64,000 nucleotides of DNA from Prolixibacteraceae bacterium (lineage in GTDB: Bacteria > Bacteroidota > Bacteroidia > Bacteroidales > Prolixibacteraceae). Below are positions 1-64,000 of this stretch, one piece after another; position 1 is the first letter of the stretch, and each line of letters starts with the position of its first letter. The notes beneath the pieces are model-generated. The model saw only the letters and a program-made list of their open reading frames with translations, had not been told where the DNA came from and ran no database searches. Location: contig JAQUIJ010000024.1 of assembly GCA_028683385.1 (NCBI GenBank), forward strand, positions 1-64,000. Reading direction: 5' to 3'. The position numbers and the translations under genes are program-made.

Positions 1-1
1 G

Positions 2-103
2 ATTTTGAGCATCTCAGCTTTCGATAAAACCACTATCGCTGAACTCCTTACCGAAATTCATTCAAATCAAAATGTCAAAGAACAGCCTACACTATTTGAT
101 TAA
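2..103 (+). CDS. C-terminal tail of an unidentified protein (5' end outside the window)
   Basis: An open frame enters at the left edge and stops at TAA 101-103. The last residues read KEQPTLFD. The pattern of a short hydrophobic stretch, FDKTTIAELL and an LFD end resembles tails of Bacteroidota IS4-type (DUF4372) transposases, but only from memory. It lies in the same frame as, and directly before, the M1 peptidase remnant. That would fit an insertion sequence that interrupted the peptidase gene. Thirty-three residues are too few for a firm call. Confidence 0.3.
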   Translation: MLSISAFDKTTIAELLTEIHSNQNVKEQPTLFD

Positions 104-1162
104 AAAATTAACGCACCAGTACTATTTCAGTATAATCGGGCAGGATTGTATGTTGATCGGCGCGAAGCCATTGATTTTGCATCCGGACAAAAGGATGCCA
201 AAGCGTTGGCATTGATGGAAACTGCATTGAAAGATAAGTTGCCAGGATTAAGGATCTACGCCATGCAGAAGTTAAACATCAAAAATGATTCGGTTAAAAA
301 TGCTGTTGAACCACTTTTGGTTGATTTGGCCTCTAATGATCCGAAATCATTAGTTCGGGCTGCAGCAATCGAAGTTTTGGGTAAATATTTAAAGGTTGAT
401 TATAAAGAATTATTTTTGAATTCAGTCAACGATTCTTCTTATACGGTTGCAGGAAACTCCTTGCTTGCTTTAGGTTCAATAGATAGTATTGCCGCACTCA
501 GTCAGGCAAAAACAATGTCTGAGCAGCATTTCAAAGGGGTTCTTGCTAACGCAATCAATAAATCTCTCTTCCAATATTCCAATGTAGGTGAGTTTGATTT
601 TCTTACTGCACGACTTGACAACTTGCCTTCCTGGAGTGACAAATTTAATGCAGTTTCTTATTTTGTAAATTTTTTGAAACGAGTGGAAAATACAACTAAT
701 TTCAGGAAAGGTATAGATATGATTGTTAACCTCCGGGATTCTGCTCCGGAACTTAATCATCAAATGATTTTATCATTCATCAATGGTTCATTTTTAAACA
801 GTATTGCCACGGCAAAGCAAGCTTCAGGAATGACTGATCAGGCTGATTATGTTATTTCAAAATTGCCAATACAAAAGGGAAATACAAAATTTGAAGTTTC
901 GTTGGAAAATTTGAAAAAATACTCTGGTGAATATGAATTGGAAGGAGATATCGTCAAAATCAGTCTGAAAGATGATAAAGTGCTCAATTTTATTTTAGAA
1001 AATAGACCAGAAGTTGAATTGATCCCTCTTTCAAAAAATAAATTTGCATTGAAATACTTTGAAGATCAATCTATAGAATTTATATGTAACGAAAAGGACG
1101 AAGCAACAGAGTTGGTATTTACTTATAGTGGAGGACAAGTAAAAGCGATAAAGAAAAAATGA
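104..1162 (+). pseudogene. 3' remnant of an M1-family aminopeptidase
   Basis: The frame is open from just after the TAA at 101-103 and has no ATG at its beginning; the first usable start is TTG 146. The opening residues (FQYNRAGLYVDRREAIDFA) match the segment after the catalytic domain of M1 aminopeptidases. Helical HEAT-like repeats with recurring VRAAAIEVLGK patterns follow. The last 90 residues (from LKKYSGEYEL) form a small DUF3471-like beta domain. The HExxH zinc site and the whole catalytic half are absent, so the product cannot be an active peptidase. Most likely a gene decapitated by insertion or deletion near 103-125. The C-terminal part is still an intact 338-codon frame, so expression of a fragment is possible. 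Confidence 0.7.
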
Positions 1163-1234
1163 TCGATTCTTTAAATAATGGCGAAGAGATTTCTCAACTC
1201 ACAACGTTTCCAAACACATTAAAGAACAACTATC

Positions 1235-1260
1235 AACCTTGTCAGATTTCTGACAAGGTT
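1235..1260 (+). terminator. Hairpin after the M1 remnant
   Basis: Perfect 11-bp stem (AACCTTGTCAG / CTGACAAGGTT) with a 4-nt loop, 72 bp after the stop codon of the M1 remnant. There is no strong T-run directly after the stem, so termination is likely but not certain. Confidence 0.55.
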
Positions 1261-1268
1261 ATCAAATC

Positions 1269-1284
1269 CGTTTATTTTTAAACG
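1269..1284. repeat. Palindrome CGTTTA-TTTT-TAAACG (site 1)
   Basis: Perfect 6-bp arms around a 4-nt spacer. First of a family of such sites found otherwise only in element A (10168, 11691, 20268, 20706, and 14-bp versions at 7934 and 26236). It lies at the outer end of the 217-bp repeat that precedes the tRNA-Ala 5' half. Confidence 0.7.
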
Positions 1285-1428
1285 AAACGAATCCATGTCA
1301 ATCTAAAGTCCGCTCATTTTCAGTTACTATCTGGCAAAAATCTGGCAAATCCCTAGAATCTGCCAGATTTAGAGTGAAAAAGACAAAATTTTGGGTTTGG
1401 TCAAAGCGTTGCAGTTGAAATATTTTTC

Positions 1429-1436
1429 TATATTTG
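1429..1436 (+). promoter_or_regulatory. -7 box of the orphaned tRNA-Ala promoter
   Basis: TATATTTG fits the Bacteroidota TAnnTTTG -7 consensus. It ends 11 nt before the first base of the tRNA 5' half. An upstream TTG lies about 17 nt away. Confidence 0.6.
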
Positions 1437-1447
1437 TCGCCTCGAAA

Positions 1448-1486
1448 GGGGGATTAGCTCAGTTGGCTAGAGCGTTTGACTGGCAG
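1448..1486 (+). pseudogene. tRNA-Ala(GGC) 5' half, interrupted at the attachment core
   Basis: Identical to the first 39 bases of the intact tRNA-Ala at 26414: acceptor GGGGGAT, D-arm and anticodon loop CTGGCAG. After 1486 the sequence is AACCGATC instead of TCAAAAGG, so the anticodon 3' strand, T-arm and acceptor 3' strand are missing. This is the left boundary of the integrated DNA. The missing half lies at 37277-37322. Confidence 0.9.
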
Positions 1487-1591
1487 AACCGATCATAATA
1501 TTTCCACCCAACTTCACTCCACTATCATTCACTACATTAAAGTTTCAGTTAGTTTTATTTTTCCTATACACTATACCCATTTATCCTTTCT

Positions 1592-1621
1592 CTGGCAGAT
1601 CTTCTGGCAATTTTTCTGGCA
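1592..1621 (+). repeat. Three CTGGCA repeats at exact 12-bp spacing (putative integrase arm sites)
   Basis: CTGGCA occurs at 1592, 1604 and 1616, about 106 bp inside the left end of element A. The same hexamer is in the att core (ACTGGCAG) and in the right-end repeat (26297, 26308, inverted 26327). That pattern suits arm-type integrase sites. The rest of 1487-1714 holds only a 10-bp inverted repeat (1625-1634 / 1667-1676). Confidence 0.45.
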
Positions 1622-1714
1622 AATTTTTTGAGACATAATTTATTGCTTAACCACATAATTTGCAAAGTCTCAAAAATTGAACAATGTTTTCGTTCTGGGA
1701 TGAATAATGGATAT

Positions 1715-3499
1715 TTATTTAAAATCAACGGAAATTTCAGTTACTGTTATTTCGTTTGACGTCCAATCTCCAGAACGAATGGCAATAAATTTAACTACGC
1801 CATTTACTTTAGAGGCTTTACAATAATCAGGGTTAATATTCGGAATTGTAAGATCTTTGTCTTTATATAATTCAAAGGTTCCTTTTTTGTTTTTCCAAAT
1901 AAAATTATGAAGTAATATACCTTTGCTTGGATTAGGATTCCACCAGACAGGGTCTATTCTAAATAGATTACCATAATGAAATGGATTTATGATAATATCT
2001 TCGAAGCCATCATCATCAACATCAATAACTTCAAATTCTCTAAATTGCATTTCGTTATTCGTAAATTCTAATTTTTGATTGGTTGGGACAAAGTTTCCTT
2101 GACCATCTTGCTTCCATATTTCAATTCCGGTATAATCATTTCCCTCAGTTGCAATAGCTAGATCCAAATCACCATCCCTGTCGAAATCAAAAGCTTTAAT
2201 TGAAGTGGCACCCCTATCAGGATTTGAAAACACACCAATAGATCCCGGATTTTTACTCATTTCATATTTACCTGATGTATTATTAAAGGAAAAAATAGCA
2301 ATACTATACCTGTCAGATAGTTGTTGATAGCTTGAATTAAAACCATAATCTGCTCTTATTATTTCTGGTCTTAAATCGCCAAATAAATCTTTCACAAGTA
2401 CTGCTCCTGCTCCATGATTACCCAGCCAATTTGATGTTGAAATTACATTTCTATTTTCACTAAATGAACCGTTACTATTTTGAATATAGGTATGTAAATT
2501 ATCATTTGTCCAGTCACTTTGAGTCCCCATGTGCAAACCAACGACATCAGTCAGTCCATCATTATTAATATCGCCAGTAGAAACAGAATGGTAGAAACTT
2601 TTAGACGTAGAAACTTGAGTCCAATTTATGTTATTGTTTTGAAATCGACCAAAATATAAATGACCAAACGGCCATGGATTACCATACTCTTTACCATGGT
2701 CAGCATAAGCAATTGAATTTCCTCCATCAGTAAATTCATAATTTCTAGCCTGACCCATGGTTGCTTCAGGATAAGCTGCGTTATACCTCCATGTATCATT
2801 TTCTTTTATTAATTGAATCAAGGGACAATTTTCTTCTTCATTATTTGACCCACTAAGTAATATGTATTCTTGATTATTGAATACATAAGAAGTCATCCCA
2901 CTTACATTATAAGATGCAGCTTGAATTTGTTTATTATTAATGCCCGGTATTTCAATTTTTACTTTATATGAAAGTACTTTATATTTAGATTTAAATTTTG
3001 CAGTAAATGACTTGGCCTTATCAATTGCAATAGTTATCGGGTTATCAGTTCCTTGATAATCACCGCTCCAACTAACAAATTCGGATCCAACATTTGGATT
3101 AGCAGTCAATTTTACCATAGTTCCCAAAGTATAATCTGATGCCGATTTTGTCAAAACCACTTCTTCTTTTATTGTACCATCTCCGTTGATAATTAGTGAG
3201 AGAGGATATTTCCTTTTTTCAAAGTTGGCAATAATATTTTTATTCGCCTTCATTGAGACTGTCATTGGGTTTGTAGTGCCAATTGCATCACCCGACCATC
3301 CGGTAAATATAAATTCAGATGATGGAGTAGCTGTAATTAAAGCACTTTCACCTTCTTTATATGATCCTGATTTTGGTGAAATAGTACCACCTTCTTCCGG
3401 CTGAGACATGGTTTTTAATTCATATTGAATGACAGGATCTTTAGCACAAGAGTTGATTAACACAATGAAAATGAAAAGTATGAAGATTTTATGGTTCAT
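1715..3499 (-). CDS. Surface lipoprotein with InlB B-repeats and FG-GAP/VCBS repeats
   Basis: 594 aa. The N-terminus is a hydrophobic signal with lipobox LINSC (Cys 18), so the protein is probably lipidated and displayed on the outer membrane. Two divergent InlB-type B-repeats follow, at about 30-95 and 95-170 (repeated GGTISPKSGSY/GWSGDA and GTIKEE/SWSGDY patterns). The rest holds FG-GAP/VCBS calcium-binding repeats (DINNDGLTD, DFDRDGDLDLA, DVDDDGFEDI) that predict a seven-bladed beta-propeller. The start ATG overlaps the stop of the preceding FG-GAP remnant (ATGA). Ligand unknown; adhesion or recognition is an inference. Cargo of element A, next to a second protein of the same kind. Confidence 0.8.
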   Translation of the reverse strand: MNHKIFILFIFIVLINSCAKDPVIQYELKTMSQPEEGGTISPKSGSYKEGESALITATPSSEFIFTGWSGDAIGTTNPMTVSMKANKNIIANFEKRKYPLSLIINGDGTIKEEVVLTKSASDYTLGTMVKLTANPNVGSEFVSWSGDYQGTDNPITIAIDKAKSFTAKFKSKYKVLSYKVKIEIPGINNKQIQAASYNVSGMTSYVFNNQEYILLSGSNNEEENCPLIQLIKENDTWRYNAAYPEATMGQARNYEFTDGGNSIAYADHGKEYGNPWPFGHLYFGRFQNNNINWTQVSTSKSFYHSVSTGDINNDGLTDVVGLHMGTQSDWTNDNLHTYIQNSNGSFSENRNVISTSNWLGNHGAGAVLVKDLFGDLRPEIIRADYGFNSSYQQLSDRYSIAIFSFNNTSGKYEMSKNPGSIGVFSNPDRGATSIKAFDFDRDGDLDLAIATEGNDYTGIEIWKQDGQGNFVPTNQKLEFTNNEMQFREFEVIDVDDDGFEDIIINPFHYGNLFRIDPVWWNPNPSKGILLHNFIWKNKKGTFELYKDKDLTIPNINPDYCKASKVNGVVKFIAIRSGDWTSNEITVTEISVDFK

Positions 3500-3666
3500 T
3501 GTAAGTTTAATTTATGTTTAAATATCCCATCATTAATTAATAAGTAAGGTCTATCGGTCGGACTCGTGAAAAAAACATCCAGATCCCCATCATTGTTAAT
3601 ATCACCAGAACAAACACCATGTCCAAACCATTTGTCATTTAAGAGGAGTTGTTCTATGAGAAGATT
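3496..3666 (-). pseudogene. Orphan FG-GAP repeat fragment between two surface-protein genes
   Basis: Between the stop of the upstream lipoprotein gene (3675) and the ATG at 3499, the minus strand holds an open frame with no ATG. It encodes a typical FG-GAP blade (GVCSGDINNDGDLDVFFTSP, then RPYLLINDG). Its TGA overlaps the next ATG as ATGA. It resembles the blade HHSGCSGDIDNDGDLDV in the upstream protein. It is probably the leftover C-terminus of a third related gene, trimmed by recombination. Confidence 0.65.
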
Positions 3667-3674
3667 TTACAACC

Positions 3675-5474
3675 TTACTTTTTAATAAATTTACTTCCAT
3701 TCCACTCCCATCTAGTGTTGGCTTTTCTATCACTACCGTAAATATCGATTCTTCCATTATGATCGAGATCTCTAAAAATCATGTGTCCGAAGCGTGGAAA
3801 GTAATCAGCAACATCAAAGAATTCATTTGTTTTTTTAACAAACGTTTTACCTTTATCATAAGATTGATAAAGATCTATAAAGTAAACCACTCCTGTTTGT
3901 GTACCCTCCCCTAATAATAAATCTGTCCCCGATAAAATTATTTCCGATATACCGTCATTATTAATATCTGTTAAGTCAATATCCATTATTGACCGATAGG
4001 TAGGGTAATCAAAGGATATAGAATTAGCTATATCAAAAGTCTTCCCATTTCCCCACATTATCACTATATTTTTTGTGCCAAGTTGATTGTTTATAAAACT
4101 AAATACCAGATCAAGAAACCCATCATTATTTACATCAAAAAGCTCTGAATGGTCGACTGGAGCATATTTACTAAATCCACTTTCTTGAAAAGTAAAATTG
4201 CCTTTTCCATCATTCCAAAGAATTTTACTTGTCACCCCATTGCCCCAATATCCAAAGTTAAACATTATAACATCTAGATCGCCATCATTATCAATATCAC
4301 CCGAACAACCACTATGATGAAATCCAAGCTGCTCTGGAAATTCTTTAACTGTTTTAAATCCTTCTTTTGAATTCAATATAAGGTGACTAACTTGATTTGT
4401 CCAGTCTACTCCATTAGGAACGTCAAATCCAACACAAGTGAAAATATCAGGTATTGAATCATTATTAAAATCACCAACCAAAAGCTTTGACCCATGGGGA
4501 CATAATATTGATGGGCCCGTCCAATCTATCTTTTCTAAAATAGAGTTATGATTCATGTATACACTTGGAGGTGTACTATTTGTTACCGTGCTTATATCAT
4601 AAGAATCGTAGTAAAATATATCCTCTAGTCCATCTCCATCAATATCAATTTGACAAAATTGTTGGTCAACCAATGGGTTAAAGTATGGATATTTAACTCC
4701 CTTATAATAATAATCATCCGAACTTAACCACATATCATAATTCGATAACTCATAGGAGGTCTTCAAATAATTCTTGTACACCCTGTTCCGTTTGGCTGGA
4801 AATGTCTTGGTTGAAGAATTTGTGGGATTTGCCTTTGATTTTGCATCGATGGTGATGGTATACGCTTTACTAATTGAAAATTTGCCCAATTGTAGAACAA
4901 CATTATTATTAACTGTTGTCGTATCAAGCTTAAACACAATCTGACTGTTATCATATTGAACCATCTTAACCGAGTAGGTTATTCCTGAGGAAGGTATTTT
5001 GCTTAAAACCTTCACCGTGAATGGCAATACTTCACTTTTGATATCAACATAGGCAGTACCGTTAAAAGGAGAGACTTCAAATTGGATACTCTCTTCCTTA
5101 GTGGTAGTGGTAACCTGATTCCCATATGATGTGCCAATACTATTGGTGGCATATGCTCTGAAGTAATAAGTTGCTCCAGATGAAAGACTGGTAATTGAAC
5201 TGGTGAAAGTTCCAATTCCAATACTAGCTATAGTTTTGTTATCTGTAATTGTTGGATTTTCTTTTGTGCTCCAGCAAACACCACATTCTGTTATCGGTGA
5301 ACCTCCATCTGATGTAATTACACCGCCGCAAGTTGCTGAATTTGGTGTAATGTCTGTTAGAACTGACGTTTCAATTGTCGGTGCAACCTTTGGAATTTCT
5401 TTCTTGCAACTGAATATGATTAAAAGAAAAATTCCGATGAATATAAAAAGTGATTTGGGGAGTTGATTTTTCAT
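3675..5474 (-). CDS. Surface lipoprotein with an Fn3-like domain and FG-GAP/VCBS repeats
   Basis: 599 aa from the ATG at 5474. That start is preferred over the TTG-type start ten codons upstream because it begins MKNQLPKSLF, followed by a signal and lipobox IIFSC. Residues of about 30-125 form the Fn3/Ig-like domain common in Bacteroidota surface proteins (TDITPNSATCGG ... YYFRAYATNSIGTSYG). The C-terminal two thirds carry FG-GAP repeats (DIDGDGLEDIFY, DFNNDSIPDIF, DIDNDGDLDVIMF, DVNNDGFLDLVFS, DINNDGISEI), predicting a beta-propeller. Probably outer-membrane anchored and outward facing. Partner unknown. Same architecture class as the neighbour at 1715-3499, but with a different N-terminal module. 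Confidence 0.8.
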   Translation of the reverse strand: MKNQLPKSLFIFIGIFLLIIFSCKKEIPKVAPTIETSVLTDITPNSATCGGVITSDGGSPITECGVCWSTKENPTITDNKTIASIGIGTFTSSITSLSSGATYYFRAYATNSIGTSYGNQVTTTTKEESIQFEVSPFNGTAYVDIKSEVLPFTVKVLSKIPSSGITYSVKMVQYDNSQIVFKLDTTTVNNNVVLQLGKFSISKAYTITIDAKSKANPTNSSTKTFPAKRNRVYKNYLKTSYELSNYDMWLSSDDYYYKGVKYPYFNPLVDQQFCQIDIDGDGLEDIFYYDSYDISTVTNSTPPSVYMNHNSILEKIDWTGPSILCPHGSKLLVGDFNNDSIPDIFTCVGFDVPNGVDWTNQVSHLILNSKEGFKTVKEFPEQLGFHHSGCSGDIDNDGDLDVIMFNFGYWGNGVTSKILWNDGKGNFTFQESGFSKYAPVDHSELFDVNNDGFLDLVFSFINNQLGTKNIVIMWGNGKTFDIANSISFDYPTYRSIMDIDLTDINNDGISEIILSGTDLLLGEGTQTGVVYFIDLYQSYDKGKTFVKKTNEFFDVADYFPRFGHMIFRDLDHNGRIDIYGSDRKANTRWEWNGSKFIKK

Positions 5475-5608
5475 TTTTAAGTAACAGATTGACCGATTAG
5501 CCACTAAAAATAGTTAATTCCTATTGACAAATATACTGATCGTTACTTTTATGTCTTTGATTTGTATTTTGAAAAAACAAAACACCCACACGAAATCGTA
5601 TAGGTGAT

Positions 5609-5625
5609 CAATTTAGTTTGGCTCA
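5609..5625. repeat. 17-bp inverted repeat flanking int-xis, left copy
   Basis: CAATTTAGTTTGGCTCA is the exact reverse complement of 7348-7364. The two copies bracket the integrase and excisionase genes. The left copy also forms a local hairpin (TTGGCTC-AAAG-GAGCCAA, 5618-5635) that could end integrase transcription. Confidence 0.7.
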
Positions 5626-5696
5626 AAGGAGCCAACCAATATATTTTGAAGACCGGAGAAGAAAGATCTCTCCAGTAGAATATCTGAATTCAAAAT

Positions 5697-6971
5697 TTAA
5701 GCTACTACCAATGGGTCATCAAATTCTTTGTCTTTCTTCCTTTTAACCAGCATATTGTTTACATCAAATGATTCAGGTATTGATAAACTATCGAGATAAT
5801 TCGATGTCGTACGGATATCTGAGTGTCCAAGAGAATCAGCGGTAAATTCACGGGAGATTTTATTTCTTTTTAAAGTCATTGCATAACAGTCCCGTGCCGT
5901 ACTCATCCTTAATGTAACTGATAAATTTAGCCGTTTCCCAATTTCTTTAAGTTCCGTATTAATTTCCTGACGAAACCTGTTTTTTCGATTATAAAGTGAA
6001 GTTTCTGTATATCCCTCATGTAATTTCCCTAAGACGAATTTGCTGGTTGGATCTCCTACCTTGTTCAGATAATACTTTAATTCTTCGGTCAACGGAATAG
6101 AAATTTCCTGAATGAAGTATTTTCTGGTTGTTTCTGTTTTGGTTCTAATCAAAGGGATATGATCAGTTGCGAAGCTATCCCAGCGAAGTTTTAATAGATC
6201 GATTTGATTGATTCCATTGCAATTATATAAAACGAGCCAAATATTTCGTGCATATTCCTGTTTTGGACTATCAAATTTGTCCATTTCAATCACTTTCTGA
6301 ATGTCATTCTCTGACATGACTCGTTTCTTTTTTCTTACGCATTTAATCGAATGGCCAGTCTTACCAAAGGGATAAATAAAATCAACAGGAAGCAATTTTT
6401 TCTCGTCCTTATAATAGTTTATAAGGGTTCTAAGATTTCGCAAGTATGACGAAACAGTAGAAATACTTTTACCTTTCCCAAGCATCTTCATTTCGAACTT
6501 TTTTAGAAATTTGGTATCTATTTCGTCAACATAAATACCTGGGGAAAATTGTTCAATAATATTCATGGAGCATTTAAAATGAATTTTTGTCGAAAGTTTG
6601 ATCTCAGCATTTTTTAGATAATATTCTGTCAGTTCTGTTAATGTAAGTGTTTTTGGTAGGTTGATATCATCTACAACCATACTTTCACCTTTGCCATAAA
6701 ACATCTGTTTAAATCGTTCGGGATCGAATCTTCTCATTGAACTGTAAATTCTTTCAGCTTTGGTTTCTAAATCGTTGAATTTTTCCCGTAGATCGATACA
6801 TTCTTTGGTATTTGCCATTTTTTTGAATACCAAATTGTGTTGTTCTTCGGTTAATTTATAATCCAATGGAAGATACCGGACTTTACCTTCAACCATTGTC
6901 CTGAGACAATACCGATGGGTTTTATCTTTATGCTTATATCGAGTATCGAGAATTACTTTAAATGTAGCCAT
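5697..6971 (-). CDS. int: Tyrosine recombinase (integrase) of element A
   Basis: 424 aa from the ATG at 6971 (MATFKVILDTRYKHKDK), preferred over the longer reading that starts inside the excisionase gene. The N-terminal arm-binding and SAM-like core-binding domains are typical of Bacteroidota phage-type integrases. In the catalytic domain the region that usually holds Arg I reads NGINQIDLLKLRW, as in the IntDOT-like branch. The later box reads STARDCYA (HxxR with Ser for His), then LGHSDIRTTSNYL with His and the nucleophile Tyr. It sits just downstream of an excisionase gene. It should recombine the TTGACTGGCAG cores in tRNA-Ala; assigning it to this site is an inference from position. Confidence 0.85.
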   Translation of the reverse strand: MATFKVILDTRYKHKDKTHRYCLRTMVEGKVRYLPLDYKLTEEQHNLVFKKMANTKECIDLREKFNDLETKAERIYSSMRRFDPERFKQMFYGKGESMVVDDINLPKTLTLTELTEYYLKNAEIKLSTKIHFKCSMNIIEQFSPGIYVDEIDTKFLKKFEMKMLGKGKSISTVSSYLRNLRTLINYYKDEKKLLPVDFIYPFGKTGHSIKCVRKKKRVMSENDIQKVIEMDKFDSPKQEYARNIWLVLYNCNGINQIDLLKLRWDSFATDHIPLIRTKTETTRKYFIQEISIPLTEELKYYLNKVGDPTSKFVLGKLHEGYTETSLYNRKNRFRQEINTELKEIGKRLNLSVTLRMSTARDCYAMTLKRNKISREFTADSLGHSDIRTTSNYLDSLSIPESFDVNNMLVKRKKDKEFDDPLVVA

Positions 6972-6975
6972 ATAC

Positions 6976-7194
6976 TTAATTTTTAAAGATTTTGAATTCA
7001 GGAACCTTACCAACCATTACACCATCGTTTCTAATCCATTCATCAATTTCATCCTTCAGGTAAAGTGTCCGACCACCTATTTTATGAAATGGTATTTCAT
7101 TGTTGCTTTTCTTCTTGTAGATAGTTGATTTCGATAAAGTGGTATACTCTGCGACACCATCGATATCCAGAATATTGTCATTCTTAATTTTCAT
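6976..7194 (-). CDS. xis: Excisionase-like helix-turn-helix protein
   Basis: 72 aa, of MerR/AlpA-like HTH_17 type. It has VAEYTTLSKSTIYKKKSNNEIPF followed by a beta-wing (KIGGRTLYLKDEIDEWI). It ends 4 bp before the integrase ATG, so the two are co-transcribed. Small proteins of this type beside a tyrosine recombinase usually direct excision or bind att arms. Confidence 0.8.
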   Translation of the reverse strand: MKIKNDNILDIDGVAEYTTLSKSTIYKKKSNNEIPFHKIGGRTLYLKDEIDEWIRNDGVMVGKVPEFKIFKN

Positions 7195-7347
7195 ACTTAT
7201 AAATTTTTTTTGTTTCTATTATTCAAAATATATCGGAAAAATTTGACAATAAAAAATTTTAATGCTAATTTAATGTTAATAATATGCTCGTATAGAGATA
7301 TATAGAGTCAACAAAAATTATGATCCATTTATTGATCAAAAAAAGGG

Positions 7348-7364
7348 TGAGCCAAACTAAATTG
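7348..7364. repeat. 17-bp inverted repeat flanking int-xis, right copy
   Basis: Exact reverse complement of 5609-5625. It lies about 155 bp upstream of the excisionase start, where it could also act as a regulatory site. Confidence 0.7.
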
Positions 7365-7820
7365 AGGATCTCCCGTCCCGGACCATCTATTTGCCCGGGG
7401 CTGCCGGGCTGGCCGTATCCCCTATTGCAATAACCATTTTTTAGTTCCTAGAATGGTCGTCAATGATCCGAGTGAAAAAATTTTGGGCTGGAAATTAAGT
7501 TGAGAACCACTTTTATAAAAATGACATTAAAAAAATTTTGGTCCATTTCTTATTAAATTAAGAACATCGATTTTGTGAGTTCTGGTGAGTTATTTCTGAA
7601 GGAATGATGTCTTTGTTTGTTTTTAAACGAAATTGTCCCAGAACTCACTGGATTAGGTCTGGTTATCATATTTACACATTATATGACCAAATCTATAAAA
7701 GGGGAGGGGTCCAGCGGAATTTGGGGTGGGGTTTTGGTGTTCTATTGGCTCATTAATTCGTCTGCGACGAAACGGTTGGGATTACTTTTTTTCAAATGGT
7801 AGAGCAAAATAACTCACTAA

Positions 7821-8000
7821 CGTTCGGGTTGGAATCTCATTTTATTTCTAAATCAATTAATTTTACCCAGTATAGAGGCCCAGCATCTGGTCCCAACATT
7901 CTCACTTCGTTCGGGTTGGGTGCTTAAAACTTTGTTTATTTTTAAACTTAGAATTAAGCAAATTAGCAGTTAACTGGCCTCTCAGCATTGCGTTCGGTTG
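7821..8000 (+). repeat. Three spaced direct repeats CGTTCGGGTTGG
   Basis: Copies at 7821-7832, 7908-7919 and a shortened one at 7991-8000 (CGTTCGGTTG), with 80-88 bp spacing. They sit immediately downstream of the DUF6291 gene. Function unknown. Confidence 0.5.
7934..7947. repeat. Palindrome GTTTA-TTTT-TAAAC
   Basis: Five-bp arms of the element A palindrome family. The outer C/G of the 16-bp form are both T here. Lies between the DUF6291 gene and the excisionase. Confidence 0.55.
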
Positions 8001-8016
8001 AGTGATTATTATTTTA

Positions 8017-8577
8017 TTAGGAAAATTTACGCTGCTTATTATATTCAAACATTGACATCCCGCCGTAATGTTTTGAATTATTAGAAGATAATCCAGCATT
8101 AACTGGAATTTCTGTTTTATTTTCACTTTTGGATTTTTCTGTTTCCATTTGTTTGTTTCCTGTTTCCAGTTTACCTTTCTCATTTAACTCTTCTCTATTT
8201 TCATTTATCTTTTTTCTATTCTCTATTTCCATTTTACTATTATCATTTATCTGTTCTCTTTTATCAGGTTGTTTGGTTTGTTCTGGGTTGATTTGGGTTG
8301 TTTTTTCTTTGCTAGCATTCTGGTTCCCCTTCGGTGCTCCACCAAGTTTGCCGTTTTCTCGATTAGCCTGAACCCTTTTTTCATATTTATCCTGATTTGC
8401 TTCAAGACCTGGCAAGATCCCATTCCAAGCCAGTCTATCAATCTTTGTTGGAAGATCGATTTCCTCTCCTGAATGATATTTTATCAGATTGTGAATAAAT
8501 CTTCTCAATTCAATGTCGTCTAAATCATCTATCTGGTCTTTCCAGTTCAGATAGAATAAAAATGCTTTCTGTTCCAT
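8017..8577 (-). CDS. DUF6291 domain-containing protein
   Basis: 186 aa. Residues 1-75 match the DUF6291 pattern (AFLFYLNWKDQIDDLDDIELRRFIHNLIKYHSG ... in short, a helical domain common in phage and mobile-element proteins). A GKLGGAPKGN hinge follows, then a charged low-complexity stretch rich in Glu, Asn and Lys (about 88-160) that is likely disordered. The end is HYGGMSMFEYNK. DUF6291 proteins often sit in phage replication regions, so a replication role is possible but not shown. Next to the repeat region 7195-8016. Confidence 0.65.
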   Translation of the reverse strand: MEQKAFLFYLNWKDQIDDLDDIELRRFIHNLIKYHSGEEIDLPTKIDRLAWNGILPGLEANQDKYEKRVQANRENGKLGGAPKGNQNASKEKTTQINPEQTKQPDKREQINDNSKMEIENRKKINENREELNEKGKLETGNKQMETEKSKSENKTEIPVNAGLSSNNSKHYGGMSMFEYNKQRKFS

Positions 8578-8597
8578 AGTGTATTATTAAAAAAGTA

Positions 8598-8646
8598 AAC
8601 CCCAATTGAATCCGCGAGGGGCATCACGAATTTCAATTGAGGTTTT
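8598..8646 (-). terminator. Terminator of the ParB-methyltransferase gene
   Basis: Inverted repeat AAACCCCAATTGAA / TTCAATTGAGGTTT, 13 pairs with one mismatch and a 21-nt loop. Read on the minus strand it is followed by TTTACTTTTTT. It lies about 140 bp after the stop of the gene at 8783-10435. Confidence 0.6.
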
Positions 8647-8782
8647 TAAATTTTTTTAATGTGATATATGTTTGCCCCATCACTTTAATATAATATAAGG
8701 TTAAAACGGAAATAAGTAAATAGTAAATTCTATGGTAACAGATATTCTTTAACCAAATACCTGTTCCCGAATGAATAAACAG

Positions 8783-10435
8783 TTAGGCAGCTTTATCTAA
8801 ATCAATATTTTGGTCAAATTCCTTTTGGGCTTCAGTCAATATCCGTTTAGCGGTTGCAATATTTTCTTCGTACAACTCAACCCCAACGAATTTGAAGCCC
8901 ATTTTTAGAGCTGTCACGCCACAACTACCTGAACCCATAAAAGGATCCATCACTACTGTATTTTCACTTTTGGGACAGGAAATAGCCAATGGGATCAAAG
9001 GTAGATCCATTGAAAAAGTTGCTGGATGTTTAGATTCACCTTCAATGTGTTTCGTCCGATTTTGGTGAATACGAAGACTGATGATGTTTATAGCTTCATC
9101 GGGATTGATGAAATTTCTGAGAGTCCCAAACTGATTTGGGATATGGTAACTTTGACATTTCACACCACGTTCCTTACATCCCTTAGAGACCTTCATTTTC
9201 TTTTCCACATTTGTCCGAATAGGATCGAAATAGTAATTTTTTGTTTTTGAGAAATGAAGGATAACTTCATACGCAGGATTCAATCGACGAACATTGTTAC
9301 GTAATGGTTTTGCAACTGGCTTTTCCCAAATAATCTTGTCAACCAACCGAACTCCACGAGACATTAGTTCAACAGTTAATCTGTCAATAATACCAAGACA
9401 TTGAAAATCCTGATGTGTTTCACCAATATTGATGAACATAGAACCTGAATCTTTCAACCGAGCGAAACACTTCATTAAAATGTCAGAAAGACGTTTTACA
9501 TACAAATCCGGTGTTTTTTCCCAACCCAATTCATTTGGATCGTTACCATATTTCACCAACTGATAGTATGGTGGTGAAGTGAAGATGGTATCCACCAGAA
9601 GATCTTCAGGTAATTCAATGGTTTCGATGTTCCCCCGGATTATCCTGAAGTTTTCGGCTTTCGGTTTTCGAAGGTCAATGACAGTCGGTTGAACTTGTTT
9701 TTTTGCCTTGTAGTCGGCAGCCAAGGCTTTGGCCTTTTCCTTGTCGTAAGAACCCTTCAGAAAATCTTTGATAATACATGATTCCTGTTCCATCTCTTCA
9801 TTAATTTCACCTGATTTGATCAGGTTAATTGCTTCAATGGCACGGGCTGGTTTGACTTCATTTTTAAGAACGCGGTCAGAAAGGGATAAACCAGTTCCAT
9901 TTTCCTTTTCCCATCGAAGGATGTTTTCGATATTGAAAACGTTATTACGTGCCCAACCTTTACCACCCATGAGAGCTGAAACCAAAGCGACACGCTTTTC
10001 TTTATCTCTCAATGGATTTGGGGTTTTTTCATCAATCCGAAGTAAAGTACGAATTTCGTTCTTCTTTTCACCATCGGTCTTTTCCTTGCGGATGTGGTGG
10101 TGAATAATGAAATCGGCAAAAGAAGTCTGTTCAGTTGGTTCAAACGGGGAGATAATTGCGGCAATTTCGTTTAAATTTAAACGTTTCATTGCCATTAGCC
10201 TTAATACCCCATCAATAATGACGTATTTGTCAGCTTCTTTAATAACGATAATTGGTTCCTTCTGACCCACTTCAGAAATACTTTCCATAAGGGCTTTGAT
10301 TTCGGCCTCATGGTTTGTGTAGTCGTACAGCTTGTTAGTTACTTCGGAAATAACTACATCTTCGAGTTTAACCTGGTGAATGTTTTTCCCTGTTTTAAAT
10401 TGGGAATCTACCTGTGTGCAATTTGATTTTTTCAT
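8783..10435 (-). CDS. ParB-like N-terminal domain fused to a beta-class DNA methyltransferase
   Basis: 550 aa. Residues of about 20-110 form a ParB/Srx-like domain (EVGQKEPIIVI ... YVIIDGVLRLMAMKRL). The C-terminal half is a site-specific methyltransferase: catalytic motif IV TSPPYYQLVKYG at 286, then the SAM-binding motif DPFMGSGSCG near 497. The IV-before-I order marks class beta, and TSPPY suits N4-cytosine or N6-adenine modification. Such fusions are frequent on phages and plasmids as solitary methylases, probably for anti-restriction. No cognate nuclease lies beside it. A CGTTTA-N4-TAAACG palindrome is embedded at 10168-10183, encoding RLNLNE. Recognition sequence unknown. Confidence 0.85.
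   Translation of the reverse strand: MKKSNCTQVDSQFKTGKNIHQVKLEDVVISEVTNKLYDYTNHEAEIKALMESISEVGQKEPIIVIKEADKYVIIDGVLRLMAMKRLNLNEIAAIISPFEPTEQTSFADFIIHHHIRKEKTDGEKKNEIRTLLRIDEKTPNPLRDKEKRVALVSALMGGKGWARNNVFNIENILRWEKENGTGLSLSDRVLKNEVKPARAIEAINLIKSGEINEEMEQESCIIKDFLKGSYDKEKAKALAADYKAKKQVQPTVIDLRKPKAENFRIIRGNIETIELPEDLLVDTIFTSPPYYQLVKYGNDPNELGWEKTPDLYVKRLSDILMKCFARLKDSGSMFINIGETHQDFQCLGIIDRLTVELMSRGVRLVDKIIWEKPVAKPLRNNVRRLNPAYEVILHFSKTKNYYFDPIRTNVEKKMKVSKGCKERGVKCQSYHIPNQFGTLRNFINPDEAINIISLRIHQNRTKHIEGESKHPATFSMDLPLIPLAISCPKSENTVVMDPFMGSGSCGVTALKMGFKFVGVELYEENIATAKRILTEAQKEFDQNIDLDKAA
10168..10183. repeat. Palindrome CGTTTA-AATT-TAAACG inside the ParB-methyltransferase gene
   Basis: A perfect 16-bp palindrome that encodes R-L-N-L-N on the coding (minus) strand and continues into GAA (E). 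The same palindrome encodes the same peptide at 20706-20721 in another gene. Confidence 0.7.
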
Positions 10436-10558
10436 GTTGAATAATTTTTAGAATTAAATTCAACACGAAGGTTCGGAGAATTAATATGATTATGTTTAAT
10501 AAGTAAACTTACAATATTTGATGTAAGTTTCGGTATAAGTTCGTAAGGTTACGAAATC

Positions 10559-11632
10559 TTATAATGGAAGTTTAAATGTCAGATATTCAACAGGTAATAG
10601 TATTTTATAAATGTTGTAATTAGATTCACGAAAATTATTGATTACATAGAATTCTGATAGAATTTTGTCCAGTTCTTTTATCAAATACTTATTTGTTTCA
10701 GTTCTTACTTTTGGAAATGTAGAGCCGGGGACATTCTGTGGAATACATAAATTGTCAACGGGATCTAACTTCCCAGTAATTCTGACGGCTTTGTATATTT
10801 TGATTAGTCTTTGCTTGTTCTCTCGTTCATCTAAAGAGTCAACTCTTACACCATTTTTCACTCCATCTATGTTAGACAAATAAAAAATGAATAGCGTTTT
10901 AAGCATAGCTTGCAATTTAATCTCTTTTTTCCCAATTGTAACCACACCATTCTCATTTACAACTGTTGGTAAGGGTTCAACGGCTTTTAGAATCAAATCG
11001 AAGTTCATCAATCCATCTCTTATTTTTTGAATGGTTGAAATGATTTGCAACAATATGACTTTACTTACATTCTTGTTTATAGCCCTTTGTTGGCATGAAA
11101 CACAAATATAAGCACTCCTTAGTTTTGAAATTACTTCCATTTTGTTCCCGCACATGTCATTAATACATCCGATGGAAGTATGATGAACATTTGGATCAGA
11201 AATAGCATTATCGTGTTCTATTCCAACCAATAACTGGAAGATGTTTTCTATAATTTGGTAGGCAATTCCGTATTTTGAATCACTATCGGTAATGTATTCC
11301 CATCCACGGGTATCTACAAATATATTTTTACCAGAAGCACCACTAAACCAGTTTAAATCATGCCTTATAGGTGAAAGAACAGCTAAAATATCCTCCTTCG
11401 GAATTGATTTAATTACCTTGTATTTATTGGCAATTTTGAAAAAATCCTGAAAAGAAAGTGATTTTATCTTTTCGAAATTTTCAAACTTGTCATCTATCAA
11501 CATTAGTTGTTCAGGAGTTATTGGTTCACAGGATGAATAACTGATTTCACCGTTAACCTCGCTTAGTAATGAAACGACTTGCTCAATATTTTCTTTTGAA
11601 TATCCCGGAATTGAGGTAATATGAACTTTCAT
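10559..11632 (-). CDS. Uncharacterised protein with a C4 zinc-binding motif
   Basis: 357 aa, not assigned to a named family. The middle has a conserved-looking core, DLNWFSGASGKNIFVDTRGW ... YGIAYQIIENIFQLL. A zinc-ribbon-like CINDMC ... YICVSC follows (about 175-200), interrupted by KLRSA. The C-terminus is helical with a winged-helix-like feel. I recall unnamed Bacteroidota proteins of the form NIFVHT..WE then C..FC..K..I..KLR.A.IC..C, but no function. It starts 59 bp from a perfect copy of the element A palindrome, a candidate operator. A cargo effector or regulator is possible. Confidence 0.6.
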   Translation of the reverse strand: MKVHITSIPGYSKENIEQVVSLLSEVNGEISYSSCEPITPEQLMLIDDKFENFEKIKSLSFQDFFKIANKYKVIKSIPKEDILAVLSPIRHDLNWFSGASGKNIFVDTRGWEYITDSDSKYGIAYQIIENIFQLLVGIEHDNAISDPNVHHTSIGCINDMCGNKMEVISKLRSAYICVSCQQRAINKNVSKVILLQIISTIQKIRDGLMNFDLILKAVEPLPTVVNENGVVTIGKKEIKLQAMLKTLFIFYLSNIDGVKNGVRVDSLDERENKQRLIKIYKAVRITGKLDPVDNLCIPQNVPGSTFPKVRTETNKYLIKELDKILSEFYVINNFRESNYNIYKILLPVEYLTFKLPL

Positions 11633-11690
11633 AAATAAAAGTCTTGGTTTTCACCAAAAGTATTTATTACCGGAGAAATCAGCAATAATT

Positions 11691-11706
11691 CGTTTAAAAA
11701 TAAACG
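11691..11706. promoter_or_regulatory. Palindrome CGTTTA-AAAA-TAAACG upstream of the zinc-motif gene
   Basis: Perfect 16-bp palindrome of the element A family, 59 bp before the start codon at 11632. Its position fits an operator. On the minus strand it continues as AAACGAATTAT, like the copy at 20268. Confidence 0.55.
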
Positions 11707-11968
11707 ATTCGTATTTGAATGGAATTTCTTCAGAATTTAATCTCATTTGTCGGGGAACAGGACTAGGTTGATCTTAGCGATATTCACGACTAAATTGTGG
11801 ATCTATTCATTCCGGCACGGATAATTATGAATTTGCTTGGTCGTGGAAAGACCGAATAGAATCGACCCTTTCGTGAAAATCGACCATTTTTTTTTGAAAA
11901 AAGCAATAAATTATATTCCGATTTACATTTAAATTTCATATTCAAGATATTTATTTATAAACGCTTAT

Positions 11969-12121
11969 ATGAAAACAGAAACACAAAAACCGGAAGAACA
12001 AATCAATACTTTTGAAGTAAAAAGTGATGAAGAAAAACTAAGGGAGATCATTAAAAAATATTCGCGCCAAACAAAAATCTACCCCCCAATGGAATGGTGG
12101 GAGTTTGTTGGTCAAGATTGA
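11969..12121 (+). CDS. Small hypothetical protein, 50 aa
   Basis: The ORF starts ATG 11969 and ends TGA 12121. The product is acidic at first (MKTETQKPEEQINTFEVK), then basic, and ends YPPMEWWEFVGQD. It is one of few plus-strand genes in element A and is followed by a strong plus-strand terminator at 12304. No family recognised. The tidy hairpin and the start after an A-rich leader favour a real gene. Confidence 0.45.
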   Translation: MKTETQKPEEQINTFEVKSDEEKLREIIKKYSRQTKIYPPMEWWEFVGQD

Positions 12122-12303
12122 TTAGAAAAAAGTTCAAATTTATACTAATCATCGCAGTTTTTTAAAAAGGAATTTGGGAGATTTGTTTGTGTGTTAAGCT
12201 GCTAATGCAAAAAAAGTGCATAAAAATTTGATTTTCACGATGTATGTATGTATGTTTGTATTGTATCTGAACTGAAGCTCGTCTTCATAGTAGGATGCCC
12301 CCG

Positions 12304-12325
12304 GGTAGCTTAGCTACCTTTTTTT
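12304..12325 (+). terminator. Rho-independent terminator on the plus strand
   Basis: GGTAGC-TTA-GCTACC hairpin followed by seven T. It ends the plus-strand transcription unit of the 50-aa gene and meets the end of the DUF3800 gene (12324). It is preceded by CCCCCGGGTAGC (12298-12309), a GC-rich 12-mer also found in element B at 30855-30866. Confidence 0.75.
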
Positions 12326-13085
12326 ATATCCATACAATCCCATCCTTTGTTTTACTAACCTTATCCAGCAACACATTCGTTAATCTTGTATAGTGCTTTG
12401 TGCCAGCCTTTTTCTTAATGTAATCGTTCGGTTCAACCAGTTGACGACAAAAATAGGCCACTACATCATTCATTTGATGTATCATTGAGTTTTTTGAATC
12501 CCTGAAAATTGGATCTTCAATCACATATTCAAGTTTAATATTTCTGAAATCGCCTTGATACAGGTCTCTTCTATTTGGAATAGGGTTGTAATGTCGCATC
12601 CGGCGAACCAGTTTGCGTAATTTTTCACCTTCAGTATTATCTGAAAGTACTATTCCACGGTCATCGGGATTTTGTGGCCCCGGAAAATTCTTACTCCGAA
12701 TTGTATTTTCAAACCTTGTAAGTAAAGTATTCCAAGCCAATTCGAAAATGTCATCTTTCCGGTTGTTTTTGTCGATAACAACCGAATAGATACTCAGATC
12801 GTTTTGATGATTTAGCCAATCGACACACTTTTTTAATATGTCTATTCGGTCGTTCCTTTTTATCCTGATTAATTCACCCGGTTTATTGATAAAGGCAGTA
12901 CAATGTATTTCATCACGCAGTTTTAATCCTTTTGTATCGCGTAATAACTTTCTAAATGAAACCAATTCTGTTAGTGTCTGTTTCCAACGTAATTCGTGAA
13001 TAACAATGGCAGATAAAACAAAATATCTGGTAGGACTATTTTCCAATCCAGTATCACCGCTTTCATCAACATACATCAAATACAT
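12324..13085 (-). CDS. DUF3800 domain-containing protein
   Basis: 253 aa. The N-terminal MYVDESGDTG with a following YFVLSAIVIH strand is the hallmark of DUF3800, predicted to have an RNase H-like fold. Further acidic residues occur in SVVIDKNN and GIVLSDNTEG. Family members are common in mobile elements and defence islands and may be nucleases; no member's role can be assigned here. Last gene of the minus-strand run that begins with the nuclease-helicase, 31 bp after the methyltransferase C-terminal part. Confidence 0.8.
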   Translation of the reverse strand: MYLMYVDESGDTGLENSPTRYFVLSAIVIHELRWKQTLTELVSFRKLLRDTKGLKLRDEIHCTAFINKPGELIRIKRNDRIDILKKCVDWLNHQNDLSIYSVVIDKNNRKDDIFELAWNTLLTRFENTIRSKNFPGPQNPDDRGIVLSDNTEGEKLRKLVRRMRHYNPIPNRRDLYQGDFRNIKLEYVIEDPIFRDSKNSMIHQMNDVVAYFCRQLVEPNDYIKKKAGTKHYTRLTNVLLDKVSKTKDGIVWI

Positions 13086-13116
13086 AAGAATCGTGTTTAA
13101 TTAACTTTAATCGATG

Positions 13117-14601
13117 CTAATTTATTTCCAACGCCGCATACTCTTCCACACTCAACCAAAAATCCGGATCAATAACAAGTACTTCTTCATAGGTTAATTC
13201 ATATAGTTTGAAAACGATTTCGTCAACATACTTTTGCAATTTATTTTCAAAATTTTCAGTTTTATTAGAAATTAACCTTTCGACAATCGTTTCAATTTTT
13301 AATTGAGTCGTTATTCTTGTTGGGATTATTATCGGTAAATTATTTAATCGTTCTATCTTGACTTGAGGAAATAATCTACCTGATTCTAACGACTCAGTTC
13401 TATAATACCAGTCTATTAGTTTTGAGTTTAGAATACCCAAGATTAGATAAAGGGAGATTTTATCTTTAAATTCATGCCTGATTAATGTGGAGTGAACAGA
13501 ATTTTTTACAAAATATTTACGCAAATCTATCGTGCCAATTATTGTATCAGCCGTTTGTCTTGTAACTATTTTATCATGAATAAAAAAATTAAATTTCTTT
13601 ATGATTCTCCCAGTAAATGAATCACCACTTAATTCAATTTTTCTTCTTAATTTTTCTACAAATTCTACATTATAATAAATGTAATCACCTTTCCAATTTA
13701 TATCAGAGTACTTTGAAAAACACTTTCCATCGATAATTCTTTTTGAATCATCATCAATTACTTCTTGGGTAATCATAGCATTTTTTATTTCTTGACTGCC
13801 AGGATTAATACCGTCATATACGTCGCAGTAGTTGCTTAATTTAGTGGATATACACTTTAATTTATCTAAAATAATATCAGCGTTTGTTTCATTTGAATTA
13901 TAAACTAATTTGAGGGAAGTGTCTTTAATTACTCTATTTAAATCAATTTCATTTTGACTATATTGCTGATTATCTTTGAATGAACGGAAGTGGAAAGAAG
14001 CTGTTTTTTTTGATTTTGTATATTGAAGAATAACAGATTTACCAACTTCAGCATTCTCAAAAACATTTTCACTAAAATGAGAAATGGCATCTATTCCGGA
14101 ATGTTTTAATATGTATTCTCTTAATTTTTTAAATGCTGGTAGGTTTAGAGAAGAATCTGGGATAATAAATGAATTTACTCCATTTTTACTCGATAGAATC
14201 AACCCCTTCTCCAAGAATAAAGCGAAAAGATTAATTTTAAAATCAGCTGTGTAATATAACTGATATTTTGAAAGAATTGATTTGTGAGTATTTGTTGACT
14301 TAACAATGCCATAAGGAGGATTGCCAATGACCACATCAAATCCCTCTTTAATATCAAACATCCATTCAGGATCGAAAAATGGTGATGATTCGTTTTGGTC
14401 GTAAGGATCCCAACTTGCTAATTGACGGGCTGTTTGGTTTTCCCATCCATCGTTTATTAAAAGTTCAGCGATCAAGTTTCTTATTTCTTTATCCTGTTCA
14501 CGAAGTTTACGCTTTGTCGCTGGCACCTTTGCACTAAACAACTTGTGACGTACCTTCTTTAATCCGGCTTCTAATTTTTTGATCTCCTGATTCTCAAACA
14601 A
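13117..14601 (-). CDS. Eco57I-type DNA methyltransferase, C-terminal part (frameshifted from 14634-16745)
   Basis: 494 codons with only a TTG at the beginning. The frame opens inside a linker (LNLFENQEIKKLEAGLKKVR) that normally continues directly from the upstream ORF. The catalytic NPPY motif is here: DVVIGNPPYGIV at about residue 90. The usual Eco57I features follow (FALFLEKGLILSSKNGVNSFIIPDS), then a C-terminal target-recognition-like region (CDVYDGINPG ... LESGRLFPQVKIERLNNLPII). The SAM-binding motif is on the other ORF, so neither part alone should methylate. Restoring one base near 14651-14655 fuses both into one protein of about 1,208 aa, close to full-length family members. Confidence 0.8.
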   Translation of the reverse strand: MFENQEIKKLEAGLKKVRHKLFSAKVPATKRKLREQDKEIRNLIAELLINDGWENQTARQLASWDPYDQNESSPFFDPEWMFDIKEGFDVVIGNPPYGIVKSTNTHKSILSKYQLYYTADFKINLFALFLEKGLILSSKNGVNSFIIPDSSLNLPAFKKLREYILKHSGIDAISHFSENVFENAEVGKSVILQYTKSKKTASFHFRSFKDNQQYSQNEIDLNRVIKDTSLKLVYNSNETNADIILDKLKCISTKLSNYCDVYDGINPGSQEIKNAMITQEVIDDDSKRIIDGKCFSKYSDINWKGDYIYYNVEFVEKLRRKIELSGDSFTGRIIKKFNFFIHDKIVTRQTADTIIGTIDLRKYFVKNSVHSTLIRHEFKDKISLYLILGILNSKLIDWYYRTESLESGRLFPQVKIERLNNLPIIIPTRITTQLKIETIVERLISNKTENFENKLQKYVDEIVFKLYELTYEEVLVIDPDFWLSVEEYAALEIN

Positions 14602-14633
14602 GTTTAATTGAGCCTTTGGTTTTTCGATACCAA

Positions 14634-16745
14634 TTAAGGTGTTGGCTGATAAAACTTGGTTTCAAGGTTTGGTAAGGGTCGGATTCCAAAATTATCCTTG
14701 TCTTTATCAATCTTTTGGTCAACAATTAACGAAATGAAGAACCGGAGTTTCGAAATTTGGGTAGCGATGGATTGAATGTCAACACCGTAAATACAGTTTT
14801 CGATCAGGTAAAGTTTACGTCCATAATCCAGTTCATTGTTTTCAAAAGAATCTTCAATATCTTTTATTTGTGCTTTCAAATCTTTTATACTTTGTTCCCT
14901 GAACTGAACATCATCAATCTCTTCCAGGTTTTCAATGGCTTTATTTACCCGTTCAATTTGCCGCTGTTCCCATTCGGTGTTTTTAGGGTCAATTTTGTGA
15001 AGCACATGAACCATTTTTTGCAAAATACCCATTGGGAAAGCTCCTGAACCACAGGCCGGATCAAGAATTGTGCATTCGTCTAATGCTTTGATTAACTTTT
15101 TCTGAATATCAGGATTGTCCTGATACGGATTAATGGAATCGTAGGAAAGGAGTTGGTGTAAATCCTGATCCAATTGCTCTTCCGCAGGAATCTCGTCTTT
15201 CAACGAATTTTTCAGGTAAGCAATCAAACTTTCATCCACCATGTAATTCACAATTTCACGGGGCGTATAAAATGAACCCGTTTGTTTCCGTGCCGTGGTT
15301 TTGGTTTCCGGATTGTAGCTGGCTAACAAGTTTTCGAAAACTTTACCTAACAATTCAGGGTCAAGGGCAACGTCTTCTTCAATCGGTGTGTTTTCGGTAA
15401 TGGTAAATTTATACGATTGTAATATTTCAAGTAATCCTCTGGTTTTCGCATTTTTATAAACCTTGTTCCCAAAGTCATCGCTTAAATCAACATCTTCGTC
15501 CACATCAAAAAACAAATAGTCTGGCACAACCAACAGATTATCGTCACGATCAGAGAATCCATCATTATAAATAATTATATCACCACCTTGTTTCCCTTTT
15601 ATGGTTTGATGTGGTTTGTCTAAGCATTCAAAAAGACCGCCATTCATAAAAGGCACAATCTCTTCCATGAGTTGCACAAAGTAATCAGGATCTTTAAAAT
15701 ACGATTTGTAACGCATCAGGTTTGTTACATTCTGGTGCTGTCCATCGCCACGGAAAGCACGTTTACCCATTTCCTGATTCAATGTTGCGAAAAACAGGTT
15801 TTGCAAAATAGCCCGGTAATAGGGACTATTTTGTTTCCCCGTAGCAAAAATACCCTGTGGCTTCTGTGGTGTAAAGTCCTTAATCAACTTATTGGCAATG
15901 AAGTTTTTATCAAAAAGTTGTTCGGGAATTAGTTTCTTTTCTTTGATAAACCAGATAAACAGGATTCGTGTTAGTAATCGAATGACATTCTTTCCTTTGT
16001 GTTCTTTTACCGCTTCATCGAACTTTTCATTGGTCTCAAAGTCGAAACGATTTGGAGCATTTGGATAGGTAACTTCTTTAATTGCCCAAAAATACCAGTT
16101 TTGTAACTCATTGTAAAACTTCTTATTCAGGATTGAAACACTAAAAACCTCCTGCCAATATTTGTATAAGGAAGCAAATGAATCAACAACATTTTTACCT
16201 GAAGTTGGGATTTCTAATTCTTTCAAAATTTCAAGATGCCCACGGTGAGGATTCTGAATATTCACGTCACGTAAAACAGAAACTTTTCCAGCTTTTTCAC
16301 CTTCACGCCAACCTTGTTTGTATTTGATTCGTTCGGTATTGGCAAATGCAATTTGTCCATCGTATTTAAAAATGACAACTACCGGAGTGAAATGAAATTC
16401 ACGGTTAAACGCCCGTGAAATTTCGGCTAACTGACCACGTGTAGGCAACAAACCATTTTCCCTTTTTTTAAGTTCCACCCCAAAAATTAGAATTCCATCG
16501 TAATCAGCATGAATACTTGAGACTTCAGGACTTTTATTTCCGGCAAATGCGGCATCATCAATCATCCCCACGAAATAAACGTCATTCATCAACTGAAATG
16601 CTTCAGTTTCACGGTAAGTTGACGATAATATTTCAAGTGGTGCAATAGGTTCACTTGCAATGTAATTTACCGGTACTCTTAGGTCGGCAAAGAATGATTT
16701 TAAGGCAGTTAAAAAATCTGATTGATTGAAGGTGGATAAGTTCAT
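14634..16745 (-). CDS. Eco57I-type DNA methyltransferase, N-terminal part (frameshifted)
   Basis: 703 aa. An N-terminal region of about 480 aa of the type IIG/ISP-like kind precedes GSFYTPREIVNYMVDES and the SAM-binding motif LDPACGSGAFPMGIL (about 570). It ends NLETKFYQPTP and stops, where family members continue KFVxANTLIG. On the minus strand, adding one base after AAGTTT restores that reading into the ORF at 13117-14601. It starts 3 bp after the stop of the nuclease-helicase, so the two are translationally linked. The pair probably forms an R-M-like unit. The lesion may be real inactivation, phase variation or a sequencing error. Confidence 0.85.
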   Translation of the reverse strand: MNLSTFNQSDFLTALKSFFADLRVPVNYIASEPIAPLEILSSTYRETEAFQLMNDVYFVGMIDDAAFAGNKSPEVSSIHADYDGILIFGVELKKRENGLLPTRGQLAEISRAFNREFHFTPVVVIFKYDGQIAFANTERIKYKQGWREGEKAGKVSVLRDVNIQNPHRGHLEILKELEIPTSGKNVVDSFASLYKYWQEVFSVSILNKKFYNELQNWYFWAIKEVTYPNAPNRFDFETNEKFDEAVKEHKGKNVIRLLTRILFIWFIKEKKLIPEQLFDKNFIANKLIKDFTPQKPQGIFATGKQNSPYYRAILQNLFFATLNQEMGKRAFRGDGQHQNVTNLMRYKSYFKDPDYFVQLMEEIVPFMNGGLFECLDKPHQTIKGKQGGDIIIYNDGFSDRDDNLLVVPDYLFFDVDEDVDLSDDFGNKVYKNAKTRGLLEILQSYKFTITENTPIEEDVALDPELLGKVFENLLASYNPETKTTARKQTGSFYTPREIVNYMVDESLIAYLKNSLKDEIPAEEQLDQDLHQLLSYDSINPYQDNPDIQKKLIKALDECTILDPACGSGAFPMGILQKMVHVLHKIDPKNTEWEQRQIERVNKAIENLEEIDDVQFREQSIKDLKAQIKDIEDSFENNELDYGRKLYLIENCIYGVDIQSIATQISKLRFFISLIVDQKIDKDKDNFGIRPLPNLETKFYQPTP

Positions 16746-16748
16746 GTT

Positions 16749-19700
16749 TTAAATGTTTACTAAGAACCAAGTGATTAAGTCAAAATTGTCAGGTTGAAAT
16801 TTTTCGTTTGCTTTTACATTTTGTTTCATGCGTTGAACAGCATCTTTACTCCCATGTTTCAGTTTGGCGAGAATATCTTTGGTTTCCTTGCCCATTAATT
16901 TTTTAGTCGAACCATCTTCCTGTATTTCTTCGTCTGAAGACTGTTTTTCTAACCAAAGTTTAAAGGCATTTACCAATTCAGTTATATCCCCTTCTTCGCC
17001 TTTATCAACTCCATCAGTCACATAGCGAGGTTTATCTTTATGAACGGTTAGGGCATCCAGTACTTCTTTTTGATTTAAAAGAACCATTTCGCCACTCATA
17101 TTAATATAGATCAAATCGTGAGCCTGATAGATTTGATTTCTTTCCTTCGGTTTCTTTGCCGGATAACCCAACAACGCTATGATTCCTTTTTGCGGACAGA
17201 CCCCGGATTCAGCAATAAAACCAGTATAAACGCCTTGCGGCATCTGTTCGTATTTTCGTTGCTGTGATTTTAATTCGGAAAGTAAATCCTGGCGATAACG
17301 CTCTAAAGAAAGATTATCAAACCCTAAATTCTGGTCGTTTACTTCAATATCCTCCCATGTTGTTTGCATTTGTTCCATCATTCGGGCATTCATTTTATGC
17401 TCCAAACTTTCGTCATGCGCCATAATTGCAAACGATTCAGAAAATTCCGAGTTAACCTCTGCACCAGCTAATTTCATTGTCGCCATTCGTTGTTCAATCC
17501 GGCCTTGCAGGTTCAAATAAGAATTGATATTGTCGGAAGGCCAGAAATTGATTCCAAATATTTTACCATTCGGACTCCCTAAACGATCAATACGACCCAT
17601 GCGCTGAATAATACGAACCGGATTCCAATGGATGTCGTAATTGATTACCATATCCGCATCCTGTAAGTTTTGACCTTCACTTAACGCATCGGTAGCAATT
17701 AACAAGTCAATCGGGTTCTTTAATTTATCGTAGGTTTTGGGGTCATTTTGTGCAATCCACTGAGTCCATTCGTCATAAGCCTCCAATCCTTCCGAATTAG
17801 GTTTGAAATTCCATTCTTTTTCTTTGTACAGCTTGGTATAAGGAGCAAAACGCTCAAGAATGGGTTCAAAGTTTTTAGTTTCTTCGGTTGAATCATCTGT
17901 TCGTGAACCGCTACCACTTACTAAGCCGATATTTTTAAATCCTCTTTTTATCAACTGATCGAAAAGATATTCAGCGGTATCACGATAAACCGTAAATACG
18001 ACCACTTTTTGATTGAAGTTATTGTCTTTTTGTAGTCTTTTTTGTTTGATTTTTTCAATCAGCACCTGTAATTTATCGTCCGCAGTTTTATGATTATTCG
18101 GCTTGACAGCTTCCAATTCGATTTTATGCTCAAACTTCCGTAAATTGATATAAAGGTTATCCAACGCATCTAAATCTTTTTTAAGGTCTTTTTTGAATAA
18201 ATCCAAATTCCCGGCTTCATCAATTTCCCTGATACTAATTTTTCTCTTCTTGCCTAAGGTGTATTCTTCGTAATCCTCTTCTGATTCATCGTTGAAAATA
18301 TCCTGATCGATGTTCAGGAGTTCATTTTCTGTTTTATTATCCTGATAAGCCTTTATTCGATCCAGCGCATTTTGATGATGGTCTTTTATCTTTTGTACAG
18401 TTGAATAAAACGAAAACCATGAGGATTCAAGACGTTTCACCAACAGAATGTACATCATTTTGACCAGAAAAAATTCACGTTGTTTTTCATCGAATAAGAT
18501 ATTTTTCTCGACTGAATCATCAATATCCAAGTAAAAGGATGGTTGGTAACCGGAAAGCATTGGAGGGAAGTGATTAAACAATTCTTCGAAAGTTTCAAAG
18601 TTTCCTAAGCTCCTTGGTGTTACAAATATATTTTCAGGTTTTTCAATCTTTGGAAAGAATAAATCGGTTTGATGTCCATTGATCATTTTCCGTGTTCGGG
18701 CAACAGTCAATGAATCGGTAAGTGTAAAAAAACCAGCTGGTAATTTTTTAATAAAATCACTTATTCGGGGATTTGTTTCTTCACGCCAGTCGTTAAACGC
18801 TTTTTGTGCCGAACGAAACGTATAATCAAGGTTTCGGATTCCAAGTAAATTATCAAACCCATTTACATTACCTTGAACCATCAATTTAAACTGATTCCGA
18901 ATGTCATTTAAAGAATTATTGATTGGTGTAGCCGATAACATTAGCACTTTAACATCGTCATTGCTTTTTAATACCTGATCCAACAAAAAATTATATCTCT
19001 TTGACTTGTCGTTCCGCAAATTATGGCTTTCGTCAATTACAATTAATTTGGGTTTGTCATTGGTGAAAAACTTATCGGCTCTATCGCTGTATGATTCCAA
19101 ACGTTCTGAACTCATATCGGTATGAAACCGAATGAAGTAATCAAACTGATCCTTTTCAAATCTTGAATCCTGAAATTTTCTGTACCTATTCCAGTTGTGT
19201 TGAAGTTTTTTGGGACAAAGTAATAATACTTCACGACCTTGTAGTTGAAAGAATTTCATGACGGCCAACGCCGACCAGGTTTTTCCCAGTCCTACCGCGT
19301 CTGCCAGTATCCCTCCATTATATTTCTGAAGCATTTTAATCAGGCTTAAAGCTCCTTTCCTTTGGAATTCGTACAAGCTGTTGTAAATCACGGAATTTTC
19401 CAGTCTCCCAACCTGTCTGTTGAATTCAGGATCATTTTGGTCATCTAATATCTGTGAACCAAACAGTTCGAAAAGAACCTTGTAATACAATTCCCTTGGT
19501 GTATATTGGATAAATATTTTTTCAATCTGGTCGATCAAGTATTCTTTAAATGGAATTCTTTCTGTCTTGCCATTTTCAAGAATTATTGTTTTGAACTTAT
19601 GGGCTTGAGGTTTATCCCATAACTGATTAAACCAAACGGTTAATTCATTGTATTGACTATTGTTTCCAGTCTCCGCAATATTCAGTTCTATGTTGTTAGT

Positions 19701-20135
19701 GATTTTTAATCCGATTCCGGCCTCTGTGAGATTTGAGCTTCCAGAGATAAAATATTTATCCCGATCATCTTTGTTCTGAGGATGAAAAAGAAAACTTTTG
19801 GCGTGACAAAAATTTGGTTCAAGTGTTTTTGCTTCAACCTTATCCTGAAGTAAAAAGTCAACCGATTCCCGGGCAAGTTTGTTTAGTTTTAAAGCTGCTT
19901 CAATGGTAATGTTTTCGTTTAACAGGTCAAGTGGTCGGTTTTGAATTGAATCTACGTTCACAATATCACCAAGAACAAGTCTGTAATTGGTGATTTTCTC
20001 ATTTACCTGACTAGATAAATATGCTAAAGCACCAATGGTAAAGTAACCTGTTACAATATCGAGTTTTCCTTCATCGGTATATTTGGTAAGCCATTCGTGG
20101 ACTTTAAGGTTGTCGTTTTCGTTATCTAAGATCAT
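16749..20135 (-). CDS. PLD nuclease-SNF2 helicase fusion (restriction-type translocase)
   Basis: 1128 aa. Residues 1-190 are a phospholipase D-like nuclease domain (HAKSFLFHP then GSSNLTEAG, one HKD half-site). A superfamily 2 SNF2-like motor follows: Walker A DAVGLGKTWSA (about 280), DEAH-type VIDESHNL, LMLSATPINNS, and the C-terminal helicase motifs TDALSEGQNLQ and QRMGRIDRLGS. Inferred role: ATP-dependent translocation on DNA and cleavage of unmodified invaders, paired with the Eco57I-type methyltransferase just downstream (3-bp gap). BfiI is a known PLD-type restriction nuclease; type ISP enzymes combine helicase and methyltransferase in one chain. Here the parts are separate. Element A palindrome 133 bp upstream. 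Confidence 0.85.
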   Translation of the reverse strand: MILDNENDNLKVHEWLTKYTDEGKLDIVTGYFTIGALAYLSSQVNEKITNYRLVLGDIVNVDSIQNRPLDLLNENITIEAALKLNKLARESVDFLLQDKVEAKTLEPNFCHAKSFLFHPQNKDDRDKYFISGSSNLTEAGIGLKITNNIELNIAETGNNSQYNELTVWFNQLWDKPQAHKFKTIILENGKTERIPFKEYLIDQIEKIFIQYTPRELYYKVLFELFGSQILDDQNDPEFNRQVGRLENSVIYNSLYEFQRKGALSLIKMLQKYNGGILADAVGLGKTWSALAVMKFFQLQGREVLLLCPKKLQHNWNRYRKFQDSRFEKDQFDYFIRFHTDMSSERLESYSDRADKFFTNDKPKLIVIDESHNLRNDKSKRYNFLLDQVLKSNDDVKVLMLSATPINNSLNDIRNQFKLMVQGNVNGFDNLLGIRNLDYTFRSAQKAFNDWREETNPRISDFIKKLPAGFFTLTDSLTVARTRKMINGHQTDLFFPKIEKPENIFVTPRSLGNFETFEELFNHFPPMLSGYQPSFYLDIDDSVEKNILFDEKQREFFLVKMMYILLVKRLESSWFSFYSTVQKIKDHHQNALDRIKAYQDNKTENELLNIDQDIFNDESEEDYEEYTLGKKRKISIREIDEAGNLDLFKKDLKKDLDALDNLYINLRKFEHKIELEAVKPNNHKTADDKLQVLIEKIKQKRLQKDNNFNQKVVVFTVYRDTAEYLFDQLIKRGFKNIGLVSGSGSRTDDSTEETKNFEPILERFAPYTKLYKEKEWNFKPNSEGLEAYDEWTQWIAQNDPKTYDKLKNPIDLLIATDALSEGQNLQDADMVINYDIHWNPVRIIQRMGRIDRLGSPNGKIFGINFWPSDNINSYLNLQGRIEQRMATMKLAGAEVNSEFSESFAIMAHDESLEHKMNARMMEQMQTTWEDIEVNDQNLGFDNLSLERYRQDLLSELKSQQRKYEQMPQGVYTGFIAESGVCPQKGIIALLGYPAKKPKERNQIYQAHDLIYINMSGEMVLLNQKEVLDALTVHKDKPRYVTDGVDKGEEGDITELVNAFKLWLEKQSSDEEIQEDGSTKKLMGKETKDILAKLKHGSKDAVQRMKQNVKANEKFQPDNFDLITWFLVNI

Positions 20136-20267
20136 TCGTATAATTGATTTTGGAAGAGCGTAAGGCTATAGGGTTGTTTAGTATGTTTTCTAATTTAGAA
20201 GGTTAAAAGTAAGGAATTCTGGTTAAATAATAGTAACAACTAAACAATAAAGATGAAATGGATAATT

Positions 20268-20283
20268 CGTTTATTTTTAAACG
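20268..20283. promoter_or_regulatory. Palindrome CGTTTA-TTTT-TAAACG upstream of the nuclease-helicase gene
   Basis: Perfect 16-bp copy of the element A palindrome in the 148-bp gap between the 175-aa gene and the nuclease-helicase gene. It lies 133 bp from the helicase start, fitting an operator for the R-M-like genes. Confidence 0.55.
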
Positions 20284-20811
20284 TTATCTTAATGTTTGCC
20301 ATTGATTTAAGAATTGGGTGAAATCCATATTTGTATTTTTCCCCATTCGGCCACCAATAAACCACCATTCTCCTTCTCCGCCGAAATAGGTTGTTTCAAA
20401 GAGATAGTTTTCAGGCGGCAGAAGCCAAAACTTCACTTCCATATCCTGATCCATGTCCGTATTACATTTTCTTTGATTGAGCCTATTTCTTAGTTCATAA
20501 GTTGGAACAATAACAAATTCGACCTTGTCGTCAATTGCGTTATTGAAGGCGAATAGGTAGAAATTGAGTTCAATACTTTCAGGTGATAAATTAAATCTGA
20601 AATACCCGATTGCTTTGATTTCAGTATTGTTCTTCGTCCCATGTATTCTTTCATTTATTGGTTCGGAAGTGATAAGTTTTACCGCTATTCCTTTCAGATC
20701 ATCTTCGTTTAAATTTAAACGAAATGTATTATCAAATCCTTCATGTACTGCAAATCCAAGTTCGTTCAACTTTTTGCTGAATTCTATCTGATAGATGTTT
20801 TGGTCTTCCAT
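20284..20811 (-). CDS. Hypothetical protein upstream of the R-M-like genes
   Basis: 175 aa, no family recognised, no signal or membrane segment. It looks like a compact alpha/beta protein (VEFVIVPTYELRNRLNQR, EVKFWLLPPENY) ending in FLNQWQTLR. It lies on the same strand as the R-M-like genes, 148 bp upstream. It carries a perfect palindrome (20706-20721) encoding RLNLNE, as the ParB-methyltransferase gene also does. It might be an accessory or regulatory part of the restriction set; context is the only reason to say so. Confidence 0.5.
   Translation of the reverse strand: MEDQNIYQIEFSKKLNELGFAVHEGFDNTFRLNLNEDDLKGIAVKLITSEPINERIHGTKNNTEIKAIGYFRFNLSPESIELNFYLFAFNNAIDDKVEFVIVPTYELRNRLNQRKCNTDMDQDMEVKFWLLPPENYLFETTYFGGEGEWWFIGGRMGKNTNMDFTQFLNQWQTLR
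20706..20721. repeat. Palindrome CGTTTA-AATT-TAAACG inside the 175-aa gene
   Basis: The arms extend to TTCGTTTA / TAAACGAA, the longest of the family. It encodes RLNLNE in the gene's frame. Confidence 0.7.
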
Positions 20812-20919
20812 AAATAAGTTTTGGGTTTAAGGCTAATATAAGCTCATTGGAAGAATTGGCAATCATGGATAATTTGATAATCAAGGGGAAAGTTATTTTG
20901 TGACACAAAAAATCAAAAA

Positions 20920-21522
20920 TTATTTGAAATCAGCCAAGTCTTTTACCTTTTTAATCGTTTTTGGAGAGCAATCTAAAAGTTTTGAAATTTCCGAATAAGT
21001 AAGACCTCGTTCAACATATTTAAGAATCTCCTGATTCTTATGTTTGGTTAAAAATTCCCGTTTTGATTCGGTTGTATTCACAGGTCGGCCAATTTTACCA
21101 CCGTTCTGTATATAAACCATGCGGCCAACTGTGGTTCTTTCTTTAATATTCTCTAATTCCATCGAGTACATCGAGGCCATTACCGCTCCGATCATATTCC
21201 AAATTGGATTTTTTTTACCATTTGGGCGAGACTGGAGTCCAAGATTTTTTACTACAACATTAATAGAATGGCTTTCTAACCATTCCAAAGTTGAAATTAC
21301 GTCCCCCGTATGTCTTCCAAGACGCGAAAGTTCTTCTACCACTAGTGTTGATACCGAATTATTTTCGATAAGTTTAACTAGCTCTTTAGCTTGAGGTCTT
21401 TCTTTGAATGGAACCTTCCCAGAAACTTTGTCTAATAAGACAAGATCGTATATACCCTTATCAGCGGTAAATCGATTTCCAGATTGTTGAATTGTTGAGC
21501 AACGGTTATATTTTATCCTCAT
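20920..21522 (-). CDS. Serine recombinase (resolvase/invertase family)
   Basis: 200 aa, the length of small resolvases. The nucleophile motif reads YNRCSTIQQSG (usual YxRVSTxxQ; Ser 9), followed by VVEELSRLGRHTGDVI with the catalytic arginines and the dimer helix (MASMYSMELENIKERTTVGR). A C-terminal helix-turn-helix is present (LTYSEISKLLDCSPKTIKKV). It could resolve element multimers or invert DNA. No obvious res or inversion repeats were found beside it. It may be an independent passenger of element A. Confidence 0.85.
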   Translation of the reverse strand: MRIKYNRCSTIQQSGNRFTADKGIYDLVLLDKVSGKVPFKERPQAKELVKLIENNSVSTLVVEELSRLGRHTGDVISTLEWLESHSINVVVKNLGLQSRPNGKKNPIWNMIGAVMASMYSMELENIKERTTVGRMVYIQNGGKIGRPVNTTESKREFLTKHKNQEILKYVERGLTYSEISKLLDCSPKTIKKVKDLADFK

Positions 21523-21660
21523 TCTTACTTCCTTTTAAATCACACAATAAAAGTATAGCAAAAACACCGAAATGCCCTTTATTCATGCGGATTTTAGCAT
21601 TATTTAGCACTTCCTTTTTATTCTTGATTAAAAGGAAAGTAGTATCTTGGATTAAAAAAC

Positions 21661-21831
21661 ATGAATAGCATAAATGACGACGCAAAAAACTGGCGAATGA
21701 AAGTTAAAGAATTAAGAAAATATGAGGGATTTGAAAATATTTCCGAAGAAGAAGCTGAAAAGGTTATCGACTTTTTAGTTCAACTAGCGCAAATCGAATA
21801 TGAAATTAAGATGAACAATATTCAAAAATAG
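21661..21831 (+). CDS. Small hypothetical protein, 56 aa
   Basis: ATG 21661 to TAG 21831. Highly charged and helical, with an ISEEEAEKVIDFLVQLAQIEYEI helix near the C-terminus. It lies in the divergent gap between the serine recombinase and the DUF4268 gene. I recall similar short proteins with this FLxxLAxIxY pattern in Bacteroidota mobile elements, none characterised. A small regulator or antitoxin-like role is possible. Confidence 0.5.
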   Translation: MNSINDDAKNWRMKVKELRKYEGFENISEEEAEKVIDFLVQLAQIEYEIKMNNIQK

Positions 21832-21966
21832 AAATTTGATTCTATTTTAAATTTAACAATTCTCAAAAATAAAGGTATAGGAGGCTATTAATTAGAAGTT
21901 TAATCTAGATTATGTATTATTAAATAAACTTGTTTAAATTTACGGGAATGACTAACCGCCTTTAAA

Positions 21967-22905
21967 ATGAAAATTGGACGACTTGAAAAATTGGAGTTGC
22001 GCACGTTATGGAAACGTGAATCAACAGAATTTACACCTTGGCTAGCTCAAGAAGAAAATCTACAATTGTTAAGTGAATCTATCGGTATTGAACTTGAACT
22101 TCAAAGTCAGGAGGAAAGTGTTGGCCCATTTAGAGCGGATATTTTGTGCAAGGATACGATTGATGGCCATTTTGTTTTAATTGAGAATCAGCTCGAAAAA
22201 ACAGACCACATTCATTTAGGTCAATTAATGACGTATGGCGCTGGTCTTGATGTTGTAACAATAATTTGGATAGCGCAAAAATTTACTGAAGAACATAGGG
22301 CTGCGCTTGATTGGCTTAACCGAATTACGGACTCAACATACAATTTTTTTGGTATTGAAATAGAAATATACAAGATTGGTGATTCCTTGCCTGCACCTAA
22401 GTTTAATGTTGTTGCCAAACCGAACGATTGGTCTAAGCAAATGAAGAAAGCCACTTCAAGTCCGATGCTAACAGAGAAGAAGCTTTTACAACAGGAGTAT
22501 TGGGGTAATCTTAAAGAATTTATGGAATCAAAAAGGAGTTTTGTAAAAATGAGAAACCCGCTACCTCAGCACTGGACTGACATTTCAATCGGCAAAAGCA
22601 GTATTTATTTATCGGCCACGATTAATTCAAAGGATAACTCAATAAATGTTTGGTTGAATGTTGTCGGTGAAAAGTCAAAGGAAACTTTTGACAAACTCTA
22701 TAACCTTGCGTACAAAGATTCATTGACAGAAATAAGTCCTAATTTGATTTGGGATAAAATGGAAAATCGAAAACAATGTGCTGTAATTTTAAAATCAAGT
22801 GGTGATTTTACTAAGAAATCCGATTGGACAAATCAGTTTGAATGGTTTAAGGATAACCTTGAAAAATATACAACCTTCTTCAAGTCAAGGATTAAGTCAA
22901 TTTAG
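21967..22905 (+). CDS. DUF4268 domain-containing protein, predicted PD-(D/E)XK nuclease
   Basis: 312 aa. The N-terminal half holds a PD-(D/E)XK-like core: VGPFRADILCKD followed by HFVLIENQLEKTDHIHLGQL (acidic residue, then E-x-Q). The C-terminal half (about 165-310) is the DUF4268 domain. Proteins of this type are common in mobile elements and are presumed nucleases, possibly in defence. Plus strand, convergent with the next gene: the two overlap by 14 bp at their 3' ends. A partial palindrome (GTTTAAATTTA at 21932) lies 35 bp upstream of the start. Confidence 0.75.
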   Translation: MKIGRLEKLELRTLWKRESTEFTPWLAQEENLQLLSESIGIELELQSQEESVGPFRADILCKDTIDGHFVLIENQLEKTDHIHLGQLMTYGAGLDVVTIIWIAQKFTEEHRAALDWLNRITDSTYNFFGIEIEIYKIGDSLPAPKFNVVAKPNDWSKQMKKATSSPMLTEKKLLQQEYWGNLKEFMESKRSFVKMRNPLPQHWTDISIGKSSIYLSATINSKDNSINVWLNVVGEKSKETFDKLYNLAYKDSLTEISPNLIWDKMENRKQCAVILKSSGDFTKKSDWTNQFEWFKDNLEKYTTFFKSRIKSI

Positions 22906-23491
22906 ATGGTCTTAATAAATTGCTCCAAACCGAATTGCTTTTCCTTTTAGAAAGAAACAACCTTTCCATATTGAATTTTGCAATCTGATTCGATTGTGCA
23001 AGAGCCCCGTATTCCTGTATTACATTTTCGTATAACTCATCCAAAGGTTGATGGATGTGCTTTGAAACAATAGAAGCAAACCTTTCGTTCGATTCTTGAA
23101 TCAGATTCCGATTTGAAATATAATATCCCCATGAGAAGGCCTCACCAACTTCGCTGATGAACATGCCAGAATAAAACCCTTCAAGCCTGTTTCTTTCGAC
23201 AAACTTGTCGGCATGACACCAAATGAAAACGTTGTTAGTCTTTTTTCGAAGTGAACCTGCAACCGATTCATCAATAATGTAAGAGCCTGTATTTGTAAAT
23301 TGGTTTTTGGAAAATAATCCTATTGGCGAGCCGTGGCCTAACATTAGAACTTGGTCATGGATGTCAATCAATTTTATTAACTCTGCCTTGGATACGTTTC
23401 CATCAATAACTGTTTTGTAATTAATGTGCGCATAAATTTCCTTTAAAAAATCTGTGGTTTGGTCTTTCGGATGAATTATTAAATGTCTCAT
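22892..23491 (-). CDS. Uncharacterised protein with a caspase-like His/Cys pattern
   Basis: 199 aa from the ATG at 23491 (MRHLIIHPKDQTTDFL); 13 codons of the longer reading look spurious. After a beta-alpha start, strand VLML leads into GHG (His 53), and a second strand VFIW leads into CHAD (Cys 92). This spacing and strand context resemble the His-Cys dyad of clan CD peptidases (caspase/CHAT fold). FYSGMFISEVGEAF follows. The fold assignment is an inference from motifs only. Tail-to-tail overlap with the DUF4268 nuclease gene suggests joint inheritance; a peptidase-nuclease pairing would suit a defence role. Confidence 0.5.
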   Translation of the reverse strand: MRHLIIHPKDQTTDFLKEIYAHINYKTVIDGNVSKAELIKLIDIHDQVLMLGHGSPIGLFSKNQFTNTGSYIIDESVAGSLRKKTNNVFIWCHADKFVERNRLEGFYSGMFISEVGEAFSWGYYISNRNLIQESNERFASIVSKHIHQPLDELYENVIQEYGALAQSNQIAKFNMERLFLSKRKSNSVWSNLLRPSKLT

Positions 23492-23530
23492 AGCGAGGCA
23501 AATATATGCCCTTGCGGTGAAACTGCCCAA

Positions 23531-23826
23531 CGATTGAGGGAAAAGATCTTACCCCTTCAATTAATACTCTATGGGAGTTTCCCCGAACATTTCTTCCCGG
23601 GCGAATAAAACAATGTTGTTCGGCTCATGCTGAATTATTGATTGAACTTCAGAGAGATCAAGATCATGCCCGGGATCTAAAAAATTGGAATTTTGCCCGG
23701 CTCAAGTTAAACCAAGCCAAACAAGATTTTTAATGAAAGAATAAAGTTAACTCCCACCAACCCTTATATCAAATGATGAACCGATTAAAATTTTGTGGTC
23801 GTTTGGGATCTTCAAAACCTAACGGT
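23531..23826. other. Intergenic region without recognised features
   Basis: About 300 bp between the possible caspase-like gene and the T9SS protein gene. Short ORFs only, no clear hairpin with a T-run. Confidence 0.5.
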
Positions 23827-25884
23827 TTAGTTTTTTATTAATGTATTGGAGTATAAAACATTCCCATCATTATCTTTTATAACCACCAAGTATGTCCCTT
23901 GCGAGTAGTGCTTCAGTTTTATCGATTCCCTGTCTTTAATTTTATCTTTTTCGAACAAAAGATTTCCACTAAGGTCATAGAAATAGAGTTTTAATATGGA
24001 CTGATTATTAAACTTATAATCAACGATAAAATTATCATCTGTTGGATTGGGGTATACTTTGATAAATTCACTAGATTTTAAGTCATTAACTGCTGTTTTT
24101 ATGTAAATGTAATTTGAACTCATTTCGCTTGAACAGCTATTTTGAACAGTTTTAACTGAATATATTCCACTTGAAATTGGTTTTATCTTTTGCGTGGTAT
24201 CAGAAAGCTCAACGCCATCTTTATACCATCTATTCCTATATAGACCTGATGATACAAGTATATCTGAGTTGTCAATAAATATTTTCGGTGTTTCTGGTTT
24301 AGGTTTAATATTATATGTTATTTCATACTCGGTACTTTCAAAGAAATCATTTTTTAATATATATTTTAATGTGTATAATCCTGATTCTTTTGGACTAAAT
24401 GTAATAGTTGAATCACTTGTAATGACATTTTCATTTTTTGGATTATATGTTATTGCAATTTTGACTGGAACTTTCGTTATTTGAGTTATCGTAGATTCGT
24501 TTTGACAAGTCTCAATATCAAATTTATTTTTGATCGGAAACACTAAACTATCCAATCGGCTGTAAATGTATTTTACGTCATTCTTCCACGTTTCAGTCAA
24601 ACTCATAAATAAGCTGTATTTCTTAATCGAATCAGTTTTCACGTATAGATACATAAGTTTGTTGGCATCAGAAGAAAACTTAAACGGAATGGGGTTGAAA
24701 TTATTTTTACCATCGTTTAACCATAATCTTTCATTTACCGCATGTTGCCTTCTTGAATCTCCGTAGGTATTTTCCTTGAAGAAAATATCATTCAACCCAT
24801 CAAAATCAAAATCAGCCACCTTGGGATCAATAAAAAATATATGCGCAGTATCAGCAAATGCATATTTTACTGGCATGATCGTATCAAATCGACTTTCGTC
24901 ATTTCGATAAAATTTGGTCAGCCATGTTCCATTGGGAAAATTCGGAGCAGTATCAAATGTTTCAACCCTAAAAACCAAATCTGGGGACTTTCTTTTATTA
25001 CTTGGAAAGGTAAGTATTTGTGCACACCCAGAAACTAAACCGTTCAGAAATGGAGATTGTTGAGCAAAATTATTTACATCCCATGTCCCATTTTTAAGGT
25101 CTAGCAATCTACTCTGAGCTCTACAGCATGAATTATCAAAATCCCTATAAGGTGGTGCTAATAGTTCTAATTCCTTGTCATCATCTGTGTTTATGAACTT
25201 CATTGCAAAAGGAGAGAAAAATGCTCCATTTTTGGGTGGAATAACATTCATTGACGTGAAATTTCCTTTTCCATCGTTTTTGTAAACTTTCACTCCATTG
25301 TCACCGATTGCAATATCATTATCACCATCACCATCAAAGTCTCCAATTGCATGTCCGTGAAAATAACCTTTCACAGTTGTTATTATTGGTATTTCTGTCT
25401 TGACGAACCCTGTAGGAGTTCCTTTAAAAAAAACGTTATAGTCCTCCCATTTACTGGTAGTTGAATATTCTTTCCCATGATCAAATACCATAATATCTTT
25501 GATCCCATCGTTATCAATATCTTCATAGTAATATGGTGAGTTAGGTGCACCAACTGTATAGTAGCCTCCCAACATCTTTGTTGTGACTTCTTTTACAACA
25601 CCTTTGTGTTGGTCAATCTCAAAAACTCGATAATAATCATAGTTAGGTGATACAACCGCTGTAAATGTTGCTAACCAATATTGTTTCCCGTTTTTTTCAA
25701 AAAACAAATCACCGAACTCATCCCAGTTCGCACCGATATATTGTTTTAAGATGGGATCATATTGGTTTTTATCAAACTCCTTCTCCATAATTGCCATTTT
25801 TTCTCTTGAGGTTTGTCCAAAAGATTTTGATGGAGAATATGTTAGGAAAATACAAACAATCAGAAAGTAAAAAATCTGTCTCAT
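23827..25884 (-). CDS. Secreted FG-GAP/VCBS protein with a type IX secretion C-terminal domain
   Basis: 685 aa from the ATG at 25884; a TTG three codons earlier is less likely. It has a signal peptide (FYFLIVCIFLTYSPS ... SFGQ). The central region has FG-GAP repeats (DIDNDGIKDIMVFD, DFDGDGDNDIAIGDNG, DFDFDGLNDIFF) predicting a beta-propeller. An Ig-like segment follows (about 460-590). The last 80 residues are the Por/T9SS sorting domain (VYPNPTDDNFIVDY, LYFYDLSGNLLFEK, YSQGTYLVVI). It should cross the outer membrane by T9SS and be attached or released. Third FG-GAP protein of element A, at the opposite end from the other two. Function unknown. Confidence 0.85.
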   Translation of the reverse strand: MRQIFYFLIVCIFLTYSPSKSFGQTSREKMAIMEKEFDKNQYDPILKQYIGANWDEFGDLFFEKNGKQYWLATFTAVVSPNYDYYRVFEIDQHKGVVKEVTTKMLGGYYTVGAPNSPYYYEDIDNDGIKDIMVFDHGKEYSTTSKWEDYNVFFKGTPTGFVKTEIPIITTVKGYFHGHAIGDFDGDGDNDIAIGDNGVKVYKNDGKGNFTSMNVIPPKNGAFFSPFAMKFINTDDDKELELLAPPYRDFDNSCCRAQSRLLDLKNGTWDVNNFAQQSPFLNGLVSGCAQILTFPSNKRKSPDLVFRVETFDTAPNFPNGTWLTKFYRNDESRFDTIMPVKYAFADTAHIFFIDPKVADFDFDGLNDIFFKENTYGDSRRQHAVNERLWLNDGKNNFNPIPFKFSSDANKLMYLYVKTDSIKKYSLFMSLTETWKNDVKYIYSRLDSLVFPIKNKFDIETCQNESTITQITKVPVKIAITYNPKNENVITSDSTITFSPKESGLYTLKYILKNDFFESTEYEITYNIKPKPETPKIFIDNSDILVSSGLYRNRWYKDGVELSDTTQKIKPISSGIYSVKTVQNSCSSEMSSNYIYIKTAVNDLKSSEFIKVYPNPTDDNFIVDYKFNNQSILKLYFYDLSGNLLFEKDKIKDRESIKLKHYSQGTYLVVIKDNDGNVLYSNTLIKN

Positions 25885-25893
25885 GGTTATCAA

Positions 25894-26235
25894 TTAGATG
25901 ATTTTTTCATGATTAAAGGTAGCTTTTTCAGAAGAAAAGTGGTTGTAATAAAAGAGTAATTGCATGAAACGGGCTTAATTCATGATGAATGTGCCGTTTT
26001 TCAAGATTAGCGATATTCGGATTCGGCCGTTTTTTATTCAAATCTTAAATATATGAGGTGACATTGGGACGTATGAGAATGATGGGAATAAGAAAAACAA
26101 CATTTATATCAAGAGATGAACTGATTCAGGAGTTATCAGTTTGCTTTTTTAAAGTAGACTTCCTGTAATATTCCAATAAGTATTCCAAAATCGGTTTAAT
26201 GAAGAAGATCAGTTTGGATGACGCATTAAAAAACT
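25894..26235. other. Right-end non-coding stretch of element A
   Basis: Only short ORFs, including a 31-codon frame from about 26072 and a frame at 26199-26384 that runs into the tRNA-upstream repeat. The FLNE residues of the latter arise from the palindrome, so it is not called as a gene. Confidence 0.4.
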
Positions 26236-26452
26236 GTTTATTTTTAAACGAACTCTACGGTAATAATTCTAAAGTCAACTCATTTTCAGTTACTATCTGG
26301 CAAAAATCTGGCAAATCCCTAGAATCTGCCAGATTTAGAGTGAAAAAGACAAAATTTTGGGTTTGGTCAAAGCGTTGCAGATGAAATATTTTTCTATATT
26401 TGTCGCCTCGAAAGGGGGATTAGCTCAGTTGGCTAGAGCGTTTGACTGGCAG
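26236..26452 (+). repeat. 217-bp direct repeat, copy 2 (right end of element A)
   Basis: Matches 1270-1486 at a constant offset. It contains a 14-bp palindrome (26236-26249), direct CTGGCA motifs at 26297 and 26308, an inverted TGCCAG at 26327, the tRNA promoter and the tRNA 5' half ending at the att core. The element therefore supplies both a promoter and a 5' half that recreate the tRNA gene. Confidence 0.9.
26395..26402 (+). promoter_or_regulatory. -7 box of the tRNA-Ala promoter
   Basis: TATATTTG (TAnnTTTG) 12 nt before the tRNA 5' end, with TTG about 17 nt upstream. Identical to the box at 1429. Confidence 0.65.
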
Positions 26453-26487
26453 TCAAAAGGTCATCGGTTCGATTCCGATATTCTCCA
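26414..26487 (+). tRNA. tRNA-Ala (anticodon GGC), intact
   Basis: 74 bases to the discriminator. Acceptor GGGGGAT pairs with ATTCTCC, including the G3-U70 pair that defines alanine tRNAs. The anticodon arm is TTTGA-CTGGCAG-TCAAA, giving GGC. The T-arm is ATCGG-TTCGATT-CCGAT and the discriminator is A; CCA is not encoded. It is the only complete copy in the window and lies at the junction of elements A and B. Its 5' half belongs to the element A repeat and its 3' half to element B. Confidence 0.93.
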
Positions 26488-26507
26488 CTGAAAATCAGAT
26501 AGTTAGA

Positions 26508-26531
26508 AGGGGCTTTTTTAGCCCCTTTTTT
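26508..26531 (+). terminator. Terminator of the intact tRNA-Ala
   Basis: AGGGGCT-TTTTT-AGCCCCT hairpin followed by a T-run, 20 bp after the tRNA. It differs from the terminator after the displaced 3' half (37337), so it came with element B. Confidence 0.85.
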
Positions 26532-26556
26532 ATTTGAACATTAATTTGCACAACTA
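26531..26556 (+). repeat. 26-bp direct repeat of element B, left copy
   Basis: Identical to 37141-37166 and in the same orientation. It begins TATTTGAACATTAATTTG. One copy lies 79 bp inside the left att core and the other 111 bp inside the right core, as expected for integrase arm sites. Confidence 0.75.
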
Positions 26557-27174
26557 CACCCAAACAAGCCCCTAAAACCGGATATTCCGAAACTATTTTC
26601 TACAAATAAAATCCGGTTCGATTTATTCCATTCCTTTTTAAAATCAACAATCAAATTTCAATGATAATGATGTTGTGCTGTTGAAATAGGAAATTACTGG
26701 CTTCGGGTGGTGTGTGGACAGTTATTCTCATTTCAATAGCAAGCCAGAAACTACGAAACGGACTATTAGAAACAATTACAAACGGCGACCGTGGTTTTTA
26801 TGGGGTAAACATTCGCTGGTAAAAATAAGCGGCAATGCTGTTTCTGTGGGTAGGGAAAAGTGCAGTTGTTGAGGTACGAAACAATTGCACAAGGCAATGA
26901 GATAACCATGTTTTATTTTTACCTGCACCGCTAAAGGGTAGTGGGGTTTTTGTGGTTTTTATCCGGCAATTACGATAATTGAAAAAATGCTAACCGAATA
27001 CCGGGCGGGTGGGGTTTGTGCGGCTATTGTATATAGCGTGATTCTAATACAGTCCAGCCGTTTTTTTGTGTTCGGCTGGGGGTTTCTGTTTTAGAATAGC
27101 ACGTTATGTATCAATAGCTTTGGTGTCAATTTCTTAGATTGGTCATGCAATCCATAATACGAAATCTTGGGAAG
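26557..27174. other. Non-coding left region of element B
   Basis: No credible ORF. G-rich stretches (GGGCGGGTGGGG near 27003, GGGGTTTTTGTGG) are unlike the rest of the element, and a long nested hairpin lies at 27037-27103. A structured RNA or processing/transfer site is possible. Confidence 0.4.
27037..27103. ncRNA. 67-nt nested hairpin of unknown function
   Basis: The stems, from outside in, are CGTG/CACG, ATTCTAA/TTAGAAT, ACAG/CTGT and CCAGCCG/CGGCTGG, about 22 pairs with small bulges and a 12-nt loop starting with seven T. It lies in the non-coding left region of element B, 72 bp after the end of the first cargo gene. It could be a terminator, a structured RNA or a recombination or transfer site. 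Confidence 0.4.
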
Positions 27175-27882
27175 TTAAAAATCATCTAATTTCTTCTTTT
27201 TCTCTATTTCCTGTAAAGTTCTTATCCTTTCTTTTTCTTGATCATCACATTTCATTATTTTGTCCAAATATTCATCAATATTTATTTTTATAAAACTGAT
27301 ATTCTTTTTTTCACAATTGCGATCTCTAAAATCCCCCAAAACCGCAGAGCATTTAATATTATCATTTCCCCATGTTTGATAGTAAGTTGCTGATAATAGC
27401 TTTATATCTACACCAGTCTCTTTAAGAGTACATTCAACCTCTCTTTCTTTTTTACTAAGTTCTGGGTTCCCATATTTTAGCGTAAAAGCTTCTACTATTT
27501 TATTATTATAGTCAGTCCTAATTTGAACTAAAGTATCATTATAAAAAGTAAGAAAAGTGCCAGATATTTCGATACCAGATATTGTTATCCTTTGCATAAG
27601 AAAAGCTCTAACATTCTTACAATGATGTGCATACATTATGCCGTCACGCAAGTTTGTTGTATCAGGATAAAATTCAATTAGTTTATTTACGTCGTTTTTT
27701 ACTCCTAAATACATTTCGTAATTCTTGATAGGAATACGGACGAAACCTTGCTCCTTACATAAAGTATCAAGATAGGCGGTTGTCGTTTTTTTAAGTTTAA
27801 ATTTACCTATTCCTTCAATTTTAGTTTGACCAACGGTAATTAATGAAAATGCAAAAAATAAAAATGTTATAAATGATTTCAT
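27175..27882 (-). CDS. Exported hypothetical protein
   Basis: 235 aa with a classical signal peptide (MKSFITFLFFAFSLITVGQ). No known domain recognised. It has a mixed alpha/beta body with four Cys (DTLCKEQ, AHHCKN, VECTLKE and others) and a basic, charged C-terminal helix (EKERIRTLQEIEKKKKL). Last of four consecutive minus-strand cargo genes with signal peptides, 30 bp after its neighbour, so probably one operon. Confidence 0.6.
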   Translation of the reverse strand: MKSFITFLFFAFSLITVGQTKIEGIGKFKLKKTTTAYLDTLCKEQGFVRIPIKNYEMYLGVKNDVNKLIEFYPDTTNLRDGIMYAHHCKNVRAFLMQRITISGIEISGTFLTFYNDTLVQIRTDYNNKIVEAFTLKYGNPELSKKEREVECTLKETGVDIKLLSATYYQTWGNDNIKCSAVLGDFRDRNCEKKNISFIKINIDEYLDKIMKCDDQEKERIRTLQEIEKKKKLDDF

Positions 27883-27912
27883 CGTATTAAGGCTTATATT
27901 CTTATTATTTGT

Positions 27913-28911
27913 TCAATTAAATGCGGTTAATTTACCATCATCGAAATACAAATACTGTCCAGAATAAACCCATTGATCTGATCCATAACTTGAACGATTG
28001 ATTTCTTTGGGTTTTCCCCAAGATAGTGTACATTCCTCCTCTGTCATTCCAATGGCAACAACACCTTCTTGTATTTTACTCCAAATTTCGTTACTAATAT
28101 TTGGGTGGCTTAAATAAGGGTCATCAAAAGTGAATACATTATAAAACATATCTTTATTTGCCCTTTCTTCTTTGTAGGATTCTATTTTTCCACAATATAA
28201 ATTATTAGTGTTTGAAAATTTAATATCTCTATAAAATTCGTTCCCCAATTCTGTCCTAAAAACAATTCTTACTGGGGTTATATCAGAAAGTACTCCTATT
28301 CCAATTTTAACTATTGTTACTGGGCAAAATTTCTTTGATTTCTCCGGTCTTAAATAGTTACTTTTTGTAGCATTTTCATCATACCAATCATTATTCGTTA
28401 TGTAAATTTTCATATTTAAAAGCACTTCTTTTGCCCTGTCAATTTCATCAACATATACTAACCCGTTAATGAAACCATCTTCCACATTATTAAAATCGTT
28501 TTCTTTATGATATGAATTGTAAACAAATTTGTTCCCATCACAATCAAATATAAGATATAAATACCCATCATTCCTGTATTCAGAGTATTTGAAAGTAAAT
28601 ATCTTCCATTTAAACTCTTCCTTAGATATATATTTTAGATTCAATTTTGTTGACTTTGTATATGGAATCATCCCATGTATCCCTTGTCCTTTATCGTATT
28701 CTTCATTATACGGAACAATAAATCTCATACCTTCTTTCCATTTATTCATGGGGATATATGGAAAATTTTGCTCAACAAATTGTTTTTCCTTTGGTATTGT
28801 GATTGTTTCAGCTTTTATTATTGTTTGATGAACATCGTATGGATTTTGTGCGATTACATTAGATGTAAAACAGAAAAACAGTAAAACAAATAAGAATTGT
28901 AGTTTTTTCAT
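27913..28911 (-). CDS. Exported protein with a BamE/SmpA-like C-terminal segment
   Basis: 332 aa; signal peptide MKKLQFLFVLLFFCFTSNVIAQ. Most of the chain is unassigned beta-rich sequence. The last 50 residues (VVAIGMTEEECTLSWGKPKE ... QWVYSGQYLYFDDGKLTAF) match the BamE/SmpA-like pattern of small envelope proteins: a GMTxxE helix, GxP turn, WxY strand and a final beta-hairpin. Probably periplasmic. Its role as mobile-element cargo is unknown. Confidence 0.6.
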   Translation of the reverse strand: MKKLQFLFVLLFFCFTSNVIAQNPYDVHQTIIKAETITIPKEKQFVEQNFPYIPMNKWKEGMRFIVPYNEEYDKGQGIHGMIPYTKSTKLNLKYISKEEFKWKIFTFKYSEYRNDGYLYLIFDCDGNKFVYNSYHKENDFNNVEDGFINGLVYVDEIDRAKEVLLNMKIYITNNDWYDENATKSNYLRPEKSKKFCPVTIVKIGIGVLSDITPVRIVFRTELGNEFYRDIKFSNTNNLYCGKIESYKEERANKDMFYNVFTFDDPYLSHPNISNEIWSKIQEGVVAIGMTEEECTLSWGKPKEINRSSYGSDQWVYSGQYLYFDDGKLTAFN

Positions 28912-28968
28912 AGTTTGATTAGTTTAAATTTACCTGTATGTTATTTCCCTTTCGGTAAAAAAGTCAAA

Positions 28969-29694
28969 TTATAAATCTTTAACACATCTTACATAGAATC
29001 CATTTACTTCCCAATACTCATATCTCAAAAGGTAATTTTTACTGGAAAGCATAAACCAATACCCTTGATTTTTATATTGACCATCTCTTATTGAATACCA
29101 ACATCCCCAAATATTAAAATATTCAAAACTACCTGTATGGCTACTTCCATTTCTAATACCTCCGCCAACAGCCGAAAATCCAGAAGAATTATTACTCTCC
29201 ATATCATAACCAGGGGAACAAGGGAATCTATCATTCGATTCTTTCCAACCATATTTTGCTGATAATGCTTTTGAAAGATCGCCATACCTTTTTGGAAATG
29301 AAATTATATAGTCTTTTAGTGTTTCCCATTCAGTATCAGTTGCTATATGCCAACCTTCAGGAGCAATATTCCTAATATCTGTTACCGCAGATAAACTATA
29401 TAATAGCCCATATTCAGGAATAAGACTTTCATCATTATTGTAACTACAATAACGACCCCCTGACGTACTACACCATTCTTTGCCGTCAGTAATATTTTTC
29501 AAGGCATCGCCATTTCTATATTTGGTAACCCTTAGGTTTTCTGCCATCCAAATCTGATCCCCAATTTTTACAGTTTCATAAACATTACCGTCAATGTCTG
29601 TTACTGGGTCTTGTTCTTCATAATATTGAACATCATCTTTCTTGCATGAAAATAGTACTGTTAAAAATATCAGGGAATAAATTAACTTTTTCAT
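28969..29694 (-). CDS. FISUMP-domain lipoprotein
   Basis: 241 aa with lipobox VLFSC (Cys 17). The Fibrobacter succinogenes major paralogous domain is clear: DIDGNVYETVKIGDQIWMAE, NLRVTKYRNGD, GLLYSLSAV, APEGWHIATDTEWETL, SGFSAVGGG, and a YWFMLSS ... FYVRCVKD ending. This is a C-type-lectin-like surface fold frequent in Bacteroidota. The protein is probably lipid-anchored and outward facing. Binding partner unknown. Confidence 0.85.
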   Translation of the reverse strand: MKKLIYSLIFLTVLFSCKKDDVQYYEEQDPVTDIDGNVYETVKIGDQIWMAENLRVTKYRNGDALKNITDGKEWCSTSGGRYCSYNNDESLIPEYGLLYSLSAVTDIRNIAPEGWHIATDTEWETLKDYIISFPKRYGDLSKALSAKYGWKESNDRFPCSPGYDMESNNSSGFSAVGGGIRNGSSHTGSFEYFNIWGCWYSIRDGQYKNQGYWFMLSSKNYLLRYEYWEVNGFYVRCVKDL

Positions 29695-29702
29695 GGATTA
29701 GT

Positions 29703-30224
29703 TTATTTTAGTAGTTTTTCCTTTTCTGCCTTATATTCTTCTTCCGTCAAAGCCCCAGAATCAAATAGTTCTTTTAATTTTTTGAGTTCATCAAACTTTG
29801 ATGTTTGATTTACAACCGTTACCGGAATTGCATCTTTTTTACAATCTGCTATTTCACAAGTTTTTATAGCATCCTCTATCATTAAATTATAATTTGTAAT
29901 ATTTCCACCAGCAACAACAAAAACAACAGATTCAGCACCTTTAAATTTAAATGACCTAATTTTTCTAACAATAACATTTAATCCAGAATATGATCGACCT
30001 ATATTAAATTGATTTGATCCACTATTTGAATTGTAAGACATAGCAGCACCCCAGCCACCCATTTGAAGGTACAGAAAGTCGCCATTTGTTGCCGATCCAC
30101 GTCCTAACTTAATTGTATCGCCAACGTGGTAAACAATGCCATTAGATGCCTTATAACTGTCTAATTTCTGAGAATAAGACACAAAAGAGAAAAACACAAA
30201 AAGAATGGAAATTAACTTTTTCAT
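29703..30224 (-). CDS. Exported protein with a C-terminal SHOCT motif
   Basis: 173 aa from the ATG at 30224 (MKKLISILFVFFSFVSYSQK, signal peptide). The 42 extra codons upstream lie in a hairpin-rich region and are probably not translated. The middle is a small beta domain (IKLGRGSATNGDFLYLQMGGWG). The end is a SHOCT helix pair (FDELKKLKELFDSGALTEEE), often found at the C-terminus of oligomerising envelope proteins. First gene of the four-gene cargo run; the FISUMP gene follows after 8 bp. Confidence 0.7.
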   Translation of the reverse strand: MKKLISILFVFFSFVSYSQKLDSYKASNGIVYHVGDTIKLGRGSATNGDFLYLQMGGWGAAMSYNSNSGSNQFNIGRSYSGLNVIVRKIRSFKFKGAESVVFVVAGGNITNYNLMIEDAIKTCEIADCKKDAIPVTVVNQTSKFDELKKLKELFDSGALTEEEYKAEKEKLLK

Positions 30225-30251
30225 AATTAGGATATTAAGAGTTATACCTTC

Positions 30252-30367
30252 CGGGTTCAAAAAGGAATGTTTATAAATAAAAAAGGTGTGAACCCGTGCT
30301 AAACCGCTAAGGTATCGCCAAACACCCCAAAGACTTAGACACAAGAACACACCAATCCCGGTGTGTT
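30252..30367. repeat. Two hairpins upstream of the SHOCT gene
   Basis: CGGGTTCA (30252-30259) pairs with TGAACCCG (30289-30296). AACACACC-AATCCC-GGTGTGTT forms a second 8-bp hairpin at 30346-30367. They lie in the probable 5' leader of the cargo operon and may be regulatory. Confidence 0.45.
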
Positions 30368-30554
30368 ACTACATGCTTCGTCTTTGTTAATAATTTGGCG
30401 ATTTTAAGCGATGAAACTTAGCAACACTTTATTTCTTTCAGTATTTTGTATAAAAATAAACTTTAAATTCTACAAAACCATAATCAGGTTTGCTAAAATC
30501 ATTTGGGTTATCAAAAATGGCAGGTTAAAACAACAACTAAAGACTTAATTGGCA

Positions 30555-30850
30555 TTTATACACACGTGTAAGGAATTCAGTTTTCAACGATTTTTTTGAG
30601 CCTTACACACGTGCAATAAAATTTGAATGACTTATTTCCGATTTAATACACGTGCAAGGCAAAACAACAATATTCCGCCCCTTATACACGTGTAGGGGTT
30701 ATCCAATATTCTAACATTATTATACACGTGCAGGTGGAATAAACAATAAACCGCTATTCCAACACTATACACGTGTAGGAATAAACGTTATTCTACCCCT
30801 ATACATGTATGTAATGACAATATTCTATTACTATGCACGGGTATAAGGAT
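30555..30850. repeat. Iteron-like array of eight CACGTG-centred repeats
   Basis: Units of the form TATACACGTGYAGG, with CACGTG starting at 30563, 30608, 30649, 30687, 30725 and 30770, plus degenerate copies at 30804 (CATGTA) and 30836 (CACGGG). Spacing is 32-45 bp. Spacers share AATATTC and flanking CCCC/GGGG runs. It is the clearest structure in the 1.2-kb non-coding region 30225-31461. Short direct repeats of this kind next to replication-type genes suggest a replication origin (iterons) or a repressor array. Not CRISPR: the repeats are too short and the spacers too similar. Confidence 0.7.
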
Positions 30851-31147
30851 AATACCCCCGGGTAGCCCCAAAAAACAAAAGTTCAATATCAAAAGTCTGA
30901 TTTTGATATATAGTTTTTCCACTAAAATAGGCTAATGGCATTTTTACGCCAATGGCCTTTTATTGCTTAATGTCAATAAATCTTCTTGCTCAAACGTTGC
31001 AATAGTTCAAATTTGTGCCATTTTAAGGCTTTACGGGCATAATTAATGCAATAATGTAGTGTTTTGTGTGTTTCTCTTCAAAATAAACCAGCGGCTTTAT
31101 TTGGTGATTTATTGAATTGAAAAAAATCATTCGATTTATGAGTGTAA

Positions 31148-31167
31148 CCCGATTTTTTTAAATCGGG
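31148..31167. repeat. Hairpin CCCGATTT-TTTT-AAATCGGG
   Basis: Perfect 8-bp stem in the non-coding region downstream of the gene at 31462-32181. On that strand it could act as a terminator, although a T-run directly after is lacking. Confidence 0.4.
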
Positions 31168-31461
31168 AACATAAATATACTTAATTTCTATTTTTTCTTT
31201 TCTAAAAATCTTTCTAAAAATGTTTATTATAATACCTTTATATAGGTCGTGTATTTGTAGAAAAAAATATGAAGGAAATAAAAGGGTAAAAAAACAAATG
31301 TTCAAAACTCCTTATTAAAGGTCGTGTGATGGTCTTGTGATTGTATTGTTGACATTCAATGCTTTATACATATCTTAATTGCTTGTTGAACACTTGTTTG
31401 AAATTTATTTGAACACTTGTTCAATAATTTATTACGAGGTATCGAAGGAGCTTACAAGGGG

Positions 31462-32181
31462 CTAAGAAGTGGCTTCTTTCAATCCGGCCAACACCTGTTT
31501 GACAATCTCCTTTTCGTGTTGTCTGTATTGCTTTTCTTTGGTTGACTTCCGCCGGGTTTCTGCCTCTAATATCAACGCTGGCAAATCCAATGTGAACGAC
31601 ACATAAAACCCTCTTGTATAACGGCTGTATGTTACCAGTTTCCAACCTTCACGAAGAGCGGTTTTTATCTTGACCGTTTGATAGTCGTTTGCGTATTTCT
31701 TAACACCCTCTGATAGTTTGTTAACATCCTTAATAGCTTTGGCATTTCCAGACATCCGCGCCCACAAAAAGGAATTATCTGTCTTGCAGTAGGGCTTTGT
31801 TCCTAAAATTGATTTAATGGCTAAAAAAGCAGCTAAACAGGCTATTTCAAACTCTGATTTGTCATTTTTGTAGTAATCCCAGAAAATAGAAATATTCAAG
31901 CCAACTTTAGGGGTATCGGTTGGTATGCTCTCAAATAAGGCTTTGCCCTGTTTTAATTTATTCTTTTTGTTCTGATCATTTCCGCCTAAATCAACATTGT
32001 AGAATTTTGCGGCTGTTGTGAACTTGTTAAATTCAGAATTACTATAAAGGTCTTCAGCATCCATTTTTAAGGAATGAGAATACAGGGCAAAATAAAGAAT
32101 GTCATTTAACACCTTTTGCTTATCCTCAAAAAGTTCCTTCAAAAGAGTTACCGGAAAATTGAAATATTTAACGTCACTCAT
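31462..32181 (-). CDS. Hypothetical protein of element B, possibly replication-associated
   Basis: 239 aa, soluble, no named domain recognised. It begins MSDVKYFNFPVTLLKELF and has a strongly basic C-terminus (ETRRKSTKEKQYRQHEKEIVKQVLAGL). Its ATG overlaps the stop codon of the VRR-NUC remnant (ATGA), so both belonged to one operon with the polymerase-like gene. It lies between that operon and the iteron-like array, so a DNA-binding or replication role is possible by position only. Confidence 0.5.
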   Translation of the reverse strand: MSDVKYFNFPVTLLKELFEDKQKVLNDILYFALYSHSLKMDAEDLYSNSEFNKFTTAAKFYNVDLGGNDQNKKNKLKQGKALFESIPTDTPKVGLNISIFWDYYKNDKSEFEIACLAAFLAIKSILGTKPYCKTDNSFLWARMSGNAKAIKDVNKLSEGVKKYANDYQTVKIKTALREGWKLVTYSRYTRGFYVSFTLDLPALILEAETRRKSTKEKQYRQHEKEIVKQVLAGLKEATS

Positions 32182-32465
32182 GGTTTAAATATTAAATTGC
32201 ACCGATTCAAAAACTGTTCAAACGATGAGGCAGTCACGTATATCCCTCCGACCTGTTCAATTGATTTTTGATATAACTTTTGCGCTTCGCTCAGCCGGTC
32301 ACGTCCTATTTTAACTTCAATCTTTACTGATCGTCCGGTAATGGTGGCCGATATATCAGCCGTTCCGTTTTGTTCCTGTTCCTTTTATCCAATGTGAGCC
32401 GCCATTGCTGGCTGGCAACCTATGACTTCTGTTCCGTCCTTGGTTTTAAATTTGGTAATTTTAAG
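32178..32465 (-). pseudogene. VRR-NUC nuclease remnant
   Basis: The minus strand reads NGTADISATITGRSVKIEVK, then IGRDRLSEAQKLYQK and GGIYVTASSFEQFLN, the VRR-NUC (virus-type replication-repair nuclease) pattern with the D ... EVK catalytic residues. A TAA at 32385-32387 interrupts the frame right after AAHIG, and no ATG precedes the nuclease part. Upstream in the same frame is KITKFKTKDGTEVIG. The gene appears inactivated by a nonsense change, or is read from a non-standard start. Its TGA overlaps the next ATG. Confidence 0.6.
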
Positions 32466-33009
32466 TGGAGAAACATGGCAGCACAAATTTTTCAATATTT
32501 TGCATAAAAGTAAAAATTAATCAGGGAATGTTTGCTATATAAATTTTAATTATTAATTCGAGCAGTCAAAACGATACGCGCACGTGCGCGAGTATTGTTA
32601 GCAAATTAAACTTAAATCAGTTGTAAAAATTCAAAACCACGCACTAAAAAATAGGAATGCTGACGAAGGTTTTAATACGGTCAATAGAAACTTTATAAGT
32701 ACGCGCGTATTGATTACTTAATTTAGACGGAATACCGAAAAACTTAACAAAACTACACATTACTTCAAAATCCCAGAACCTGACAAAACTTTACATTCTG
32801 CTAAGAAATGCTAAGTTCTATAAAATATCAAAACCTCATAAAACCTGACATATTCCTAAAAAATCCTAAGTATTGACCAAAAGCGAAAACCTAACAAATT
32901 ATCATTTTCAAAAAAAATCATTTTCATTATTTTGTTGATTAATTGATATTTACAAGGTAATGGGCAGGATATTAGTTAGAGATTGTACGCCCCTCCTTTC
33001 CCTTCATTT
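32466..33009. other. Non-coding AT-rich region with a CACGTG palindrome and short repeats
   Basis: Holds the perfect palindrome CGCGCACGTGCGCG (32577-32590), a second CGCGCG patch near 32701, and two similar 20-mers at 32741-32760 and 32777-32796 (AACYTRACAAAACTWYACAT). A-rich tracts follow towards 32950. The CACGTG centre matches the iteron-like array at 30.6 kb. Possible second origin or control site. Confidence 0.4.
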
Positions 33010-34296
33010 CTATTCTATAATACCTTCAATTTTAATATTTGGTGCAAATCCAACAAAAAAAGTCAGTTCTTCAATCATTATTTTGCATACGGCTTCAACA
33101 TTGTTTGTCAATACACCAGTCATAATGCTATCATGTACGGTTATCGCAATCGTGCCGGGCAACTCTTTATATATACGTTTCAGGATAACATCTAACATTA
33201 AATAACTTTCAATTCGTTGCAGTAGGATTGCGAATCTTTTAAAATTTGTGAATTTGTCGCCTTTTTCTGAACCTCTAATTTTAGAGAATATCCTGTGAAC
33301 CGTTGGAAACCTATTTTTAAAAATCAGTCTTGCTTTCCGGTTTATTTCATCCTTTGGTATCCTATTTCGGGCAAAAAGTATCCTTAAAACCTGCACTTTT
33401 GTTTCATTCCTTGTTAGCTCCAGACCTTCTTTTAAAAATTCAGTCATCAAATATTCATATATCTGACCTGAATTGACTAATAAAACATATTTACTAACAT
33501 CCTGATTTAATGTTACTTTTAAGGATTTCAACAACAAGGCAAAAGCAGGGTTTTTAGTTAAATGTGAAACCTTTCCGGGATTGGTCAATAGTACTGTTGA
33601 TAAATATGGCTGTGAATTTTTAATGTCAAGATTTACCAACGGGTCACCAATGATTCTCAAAAATGGTCTTAATCCTTTAGCCATGTTCGTAACGTTAGAA
33701 TGAAACCGTCCAGAAGTACTATCAACTTTATATGAAATATTGCCGTTCATTATTCTGGTAGCTGAAGCAATAAGATAATTGTATTTATCTGTTCCAACGA
33801 TATAATTAGCCTCAATAAACGCAAAACAACTGGGGTCAATTGTTAAGAGCTTTAAATATTTTACCTGTCCTGAATGTCCCCAAATTGATTTTGCAATCTC
33901 TTTTCTAGCCTTGGTTTGTGCCATCTCAATCCGGCGAATCAATTTTGCATTGTTCAATGGCATTGAAATATATCTACTTTGATATTTATCTGTAAAACAG
34001 TATTGATAACTGCTTTGCCCCTTTATTGCATGGCCTGAACGCTGAATAATATTTAGGACAATAAGTGCCAATAGATATTTGTCGCCATGTACAACCAGCT
34101 TTCTAATGTATGTCATTTGAAGCTGTGAAGATCCCTTATCTTTTCGGGTATGGCAGGCAACTATTGATATAATTTCTTTCAGGTTATCCGTTGAATATCC
34201 TTTTATTTTAGGTCTTATTAAATCTTCAATAGTTGTAAAATTCTGCAATACTTTCTCTGGGATCAACTGGTAATATTTGTGTTCCCCGGTTTTCAT
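33010..34296 (-). CDS. Divergent family-A DNA polymerase-like protein
   Basis: 428 aa with no exonuclease domain. The C-terminal 240 residues carry the landmarks of a PolA palm. Motif A-like LVNLDIKNSQPYLS is at about 221 (compare DYSQIELR), preceded by GRFHSNVTNMAKGLR. A fingers-type RNETKVQVLRILF is at 296 and LLQRIESYLMLDVI at 358 (compare the Q-x-x-A-A helix). Motif C-like ITVHDS is at 385 (compare VHDE). Family knowledge suggests a template-directed polymerase; activity is not established. Probably element replication. The gene is coupled to a short upstream ORF through TAATG and to the HTH gene. A G6 run may allow an N-terminal extension. Confidence 0.65.
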   Translation of the reverse strand: MKTGEHKYYQLIPEKVLQNFTTIEDLIRPKIKGYSTDNLKEIISIVACHTRKDKGSSQLQMTYIRKLVVHGDKYLLALIVLNIIQRSGHAIKGQSSYQYCFTDKYQSRYISMPLNNAKLIRRIEMAQTKARKEIAKSIWGHSGQVKYLKLLTIDPSCFAFIEANYIVGTDKYNYLIASATRIMNGNISYKVDSTSGRFHSNVTNMAKGLRPFLRIIGDPLVNLDIKNSQPYLSTVLLTNPGKVSHLTKNPAFALLLKSLKVTLNQDVSKYVLLVNSGQIYEYLMTEFLKEGLELTRNETKVQVLRILFARNRIPKDEINRKARLIFKNRFPTVHRIFSKIRGSEKGDKFTNFKRFAILLQRIESYLMLDVILKRIYKELPGTIAITVHDSIMTGVLTNNVEAVCKIMIEELTFFVGFAPNIKIEGIIE

Positions 34297-34370
34297 TAAA
34301 AGCCTGGGATTGTCAATTGTCCCCCCTCAACAAATTCAGGAAAATTCAGAAGTGCAAATTCTTTTTTCAT
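34296..34370 (-). CDS. 24-codon ORF between the HTH and polymerase-like genes
   Basis: MKKEFALLNFPEFVEGG then QLTIPGF and TAA. Its ATG overlaps the HTH stop (ATGA) and its stop overlaps the polymerase ATG (TAATG). One more G in its G6 run (34321-34326) would fuse it in frame to the polymerase as EGGTIDNPRLLMKTGEH. It is either a coupling peptide, or the true N-terminus of the polymerase hidden by a one-base indel. Confidence 0.45.
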   Translation of the reverse strand: MKKEFALLNFPEFVEGGQLTIPGF

Positions 34371-34696
34371 TTGCTCCGGCCTCCTTTCCTCATTGCATTA
34401 GCCGCCATTTCATGGGCTGTTTGCCTCTGGCCTGAATTAAGATACTCATCTAAGTCAGTGGTCAAAAAACTCAGTTTCTTGCCTGCTTTTGAATTTCTAA
34501 TTTTTCGTTGAGATACAAGCCCGTAAAGAGTTGGCAGGGCAATGTTTAAATACTTGGCGGCTTCCGGTGCTGATTTCCGTTCGATCACTTCAGGTTTAGT
34601 ACTTACCAACTGAAGCAAGACGGTTTCCATTCTTTCCAGTTTTTTGTTCAGTTCTGTAACTGCTCCCGGTAATTGTTCAAATGTCAATGTTTGCAT
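34367..34696 (-). CDS. Excisionase-like helix-turn-helix protein of element B
   Basis: 109 aa. A short coiled-coil start (LNKKLERMETVLLQLV) precedes an HTH_17/MerR-like domain (APEAAKYLNIALPTLYGLVSQRKI, then the wing KKLSFLTTDLDEYL). The C-terminus is basic (NAMRKGGRSK). Such proteins near Bacteroidota integrases act as excisionases or as regulators of replication genes. It heads the operon HTH - 24-codon ORF - polymerase. Confidence 0.75.
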   Translation of the reverse strand: MQTLTFEQLPGAVTELNKKLERMETVLLQLVSTKPEVIERKSAPEAAKYLNIALPTLYGLVSQRKIRNSKAGKKLSFLTTDLDEYLNSGQRQTAHEMAANAMRKGGRSK

Positions 34697-34797
34697 AATA
34701 ACTTAATTTTATTGTTACTATGCAAATTTCTATATTACATTCTGCTATATCATTGAATGTCAGTTGCTTGAAATTGTTTAGCAACTTTCAACAACTT

Positions 34798-35844
34798 TTA
34801 TTCATGATTTTCAATTGATTTTTTGGCTTGTTCAAATGTTGATCGTAAATGGCAATAGTCTTGGTCGTCTTCATCATGGAAAACAAAACCACTGCCAGAC
34901 TTGTCAACTATGTTTTTGTTGATACCAAAGAAATTATTATTTGTTGGCAATGGTTCGTTTATGAAGGAATACCATGACAAATAAAAGTCAGTCCGTTTTT
35001 TGTTTGGTATAAGTACAATTCCAGATTCTGAAAGCAAACAAAGCATAATAGCATAATCTTTAGGGCTACTATTCCGATTAAAAATTGTTTTGCAAATTTC
35101 GGCTAATTCCTTCGGCAATGAATGGTTCAAATGTGAATGAAATGGCGCAATAACTTTTTCACCCTTTTGTTGAAGTGAAGTTTTATGTTGATTTGTTTTA
35201 TGTTGTGAATACGAAATTTTGTTATGGTTATAAAATTCTGCCTCCCTTTGTATTATTTTATCTTGGGTTTCACTCCATATTTTAACAGCATTGATATGTG
35301 TCTGGGGGATTCCATCAGAATATAATCCAGATTCATAATTTACACGGTAATTAAGTATGCTTTTGCAAAACTCATTATACACGCATTGTTTGAAATCAAA
35401 GCCAAATACATTTTTCAAATATTCCAGCCAATGACTAACATTATCAAGATACATAGGAATGTATGGTATTTTGAGCGGGTTTGGTGTATAGTGTTTTTCA
35501 TTACGAACACTTATCTCATTGAACATTTTTACTTTCTCAGTAAAAGCACTCGCAAATATTGCAGAAAAAGTATTTGCCGCCTTTCTGACCTCCGTAGTGT
35601 CTTTAATATTAAAAATAAGAGCTACTCCGTTTCCCTCCTTTGTTTTTATCATATCGCTTTCTCCAAAAATAATTAAGGCCTTAGTGCGCTCCTTGTCTTT
35701 GAATAATGCTATATGCCCCCCTGTTTTCTCATCAATAGGAAAATGATTTTGGTCTTTATTTCCTTCCCATGCAAAATATAAAGATGGTATAATAGTTAGC
35801 TCATATCTGCCTTCTCCAATTTCTTTTACTTTATCAATTTTCAT
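34798..35844 (-). CDS. Hypothetical protein of element B
   Basis: 348 aa, soluble, no family recognised. Residues 1-110 look beta-rich (GRYELTIIPSLYFAWEG, THIALFKD-type strands). The middle has a Gln/His/Lys-rich linker (SYSQHKTNQHKTSLQQKGEK) and the C-terminus is acidic (DEDDQDY). It sits 12 bp upstream of the integrase stop, in the same direction and probably in the same transcript. Confidence 0.5.
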   Translation of the reverse strand: MKIDKVKEIGEGRYELTIIPSLYFAWEGNKDQNHFPIDEKTGGHIALFKDKERTKALIIFGESDMIKTKEGNGVALIFNIKDTTEVRKAANTFSAIFASAFTEKVKMFNEISVRNEKHYTPNPLKIPYIPMYLDNVSHWLEYLKNVFGFDFKQCVYNEFCKSILNYRVNYESGLYSDGIPQTHINAVKIWSETQDKIIQREAEFYNHNKISYSQHKTNQHKTSLQQKGEKVIAPFHSHLNHSLPKELAEICKTIFNRNSSPKDYAIMLCLLSESGIVLIPNKKRTDFYLSWYSFINEPLPTNNNFFGINKNIVDKSGSGFVFHDEDDQDYCHLRSTFEQAKKSIENHE

Positions 35845-35856
35845 TGTCTTTTATTT

Positions 35857-37113
35857 TTAAAATTCAGTTAATAAGTTAGTTGCCTTTTGTTTTGTGTCAA
35901 AATCAATCTTTTGGGCATAATTCAGGGTTGTTTTGCTGTCGGTATGTCCTAACTGTTGGCGCAAAAATTCAATGCTTATCCCGGCTCTTAATAGCTTTGA
36001 AGTATATGAGTGCCGGGCAACATACGTTGTCAATTTTGCATCAATACCAACTTTTGCAGCTACTTTTTTAATGTATTTATTAATCTGCCAAACGGCCTGT
36101 TCTTTTACTTTATGCTGTTTGTCTGCTGTCATTTCTTTATTCAGGAATGGAAATATAAAGTTATCGGACTGAACTGGCTTTGTTCCCCATCGGTCAATAA
36201 TTTGTTTTGCTATCGGTGTTAAAATGGCCTCAATCTCTGTTCTTTGTTTTGTCGTATGTTCCGTTTTTGCACGAACAAAGATTATTGATTCACCTTGAAT
36301 ATTTGAATATTTCAGCCTTAGAATGTCTTTTATATTTAGGCCGTTGCATAAGTAACTGAATAGCCAAAGATCAAAAAAATAGTGTTCTGGGCTTCCTGCT
36401 TTTGGTTGGTATTCAAACAGTTTTTTTAGTTCCTCATTCGATAAAGCTTTTTTTATACTGTTTGATGTTGGTATCTCATATTTTCCAACTCCGAAAGGAT
36501 AGGCATTTGATTTGATAACATTGGTCTTAACGGCGGTATTCATTAAGGCTCTTACATTGCGCAAATACATTCCTATTGTTGTAGCCGTCTTACCTTCAGA
36601 CCTCATCCATTTGTCGTATTCATTCAGATAGTTGACTGTAATCTTTTTAAATTGTAAGGTGTCAACCTCATCAGTTTTCTTTAAATTCAATTGATACTTT
36701 TCAAATTCCTGTAACGATTTCTTTGCATATTCATAGCCAATTGCAGTACCTATTCTTCCAGATTCTTTTTTTTGCACAACTATTGCATCAAAAGCATTAA
36801 TTATATTGGTCATATCTCCCCGCTTTTCGAGGAATATATTTTCAAATTCATCAAAGTTAAATTCCTCAATACCAGATATTACCTCATCTGCATTTACCTT
36901 GATTTTATCTAAAGCGGCTTTAATGTTCCTTAGCTTTTCCGATCTAAAATTCTTAGATGTAATTGTCTCATAATCATCTTCATTTAAAGCATACTTTGTG
37001 CCATATTTTTTATACCTTTGGTCATAAGTTACACGGACTTTTACAGGATAAGTACCATTGTTCTTTTCTCTTCTGGTATCTAAAATAATGGCTGTTGTGG
37101 CTTTTAGTTTCAT
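35857..37113 (-). CDS. int: Tyrosine recombinase (integrase) of element B
   Basis: 418 aa from the ATG at 37113 (MKLKATTAIILDTRREKNNG), preferred because the 16 upstream codons overlap the 26-bp arm repeat. It has the arm-binding beta domain, SAM-like core-binding domain and catalytic domain of Bacteroidota integrases: NGLNIKDILRLKY, then TTYVARHSYTSKLLRAG and LGHTDSKTTLNYAQK with His and the nucleophile Tyr. The start is only 164 bp from the att core in the displaced tRNA half. Distinct in sequence from the element A integrase, although both elements share the same core. Confidence 0.9.
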   Translation of the reverse strand: MKLKATTAIILDTRREKNNGTYPVKVRVTYDQRYKKYGTKYALNEDDYETITSKNFRSEKLRNIKAALDKIKVNADEVISGIEEFNFDEFENIFLEKRGDMTNIINAFDAIVVQKKESGRIGTAIGYEYAKKSLQEFEKYQLNLKKTDEVDTLQFKKITVNYLNEYDKWMRSEGKTATTIGMYLRNVRALMNTAVKTNVIKSNAYPFGVGKYEIPTSNSIKKALSNEELKKLFEYQPKAGSPEHYFFDLWLFSYLCNGLNIKDILRLKYSNIQGESIIFVRAKTEHTTKQRTEIEAILTPIAKQIIDRWGTKPVQSDNFIFPFLNKEMTADKQHKVKEQAVWQINKYIKKVAAKVGIDAKLTTYVARHSYTSKLLRAGISIEFLRQQLGHTDSKTTLNYAQKIDFDTKQKATNLLTEF

Positions 37114-37140
37114 GATTATTCCTATTAAAATGTGCAAAAA

Positions 37141-37166
37141 TATTTGAACATTAATTTGCACAACTA
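37141..37166 (+). repeat. 26-bp direct repeat of element B, right copy
   Basis: Identical to 26531-26556; lies between the integrase start and the right att core. Putative arm-type site. Confidence 0.75.
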
Positions 37167-37276
37167 AGATACGAATTAATACGAAATATCAATTAACAAC
37201 CATTAGTATATTTTGTGTTATTTCCTGATTATATTATCTTTACGAAGTTTCAATAATATACAATTGAGTTAATTTG

Positions 37277-37322
37277 TTGACTGGCAGTCAAAAGGTCATC
37301 GGTTCGATTCCGATATTCTCCA
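37277..37322 (+). pseudogene. Displaced 3' half of tRNA-Ala(GGC)
   Basis: TTGACTGGCAG core followed by TCAAAAGGTCATCGG, the T-arm and ATTCTCC-A, identical to the intact tRNA from 26442 onwards. The 5' half is missing here and lies at 1448-1486. This is the right boundary of the integrated DNA. Confidence 0.92.
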
Positions 37323-37336
37323 CTCAGATAATCAAA

Positions 37337-37367
37337 GAGTTACAACATCAAGTTGTAGCTCTTTTTT
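37337..37367 (+). terminator. Original chromosomal terminator of tRNA-Ala
   Basis: GAGTTACAAC-ATCAA-GTTGTAGCTC, 10 pairs with one G-U, followed by six T, 14 bp after the tRNA 3' half. Confidence 0.85.
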
Positions 37368-37558
37368 GTTTTGGGACTAACAAATTTCCACGATCGCCCT
37401 GATCAATATCCGGAATAAATAAAAATGCTTCATCAGATCCGTTTCTGGAAGATCACTGAACGGCATAATGAATTCATACTTCGATAAGTTTTTTCTGTCC
37501 CGGAGACATTCGATTAATTGTGCCTATATCCCAAGAGCCTTCTGACATTTTTACGTTC

Positions 37559-37637
37559 GTTCCATTTGGAACATAGTGACAAAATATAGAACCAAATGGA
37601 ACGCATGTTCCAAACTGAACACCTCGGGATGGTTCCA
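37559..37637 (+). promoter_or_regulatory. Palindromic TGGAAC/GTTCCA array, probable enhancer of the lactate operon
   Basis: GTTCCA-TT-TGGAAC at 37559-37572, a degenerate copy at 37589-37602, TGGAAC-GCAT-GTTCCA at 37597-37612 and a further half-site GGTTCCA ending at 37637. They lie roughly 100-175 bp upstream of a sigma54-like promoter, the usual enhancer position for NtrC-type activators. An NtrC-type regulator is encoded at 46164. Confidence 0.65.
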
Positions 37638-37733
37638 GAAAATATCATTCATTCCCCAAAATAAATCATAACTGTCTGATATTTAGTAGATAATCAGATC
37701 GAATGTCTTTTGTGTTTATTATTTGCGAATTTG

Positions 37734-37749
37734 TGGCATTCGGATTGGA
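37734..37749 (+). promoter_or_regulatory. Sigma54-type (-24/-12) promoter of the lactate operon
   Basis: TGGCATTCGGATTGGA matches TGGCAC-N5-TTGCA at the -24 GG and at TTG of the -12 element, with G for the C. It ends 57 bp before the permease ATG. The presence of a GAFTGA-containing activator downstream supports the call. Confidence 0.6.
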
Positions 37750-37806
37750 TTTAGGAACACCTGCAGTGAAAAAAAATGTTGTGATGTTTAACTAAATCTA
37801 ACTATT

Positions 37807-39462
37807 ATGAATGCGTTACTTGCATTTTTACCAATCTTGGTAACAATTGTTTTGATGGCAGGATTCAACTGGGGCGCTAAAAAAGCGTTACCATTATCCT
37901 GGTTGTTGGCTGTACTAATTGCACTTATCTATTGGAAAATAGATATTTTAAGTATTACGGCATATTCTTTTTTTGGTGTTTTGAAGGCGATGGATATTCT
38001 GATCATCATTTTCGGCGCCATACTTATTTTGAATACTTTGAAAATCTCAGGAGCTATGGCTTCCATAAATAATGGGTTTCAGGGAATCACCCGCGATCGC
38101 AGGGTTCAGGCGATTATTATAGGTTACATGTTTGGGGCTTTTATTGAAGGTGCCGCAGGGTTTGGAACACCAGCCGCTTTAGCAGGTCCATTGTTGGTCG
38201 GACTTGGTTTTCCTCCTTTGGCGGCAGCAATGGTCGCACTTATCTTTAATAGTACTCCCGTGCCTTTCGGTGCAGTTGGTACTCCTATTTTTGGTGCGAT
38301 GAGTACCTTAGGGACTAATTTGCAGGAGATTGGTGCAGATCCGGCGGTATTCCAAGTCGCTCTGACAAAATGGGTGGCTATGCCTAACGTGATTGCAGGC
38401 ACTTTACTCCCACTACTTGGGCTGATGATTATGACCCGCGTCTTTGGAGAAGAAAAATCCATTAAGCCAGCTTTACAGGCTGCCCCTTTTGCGTTGTTTG
38501 CCGGATTGTCATTTATGGTTCCTTATGGATTAATTGCCTACTTTTTTGGCCCTGAACTTCCAACTTTGGTGGGGGCGTTTATAGGTCTGGCAATTATCAT
38601 TTTTGCAGCTAAAAAAGGATTTTTAGTACCTAAAAAGAACTGGGATTTTCCACACGAATCTAAATGGGAGAAGAGCTGGGTTTCAAATACCGATACCGGT
38701 ACTGTAGGTGAAGCAAAAATGTCGCTATTAAGAGCATGGGCACCTTACTTATTGATTGCAGTTATTCTGGTAATAACCCGTATTCCTCAGTTTGGATTAA
38801 AGGGAATTTTGTCGGCGCAATCGATAAAAATAGATAACATATTTGGCATGGATAAGCTGGACTATGCTTTAAAATGGGCTTATCTGCCCGGAACAATTCC
38901 ATTTATCCTGGTTGCAATTTTTACCCATTTCTTTCATAAAATGAAATTGGAAGAGGTCAAGACAGCTTGGAAGTTAACATTTAGTCAAATTAAAGGCGCA
39001 GCAATTGCACTGTTTAGCGGGGTTGCGTTGGTTCAGATAATGCTCAACTCAGGAACAAATGGTGCAGGCTTTGATAGTATGCTCACTGAAATGGCCCGAA
39101 CTACGGCTTCTTTATCCGGAAATGCTTATCCTGTTTTTGCTCCAATTATTGGAATATTTGGGGCCTTTATGTCCGGATCTGCAACGGTTTCCAATATCCT
39201 GTTCGCTTCTTTCCAATTCCAGACTGCAACCTTACTGGGTTTCCCGCAGATATTAATTTTGGCCATGCAGGGTATTGGCGCTGGCGTAGGAAATATGATT
39301 TGTGTTAATAATGTTGTAGCTGTTTCAGCCACGGTTGGCTGTATTGGCTCCGAGGGACGGCTCATTCGAGTGAATTCTTTACCGGCTTTTATTTATTATC
39401 TGCTTATTGTAATAATACTTGGAACAGTTATCCTTTCGGGTTTTAACCCATTGCCAATCTAG
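37807..39462 (+). CDS. lctP: L-lactate permease family transporter
   Basis: 551 aa, about 12-14 membrane segments, typical LctP/LldP length. Family stretches include [40 protein letters not shown] and a C-terminal [20 protein letters not shown] with [16 protein letters not shown]. It imports lactate (possibly glycolate) with protons across the inner membrane. It is followed after 18 bp by an FAD/Fe-S D-lactate dehydrogenase, so uptake and oxidation are co-transcribed. A sigma54-like promoter and palindromic enhancer lie upstream. Confidence 0.93.
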
Positions 39463-39480
39463 GATTAAATTATAGAAAAT

Positions 39481-42318
39481 ATGCTTAACGGAGATTATAA
39501 AGCATTATATGATGCATTGAAACCGGCGATTGATGAGACAAGGATGTTTCATGATCCGATGCACACGCTTGCTTTTGGGACAGATGCCAGTTTCTATCGT
39601 TTAATTCCTAAACTGGTAATAAAGGCTAAAAATGCAAACGAGGTAACTGCAATATTGCATGAGGCAGGAAAACGGAACCTCCCGGTAACCTTCAGGGCTG
39701 GCGGAACAAGTTTGTCAGGTCAGGCCATTTCTGATTCAATATTGGTAATTGCGGGAGCACATTGGCAAAATTATGAAGTGTTGAATAACGGATTCCAAAT
39801 TCGTTTGCAACCCGGTATTATCGGTGGAAGGGCAAATGCAATTCTGGCTAAATATGGCAGAAAGATTGGTCCTGATCCAGCTTCGATCAACGCTGCACAA
39901 ATTGGTGGAATTGCTGCCAACAATGCCAGTGGCATGTGTTGCGGCACCTCCGAGAATTCGTACAAGACTGTTAGCAGCATGAAGATTGTTTTTCAGGATG
40001 GAACATTACTGGATACCGGAAGCGAGTCCAGCAAAGATTCATTCCGGAAATCTCACAGCGAACTGCTGAATAAAATTCAGGATCTGGCACAATCCGTTCA
40101 AGCGAATGCATCATTGGCTCAACGGATTCGTGACAAGTTTAAAATGAAAAATACGACTGGCTACAGCCTGAATGCGTTTGTTGATTTTACCGATCCATTT
40201 GAGATCATCGAGCATATCATGATCGGGTCGGAAGGAACGCTGGGTTTTATTGCAGAAATTACTTATGAAACAGTTGTTGAGCATGCTCACAAGGCTAGTT
40301 CATTAATGGTTTTTCCGGATATCGAGAAAGCATGTAATGCGGTTTCACTATTAAAGCAATCACCTGTTGCAGCTGTTGAACTGATTGATCGTGCCGGATT
40401 GCGTTCAGTTGAAAATCAGGACGGTATCCCTGCTTATCTGAAAACATTATCGAATGGAGCTAGCGCTATATTAGTGGAAACAAGGGCTTCGGACAAGCAG
40501 ACTCTTGCCAAACAAATCGATCTTATATTGGATAAAATCAAGGATATCCCGGCTGAAATACCGGTTTCATTTACAGATATTCCTTCAGAATACACCGCTT
40601 TATGGAAAATCAGGAAAGGTTTGTTCCCTTCGGTCGGTGCAATTCGTGAGACTGGCACATCCGTAATTATTGAAGATGTAACATTTCCGGTACCTCGTTT
40701 AGCGCAAGCTACCTTAGATCTTCAGGAATTATTAGTGAAGTATGGATATCCTGAAGCGGTGATATTTGGTCATGCTCTGGAAGGAAACCTGCATTTTGTA
40801 TTTACTCAGGACTTCAGTACTGAAAAGGAAGTTGATCGCTATAAGAAATTCATGAGTGAATTGGTTGAACTGGTAGTAGACAAGTACGACGGAGCGCTGA
40901 AAGCAGAGCATGGAACCGGTCGGAATATGGCTCCATTTGTTGAACGTGAATGGGGTACTGAGGCTTATGAAATGATGAAAACGATTAAGCAGATTTTCGA
41001 TCCCGGGAATTTGCTGAATCCTGGTGTTATTTTGAATGAAGATTCCTATTCGCACCTGAAAAATCTGAAACCACTTCCTGCTGCCTTTGAAAAAGTCGAC
41101 AAATGTATCGAATGTGGTTTTTGTGAACCTTCTTGTGTTTCCAACGAACTAACCTTATCGCCACGACAACGGATTGCTGTTTACCGCGAGATTTCGCATT
41201 TAAAAGCTTCCGGAGAGAAGCCTCATGAATTGGCTGCACTGGTTAATGCTTATAATTATTCAGGCGATGCTACCTGCGCAACCGATGGATTGTGTGCCAT
41301 CAGTTGCCCGGTTAAAATAGATACTGGAAAATTAATAAAGGAACTTCGATACCAGAGTCACACGGCCAGGCAGAATAAAATAGCAGGCTGGTTAGCTGAT
41401 CATACCGATACTACTACCGGGTTGGTGCGTGCTTCTCTTTCAGTGGTAAATGCGGCACATGCAGTATTGGGTGAAAAAATAATGTCATCGGCTTCGCATG
41501 GGCTTCATAAAGTTTCGGGTAAAAAAATACCACTGTGGAACAAGTTTATGCCAACAGGTGCTAAAAAGATTGTTCCGCCAAAAGTAGATCCTGACAATCC
41601 GAAAAAGGTAGTTTATTTTCCTTCCTGCATTAACCGCTCCATGGGAAAATCGAAGGATCAAAAGGGCGAAGTACAGCTTACCGTTGTGATGGAAAGATTA
41701 ATTAAAAAAGCAGGTTACGAAATTATTTATCCTGAAGGATTGAATAATCTGTGCTGTGGAATGTCCTATTCGAGTAAAGGATTTAAAGAACAGGGATTGA
41801 AAAAATCCGATGATCTGGAAACTGCACTTAGGGAAGCGAGTGAACATGGAAAGTATCCGGTACTCTGTGATATGAGCCCTTGTTTGTACACGATGAAGGA
41901 GAACATGAAGGATCGCTTAAAACTTTTTGAGCCGGTTGAATTTATCTGGGAATATTTAAAAGATGAATTAAGCTTTACCCCCATCGATGAAACGGTTTCT
42001 GTTTTTGCGGTTTGTAGCATGAAGAAAATGGGAATGGATACGCGCCTGGCCGAATTGGCTAATTTATGCGCAACGAAAGTGGTTCAACCAGAAACCAACT
42101 GTTGCGGATTTGCCGGTGACCGTGGCTTTTCATATCCGGAACTCAACAAACATGGACTTCGCGATTTGAGAATTCAGTTGCCCCCTGAAGTAAAACAGGG
42201 TTACTCAACATCCAGAACCTGTGAAATAGGTTTGTCGGAGAATAGTGGAATTTCGCATAAGTCAATTATTTATTTGGTAGATCAGGTTACTGAACCTAGA
42301 AAAAATGAAAGAAAATGA
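39481..42318 (+). CDS. dld: FAD- and Fe-S-binding D-lactate dehydrogenase
   Basis: 945 aa. The N-terminal FAD-binding type-4 domain has VTFRAGGTSLSGQAISDSI and GTLGFIAEITYE; the FAD-oxidase C-terminal domain has HALEGNLHFVF and KAEHGTGRNMAPF. Two 4Fe-4S sites follow (CIECGFCEPSC near 542; CAISCPVKI near 605), then two CCG domains (NLCCGMSYSS; TNCCGFAGDRG). The architecture and length match the Dld-II type described in Shewanella, also beside a lactate permease. Role: oxidise D-lactate to pyruvate and pass electrons to the quinone pool. A related 2-hydroxyacid is possible. Its stop overlaps the next ATG. Confidence 0.88.
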   Translation: MLNGDYKALYDALKPAIDETRMFHDPMHTLAFGTDASFYRLIPKLVIKAKNANEVTAILHEAGKRNLPVTFRAGGTSLSGQAISDSILVIAGAHWQNYEVLNNGFQIRLQPGIIGGRANAILAKYGRKIGPDPASINAAQIGGIAANNASGMCCGTSENSYKTVSSMKIVFQDGTLLDTGSESSKDSFRKSHSELLNKIQDLAQSVQANASLAQRIRDKFKMKNTTGYSLNAFVDFTDPFEIIEHIMIGSEGTLGFIAEITYETVVEHAHKASSLMVFPDIEKACNAVSLLKQSPVAAVELIDRAGLRSVENQDGIPAYLKTLSNGASAILVETRASDKQTLAKQIDLILDKIKDIPAEIPVSFTDIPSEYTALWKIRKGLFPSVGAIRETGTSVIIEDVTFPVPRLAQATLDLQELLVKYGYPEAVIFGHALEGNLHFVFTQDFSTEKEVDRYKKFMSELVELVVDKYDGALKAEHGTGRNMAPFVEREWGTEAYEMMKTIKQIFDPGNLLNPGVILNEDSYSHLKNLKPLPAAFEKVDKCIECGFCEPSCVSNELTLSPRQRIAVYREISHLKASGEKPHELAALVNAYNYSGDATCATDGLCAISCPVKIDTGKLIKELRYQSHTARQNKIAGWLADHTDTTTGLVRASLSVVNAAHAVLGEKIMSSASHGLHKVSGKKIPLWNKFMPTGAKKIVPPKVDPDNPKKVVYFPSCINRSMGKSKDQKGEVQLTVVMERLIKKAGYEIIYPEGLNNLCCGMSYSSKGFKEQGLKKSDDLETALREASEHGKYPVLCDMSPCLYTMKENMKDRLKLFEPVEFIWEYLKDELSFTPIDETVSVFAVCSMKKMGMDTRLAELANLCATKVVQPETNCCGFAGDRGFSYPELNKHGLRDLRIQLPPEVKQGYSTSRTCEIGLSENSGISHKSIIYLVDQVTEPRKNERK

Positions 42319-43553
42319 AAAGTAAAGCATATATATTAATCGTTGTTTCAGCCTTATTCATGATGTTGCCATCGCTTGTAAAGGCTCAGGAAAAAGTGAA
42401 AGTAGAAGTTGGTGGTTTTGTGTCAACCGAAGCAATTTATGATAGTCGCAAAGTAGTTTCGGCTCGTGAAGGCGATGTGATTTTATACCCAGCACCTATT
42501 GTGTACGATGCAAATGGAGTTGATATTAATGAAAAGGGTGAATTTAGCCTTTTTAGCATTCATAGCAGGCTACGGGCCAAAGCAAGTGGTGCCGAACTTT
42601 GGGGCGGTAAATTGAGCAGTTTAATTGAATTCGATTTTGTAGGCAACGCCAATGATAAAATTGGATTGGTACGTTTGCGTCATGCTATGGTGAAACTTGA
42701 TTATGGTAAAACCAATATTATTTTTGGTCAATACTGGCACCCAATGTTTATTACTTCATGTTATCCAGAGGTATCATCATGGGGATCAGCAGCTCCGATT
42801 TCAGTTTTATCAAGAAGTCCGCAAATACGATTGAGCCGCAACATTACGGATAAATTTACGGCTTCAATTACTGCATTATCACAGCTCGATTATAAATCTT
42901 CAGGTCCCTTGGGTGCCAGCACGGCTTATATCCATCAATCTTCACTTCCGGAATTTGATGTGCATCTGGAATATGGCAAAGCAGATAAAGCCTTAATTGG
43001 CATCGTTTCCGGAACTAAAAGCATCGTTCCACGCGAGCTAAATACTGACGGTAATTCTGTTGATGAGTCAATCCGAAGTTATCATGCAGCTGCATATGTT
43101 GTCCTGAAAAGTAAACTTCTGACATTTAAATTGCAGGGAATTTATGCACAAAACGGATCAGATTTGACTTTACTGGGAGGGTATGCCGTAAGCGACGTGA
43201 ATACCCAAACAAATACCTATGAATATACTCCGGTGAATACATTTTCGTGGTGGACAGAATTGATAACAAATTACCCTAAAGTAAACTTTGGTCTTTTTGC
43301 CGGAATGGCGAAAAATCTGGGTAGCAGTGATCCAATTGCCAATGGAGGGGCGGTTTATGCGCGTGGTTCCGATATCGATTACGTAACCCGGATTTCACCT
43401 CGTTTAATATTGGGAAATAAGGACGTAAAAGTCATGTTGGAATTAATCCAAGTGTATGCAGGATATGGCACCGCCGATTCTAAATTGAAGGTCAGCGATG
43501 TGGAGCAAGTTGGAAATACACGCCTGCAATTGCATGTAAAATATTCTTTCTAG
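42315..43553 (+). CDS. Outer-membrane porin-like beta-barrel protein
   Basis: 412 aa with a signal peptide (SALFMMLPSLVKAQ). Strands alternate as in a beta-barrel (LRAKASGAELWGGKLSSLIEFDF, VRLRHAMVKLDYGKTNIIFGQYWHP), ending in aromatic HVKYSF as outer-membrane barrels do. It resembles DcaP/phosphate-selective-porin-like proteins. The ATG overlaps the dehydrogenase TGA (ATGA), so it is the third gene of the lactate operon. It may admit lactate or another carboxylate; the substrate is inferred from context. Confidence 0.75.
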   Translation: MKSKAYILIVVSALFMMLPSLVKAQEKVKVEVGGFVSTEAIYDSRKVVSAREGDVILYPAPIVYDANGVDINEKGEFSLFSIHSRLRAKASGAELWGGKLSSLIEFDFVGNANDKIGLVRLRHAMVKLDYGKTNIIFGQYWHPMFITSCYPEVSSWGSAAPISVLSRSPQIRLSRNITDKFTASITALSQLDYKSSGPLGASTAYIHQSSLPEFDVHLEYGKADKALIGIVSGTKSIVPRELNTDGNSVDESIRSYHAAAYVVLKSKLLTFKLQGIYAQNGSDLTLLGGYAVSDVNTQTNTYEYTPVNTFSWWTELITNYPKVNFGLFAGMAKNLGSSDPIANGGAVYARGSDIDYVTRISPRLILGNKDVKVMLELIQVYAGYGTADSKLKVSDVEQVGNTRLQLHVKYSF

Positions 43554-43579
43554 AAGATTTCAGGAACAAAATGGTGGAA

Positions 43580-43620
43580 GAAGGGGAGACTGGGATGTCA
43601 GTTTTCCCTTCTTTTCTATT
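43580..43620 (+). terminator. Terminator of the lactate operon
   Basis: GAAGGGGAGACTG / CAGTTTTCCCTTC, 13 pairs including two G-U, 6-nt loop, followed by TTTTCTATTT. It starts 27 bp after the porin-like gene. Confidence 0.75.
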
Positions 43621-43741
43621 TCGACTGATCACTAAAAATCAAAGCATTTGAACAGACCTCTGCCTGTTATTGTTTGGATTTAATACGATGGAATAAATAA
43701 TTGTTTATCTTTTGACAAAATTGGATGGGAGGTAGGGAATA

Positions 43742-46183
43742 ATGCCGCGATTGTTTATGCTCAAACACATTATTAAGTCATATTTGCTTTTGGGGCTCTT
43801 GTTGCTATCGTTTACAAGTTATAGTTACAATCAGCCTTCTCACAAGATACTCGTACTTCATTCCTATCATCAGGGGCTGGAATGGACGGATAATGTCACA
43901 AAGGGAATTCAGGAAGTAATGATTCCTCATGACGATGAAGTTGAACTTTTTTACGAGTATCTGGATACGAAAAGATATGCGGACTCACTTTACTTCGAGC
44001 GTATTGAAAAATTTTACCGGGAGCGATTACGCCAAAATCAGTTTGACCTCATTATTACCGTCGACGATGATGCATTAAAGTTTTTGTTGGATAACCGTGA
44101 GGAATTGTATAAAGATGTTCCGGTGGTGTTTTGCGGGATCAATAAAAAGGTGAGTAAGGAAGTGATGAGTGACGGGTTAATTACTGGAGTAACTGAACGC
44201 CCTGATTTCAAGGCAACCATTGACGTCATGCTGAATTTGCATCCCGCAACAGAATATATTTATATCATTAATGATTTATATACTACAACAGCTCAAGTTA
44301 ACAGGGTTGCATTGGATTCACTCACAAAGATCTATCCTGACCGGCTGCGATTTATTGATAATGTAAGTTTTGAGGAGCTGGCAGAAAAAGTCAGATCGCT
44401 TAATTCGAATGATTTATTGTTGCTGCTTACGTTTAATAAGGATAGAAATCAGGAATTTGCCTCTTATAAGGAAGAAGCAAGACTAGTCGCAAAAAATGCC
44501 AGAGTGCCTGTGTATTCCAGCTGGGAATTTTTTATGCGGCGGGGAATTGTAGGTGGAAAATTAATTCGTGGAATTGATCAGGGAAAAGAGGCTGCACTAA
44601 TCGCGTTGAGAATCCTGCACGGTGAGAAAGTCTCAAATATCCCAATAAACGAAGAGATCTATGGACAATATATTTTCGATTATAACCTTCTGAAGAAATA
44701 TAAAATCGATCCAAATAAGTTGCCCGATGGAAGTAAAATAATCAACGAACCCATTGACTTTTATACGCTGAATAAATCGACGATTAGGTTGGTTGCTTTG
44801 GCACTTTCCGTTTTGGTGCTGATTATTATTATTTTAAGTCGGTCAATACACCGTAGAAAAAGGGCAGAAAAGTTACTTCTGCTCAAACAGGAACACTTGA
44901 GGCTGGCATTTGAACAACAACGTTTAATGGCTGAGATTGTAACCTACCTGAATTCTACCAACGATTTTACTTTGGTGATTGATCAGGTGCTGAATGCAAT
45001 AACCGGATCGACACATGTTGGGAAGGCCAGTATTTACAGCTTTTCTGAGGATGATAAGATTGGACAGATTATTGGATCACGAACATCTGAAAAAGGTGAA
45101 CGCATTGAAGAAATGGATCAGAACCTGGTGCATAAAATTCATCGTATTATTGCCCGGATCTTAAAGAACGAAACCATTGTCAGTCGCGATCTTTCTGAAT
45201 TTGAAAATGAAGAACAGGAATTCTTTATAAAGAGAGGGATAAAATCTGTCATGTTGATTCCGATTAAGGTTGCCGATAAAATAAATGGATTGGCGGGGTT
45301 TGCTTTTCCGGAGGCACATGTATGGGCGGATGAAGATCAGCGATTGCTTTCTACTTTAGTCCGTGTGATTGCAAATGCCTGGGAACGAAACTTTCAGATG
45401 GAACAGTTTTTAAGTATGGAAAAACAACATGCTGACGCTGTTCGATTAATGGAACAAACTTCACGTTTGGCATCAATTGGCGTGATAACAGGTGGAATTA
45501 CCCACGAAATAAATCAACCATTGAATGCCATTAAAATAACAACCGATACGGTATTGCGTAAAATGAGGCGTGATGAAACCGAAACCGGAAATTATATTGT
45601 TCGGAAGTTGGAGGCCATTTCAAAAGGTACTGACCGGATTGATGAAATTGTTAGTCACATGCGCAATTACTGGGCAAACCCTGTTCCTAATTCTGACGAA
45701 ATGCAATTGATTGATTTAAATTCAGTGGTACGTGATTCCATTGCGTTGTTGAAACGTCAAATCAGAAATCACGGCATACAAAACGAACAATACCTGGACC
45801 CTGGAAATTTACTTTTAAAAGGAAACAAAATTCAGATGGAGCAAGTAGTCATCAATCTGGTGGTAAATTCTATTCATGCTTTAGACGAGGTTGAAAGGGA
45901 TAAAAAGCAAATTGTGGTAAAAACAGTTAAAAATAGGGATACCACGGAATTATGGGTGGAAGATAATGGCAATGGCATCGATAATTTGATAGGTGACCAG
46001 GTGTTTGATCCATTCTATTCAACCAAAAAGAATAAAGGAGGTTCCGGTTTGGGTTTAGCCATTGTGAAAACTTTTGTTAGCAAAATGAACGGGAATATCC
46101 GTTACGAAAATAAGGTCAGCGGAGGTGTCCGTTTTGTGATAACTTTTACAAATAAATCTGAAAATGAGAGTACTGTTAGTTGA
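43742..46183 (+). CDS. Sensor histidine kinase with a periplasmic ABC-substrate-binding-like domain
   Basis: 813 aa. A signal/TM start (LLLGLLLLSFTSYSY) is followed by a periplasmic-binding-protein-like domain (ILVLHSYHQGLEWTDNVTKG ... VPVVFCGIN ... GITGV), as in ABC_sub_bind proteins, then one TM helix (about 345-367). The cytoplasm holds a GAF-like domain, HisKA (GGITHEINQPLNAIK, phospho-acceptor His) and HATPase (N box VVNSIHALDE, DNGNGI, GGSGLGLAIV). It overlaps the sigma54 regulator by 20 bp and forms a DctB/DctD-like pair with it. Given the adjacent lactate operon it probably senses lactate or a related acid. Confidence 0.88.
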   Translation: MPRLFMLKHIIKSYLLLGLLLLSFTSYSYNQPSHKILVLHSYHQGLEWTDNVTKGIQEVMIPHDDEVELFYEYLDTKRYADSLYFERIEKFYRERLRQNQFDLIITVDDDALKFLLDNREELYKDVPVVFCGINKKVSKEVMSDGLITGVTERPDFKATIDVMLNLHPATEYIYIINDLYTTTAQVNRVALDSLTKIYPDRLRFIDNVSFEELAEKVRSLNSNDLLLLLTFNKDRNQEFASYKEEARLVAKNARVPVYSSWEFFMRRGIVGGKLIRGIDQGKEAALIALRILHGEKVSNIPINEEIYGQYIFDYNLLKKYKIDPNKLPDGSKIINEPIDFYTLNKSTIRLVALALSVLVLIIIILSRSIHRRKRAEKLLLLKQEHLRLAFEQQRLMAEIVTYLNSTNDFTLVIDQVLNAITGSTHVGKASIYSFSEDDKIGQIIGSRTSEKGERIEEMDQNLVHKIHRIIARILKNETIVSRDLSEFENEEQEFFIKRGIKSVMLIPIKVADKINGLAGFAFPEAHVWADEDQRLLSTLVRVIANAWERNFQMEQFLSMEKQHADAVRLMEQTSRLASIGVITGGITHEINQPLNAIKITTDTVLRKMRRDETETGNYIVRKLEAISKGTDRIDEIVSHMRNYWANPVPNSDEMQLIDLNSVVRDSIALLKRQIRNHGIQNEQYLDPGNLLLKGNKIQMEQVVINLVVNSIHALDEVERDKKQIVVKTVKNRDTTELWVEDNGNGIDNLIGDQVFDPFYSTKKNKGGSGLGLAIVKTFVSKMNGNIRYENKVSGGVRFVITFTNKSENESTVS

Positions 46184-47630
46184 AGACGATCAGTTGAGCA
46201 GGGAGGCCATTGTTGAGTTTCTTCAGGATGAATTAAATCTGGAAACCCAGGATGCTGAAGATGGAACCATCGCACTTCAACTTCTTGAAAAGGAGAAGTT
46301 CGAACTGGTCGTAACAGATATAAAGATGCCGGGAATCAGTGGTCTTGAGCTGTTGAAAAGAATCAAGGAAAGTTATCCTCTAGTTGATGTGATTCTGATG
46401 ACCGGTTATTCTGAAATCAGCGACTCAATTGAAGCGCTGAGGTTAGGGGCCGCAGATTATTTATTAAAACCAGTAAATATTGATGAACTTTCTCTTACAA
46501 TTGGAAAGATTCAAGAGCGATACCGATTGATCAACGAGAATAAAAACCTGAAAGAGTCAGTTCAAAAAATGGATATTGAAGTCAGCGCATCGACCCAACG
46601 AATTAAAGCGCTGCAAAATACGATACGTGAAATTCAGGAGTCTGGGAAGATGGCTGTCTTTTCCAAACATATGCGAAAAGTGGTAGATTTATCCTTGAAA
46701 TTTCATGAGAACAGAGACATTCCCGTATTGATTCAGGGTGAAACTGGCACAGGCAAAGAAATGATAGCACGACTTATTCATTTTGGTGAAGGTCTTGAAA
46801 ATCCTGGGCCTTTTATTCCAATAAATTGTGCGGCCATTTCTGCCCAGCTTTTTGAAAGTGAATTGTTCGGTTATGAAACAGGAGCCTTTACCGGCGCCCG
46901 GCCCGGAGGATATATTGGGAAAATGGAACAAGCTCAGGGAGGGACACTTTTTCTGGACGAAATAGGTGAATTGCCTTTGGAAATGCAAGCCAAACTTTTA
47001 CGGGTTTTGCAGCAAAAGGAGCTGTATCGCGTTGGGGGCAACAAACTGATTAAATTAGATGTGCGGTTTATTTTTGCGACCAATCGAAATTTAAGGGAAT
47101 TGATTGATGAAAATAGGTTTCGGTCAGACTTGTTTTTCAGGATTGAAACAGGAAATATTTTATTGAAACCATTGAGAGAGAAAACAGAAGAAATATTGCC
47201 TTTCGCGCAATATTTTTTGGAATATTACTCACAGCGTCGTAACCGGTCGTTTAAATTTATTTCTCAGCCAGCCCGTTCAATTCTTGAAAAATATGATTGG
47301 CCCGGGAATGTTCGTGAGTTGCAAAATGCGATTGAACGTGTAGTTCTGCTGTTTGATGAAGAAAACTTACAACCCTGGCATTTATCACATTTATATACTG
47401 AAAATGTTTCAAGGAATACTCAAAAAATAGAAGGTGTACCAATTCATCCCGGCGAAATCATGCTTCCCAATGATGGGTTTTCTATCGAGGAACTAGAAAT
47501 TGAAATTGTATCTAAAGCAATGAAGCGTTTCAAAGGATCAAAAACAATAGTAGCAGAATATCTTGGAATTAGCCGGTCTGCTTTGCGAAGTCGTTTACGT
47601 CGTCTCGATGAACGCCAAAATGAACCTTAA
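46164..47630 (+). CDS. NtrC-family sigma54-dependent response regulator
   Basis: 488 aa. REC domain (VLLVEDD; phospho-acceptor Asp in VVTDIKMPG; Lys in LLKPVN), a coiled linker, then the AAA+ domain with GETGTGKEM, the sigma54-contact loop GAFTGA, GGTLFLDEIGELP and WPGNVRELQNA. The C-terminal Fis-type HTH is AEYLGISRSALRSRLRRL. It activates sigma54 promoters from upstream palindromes. The TGGAAC/GTTCCA array and -24/-12 element before the lactate permease are the likely target. Co-transcribed with the kinase by a 20-bp overlap. Confidence 0.93.
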   Translation: MRVLLVEDDQLSREAIVEFLQDELNLETQDAEDGTIALQLLEKEKFELVVTDIKMPGISGLELLKRIKESYPLVDVILMTGYSEISDSIEALRLGAADYLLKPVNIDELSLTIGKIQERYRLINENKNLKESVQKMDIEVSASTQRIKALQNTIREIQESGKMAVFSKHMRKVVDLSLKFHENRDIPVLIQGETGTGKEMIARLIHFGEGLENPGPFIPINCAAISAQLFESELFGYETGAFTGARPGGYIGKMEQAQGGTLFLDEIGELPLEMQAKLLRVLQQKELYRVGGNKLIKLDVRFIFATNRNLRELIDENRFRSDLFFRIETGNILLKPLREKTEEILPFAQYFLEYYSQRRNRSFKFISQPARSILEKYDWPGNVRELQNAIERVVLLFDEENLQPWHLSHLYTENVSRNTQKIEGVPIHPGEIMLPNDGFSIEELEIEIVSKAMKRFKGSKTIVAEYLGISRSALRSRLRRLDERQNEP

Positions 47631-47978
47631 AAGTAGTTAGCACATTTTCATATTCTTTGGAATATCCAGCATGTGATGTTAAGTGCAATTTGAATTTTAT
47701 TTGATTCTGTTTACAAATTATAGATTGCAAACGATCAAATGATCAATATGGCATGGCTCTGTTTTCTTTATCGATAGTAGTTCTACTTTGATATTCGCCC
47801 CCTAAAGTAGAAATAGCTACAAGGGTAAAATCTTGTAACTCATTTTGCACGAATGAAATCACTAATATCTTCTTTTTAATTCATTCACTACTCTTGTTTT
47901 TTTGAGTCAATTTGCAAAATCTGCCTCAAATAATTTTACAAAGTATAACCAAAACATGGTTATTTTGGCGTACAAAGT

Positions 47979-47986
47979 TACCTTTG
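47979..47986 (+). promoter_or_regulatory. Possible -7 box upstream of the 7TM sensor kinase
   Basis: TACCTTTG fits TAnnTTTG, 36 bp before the chosen ATG 48022; no clear -33 element. The rest of the 390-bp gap 47631-48021 shows no gene or strong hairpin. Confidence 0.35.
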
Positions 47987-48021
47987 TGAATACAGCAATA
48001 CACCATAATCAACCGCCAACT

Positions 48022-49887
48022 ATGAATCTAATTTTTACAATATATTCTGTATTGTTTCTGGCAACTGCATTCGTCTCATTTTTTGTTGCATTTCTCGCAT
48101 GGCAACGACGACTGGTAAATGGAGCGAAAGAGCTTGTTCTATTGATGATTGCTGTTGGTCTAGGTTCGTTTTGTCTCATTTTTGAGACCGCCTCTCTTTC
48201 CATCTCAGAAAAGATATTATGGTCGAAGCTCGAATTCTTTGGTGGCATTTCTGCTCCTGTGCTTTACTTAATTTTTGTTCTCCGTTATACTGGTAAAGAC
48301 AAATTGCTATCCACGAAATATTTATTCCTTTTATTTATTATTCCACTAATTACGCTTGCACTTACGATAACCAATGAAAAACACAATTTAATTTGGGTTG
48401 GATTTTCAGCCATATCGGAGGAAACAAATCTTATGGAATATTTCCATGGGCTTGGATTTTGGTTCGGATATATAGTGTATTCTAACCTCATGCTGCTTTT
48501 TGCTGTCATCAATTTAATCGGATTTATTCTTCATCAAAATAAGCCTTTCCTTACTCAGGGATTAATTCTTTTGATTGGTGGGCTTTTCCCTTGGATAGCA
48601 AGTTTTATATATCTTACAGGCAACAGTCCTGTGGCTGGGTTAGATATTACTCCTGTAAGTATTTTGTTAAGTGGGATTATTGCAGCATTTGCAATTCTAA
48701 ACATTCGATTTCTCGATCTTGTACCTGTGGCTCGTGAAACACTGGTTGAAACTTTACCTGATGGAATTCTGGTACTTGATGGTCAAAACAGAATACTGGA
48801 CATTAATGGAGTCGCCTTATTATTCCTAGGTATCCCAAACAAAAATATCATCGGGTTACCGGTTCAATCTACCGGTGCTTCTGAAATACAGCTATTAAAT
48901 GCAGTAATTGATCGCGAAACAAATGATCAGACGCATGAAGTTCGAAGTCGCGCTGAAACCAAAACCTTCAGGATACTAAAACATTTTGTAAAAGGTCAGA
49001 TAGAAAGCCGTTTGGTTATTATCCGCGACATTACCGAACAGCGAAAAGCGGAGTGTGAGTTAATTATGGCAAAGGAACATGCAGAAGAAAGTGATCGTTT
49101 AAAATCAGTCTTCCTGGCTAACATGAGCCATGAAATTCGCACACCGATGAATGGCATACTTGGCTTTGCCGATTTACTGAAAGAGCAAGAACTTTCAAAG
49201 GAAACTTCACAAGAGTATTTGTCAATTATAGAAAAAAGTGGCATGCGATTGTTGAACATTATTAACGAGCTGATTGAGATTTCAAAGATAGAATCGGGTA
49301 CTATGAGAATCAACATGACTGAAACCAATGTAAATGACCAAACCCAGTTTGTTTTTAATTTCTTTAAGCCTGAGGCTGAACAAAAAGGATTATTTCTGAC
49401 ATTGAAAAACTCACTTCCTGGTTCTGAAGCCGTTGTATGTACTGACTGTGAAAAGCTTTATGCTATCCTAACCAATCTGGTAAAAAATGCGATCAAATTC
49501 ACCAATGCCGGAACCATTGAAGTTGGTTATAAATTCATAGAATCAAATAGTTCGTCGTCAACTTCGGAATTGTTGTTTTTTGTGAAAGATTCCGGAATCG
49601 GAATATCACCTGAACTCAAAGAAATTATTTTCGAAAGATTCAGACAGGGGAGCGAATCACTAAATAAAAGATTTGAAGGAATAGGGCTGGGATTAGCTAT
49701 ATCAAAAGCTTATGTCGAAATGTTAGGTGGTCGAATCTGGATTGAAACTGATTCTGAAGTTGGATCAGTTTTTAATTTTACAATTCCGTATTGTAAAAAC
49801 GGGACAAATAAGCAACCCAATAAGGAGTTGATTCAGAATAAATTGGGTGGAAATGCGGAGAATACAAATGAAACTTTAATTGCCTAA
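48022..49887 (+). CDS. Sensor histidine kinase with an N-terminal 7TM domain
   Basis: 621 aa from the ATG at 48022 (MNLIFTIYSVLFLATAF). The 40 codons upstream lack features and contain the putative promoter box. Seven hydrophobic segments fill residues 1-230 (a histidine-kinase N-terminal 7TM region). A PAS-like domain follows (LPDGILVLDGQNRILDINGVA). HisKA (NMSHEIRTPMNGILGF) and HATPase (N box NLVKNAIKF, DSGIGI, GLGLAI) are complete. No receiver domain or adjacent regulator is seen, so it is an orphan kinase. Signal unknown. Confidence 0.85.
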   Translation: MNLIFTIYSVLFLATAFVSFFVAFLAWQRRLVNGAKELVLLMIAVGLGSFCLIFETASLSISEKILWSKLEFFGGISAPVLYLIFVLRYTGKDKLLSTKYLFLLFIIPLITLALTITNEKHNLIWVGFSAISEETNLMEYFHGLGFWFGYIVYSNLMLLFAVINLIGFILHQNKPFLTQGLILLIGGLFPWIASFIYLTGNSPVAGLDITPVSILLSGIIAAFAILNIRFLDLVPVARETLVETLPDGILVLDGQNRILDINGVALLFLGIPNKNIIGLPVQSTGASEIQLLNAVIDRETNDQTHEVRSRAETKTFRILKHFVKGQIESRLVIIRDITEQRKAECELIMAKEHAEESDRLKSVFLANMSHEIRTPMNGILGFADLLKEQELSKETSQEYLSIIEKSGMRLLNIINELIEISKIESGTMRINMTETNVNDQTQFVFNFFKPEAEQKGLFLTLKNSLPGSEAVVCTDCEKLYAILTNLVKNAIKFTNAGTIEVGYKFIESNSSSSTSELLFFVKDSGIGISPELKEIIFERFRQGSESLNKRFEGIGLGLAISKAYVEMLGGRIWIETDSEVGSVFNFTIPYCKNGTNKQPNKELIQNKLGGNAENTNETLIA

Positions 49888-50037
49888 GATAAAATCTGGC
49901 TACTTCCTAAATAATATTGATGACCGGAATGCTGACATAGCTTACAGAGTCATTTCTTCTTTTACTTTTCAAAAAAAATCAAAATTACTGTAACGGAAAC
50001 TCTTTTTCGGAGTCTTTTAGATTATTAAATCCTGTCC

Positions 50038-52668
50038 ATGAAAACAAAACTTTATCTGACTAGTATTTTTCTAGCCACTATAACATCTCTTGTTGCTCAA
50101 AATCAGCCTAAAAAGGAATATTACCCCGGCGATTGTACAAAAAACGAACTTTCTATTGACGGGAAACTGGATGAACCTGACTGGCAGAAAGCTACTTGGC
50201 AGGACGATTTTACGCAGTACGAACCATTTGAAGGGAAAAAGCCTGCGCAAAAAACTGAATTTGCTATTCTACTCGACGAAAATAATATCTATGTGGGGTT
50301 CAAATGCTGGGATAACCATCCAGATAGCATTGTGCAAAGACTTACCCGTCGTGACGAGATGGATGGTGATTTTATAGCTGTTCAATTTGATTCGTACTTC
50401 GACAAACGAACAGCTTTTTCGTTTATGGCCAATGCTGCCGGAATTAAAAATGATTTTATCATCAGCAACGACGGTGAAAATGAAGACAATACCTGGGATC
50501 CGATTTGGTTGGTGAAAACCAGTCGCGATGAAAAAGGCTGGTATTCCGAAATGAAAATTCCGCTTACACAATTGCGTTTTGAGGGCAACTCGGAGCAAAC
50601 CTGGGGATTGCAGATTGGTCGTTCACTTTTCAGAAAGCAGGAAGTTAGTCTTTGGCAGGCATCTTCGAAGAAAACTTCAGGATGGGTTTCGCAATATGGC
50701 GAATTGAAAGGGCTTAAAAATCTGAAATCGAGAAAGGTTGCCGACATTATGCCCTACGCCGTGGTTAGAGCTGATCGCTTTGAAAAAGAATCCGGCAATC
50801 CATTTAAGGAATCAGGTAAAAAGAACCAATTGGATGGAGGATTGGATGGTAAACTTGGCCTGACGAACAATTTGACACTGGATTTTACAATCAATCCCGA
50901 CTTCGGGCAGGTTGAAGCCGACCCTTCACAAGTAAACCTGTCGTCGTTTGAGACTTTTTTTCAGGAAAAGCGCCCTTTCTTTATCGAAGGGAAAAACATC
51001 TTGAGCTTTCCACTCATGTTTGGCGATGGTGATCTGGCTTCCGAAAACCTGTTTTATTCGCGAAGAATTGGGCGCCGGCCTCATTACGATCCGGAACTTA
51101 AAGATAACGAATACATTAGTGCACCCGAATTTACAAGCATTCTGGGCGCTGCCAAAATCACTGGAAAAACCAAAACAGGATGGTCGCTCGGCATTCTTGA
51201 AAGTTTGACTTCCGAGGAGTTTGCCAGTATAAGTGATGGTACACAGCGGCGCGAAATGATCGAACCATTCACTAACTATACGATTGGGCGTGTGCAGAAA
51301 GATTTCAATAAGGGCAACACGCTTTTGGGCGGAATATTTACATCGGTTAACCGAAACCTGGGAGAAGAACAGTTGAATTATCTGCACAAATCTGCCTTTA
51401 CCGGTGGATTCGATTTTGTCCATAAATGGCACAATAAGGATTGGGAACTAGACTTAAGCACTTATTTTAGTCGGGTTGAAGGAAGCGCTGACGCGATTAC
51501 CAACACGCAAGAGTCATGGATTCATGGGTTTCAGCGACCCGATGCCTCCTACCTGAAGTTGGATACCACACGCACAAGCTTATCTGGTCAGGGAGGAAAA
51601 ATTGTGTTTTCAAAAAATGGAGGCAAATTAAGGTTTATGGCAGCCACCGCCTGGAAATCGCCAGGATTGGAACTGAACGACGTTGGTTATATGCGTCAGG
51701 CTGATAATATTTTGGAAGTATTTTGGGTGGGTTACCGTATTTACGAACCTTTCTCCATTTTCAGGAACATGAACCTGAATTTTAATCAATGGACTGAGTG
51801 GAATTTCGGAGGCGAATTAACCGGTCCGGGCGGAAACATTAACGCACATACCCAATTGAAGAACTACTGGAATTTTCACCTTGGAGGCAATTGGAATGGA
51901 GAAGGCCTATCCACAACAGAACTCAGGGGAGGTCCGGCACTTAAAACTTCAGGAAGCAAAAATGTGTGGTTTGCTTTTGGCACCAACGATCAGAAACGAT
52001 TAACCGGCGAAGCTCAAATCATGCTACTTGGCGGAAATGAGAAAAATTCGAAACAAATGTTCGATTGCGGAATCAGCTTTGGATACCGTCCGTCAAAAAG
52101 CCTGAAGATTACGCTTTCTCCTAATTTTAACTCGAATAACGATGAGTTGCAATATGTAACTCAACAGGATTATTCGAACAAGACTGATTACATTTTTGCG
52201 CGTATTCATCAGAAAACGCTAAGTGCATCGTTGCGTATCAATTACATCATAACTCCAAATCTGAGCATTCAGTATTGGGGACAGCCCTTTTTGGCAAGTG
52301 GTAAATACACCGAATTTAAACGAATTACCAACAGCCGGGCAACTAATTATACCGACCGTTTTAGTTTGTTGAATGGCAACGAACTGGCTTATGTAAATCC
52401 TGACGAAATGTATCGGGTTTCTGATCAGTCAGGAAACCAACTTTACACGTTTGACCAACCCGACTTCAATGTGAAAGAGTTTTTATCGAACATGGTGGTG
52501 CGTTGGGAATATTTGCCCGGTTCGACCATTTACCTTGTTTGGTCGCAAACCCGCAATCAGTCGGTTTCGAATGGTGATTTTAGTTTCAACAACGACCTGA
52601 CCAAACTATTCGATGAGAAGCCATACAATGTATTTCTCCTGAAAATGTCTTTCAGGCTTGGTAAATAA
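50038..52668 (+). CDS. DUF5916 protein with an N-terminal CBM9-like domain
   Basis: 876 aa; signal peptide (TSIFLATITSLVAQ). Residues of about 30-220 form a carbohydrate-binding family 9-like domain (LSIDGKLDEPDWQKA ... IYVGFKCWDNHPD ... WYSEMKIPLTQLRF). The remainder is DUF5916, rich in aromatic beta strands ending FLLKMSFRLG, as in an outer-membrane barrel. Family members sit in the outer membrane of Bacteroidota with unknown substrate. It stands alone between the 7TM kinase and the hexokinase. Confidence 0.85.
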   Translation: MKTKLYLTSIFLATITSLVAQNQPKKEYYPGDCTKNELSIDGKLDEPDWQKATWQDDFTQYEPFEGKKPAQKTEFAILLDENNIYVGFKCWDNHPDSIVQRLTRRDEMDGDFIAVQFDSYFDKRTAFSFMANAAGIKNDFIISNDGENEDNTWDPIWLVKTSRDEKGWYSEMKIPLTQLRFEGNSEQTWGLQIGRSLFRKQEVSLWQASSKKTSGWVSQYGELKGLKNLKSRKVADIMPYAVVRADRFEKESGNPFKESGKKNQLDGGLDGKLGLTNNLTLDFTINPDFGQVEADPSQVNLSSFETFFQEKRPFFIEGKNILSFPLMFGDGDLASENLFYSRRIGRRPHYDPELKDNEYISAPEFTSILGAAKITGKTKTGWSLGILESLTSEEFASISDGTQRREMIEPFTNYTIGRVQKDFNKGNTLLGGIFTSVNRNLGEEQLNYLHKSAFTGGFDFVHKWHNKDWELDLSTYFSRVEGSADAITNTQESWIHGFQRPDASYLKLDTTRTSLSGQGGKIVFSKNGGKLRFMAATAWKSPGLELNDVGYMRQADNILEVFWVGYRIYEPFSIFRNMNLNFNQWTEWNFGGELTGPGGNINAHTQLKNYWNFHLGGNWNGEGLSTTELRGGPALKTSGSKNVWFAFGTNDQKRLTGEAQIMLLGGNEKNSKQMFDCGISFGYRPSKSLKITLSPNFNSNNDELQYVTQQDYSNKTDYIFARIHQKTLSASLRINYIITPNLSIQYWGQPFLASGKYTEFKRITNSRATNYTDRFSLLNGNELAYVNPDEMYRVSDQSGNQLYTFDQPDFNVKEFLSNMVVRWEYLPGSTIYLVWSQTRNQSVSNGDFSFNNDLTKLFDEKPYNVFLLKMSFRLGK

Positions 52669-52775
52669 CTCATGTTTTATTTTAGATAATACGGAAGGTC
52701 CTTTTGCTGATGTAAGAGGATTTTTCTATTTTTAGCCGGAATTGAAAAATAACCCAATAATCTAATAATCATACC

Positions 52776-53978
52776 ATGAACAATCCATTTGCATTATCTA
52801 ACAGTCAATTGCTCGAAATAGCAAACGACCTGAAGTCAAAAATCGAAACAGGTCTTCAGGAAGATGGCACCGAAATTAAGTGCCTGCCAACTTATATTCA
52901 TCCTAAAAAAGACGGAATAACTGGCGAAGCAACCGTTTTCGATTTAGGTGGAACCAATTTCAGGGCTGCAGTAGTTTCAGTTGGTGAAGAGACTAAAATT
53001 ACCGGTCTGGCTGAAAAAGACATCACCGAAATGAAAACTGCCGGTTTTACCGAAACCGACTTATACAATTCGGAAGCTGAAGCAATTGTGCAACTCAAAC
53101 TTCCTGCAAATTCTCCAATTGGCTATTGTTTTTCTTATCCTGCAAAGCCGATGTTAAACGGCGATGCCGAGCTTATCGTGTGGACTAAAGGCGTAAATAT
53201 TGCGGGAATGGCCGGGAAACCCATTGGCGCTCCTATGGTTGAGTTTCTGAACGAAACGCTGAATGCCGGATTCAATGGTAAAATTGCAGTTGTAAACGAC
53301 ACCATTACCAGCTTATTTGCCGGTTTGGCAAATCCAGGATATGATGCCTATGTCGGTCTGATTGTTGGAACCGGTACTAATATGGCTACATTCTTTCCAT
53401 CGACATATATTCCAAAAATAGAAGGAATGGAAGGTTGGAGTGGAGAAACTCCTGTTAATCTTGAATCAGGAAATTTCAATCCACCAAATCTCACGAAATT
53501 CGATGAGGAAGTGGATAACTATTCGGATAACAAAGGAAATCAGCGCTTCGAAAAAGCTATTTCGGGTATGTACCTGGGGCGTATCTTTCGTGCCGTTTAC
53601 CCTCACGACGGATTGGACGTTAACCTTGACGCTGCTGGATTAAGTAAGATGATGAATAATCCGGATCAGTACAAACTTGAATATGTTGAAACTGCTTTCC
53701 AGATTTATCAACGTTCAGCCAAACTAGTAGCTGCTTCAATTGCAGGATTGGTTTTGAACTTGAACTCGGCTTACCCATCGGTGAAGAAAATTCAGGTTTT
53801 GGCCGAAGGAAGCTTGTTCTGGAGCAAAGTTAAAGCCCATGATGCCAAATATGTTGACATGGTAAATGCTTCATTGAAAGAATTATTGGCTGAAAGTGGT
53901 TTAACCGATACCGTTGTAGATATTTCAAGAATCGAAAATGCCAACCTGATTGGCGCTGCCATGTCGGTACTGTCGTAA
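52776..53978 (+). CDS. Hexokinase
   Basis: 400 aa of the eukaryotic-type hexokinase family found in Bacteroidota. Motifs: phosphate-1 DLGGTNFRAAVVSV, sugar-binding FSYPAKPMLNGDAELIVWTKG, connect VNDTITSLFAGL, phosphate-2 GLIVGTGTNMATF and adenosine VLAEGSLFW. It phosphorylates glucose with ATP in the cytoplasm. Monocistronic with a strong terminator 22 bp downstream. Confidence 0.92.
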   Translation: MNNPFALSNSQLLEIANDLKSKIETGLQEDGTEIKCLPTYIHPKKDGITGEATVFDLGGTNFRAAVVSVGEETKITGLAEKDITEMKTAGFTETDLYNSEAEAIVQLKLPANSPIGYCFSYPAKPMLNGDAELIVWTKGVNIAGMAGKPIGAPMVEFLNETLNAGFNGKIAVVNDTITSLFAGLANPGYDAYVGLIVGTGTNMATFFPSTYIPKIEGMEGWSGETPVNLESGNFNPPNLTKFDEEVDNYSDNKGNQRFEKAISGMYLGRIFRAVYPHDGLDVNLDAAGLSKMMNNPDQYKLEYVETAFQIYQRSAKLVAASIAGLVLNLNSAYPSVKKIQVLAEGSLFWSKVKAHDAKYVDMVNASLKELLAESGLTDTVVDISRIENANLIGAAMSVLS

Positions 53979-54000
53979 TCGATACTTTCTAGAATATTTA

Positions 54001-54039
54001 CTGAGCGGGTGACTTCGAGTCACCCGCTCAGTTTTTTTT
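54001..54039 (+). terminator. Terminator of the hexokinase gene
   Basis: Perfect 14-bp stem CTGAGCGGGTGACT / AGTCACCCGCTCAG with loop TCG, then eight T. Confidence 0.95.
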
Positions 54040-54106
54040 GTAGATATTTGATTGTAGCTTGAGTCAATGATTTTACGGAGAAACTCTGGCACCCCAATCA
54101 ATTAAT

Positions 54107-55537
54107 TCAAATCGCGACAGAATCCTCTTTGGGCAGATTAAACTCATTTTCCCATTTGGCAATCACCACAGTTGCCAGGCAATTCCCGATTACGTTAACC
54201 GAAGTTCGCGCCATATCCATCAATTCGTCAATTCCAAGGATAATGTAGATGGGCCAGATGGGCAATCCAAAACTTGAAGCGGTGGCCAATAAAATGACCA
54301 GTGAGGCACGAGGTACCGCTGCAACACCTTTGCTGGTTAGCATCAGTGTAAAAGCAATAAGTAGTTGTTTTTCGATCGAAAGGTCGATCCCACTGATCTG
54401 AGCCACAAATAGAGTTGCCAGCGAAAGGTACAAGGCTGTTCCATCCAGATTAAAACTATATCCGGTAGGCATTACGAAAGCAACAATTTTACGAGGTACG
54501 CCAAACTCTTCCATTCGCTCCATGGCAACAGGCAAAGCTGATTCAGAACTGGTTGTGGCGAAAGCAATAGCAACGGGTTCAGAAATAGCATTGATAAACT
54601 TTCGGACTGGAACCTTAAATGCAAGTGCAATAGGAAGTAAAACTCCCACCAAAAATACAATCAGCGAAACGTAGAGGGTGGCCAGCAGTTTAAACAGGTT
54701 CACAAATATTTCGAGTCCCATTTGACCAATGCTGAATGCGATAGCCGCAAAAACGGCAAAAGGGGCAAAATACATGATGATTGAGGTGAACTTGAACATG
54801 GTTTCCGATAAGGCTTCGGAAAAAACAATCATCGGACGTTTGAATTTGTCTTTCAGCAAAGCTACAGCGATTCCAAACAAAATGCTGAAAATCACAATTT
54901 GTAGCACCTGCCCTTCGTAAATAGACTTGGCAATGTTTTCAGGAAAAATATGAAGAAGTACATCGGTGCCTTTCAGTACCGGGACGTTTGAAATGTCGGG
55001 ATGCGCAATGTTTTGGGGAACAACCACGCCAACACCTGCTTTGCTGATGTTGATGGCTATCAGGCCAATGAAAAGGGCAATTGTTGAAACTACTTCGAAA
55101 TACAAAAGCGATTTCCAACCCATACGGCCAACTTGTTTTAAGTCGGAATGGCCGGCAATACCGACAACGATGGTAGCAAACAATAGTGGCGCGATTATCG
55201 TCTTGATTAGGCGCAGAAATATCTGGCTGATGACATTTAGATTCAACGCAATATCCTTGAAATCATGGCCAAATTCGGCTCCAACAATCATGCTGATCAA
55301 AATCCAGGTAGTCAGCGAACGTTTGAAAACAGCATAGCCAACCAGAACAACAAGGAAACACCATCGCGAAATAATCAGGAACGTTTCGTTGATTTCGAAC
55401 AAACCATAGTGGTTAAGCAAAGTCGTGAGTGAAACTACAAAGAGCAGCGCAAGCATTGAAAGCAGATACTTTACCGGCACCTTCTTTTTTATTGGGCGAT
55501 TGCTCTGTTTGTTGGGTTGGGCATTTATCGTTGTCAA
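54107..55537 (-). CDS. Dicarboxylate/amino acid:cation symporter (SDF family)
   Basis: 476 aa, of GltP/DctA type. Family signatures: TTSSESALPVAMERMEEFG (hairpin 1), PTGYSFNLDGTALYLSLA (transport motif NLDGTA) and an ILGIDELMDMARTSVNVIGN C-terminal motif that binds substrate. It imports glutamate, aspartate or C4-dicarboxylates with cations. The start is a TTG (MTTINAQPNK); no in-frame ATG lies upstream of it, and the next Met is inside the first membrane segment. A 26-bp near-palindrome lies about 90 bp upstream. Confidence 0.9.
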   Translation of the reverse strand: MTTINAQPNKQSNRPIKKKVPVKYLLSMLALLFVVSLTTLLNHYGLFEINETFLIISRWCFLVVLVGYAVFKRSLTTWILISMIVGAEFGHDFKDIALNLNVISQIFLRLIKTIIAPLLFATIVVGIAGHSDLKQVGRMGWKSLLYFEVVSTIALFIGLIAINISKAGVGVVVPQNIAHPDISNVPVLKGTDVLLHIFPENIAKSIYEGQVLQIVIFSILFGIAVALLKDKFKRPMIVFSEALSETMFKFTSIIMYFAPFAVFAAIAFSIGQMGLEIFVNLFKLLATLYVSLIVFLVGVLLPIALAFKVPVRKFINAISEPVAIAFATTSSESALPVAMERMEEFGVPRKIVAFVMPTGYSFNLDGTALYLSLATLFVAQISGIDLSIEKQLLIAFTLMLTSKGVAAVPRASLVILLATASSFGLPIWPIYIILGIDELMDMARTSVNVIGNCLATVVIAKWENEFNLPKEDSVAI

Positions 55538-55623
55538 ATCTTTTGGTTTTGGGTTGAATTTTACAAAAATAGCAAATTAGGGCAATTGGCAATTTTTTGA
55601 ATGGTGCTGGAAGGAATGTCAAG

Positions 55624-55649
55624 TTGCCATATTTAGCTAAATTTGGCAA
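55624..55649. promoter_or_regulatory. 26-bp near-perfect palindrome upstream of the SDF symporter
   Basis: TTGCCATATTTAG / CTAAATTTGGCAA, 13-bp arms with one mismatch and no spacer. It is 87-112 bp before the symporter start, in operator position. Confidence 0.5.
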
Positions 55650-55702
55650 GTTTGTGATATTTTTTTCTGATCCGATGACTCTAAGTTATCGGATCAGTTT
55701 GC

Positions 55703-55963
55703 TTAAAAGCTAAACTTTTCTTTCATCTTCGGACCTTTTTCTCCCCATTCAACAGTGGCACATTCGGTATAAAAGTCGTGTTCGAAAAAGAGGATATATT
55801 TCTTTTCGTCTGCTTCGTGAAGAAATTCTTCTTTCTCTTCAAGCGAAGTTACCGGATGTAAGCAGTACGAAGTCGGCTAAATAATTGAAATATTGGTTAC
55901 TGTAGGGATCAAGTCCGACATGTAAAAGTAAGTTTTTCCTTCGTATTGAATAAACGGAATCAT
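55703..55963 (-). pseudogene. MBL-fold metallo-hydrolase remnant
   Basis: Reading from ATG 55963: MIPFIQYEGKTYFYMSDLIP, then a stop and a small gap, then LEEKEEFLHEADEKKYILFF, EHDFYTECATVEWGEKGP and a final stop at 55703. This is the C-terminal third of an MBL-fold hydrolase (GGDLIPT / LTLEEKxxFL / LFLEHD pattern). The zinc-binding HxHxDH region is absent and the frame is broken, so it is not functional. Confidence 0.7.
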
Positions 55964-55987
55964 TTTAAATGTGATCAGGAATTTTGA

Positions 55988-57346
55988 CTATAACTGATAC
56001 GGAGCCCTCATTGCCCTGATATACAATTTATTTGCCTCAGCATCACCCACGATTTCGCCACGATTCGGATCCCATGTAACTTTTCGGCCAGTACGGAAGG
56101 CAATGTCGCCAATGTGACTGATTGTATCCGAAATGATGGCTTCATCAAGCGGGCAAAGTTCAGGTTCCTGATCTCTGATTACCGAGAGAAAGCGCATGCC
56201 CATTGTATTTTTCTCACTATTGATCCAGCCTCTGGCATCTTTTGGAAAATCATTTAGCTTCGTGTTTATTGCCGGAATATTGGATTGAGCAGACGAAGCG
56301 CTGAGCGAAATCCAGCCTTTTGAGCCATAAAATGTTGTTCCGTTTCCTTCTTTTTTTGAACGATGATGCATCATCTCTTGTATTGCAATATCGTCACTCG
56401 CAAAATGAACTTCGAGACCGTTTTGATATTTGTAATGTAAATCCCATGACAGAATATTGTTATTCACATCGGCTGCCCAGTTTTTACCTGTTCCTTCACA
56501 ACTGTAATTTCCATTGACTTTATCTTTCAGAATCCACACTAATAAATCCAAAGGTGGTGCGCCCTCAGAAGCCAGAAATCCAATACTGTAATCGTTATTG
56601 TATGAAACGTGATCATTAGTAACCAAATCCGGGCAATAGGCTTGCAAAGAAGCTGGCCCGGTCCACCGGTCAAAATCAAAGTCAGGAGGTACCGAAACCG
56701 CAGCACAGGGAGGAGAAGGTAAAGTGTGTTTGCCCAAAGCCCAAACATCAACACGTTCAATTTCACCAATCGATCCGTCGCGAATCAAGTTATAACCCAA
56801 TTGCAGGTGCTCAAAAGAACGTTGCTGTGTTCCATAATGAAACTTTACATTGTTTTCTTTTAGCTCTTTGGCAAGAATAAGATTTTGAGGGTAGCTCAAC
56901 CCAAGTGGTTTGGCAAGCATGACATGTTTTCCGGCTCGTGCAGCTTTTATTGCTGCTAAAACATGCCAATGATCCGGGGTCGTAATGTGAACAGCATCAA
57001 TATCTTTTCGTTGAAGCATTTCATCCATATCAAGATAGGCCTTGCATTCGTAAAACGAAACATTATTGCCCTTGTAATACTTATTGATATTATTTGCAAC
57101 AATTTCACGACGATTTTTAAATGGATCACAAACAGCAATACTTCTGGAATCAGTTAAAGGCAAGAAATAGGAAACAAGCTCTTTACCGCCCCTTGAACCC
57201 ATTCCGATATGTCCCACATTAATACGGTCGTTTGCTCCCTTAGAGTTTGAACAAGATGTTAATATGTTAGGCATCAGAGCCGTTCCTATAATTCCGGTTG
57301 CAGAATACCTGACAAAATTTCTGCGTGAGAGACTGTTATTTTTCAT
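55988..57346 (-). CDS. Tat-exported Gfo/Idh/MocA family oxidoreductase
   Basis: 452 aa from the ATG at 57346; a TTG three codons earlier is less likely. Twin-arginine signal SRRNFVRYSATG, then a lipobox-like LTSC. The Rossmann start is INVGHIGMGSRGGKEL, with the family EKP-type motif as AKPLGLSY. DHWHVLAAIKAARAGKHVML and the C-terminal domain follow. Such exported members are common in Bacteroidota polysaccharide utilisation and probably act on sugars with bound NAD(P). Monocistronic here, with a perfect 20-bp palindrome 17 bp upstream. Confidence 0.88.
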   Translation of the reverse strand: MKNNSLSRRNFVRYSATGIIGTALMPNILTSCSNSKGANDRINVGHIGMGSRGGKELVSYFLPLTDSRSIAVCDPFKNRREIVANNINKYYKGNNVSFYECKAYLDMDEMLQRKDIDAVHITTPDHWHVLAAIKAARAGKHVMLAKPLGLSYPQNLILAKELKENNVKFHYGTQQRSFEHLQLGYNLIRDGSIGEIERVDVWALGKHTLPSPPCAAVSVPPDFDFDRWTGPASLQAYCPDLVTNDHVSYNNDYSIGFLASEGAPPLDLLVWILKDKVNGNYSCEGTGKNWAADVNNNILSWDLHYKYQNGLEVHFASDDIAIQEMMHHRSKKEGNGTTFYGSKGWISLSASSAQSNIPAINTKLNDFPKDARGWINSEKNTMGMRFLSVIRDQEPELCPLDEAIISDTISHIGDIAFRTGRKVTWDPNRGEIVGDAEANKLYIRAMRAPYQL

Positions 57347-57362
57347 GTTTTTCAATTACACA

Positions 57363-57382
57363 ATCAATCGGATCCGATTGAT
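57363..57382. promoter_or_regulatory. Perfect 20-bp palindrome upstream of the Gfo/Idh/MocA gene
   Basis: ATCAATCGGA / TCCGATTGAT, no spacer, 17-36 bp before the start codon at 57346. The size and symmetry suit a LacI- or GntR-type repressor site. Confidence 0.6.
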
Positions 57383-57489
57383 CTATTATTTTTTGATTAT
57401 TAAGATCTTTCAAAACTGGATCCCTTCGTCATATTCAACCCTTGAAAATATCGATCCCAAATTTGAGGGTGTAATAAAGATAACTTAAA

Positions 57490-58587
57490 TTACTGTGATT
57501 TTTGAGTTCTCAGCATTCTTTTCTGCGCCTCCTGGTCGGTTTCGAAGTCCATAACAAATTGAACTACTCCGAAATAGTCTTCAATACCTTTTTCAACTTT
57601 ATTGGTTTTCAGGTAAACATCGTTCACTTTTCCGGCAGCGTTGTCGATTTGTTCGTTCCGCATGCTTTCCCAGTGCTTCTGCACTTTCCTGATGTCGTCG
57701 ATCACCGGTTTGTTGATTTGATGCACCAGATCAGCGAAGTTATGTAGCCGTCTTGCCTGAGAAAGGAAATAGTTGATCATGCTAATGTTGGCGCTGTACC
57801 GAAGATATTTTGAGTCGCTTTTTGCACAAACCAGCCAGCCATAAAAATTGGCCTCGGCTTCGCTGGTAATTCCAAACTGATGAGCTGATTCGTGAGCCAA
57901 AACCTGCGGATATTCAATCATCAGCAAGTTATCGTTCAGGTGTACCTCGCTGAAAAATGGCCCGTAATAACCGGCAATGCCAGCTTTCGCGAAAAAAGAA
58001 CTTAGGCTTATTGATTTTGGAGTGCGTGAACCCTGCGGGTAATTCAGCTTCAGGAAGGACGAATTTTCTTTGTATGATGATTCTACCAGTCTGGAAATCT
58101 CGGATTTTGTAATGCTCTCGAATGTGCAATACGATTCGTTGGTTTGTGCAATCAGATTTTCCAGAACACGGACAAATTGTACGGTGTCGGGCTTCGATTT
58201 GCCAATCTGAAGCCGGTCGTTAATTCCGGAGCGGTAATAATTAAAACCCCAGAACCAATAAAAAAGCACATAGCAGATGGAAAGTGTTTGCAGAAATAAC
58301 AACAGAAATTTTCTGAATCTGATTTTTCTGAAAATCGCCAATAGGGAAATTGTCAATAGAAAAATCGCCAAAAGCACGTAAAATGTATCGTCCATCGAGA
58401 ATGAAACCCATTTGCTTACAAACGACAACAGAAACGCAATTCCGGGGTAGAACGTTTGGGAGTAGAAGACTTCGGTAACCTTGGGATGACGCGAAAGTAA
58501 TTCAGTTAACCCGAAAGTGGCCAATGCCAGCCAGATTGGTAGAGCTGCCCTTCCAAAGAATATTTGTCTGAATTTACCTTTTGCCAT
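57490..58587 (-). CDS. DUF3810 membrane protein with an HExxH motif
   Basis: 365 aa from the ATG at 58587 (MAKGKFRQIFF). Three hydrophobic segments lie in the first 120 residues (ALPIWLALATFGL, YPGIAFLLSFVSKW, VLLAIFLLTISLLAIF). The soluble domain carries VLAHESAHQFG, an HExxH zinc-peptidase motif, followed by EAEANFYGW with a likely third ligand. DUF3810 is a Bacteroidota membrane family of unknown role, and the motif predicts metalloprotease activity. Confidence 0.85.
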   Translation of the reverse strand: MAKGKFRQIFFGRAALPIWLALATFGLTELLSRHPKVTEVFYSQTFYPGIAFLLSFVSKWVSFSMDDTFYVLLAIFLLTISLLAIFRKIRFRKFLLLFLQTLSICYVLFYWFWGFNYYRSGINDRLQIGKSKPDTVQFVRVLENLIAQTNESYCTFESITKSEISRLVESSYKENSSFLKLNYPQGSRTPKSISLSSFFAKAGIAGYYGPFFSEVHLNDNLLMIEYPQVLAHESAHQFGITSEAEANFYGWLVCAKSDSKYLRYSANISMINYFLSQARRLHNFADLVHQINKPVIDDIRKVQKHWESMRNEQIDNAAGKVNDVYLKTNKVEKGIEDYFGVVQFVMDFETDQEAQKRMLRTQKSQ

Positions 58588-58754
58588 ATCGTCTGATACT
58601 ATATGAATTGCGAAGATCATGTTTTATCTGATTAATCCATAATTTTGCCTAATTTGGGTGCTTCAAAAATCGAAGAATTAAGAATGAATTTTTTGAACAT
58701 TGAAAGTAGTATCACATTCAACTTGGGTGTATTAATCTGATATGAATTAAACGT

Positions 58755-61064
58755 TTGCGACTAAATATACCTTCATATAAGCTCATTTTTATCATTCTGC
58801 TGAATGTTTTTCCTCTGCTTCTGGTGGCTGAAGACCGGGAACCTCAGGATAGCATCAGGCAAAGGCTTCGTTTACATTCGCATCTACTGATTAATCCGGA
58901 AGAACTAAGTCTGCAACAACTTGATTCGTTATTGCTGAAGAAAATTCCGATGGCATTCCTGACTTCAGGAAAAATGACTGAAAAGCTGCAAGGAATGATT
59001 GCCCGGATTCCAAAAGATAATTTGTCGGTAATTGTCATTCCCGAAGGTAAAGCCCCAATTTTAAATAAAGATTACCCCGGAATATTTGTATTGACAGTGA
59101 ATGATCTGGATAAAATCAGCATTAACACTGACGCAGAAACAATAAAGAAGGAACTTAGTTGTAAGGAATTTCTTTGGCTGGAGGTTGATTCGGATTCGAT
59201 TCCTTCAATTGATTTTTTTACAGGCCTATGGGAGCAAACCGGCAAGATGCCTAATTTTATTCAGGCTAAACCATTTTCAATAATCAAGCTTGCTGACATT
59301 ATCCAAGAGCTAAACGGTTATCCAAAAATTTTTGGAGTTGTACGAAATGGAAATCAGCTATTGGCTGGTGTTTCCTGGAAAGACCTTCCGAACAGGGAAA
59401 CGAATGGCTATTTCAGTTTCCCAATCAGTCTGGCGGGAAGTTTGCCACTTTCGCCCTATAAGGCTGGTTACCAGTTTTCTCCTGATATTGTGTTGCCGTC
59501 TCCTGAAAATCTCCGAAACCTGAAAGTTTTCAATGCGGTTCAGCTCGATCCCGATTTTGGGTTGACCGATCAATACAGTTTCTCGAAAAGGATTCGAAAT
59601 TTAAAGCGACTAAACAATGACGAGATAATTTCATATAACATTGGTTACGTTAGGGACGAAACTCGTGGCAACTGCGCTTTTTTTTCCGGGAAGGCCTATA
59701 TTGACGGTGGTTTAAAAAGCAGAACCGCGTTAAAAACCAACTTTAGCATGACTGGTTGGATAAAACCTACTGAGTTGGGTGCCAACAATTGTATTCTGGG
59801 AAAAGGGAAGGATTTTGTACTGAAAATACACAATGGGTTACTCACTTTTACAGTTCAGGGAGTGCGAGATTACTATTCAGCAAAAACGGCAATACCTCTT
59901 AATCAATGGTCGTTCATTAGTTTGGTGCATACTGGCTCTGATAATCTCATCAGTTTTTATCTAAATGGTAAACTGACAGAGAAGATCCGCTTGCTGACTC
60001 CATATGTCGATTCGGATTATACCATGCTCATTGGCAGTAACCTCTGGGAGGAGTATTTTGTGGGCTACATGAGCGAGATTAAAATTTGGGACCGGGAAAT
60101 GAATGAAGAGGAAATCAATACTGAATATTTATCGGGAATTTCGACAAAAGAAGCCATTTCATCAAGTTGGTTTTTGGGACTGATCCTTCTTCTGGGGATT
60201 TTAGGTTTTTACCTGAGACGCCGATTAATTCATAAGGATCAGCCGGATATGGATAAAACGCAGGAACTGGAATTGGTTCCGGTTAAGGTTCCTCTTTCTG
60301 GAAGCATCGCTCATGAAAATTCCGAGCAAATTTGCTGTTTTGGAGGACTGAAAGTGATCGATGCTGATGGAAAAGATTTGAGTAGAAAATTTTCTCCCAA
60401 AATAAAGCAACTTTTTATACTAATTCTTTTGAATAGTGTTGGAGGTCGGACTGGGATTGGTTCAAAAGATCTGTCAGATTGTTTGTGGCCGGGAATGAAT
60501 CCGCAAAATGCCAAAAATATTCGTGGCACCAACATTCAAAATCTGAAAGCATTGCTGGCTTCCTGTCCCGGAATGAAACTTATTTTTCAGGATAAACTTT
60601 GGGTGCTTGAATTTGCTGACGATTATTTTATCGATTATGCTTTTGTTGAAGCAAGGCTGAATGAGAATGGTGCAAGTGATGTTGAAAAACTTGTCAGAAA
60701 GCTTCCCGATCTTTTGTCGATTCTAAAAAAAGGGACTCTGTTGCCTAATATTAGCGAATCGTGGATCGATCCGTACATCGACAGAATGAGTAACCGGATC
60801 ATTGAATATGGGCTGAACATATTTCGATTGCTGACTGAAGAAAAATTCGATTCGCTGCTTTTGGAAGTTGCAGATTTAATCAGTATTAATGATCCGTTGA
60901 ACGAACCGGCTCTGCGAAAAAAAATCGGTATTCTGACACGGCAAGGTAAACTGAGTCTGGCTCATGCGGTGTTCGATAATTTTGCAAAGCTGTACTTCGA
61001 ATTATATCAGGAAAAGTACTCTGGCGATTTCAAAACTTTGGTTTTGGGCGAAGCATTGGAATAG
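58755..61064 (+). CDS. Membrane-tethered regulator: LamG sensor domain, TM helix, cytoplasmic winged helix
   Basis: 769 aa. The N-terminal signal/TM (LIFIILLNVFPLLLVAE) is followed by a periplasmic region with a LamG/concanavalin-like domain at about 310-460 (TGWIKPTELGANNCILGKGK, SFISLVHTGSDNLISFYLNG, GYMSEIKIWDREMNEEEI). A single TM helix (about 473-492) precedes a cytoplasmic OmpR/SARP-like winged helix (ICCFGGLKVIDADGKD ... KIKQLFILILLN ... LWPGMNPQNAKNIRGTNI) and a helical tail. A direct transmembrane signal-to-transcription design. No ATG begins the frame (TTG 58755; an in-frame TGA is just upstream), so the start is uncertain. Confidence 0.75.
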   Translation: MRLNIPSYKLIFIILLNVFPLLLVAEDREPQDSIRQRLRLHSHLLINPEELSLQQLDSLLLKKIPMAFLTSGKMTEKLQGMIARIPKDNLSVIVIPEGKAPILNKDYPGIFVLTVNDLDKISINTDAETIKKELSCKEFLWLEVDSDSIPSIDFFTGLWEQTGKMPNFIQAKPFSIIKLADIIQELNGYPKIFGVVRNGNQLLAGVSWKDLPNRETNGYFSFPISLAGSLPLSPYKAGYQFSPDIVLPSPENLRNLKVFNAVQLDPDFGLTDQYSFSKRIRNLKRLNNDEIISYNIGYVRDETRGNCAFFSGKAYIDGGLKSRTALKTNFSMTGWIKPTELGANNCILGKGKDFVLKIHNGLLTFTVQGVRDYYSAKTAIPLNQWSFISLVHTGSDNLISFYLNGKLTEKIRLLTPYVDSDYTMLIGSNLWEEYFVGYMSEIKIWDREMNEEEINTEYLSGISTKEAISSSWFLGLILLLGILGFYLRRRLIHKDQPDMDKTQELELVPVKVPLSGSIAHENSEQICCFGGLKVIDADGKDLSRKFSPKIKQLFILILLNSVGGRTGIGSKDLSDCLWPGMNPQNAKNIRGTNIQNLKALLASCPGMKLIFQDKLWVLEFADDYFIDYAFVEARLNENGASDVEKLVRKLPDLLSILKKGTLLPNISESWIDPYIDRMSNRIIEYGLNIFRLLTEEKFDSLLLEVADLISINDPLNEPALRKKIGILTRQGKLSLAHAVFDNFAKLYFELYQEKYSGDFKTLVLGEALE

Positions 61065-61136
61065 GGTAATTGTAAAAAATACAGAATTATTTTTGCAGAA
61101 ATGACCCAGTTATGAATTATTAACAAATATGCTGTA

Positions 61137-61144
61137 TATATTTG
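61137..61144 (+). promoter_or_regulatory. -7 box upstream of the ECF sigma factor gene
   Basis: TATATTTG matches TAnnTTTG, 35 bp before the ATG at 61180. No convincing -33 element. Confidence 0.45.
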
Positions 61145-61179
61145 CCGCACTCGGGAGGTAATGGTTTAAACAACAGGGC

Positions 61180-61776
61180 ATGCGGAAAAATAACTTTAGA
61201 AACGACGCTGAAGCAATACGAGGAATGGCGGATGGAGACATGTCAGCGTATCGTTTTTTGTTCGACCACCACTTCACTGATTTGTGCAATTTTCTCCTGA
61301 TTTACCTGCATTCCAAAGAGCTTTCGGAGGAAATTGCGCTTGAGATTTTCACTTTCATCTGGGAAAAAAGACAAACGCTTCAAATCAAAGTTACCTTTAA
61401 ATCATTCTTATTTTCTTCGGCAAAGAATAGGGCAATCAGTTTGTATCGGAAGGAACAAAAAAAGATGTTTACCACTATTGATTTCGGCCAATCGGTATTT
61501 AACGACGATTCGAGTTCGCAACAACTCATGGAGAATAACGAACTACGCGAAATTATTAATACAGCTATCAATAAGCTTCCGGAGAAAAGTAAGCAGATTT
61601 ATCAATTGGCCTGGGAAGAGAACTTTTCTCATAAAGAGATTGCTGAAAAACTCGGAATTACTCCAAAAACCGTTGAGAACCATGTTGGCATTGCCTTGCG
61701 CAAGCTTCGTGAATCGCTGAAGCCATATTACCAACAAATTTTCATGCTTTTATTGGCTCAGTTTTTTATCAACTGA
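61180..61776 (+). CDS. Bacteroidota-type ECF RNA polymerase sigma factor
   Basis: 198 aa. The sigma-2 region is DMSAYRFLFDHHFTDLCNFLLIYLHS ... EEIALEIFTFIWEKR in two blocks; the sigma-4 region is KLPEKSKQIYQLAWEE and HKEIAEKLGITPKTVENHVG. It directs transcription of a small regulon. Unlike most members of this family, no FecR-like anti-sigma or SusC/D pair follows. The next gene is a GH3 glycosidase 168 bp downstream. Confidence 0.9.
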   Translation: MRKNNFRNDAEAIRGMADGDMSAYRFLFDHHFTDLCNFLLIYLHSKELSEEIALEIFTFIWEKRQTLQIKVTFKSFLFSSAKNRAISLYRKEQKKMFTTIDFGQSVFNDDSSSQQLMENNELREIINTAINKLPEKSKQIYQLAWEENFSHKEIAEKLGITPKTVENHVGIALRKLRESLKPYYQQIFMLLLAQFFIN

Positions 61777-61944
61777 TTCCCAAAACATAAACATTATACT
61801 TATCAACCCATTCTAAAACAATAAGTTGATTGATGTGTATGAGTTTGTAGGCTTTTGAATAAAATGTCGGTTAAATAATTACTTTTAATTTATTAAAATC
61901 GACTTATTCTCAGAACCTTTCAAAACCTAAATTCTGAATCAATT

Positions 61945-64000
61945 ATGAAAATCATCAAACCTCGAATCAATGTTTCTCGGTTAACTGTTTTGAGTTTCTT
62001 TATGGGACTCGTGGCCACTGGCTTATTTGCTCAACAAGTTGTTCAACCAGTTTTAGAACATCGTAGTGTTAGCATCCTGAAAGTAGATAATCTCGAATTT
62101 AAGGATCTCAACAAGAATGGCAAGTTGGATAAATACGAAGATTGGCGTTTATCGCCTGAAGAAAGAAGCGCTGATCTTTTGTCAAAAATGTCAGTTGAAG
62201 AAAAGGCTGGCTTTATGCTTATCAATACGGTCTCGATGATCGGAGCAAAAAAGGCTGAGGCAGAAGGTTTGGTTGCCAGCGATTTTAATGAAACAGGTGG
62301 TATGGCTCGCGGTGGTTTTGGTGAAGCGCCGGCAAATGGTGGTGCTGGTAGAACACAAACAACAACTGGAGCAACTGGTGTAGCCGGTGTTCTTGCGAAT
62401 ATGAGTGGAGGTGGAGGCGTAACCAAATTTGTAAAGGAATACAACAATCGTCATTTTATCTACCGAATGAACGAGAGTCCAAAAAATACAGCTGAATGGG
62501 CCAACAAATTACAGGCGCTGTGTGAAAGTCAACCTTTGGGTATTCCCGCATTAGTGGCATCAAATCCACGGAACAATATTACTGTCAATGCATCGCTTGG
62601 AACCAGTGCGGGCGCCACTATCTTTTCTGCATGGCCAGGAGAACTGGGTTTATCTGCCATGCGCGATCTGAAATTAACCAGAGAATTTGCTGATATCTCC
62701 CGTCAGGAATGGCTGGCAGTGGGATTACGAAAAGGTTATATGTATATGGCCGATTTGGCCACAGAACCGAGATGGTCTCGGGTAAACGGAACGTTTGGGG
62801 AAGATGCTGAATGGGTCGCTAAAATGATCACTGAAGTAATCTATGGTTTTCAGGGTGAAAAATTAAGCGCCAGTTCTGTTGCTTTAACGACCAAACATTT
62901 CCCGGGTGGTGGTTCAGGAGAAGATGGTCAGGATTCTCATTTTGAGTGGGGTAAAAAAGAAATCTATCCCGGCGGGATGTTTGAAAATAATCTGATTCCT
63001 TTCAAAGCGGCCATCAAAGCCGGCACTTCGTCTATGATGCCTTATTATTCGCTTCCTTCAGGCACCAAATATGAAGAGGTTGGTTTTGCCTTCAATAAAG
63101 GAGCTATTACAGACTTACTCCGGAATGAAATGGGATTCAAGGGTATTATTAACTCCGATACAGGTCCACTTACTGGCATGCCTTGGGGAGTAGAAAAGCT
63201 GACCAAACAAGAACGCTATAAAAAAGCTATTGAAGCCGGAGTAAATCTTTTCTCAGGAGAATCAGATCCGGCGATGCTGCTTGAAATCATTAAAAATGGA
63301 ATGGTTGATATGAGTTACATTGACAACTCTGTAATTCGGTTGTTAAAAGAGAAATTTGAAATGGGCTTGTTTGAAAATCCATATGTGGATGAAAATGCAG
63401 CCGAGAAAATTGTCAATAATGCGAAGTTCAAAGAAAGAGCTGATTTAGCACTTCGTAAATCAATTGTTTTGTTGGAAAATGAAACCAAGGCATTACCCGT
63501 TCAGGCAAAAACCAAAATCTATTTTGAGACTTATTCGAAAGGGCCTAAAGACAAGTTATCAGAACCTGGAGTTGTTTATAATACCAATGACAGCAACTAC
63601 CCTGTGACATTTGTAAATACTCCTGAAGAAGCAGATGTTTTGCTTTTATGGCTAGTACCTACTGGAAATTCGTTATTTGCTTCTACTGGAGCACCTGTTT
63701 CCATTTCATTGTCAAAATGTTCTGTGGATGTGGATTATGTGAACAGGCTGACGGCTAAAAAACCAACCATCTTAGTTGTGAATTACACCAATCCATGGGT
63801 GATCGATGAGATTTACAATGACCAGAGCAAAAGCAACTTTAAAGCTGTTTTGGCAACATTCGGAACTACCCAAGACGCACTTTTGGATGTGGTAACCGGA
63901 AAGTTTAACCCGACCGGAAAAATGCCTTTTTCCACACCCATTTCTGACGAAGCAGTTACGAATCAAAAAGAAGATGTGCCCGGTTACCTGGAAGGAAAGG
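61945..64000 (+). CDS. Glycoside hydrolase family 3 protein (3' end outside the window)
   Basis: From ATG 61945 the frame stays open to the window edge (685 codons). A signal peptide (LTVLSFFMGLVATGLFAQ) is followed by a calcium-loop-like segment (DLNKNGKLDKYEDW). The GH3 N-domain has LSKMSVEEKAGFML, TKHFPGGGSG and the nucleophile region GFKGIINSDTGPLTG (Asp). The GH3 C-domain begins RKSIVLLENETKALPV. An unusual Gly/Ala/Thr-rich insert (about 112-155, ARGGFGEAPANGG) interrupts the N-domain. Likely a secreted beta-glucosidase or related enzyme. It is long and incomplete, so it is easily missed by ORF callers that need a stop codon. Confidence 0.88.
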   Translation, partial: MKIIKPRINVSRLTVLSFFMGLVATGLFAQQVVQPVLEHRSVSILKVDNLEFKDLNKNGKLDKYEDWRLSPEERSADLLSKMSVEEKAGFMLINTVSMIGAKKAEAEGLVASDFNETGGMARGGFGEAPANGGAGRTQTTTGATGVAGVLANMSGGGGVTKFVKEYNNRHFIYRMNESPKNTAEWANKLQALCESQPLGIPALVASNPRNNITVNASLGTSAGATIFSAWPGELGLSAMRDLKLTREFADISRQEWLAVGLRKGYMYMADLATEPRWSRVNGTFGEDAEWVAKMITEVIYGFQGEKLSASSVALTTKHFPGGGSGEDGQDSHFEWGKKEIYPGGMFENNLIPFKAAIKAGTSSMMPYYSLPSGTKYEEVGFAFNKGAITDLLRNEMGFKGIINSDTGPLTGMPWGVEKLTKQERYKKAIEAGVNLFSGESDPAMLLEIIKNGMVDMSYIDNSVIRLLKEKFEMGLFENPYVDENAAEKIVNNAKFKERADLALRKSIVLLENETKALPVQAKTKIYFETYSKGPKDKLSEPGVVYNTNDSNYPVTFVNTPEEADVLLLWLVPTGNSLFASTGAPVSISLSKCSVDVDYVNRLTAKKPTILVVNYTNPWVIDEIYNDQSKSNFKAVLATFGTTQDALLDVVTGKFNPTGKMPFSTPISDEAVTNQKEDVPGYLEGK

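Follow-up and report, generated by a model that had tools for sequence, protein, structure and literature searches.

The only tRNA gene in the window (the whole stretch of 64,000 nt that was analysed), a tRNA-Ala(GGC) gene at 26414-26488, is very probably shared by two separate tyrosine-integrase elements that sit in tandem and have opposite polarity. Judged from the sequence, element A is best read as a rare 5'-type element whose predicted attP bears arm sites, a tRNA promoter and a tRNA 5' half, and element B as an element that follows the usual 3'-type pattern. The locus contains the following tRNA sequences and repeats.

1302..1486, plus strand: displaced left copy of an upstream block (arm-type sites, tRNA promoter region and 5' half), 185-bp repeat
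1448..1486, plus strand: displaced 5' half of tRNA-Ala(GGC), an exact copy whose 3' limit is the crossover CTGGCAG (1480-1486)
26268..26452, plus strand: right copy of the upstream block, the present front of the living tRNA gene (promoter and 5' half), with CTGGCA at 26297 and 26308 and inverted CTGGCA at 26327
26414..26488, plus strand: intact tRNA-Ala(GGC) (ARAGORN)
37277..37324, plus strand: displaced tRNA-Ala 3' half followed by terminator-like sequence, 48-bp repeat

ARAGORN and the two repeats bore out the original prediction that tRNA-Ala halves flank an intact copy. The 5' half is an exact copy, as predicted, but the true repeat there is, at 185 bp, much longer than had been noted. 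The two copies of this repeat (1302-1486 and 26268-26452) are 98% identical, with mismatches only at 1311, 1312 and 1415 and a longest exact run of 102 bp, and the 48-bp repeat (26442-26489 and 37277-37324) is 100% identical; these lengths are far beyond what chance could account for. The promoter region of the living gene falls inside the 185-bp repeat. The tRNA halves read on through both junctions, with the fragments in the same orientation as the intact gene, and the 5' fragment at 1448-1486 lies upstream of the intact gene, as in 5'-fragment islands. A whole-genome pattern search with the 20 nt around the anticodon, allowing up to 3 mismatches, returned three matches, two of them being the intact gene on its two strands and the third the 3' relic, and thus no second intact gene of this tRNA-Ala sequence was found by this search.

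Each island contains a tyrosine-family integrase gene (Pfam Phage_integrase). Element A was delimited from its junctions, its repeats and its homologue in a related genome, G001.

1487..26452: element A, 5'-type, 24,966 bp
1592..1621, plus strand: CTGGCA triplet with 12 bp spacing just inside the left end of A, putative P' arm
5697..7013, minus strand: A tyrosine integrase, 438 aa (Pfam Phage_integrase, E 1.9e-9, and a SAM-like domain)
13117..20135, minus strand: defence-like cargo of A (PADLOC)
13117-14601 and 14634-16745, minus strand: type IIG-like methyltransferase in this cargo, two adjacent ORFs (PADLOC)
16749-20135, minus strand: HKD+Snf2-type helicase in this cargo (PADLOC)
21967..22905, plus strand: candidate defence protein of A, PDC-S11-like (PADLOC, E 8.3e-120)

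CTGGCA clusters are confined to the two block copies and the left end of A. The triplet at this end occurs at an equal distance in G001, and these were the only two such left ends among 48 sequences scanned. Two observations speak against the favoured reading: the integrase gene lies 4.2 kb from the left end of A with two FG-GAP-type genes between, compared with 0.3 kb in G001, and the nearest other relative of this integrase with a mapped site is 40% identical and is a 3'-type integrase in tRNA-Met. When the cargo was searched with NCBIfam, all helicase matches fell below the curated cut-off.

Element B was delimited from the 48-bp repeat and its own integrase.

26453..37287: element B, 3'-type, 10,835 bp
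26531..26556, plus strand: left copy of the B end repeat, putative arm site, 3' of a terminator-like hairpin
34367..34696, minus strand: HTH_17 protein (Pfam, E 6.3e-9)
35857..37161, minus strand: B tyrosine integrase, 434 aa, roughly 0.1 kb inside the right junction (Pfam Phage_int_SAM_5 and Phage_integrase)
37141..37166, plus strand: right copy of the B end repeat, putative arm site

The 26-bp end repeats of B are perfect copies. From its size and place, the HTH_17 protein is possibly an excisionase, which is a guess. Each integrase thus has its own end-specific repeats, in support of the original prediction's suggestion of two tandem elements with different integrases and one core.

We infer circles, excision, activity and expression alike. 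Strand exchange by both integrases would span the seven bases of the anticodon loop, CTGGCAG, with the anticodon stem (TTTGA/TCAAA) as the inverted core. In the circle of A, the core would be flanked on one side by arm sites, the tRNA promoter and the 5' half, and on its other side by three arm sites with the integrase region beyond them. Entry of A would displace the resident 5' half leftward and equip the gene with a fresh promoter and 5' half. The circle of B would carry a 3' half, a terminator and arm repeats, and its entry would displace the resident 3' half rightward. Because A would bring a new 5' half and B a new 3' half, the living gene would be a chimera with its front from A and its back from B, and an intact gene should remain after the loss of either element. 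The term "rescue copy" used in the original prediction is therefore loose; on the two-element reading A and B would carry one half each and neither a whole tRNA. Both orders of arrival yield the same map, so the order cannot be read from it. Each of these steps belongs to a known type, with the front-half type rare and the two-sided layout unusual.

Pfam searches of ORFs from A and B recognised no transfer or phage structural genes, and several ORFs were without a match; ncbifam and phrogs profile searches covered 10 ORFs each. A type IX secretion sorting domain, together with a single match at 25% identity from a Bacteroidetes MAG in a scan of genome contigs, suggests that the host belongs to the Bacteroidota. 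No relatives of either integrase were found in viral contigs, and relatives on plasmids were weak and partial (37 records, all below 60% identity and none spanning 80% of the A integrase). Classical tyrosine integrases have Arg in box I. In an alignment of the 14 full-length sequences out of 17 integrase matches (three short pieces were left out), Asn occupied the corresponding position in 14 of 14.

Relatives of the locus show A-type and B-type features apart. In G001, on a single contig, about 0.3 kb separates an A-type integrase with 61% identity from a displaced 5' half, the intact tRNA is 7 kb to the right of this relic, and arm sites stand at distances matching those of A. This genome has one 5' relic and, on the opposite side, three 3' relics that begin at the anticodon loop and whose integrases were identified only in part. 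The left end of B recurs in G009, and integrases 35% identical to that of B adjoin 3' relics in G013 and G017. We compared relatives whose locus is empty or holds one element, as the original prediction had proposed: in G010 the tRNA stands without an insert, with hflX on one side and the DUF5916 and hexokinase genes on the other, and G009, G013 and G017 have B-type features with no A-like integrase better than E 1e-28. The same right flank resumes in the window.

49967..53978, plus strand: continuation of the right flank, with two genes behind about 70 bp of intergenic DNA
50038-52668, plus strand: DUF5916 gene (Pfam, gene order)
52776-53978, plus strand: hexokinase gene (Pfam, gene order)

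The intergenic sequence is 85% identical over 75 bp to G013 and 79% over 53 bp to G010. In G009, G017, G018 and G019 a permease gene, not DUF5916/hexokinase, lies downstream of the tRNA; since this neighbour varies within the genus, the term "native right flank" is valid for one group of genomes only. We also searched 140 genomes of the family for the 5' half, allowing up to 2 mismatches, and inspected the single-match genomes in part. The pattern matched in 108 genomes and more than once in 7, among which only this genome and G001 had a 5' relic. Both matches in G013 continue into the 3' part and apparently represent one tRNA on two contig ends; all matches in G046, G079, G087 and G106 likewise continue into the 3' part (shortened in one G106 copy), and these five were rejected as further 5'-type cases.

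The original prediction had offered a second possibility, one composite element of 35.8 kb with the outer halves as its borders and a tRNA-Ala copy of its own. Such an element would hold a whole replacement gene, in the style of tRNA-dependent lysogeny. An intact gene could be obtained from the outer halves alone, and an intact copy does lie inside. However, each of the two integrases has a separate pair of end repeats, A-type ends lie beside an A-like integrase in G001 while B-type features occur separately in G009, G013 and G017, and the gene is rebuilt at every junction, so that a whole replacement copy would be unneeded. We found no support for a composite element and consider it very unlikely. 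It may also be asked whether separate loci were misjoined at repeats during assembly, as the start of this contig is a repeat common to eight other contig ends, which share about 124-137 bp with it. These overlaps suggest an assembly word size near 127, which would suffice to resolve the 185-bp repeat. All three copies lie inside one contig, and their exact runs, at most 102 bp, are below the contig overlap. An artefact is unlikely because single-contig G001 has the same kind of arrangement; the assembly error that the original prediction allowed for was not upheld, and we regard a misjoin as extremely improbable.

The displaced half at 1448 probably does not belong to the host itself, in which case 1302-1486 would be the right-hand end of another A-type element that lies past the start of the contig. 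We draw this from contig C19 of this assembly, which has the host's left flank: asd-hflX lies at its end, as in most relatives showing this flank, together with a separate copy of the upstream block, and 276 bp of C19 are 82% identical to the sequence flanking the G001 5' relic. Neither asd nor hflX was found in window positions 1-1300. The idea that recombination between the outer cores would restore the host's native gene, part of the original prediction, is accordingly unsupported. The same mechanism could have operated with a single A-type element if the half at 1448 were the host's own and C19 lay elsewhere or the chromosome had been rearranged. In favour of this, the contig begins at window position 1 with nothing readable to its left, the C19 block is without promoter and 5' half, and over 81 bp C19 shows 96% identity to both block copies in the window compared with 82% to its positional counterpart in G001, such that the copies may have been homogenised. 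Given the content of C19 and of positions 1-1300, we think a host-derived half rather unlikely, and prefer the further A-type element.

In 10 of 18 genomes the arm-site block precedes the living gene. Its identity between this genome and G013 or G017 (93% and 89%) is higher than that of hflX coding DNA (82% and 79%), in line with lateral replacement of the gene front; between this genome and G001 there is no such excess (93% vs 91%), and the block is partly constrained tRNA and promoter sequence, which speaks against such replacement. It is conceivable, if doubtful, that the promoter and 5' half of tRNA-Ala(GGC) travel with A-type elements in this genus, the block being an element end left behind or re-imported, with the front of the gene repeatedly replaced laterally and its back by 3'-type elements. 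A further, decayed 5' half was sought in 20 stretches, almost all of them lying upstream of block or gene, with 60 single-base shuffles each. Scores exceeded all shuffles in G014 (17 vs 14) and G004 (16 vs 13), both with short or poor matches, G019 was tied (14 vs 14), and 17 stretches scored below shuffles. No older 5' relic was found in these stretches, and the block as a scar has no direct support. Upstream of the gene in G009 there is a pseudo copy that has 9 mismatches.

Both 5'-fragment islands and tandem islands are already known, and the two-sided chimeric array would be a variant of these. Islander lists 159 of 3919 islands with a 5' fragment and 3760 with a 3' fragment, and 125 tandem arrays of at least two islands, 4 of them of at least three (PMC4383910). 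Its 5'-fragment islands (PMC4383910) resemble A in their tyrosine integrase, anticodon-centred crossover and 5' fragment upstream of an intact gene; here, in contrast, a 5'-type and a 3'-type element adjoin each other back to back at one gene and the promoter/arm block can be traced in a relative. Its tandem islands likewise share one tRNA gene, each with an integrase and a fragment, whereas opposite kinds of fragment lie on opposite sides here. The pTN3-like archaeal integrases also attach in the tRNA 5' half and sever the rebuilt gene from its original promoter; there the integrase promoter is reported to drive the rebuilt tRNA and the integrase gene is split (PMC8371274, PMC5495485), whereas here the block would bring a tRNA-type promoter along and leave the integrase gene whole. 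In tRNA-dependent lysogeny integration likewise takes place at a host tRNA gene that has to stay functional, but a complete phage tRNA replaces the broken gene (PMC10865867); here the halves rebuild the gene at each junction, and no junction that leaves the tRNA unrebuilt, with a whole tRNA carried, was seen. The accessible part of PMC9897764 added nothing decisive. Within the portions of the literature our search reached, no two-sided 5'/3' array at one tRNA gene was found, which is not proof of its absence from print.

In most tRNA islands it is the back of the gene that is replaced, with the host promoter still in control. A front-replacer and a back-replacer at a single crossover let both polarities be compared in a natural setting at one gene, and the 40% identical 3'-type relative of the A integrase in tRNA-Met opens a change of polarity within one integrase family to direct study. 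Where the outermost tRNA halves are taken as the borders of one island, the resulting map would be wrong.

The intact tRNA-Ala(GGC) gene at 26414-26488 is the single intact copy in the window, which forms the first part of contig C46 in a draft genome of 5.9 Mb. Its displaced halves (relics) lie on either side, the 5' half ending at 1486 and the 3' half starting at 37277. The 5' repeat is 185 bp long (98% identity) and includes the promoter region, and the 3' repeat is 48 bp long (100%). At the left junction, sequence is shared up to and including CTGGCAG and diverges after it, and among the three 3' relics of G001, a genome from the same genus assembled as one contig, two start exactly at CTGGCAG and one at a mutated form. 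Because these boundaries agree, the shared crossover would most simply be the seven-base anticodon loop, between the stem sequences TTTGA and TCAAA. The first 124-137 bases of the window (1-127) also occur at eight further contig ends in the assembly; the contig therefore breaks at a long repeat.

Element A (1487-26452) comprises 24,966 bp between two copies of the 185-bp block and has one tyrosine integrase (5697-7013). CTGGCA occurs 49 times on the two strands of the 64 kb, and at least three copies fall within 80 bp at only three places:

1331, 1342 and 1361: CTGGCA cluster in the left block copy
26297, 26308 and 26327: CTGGCA cluster in the right block copy
1592, 1604 and 1616: CTGGCA cluster just inside the left end of A

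The block copies of this putative arm site lie at -145, -134 and -115 (the last one inverted) relative to the core, and the left-end sites lie 105, 117 and 129 bp inward of the left junction. In G001, an integrase 61% identical to that of A lies about 0.3 kb to the right of a displaced 5' half, from which it is 7 kb rightward to the intact tRNA. Its left-end arm sites are at 105, 117 and 128 bp and those of its right block copy at -145, -134 and -115; the left block copy is partly decayed. Across 48 sequences, the triple site (at most one mismatch, spacing 11-13) was found only at the left ends of A and of the G001 element, and such a pattern would be expected of a conserved attP. Of the 23 genus genomes, only G001 and G000, the genome of the window, yielded an integrase matching that of A at E 1e-100 or below.

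Two FG-GAP-type genes separate the left end of A from its integrase, and the G001 element differs here. FG-GAP-type proteins are encoded at both ends of A (1715-5504 and 23827-25893); an InlB-like repeat domain is present in one of them and a secretion-tail domain in another. The cargo of A looks defensive:

HKD+Snf2-type helicase
14634-16745 and 13117-14601: type IIG-like restriction-methyltransferase, two adjacent ORFs
second methyltransferase with a ParB-like front part
PDC-S11-like protein

The helicase had no NCBIfam match that passed its cut-off. The two ORFs of the type IIG-like pair (13117-16745 together) match distinct parts of the family, and the gene may be split or broken.

The integrase of element B (26453-37287) is separate from that of A and is encoded at 35857-37161, roughly 0.1 kb away from the right junction. 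A perfect 26-bp repeat is present near both ends of B. Its left end consists of the 3' half, a terminator-like hairpin and a putative arm repeat, and this left end is found again downstream of the intact tRNA in G009, a relative. In two further relatives, G013 and G017, integrases 35% identical to that of B adjoin 3' relics. A candidate HipA-like protein (judged by eye) and an HTH protein follow the intact tRNA in these two genomes (loci L083, 11472-13132, and L081), and in G001 (L070, 11757-12728) a HipA_C protein is encoded in the interval separating two 3' relics.

Among the loci examined in the 23 genomes of the genus, 3' relics (no more than 6 mismatches in 42) were present in 10 genomes and 5' relics in 2 (G000 and G001), with further partial matches standing outside this count. 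In G001 a single 5' relic on the left and three 3' relics on the right are spread over about 100 kb. Family-wide, among 140 genomes, the 7 with more than one match yielded no more 5' relics. tRNA-like pseudo copies, in which another hairpin-like sequence replaces the anticodon arm, immediately precede the intact tRNA in G009 (L095, near 10173) and G019 (L098).

The insert-free locus of G010 reads hflX, a small gene, the tRNA, a DUF5916 gene and a hexokinase gene, the last two named from Pfam assignments of the window's copies. The DUF5916/hexokinase neighbours are common to the window, G004, G010, G011 and the relic locus of G013, and G007 shares the hexokinase neighbour; a permease-like gene takes their place in G009, G017 (relic locus), G018 and G019. 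The right flank is therefore of two kinds. In the window it resumes at about 49967 (85% identity with G013 across 75 bp and 79% with G010 across 53 bp), so 37325-49966 is also extra DNA. These 12.6 kb, from the 3' relic to the resumed flank, encode a lactate permease, an FAD-linked oxidase and two-component genes; at E 1e-50 the lactate permease was found in the window's own genome but not in any of the remaining 22 from the genus.

The asd and hflX genes that belong to this genome are located close to the end of another contig, C19. Because of this, and because different DNA, in which neither gene was found, stands to the left of the window's left block, we think that 1302-1486 is the right end of a further A-type element lying beyond the contig start. 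After hflX, 276 bp of C19 match the flank left of the G001 5' relic (82%), arm-site block included; the C19 block lacks the promoter and the 5' half. Over 81 bp C19 is 96% identical to both window copies but only 82% identical to the G001 counterpart. The block copies could instead have been homogenised, which counts against a further element.

Of the 18 genomes for which at least 330 bp of upstream sequence was available, 10 have paired arm sites (allowing one mismatch in 12) upstream of the living tRNA; both displaced copies, C19 and a 64-bp row of G013 were left out of this count. Block identity exceeds that of hflX coding DNA between G000 and G013 (93% against 82%) and G017 (89% against 79%), with no real excess for G001 (93% against 91%). 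The difference is only suggestive, since the tRNA and promoter part of the block will be constrained. No convincing older, decayed 5' half was seen in 20 stretches.

The individual parts of this arrangement are already known. Islander reports a 3' fragment in 3760 islands and a 5' fragment in 159, with 125 tandems of at least two islands and 4 of at least three (PMC4383910); among archaeal integrases, the pTN3-like ones use the 5' tRNA half (PMC8371274; PMC5495485); and bacterial tRNA genes rebuilt by integration are described in a review as using the original promoter, with very few exceptions (PMC8371274). The rare 5' polarity beside the common 3' polarity at one gene is thus a variant, of which we found no case in the literature searched.

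Integrases related to that of A also accompany 3' relics. One in another genus of the family (G060; 32% identity) adjoins a 3' relic (4 mismatches) of the same tRNA, and another integrase of G001 (40%) lies in a 3'-type element within tRNA-Met(CAT) (C1, about 2442589), where the relic (L140, 11197-11239) starts at the anticodon loop as well. We infer that, with an anticodon stem that is nearly palindromic, a single integrase family may be able to use either tRNA half, and that the 5' choice would require a promoter carried by the element.
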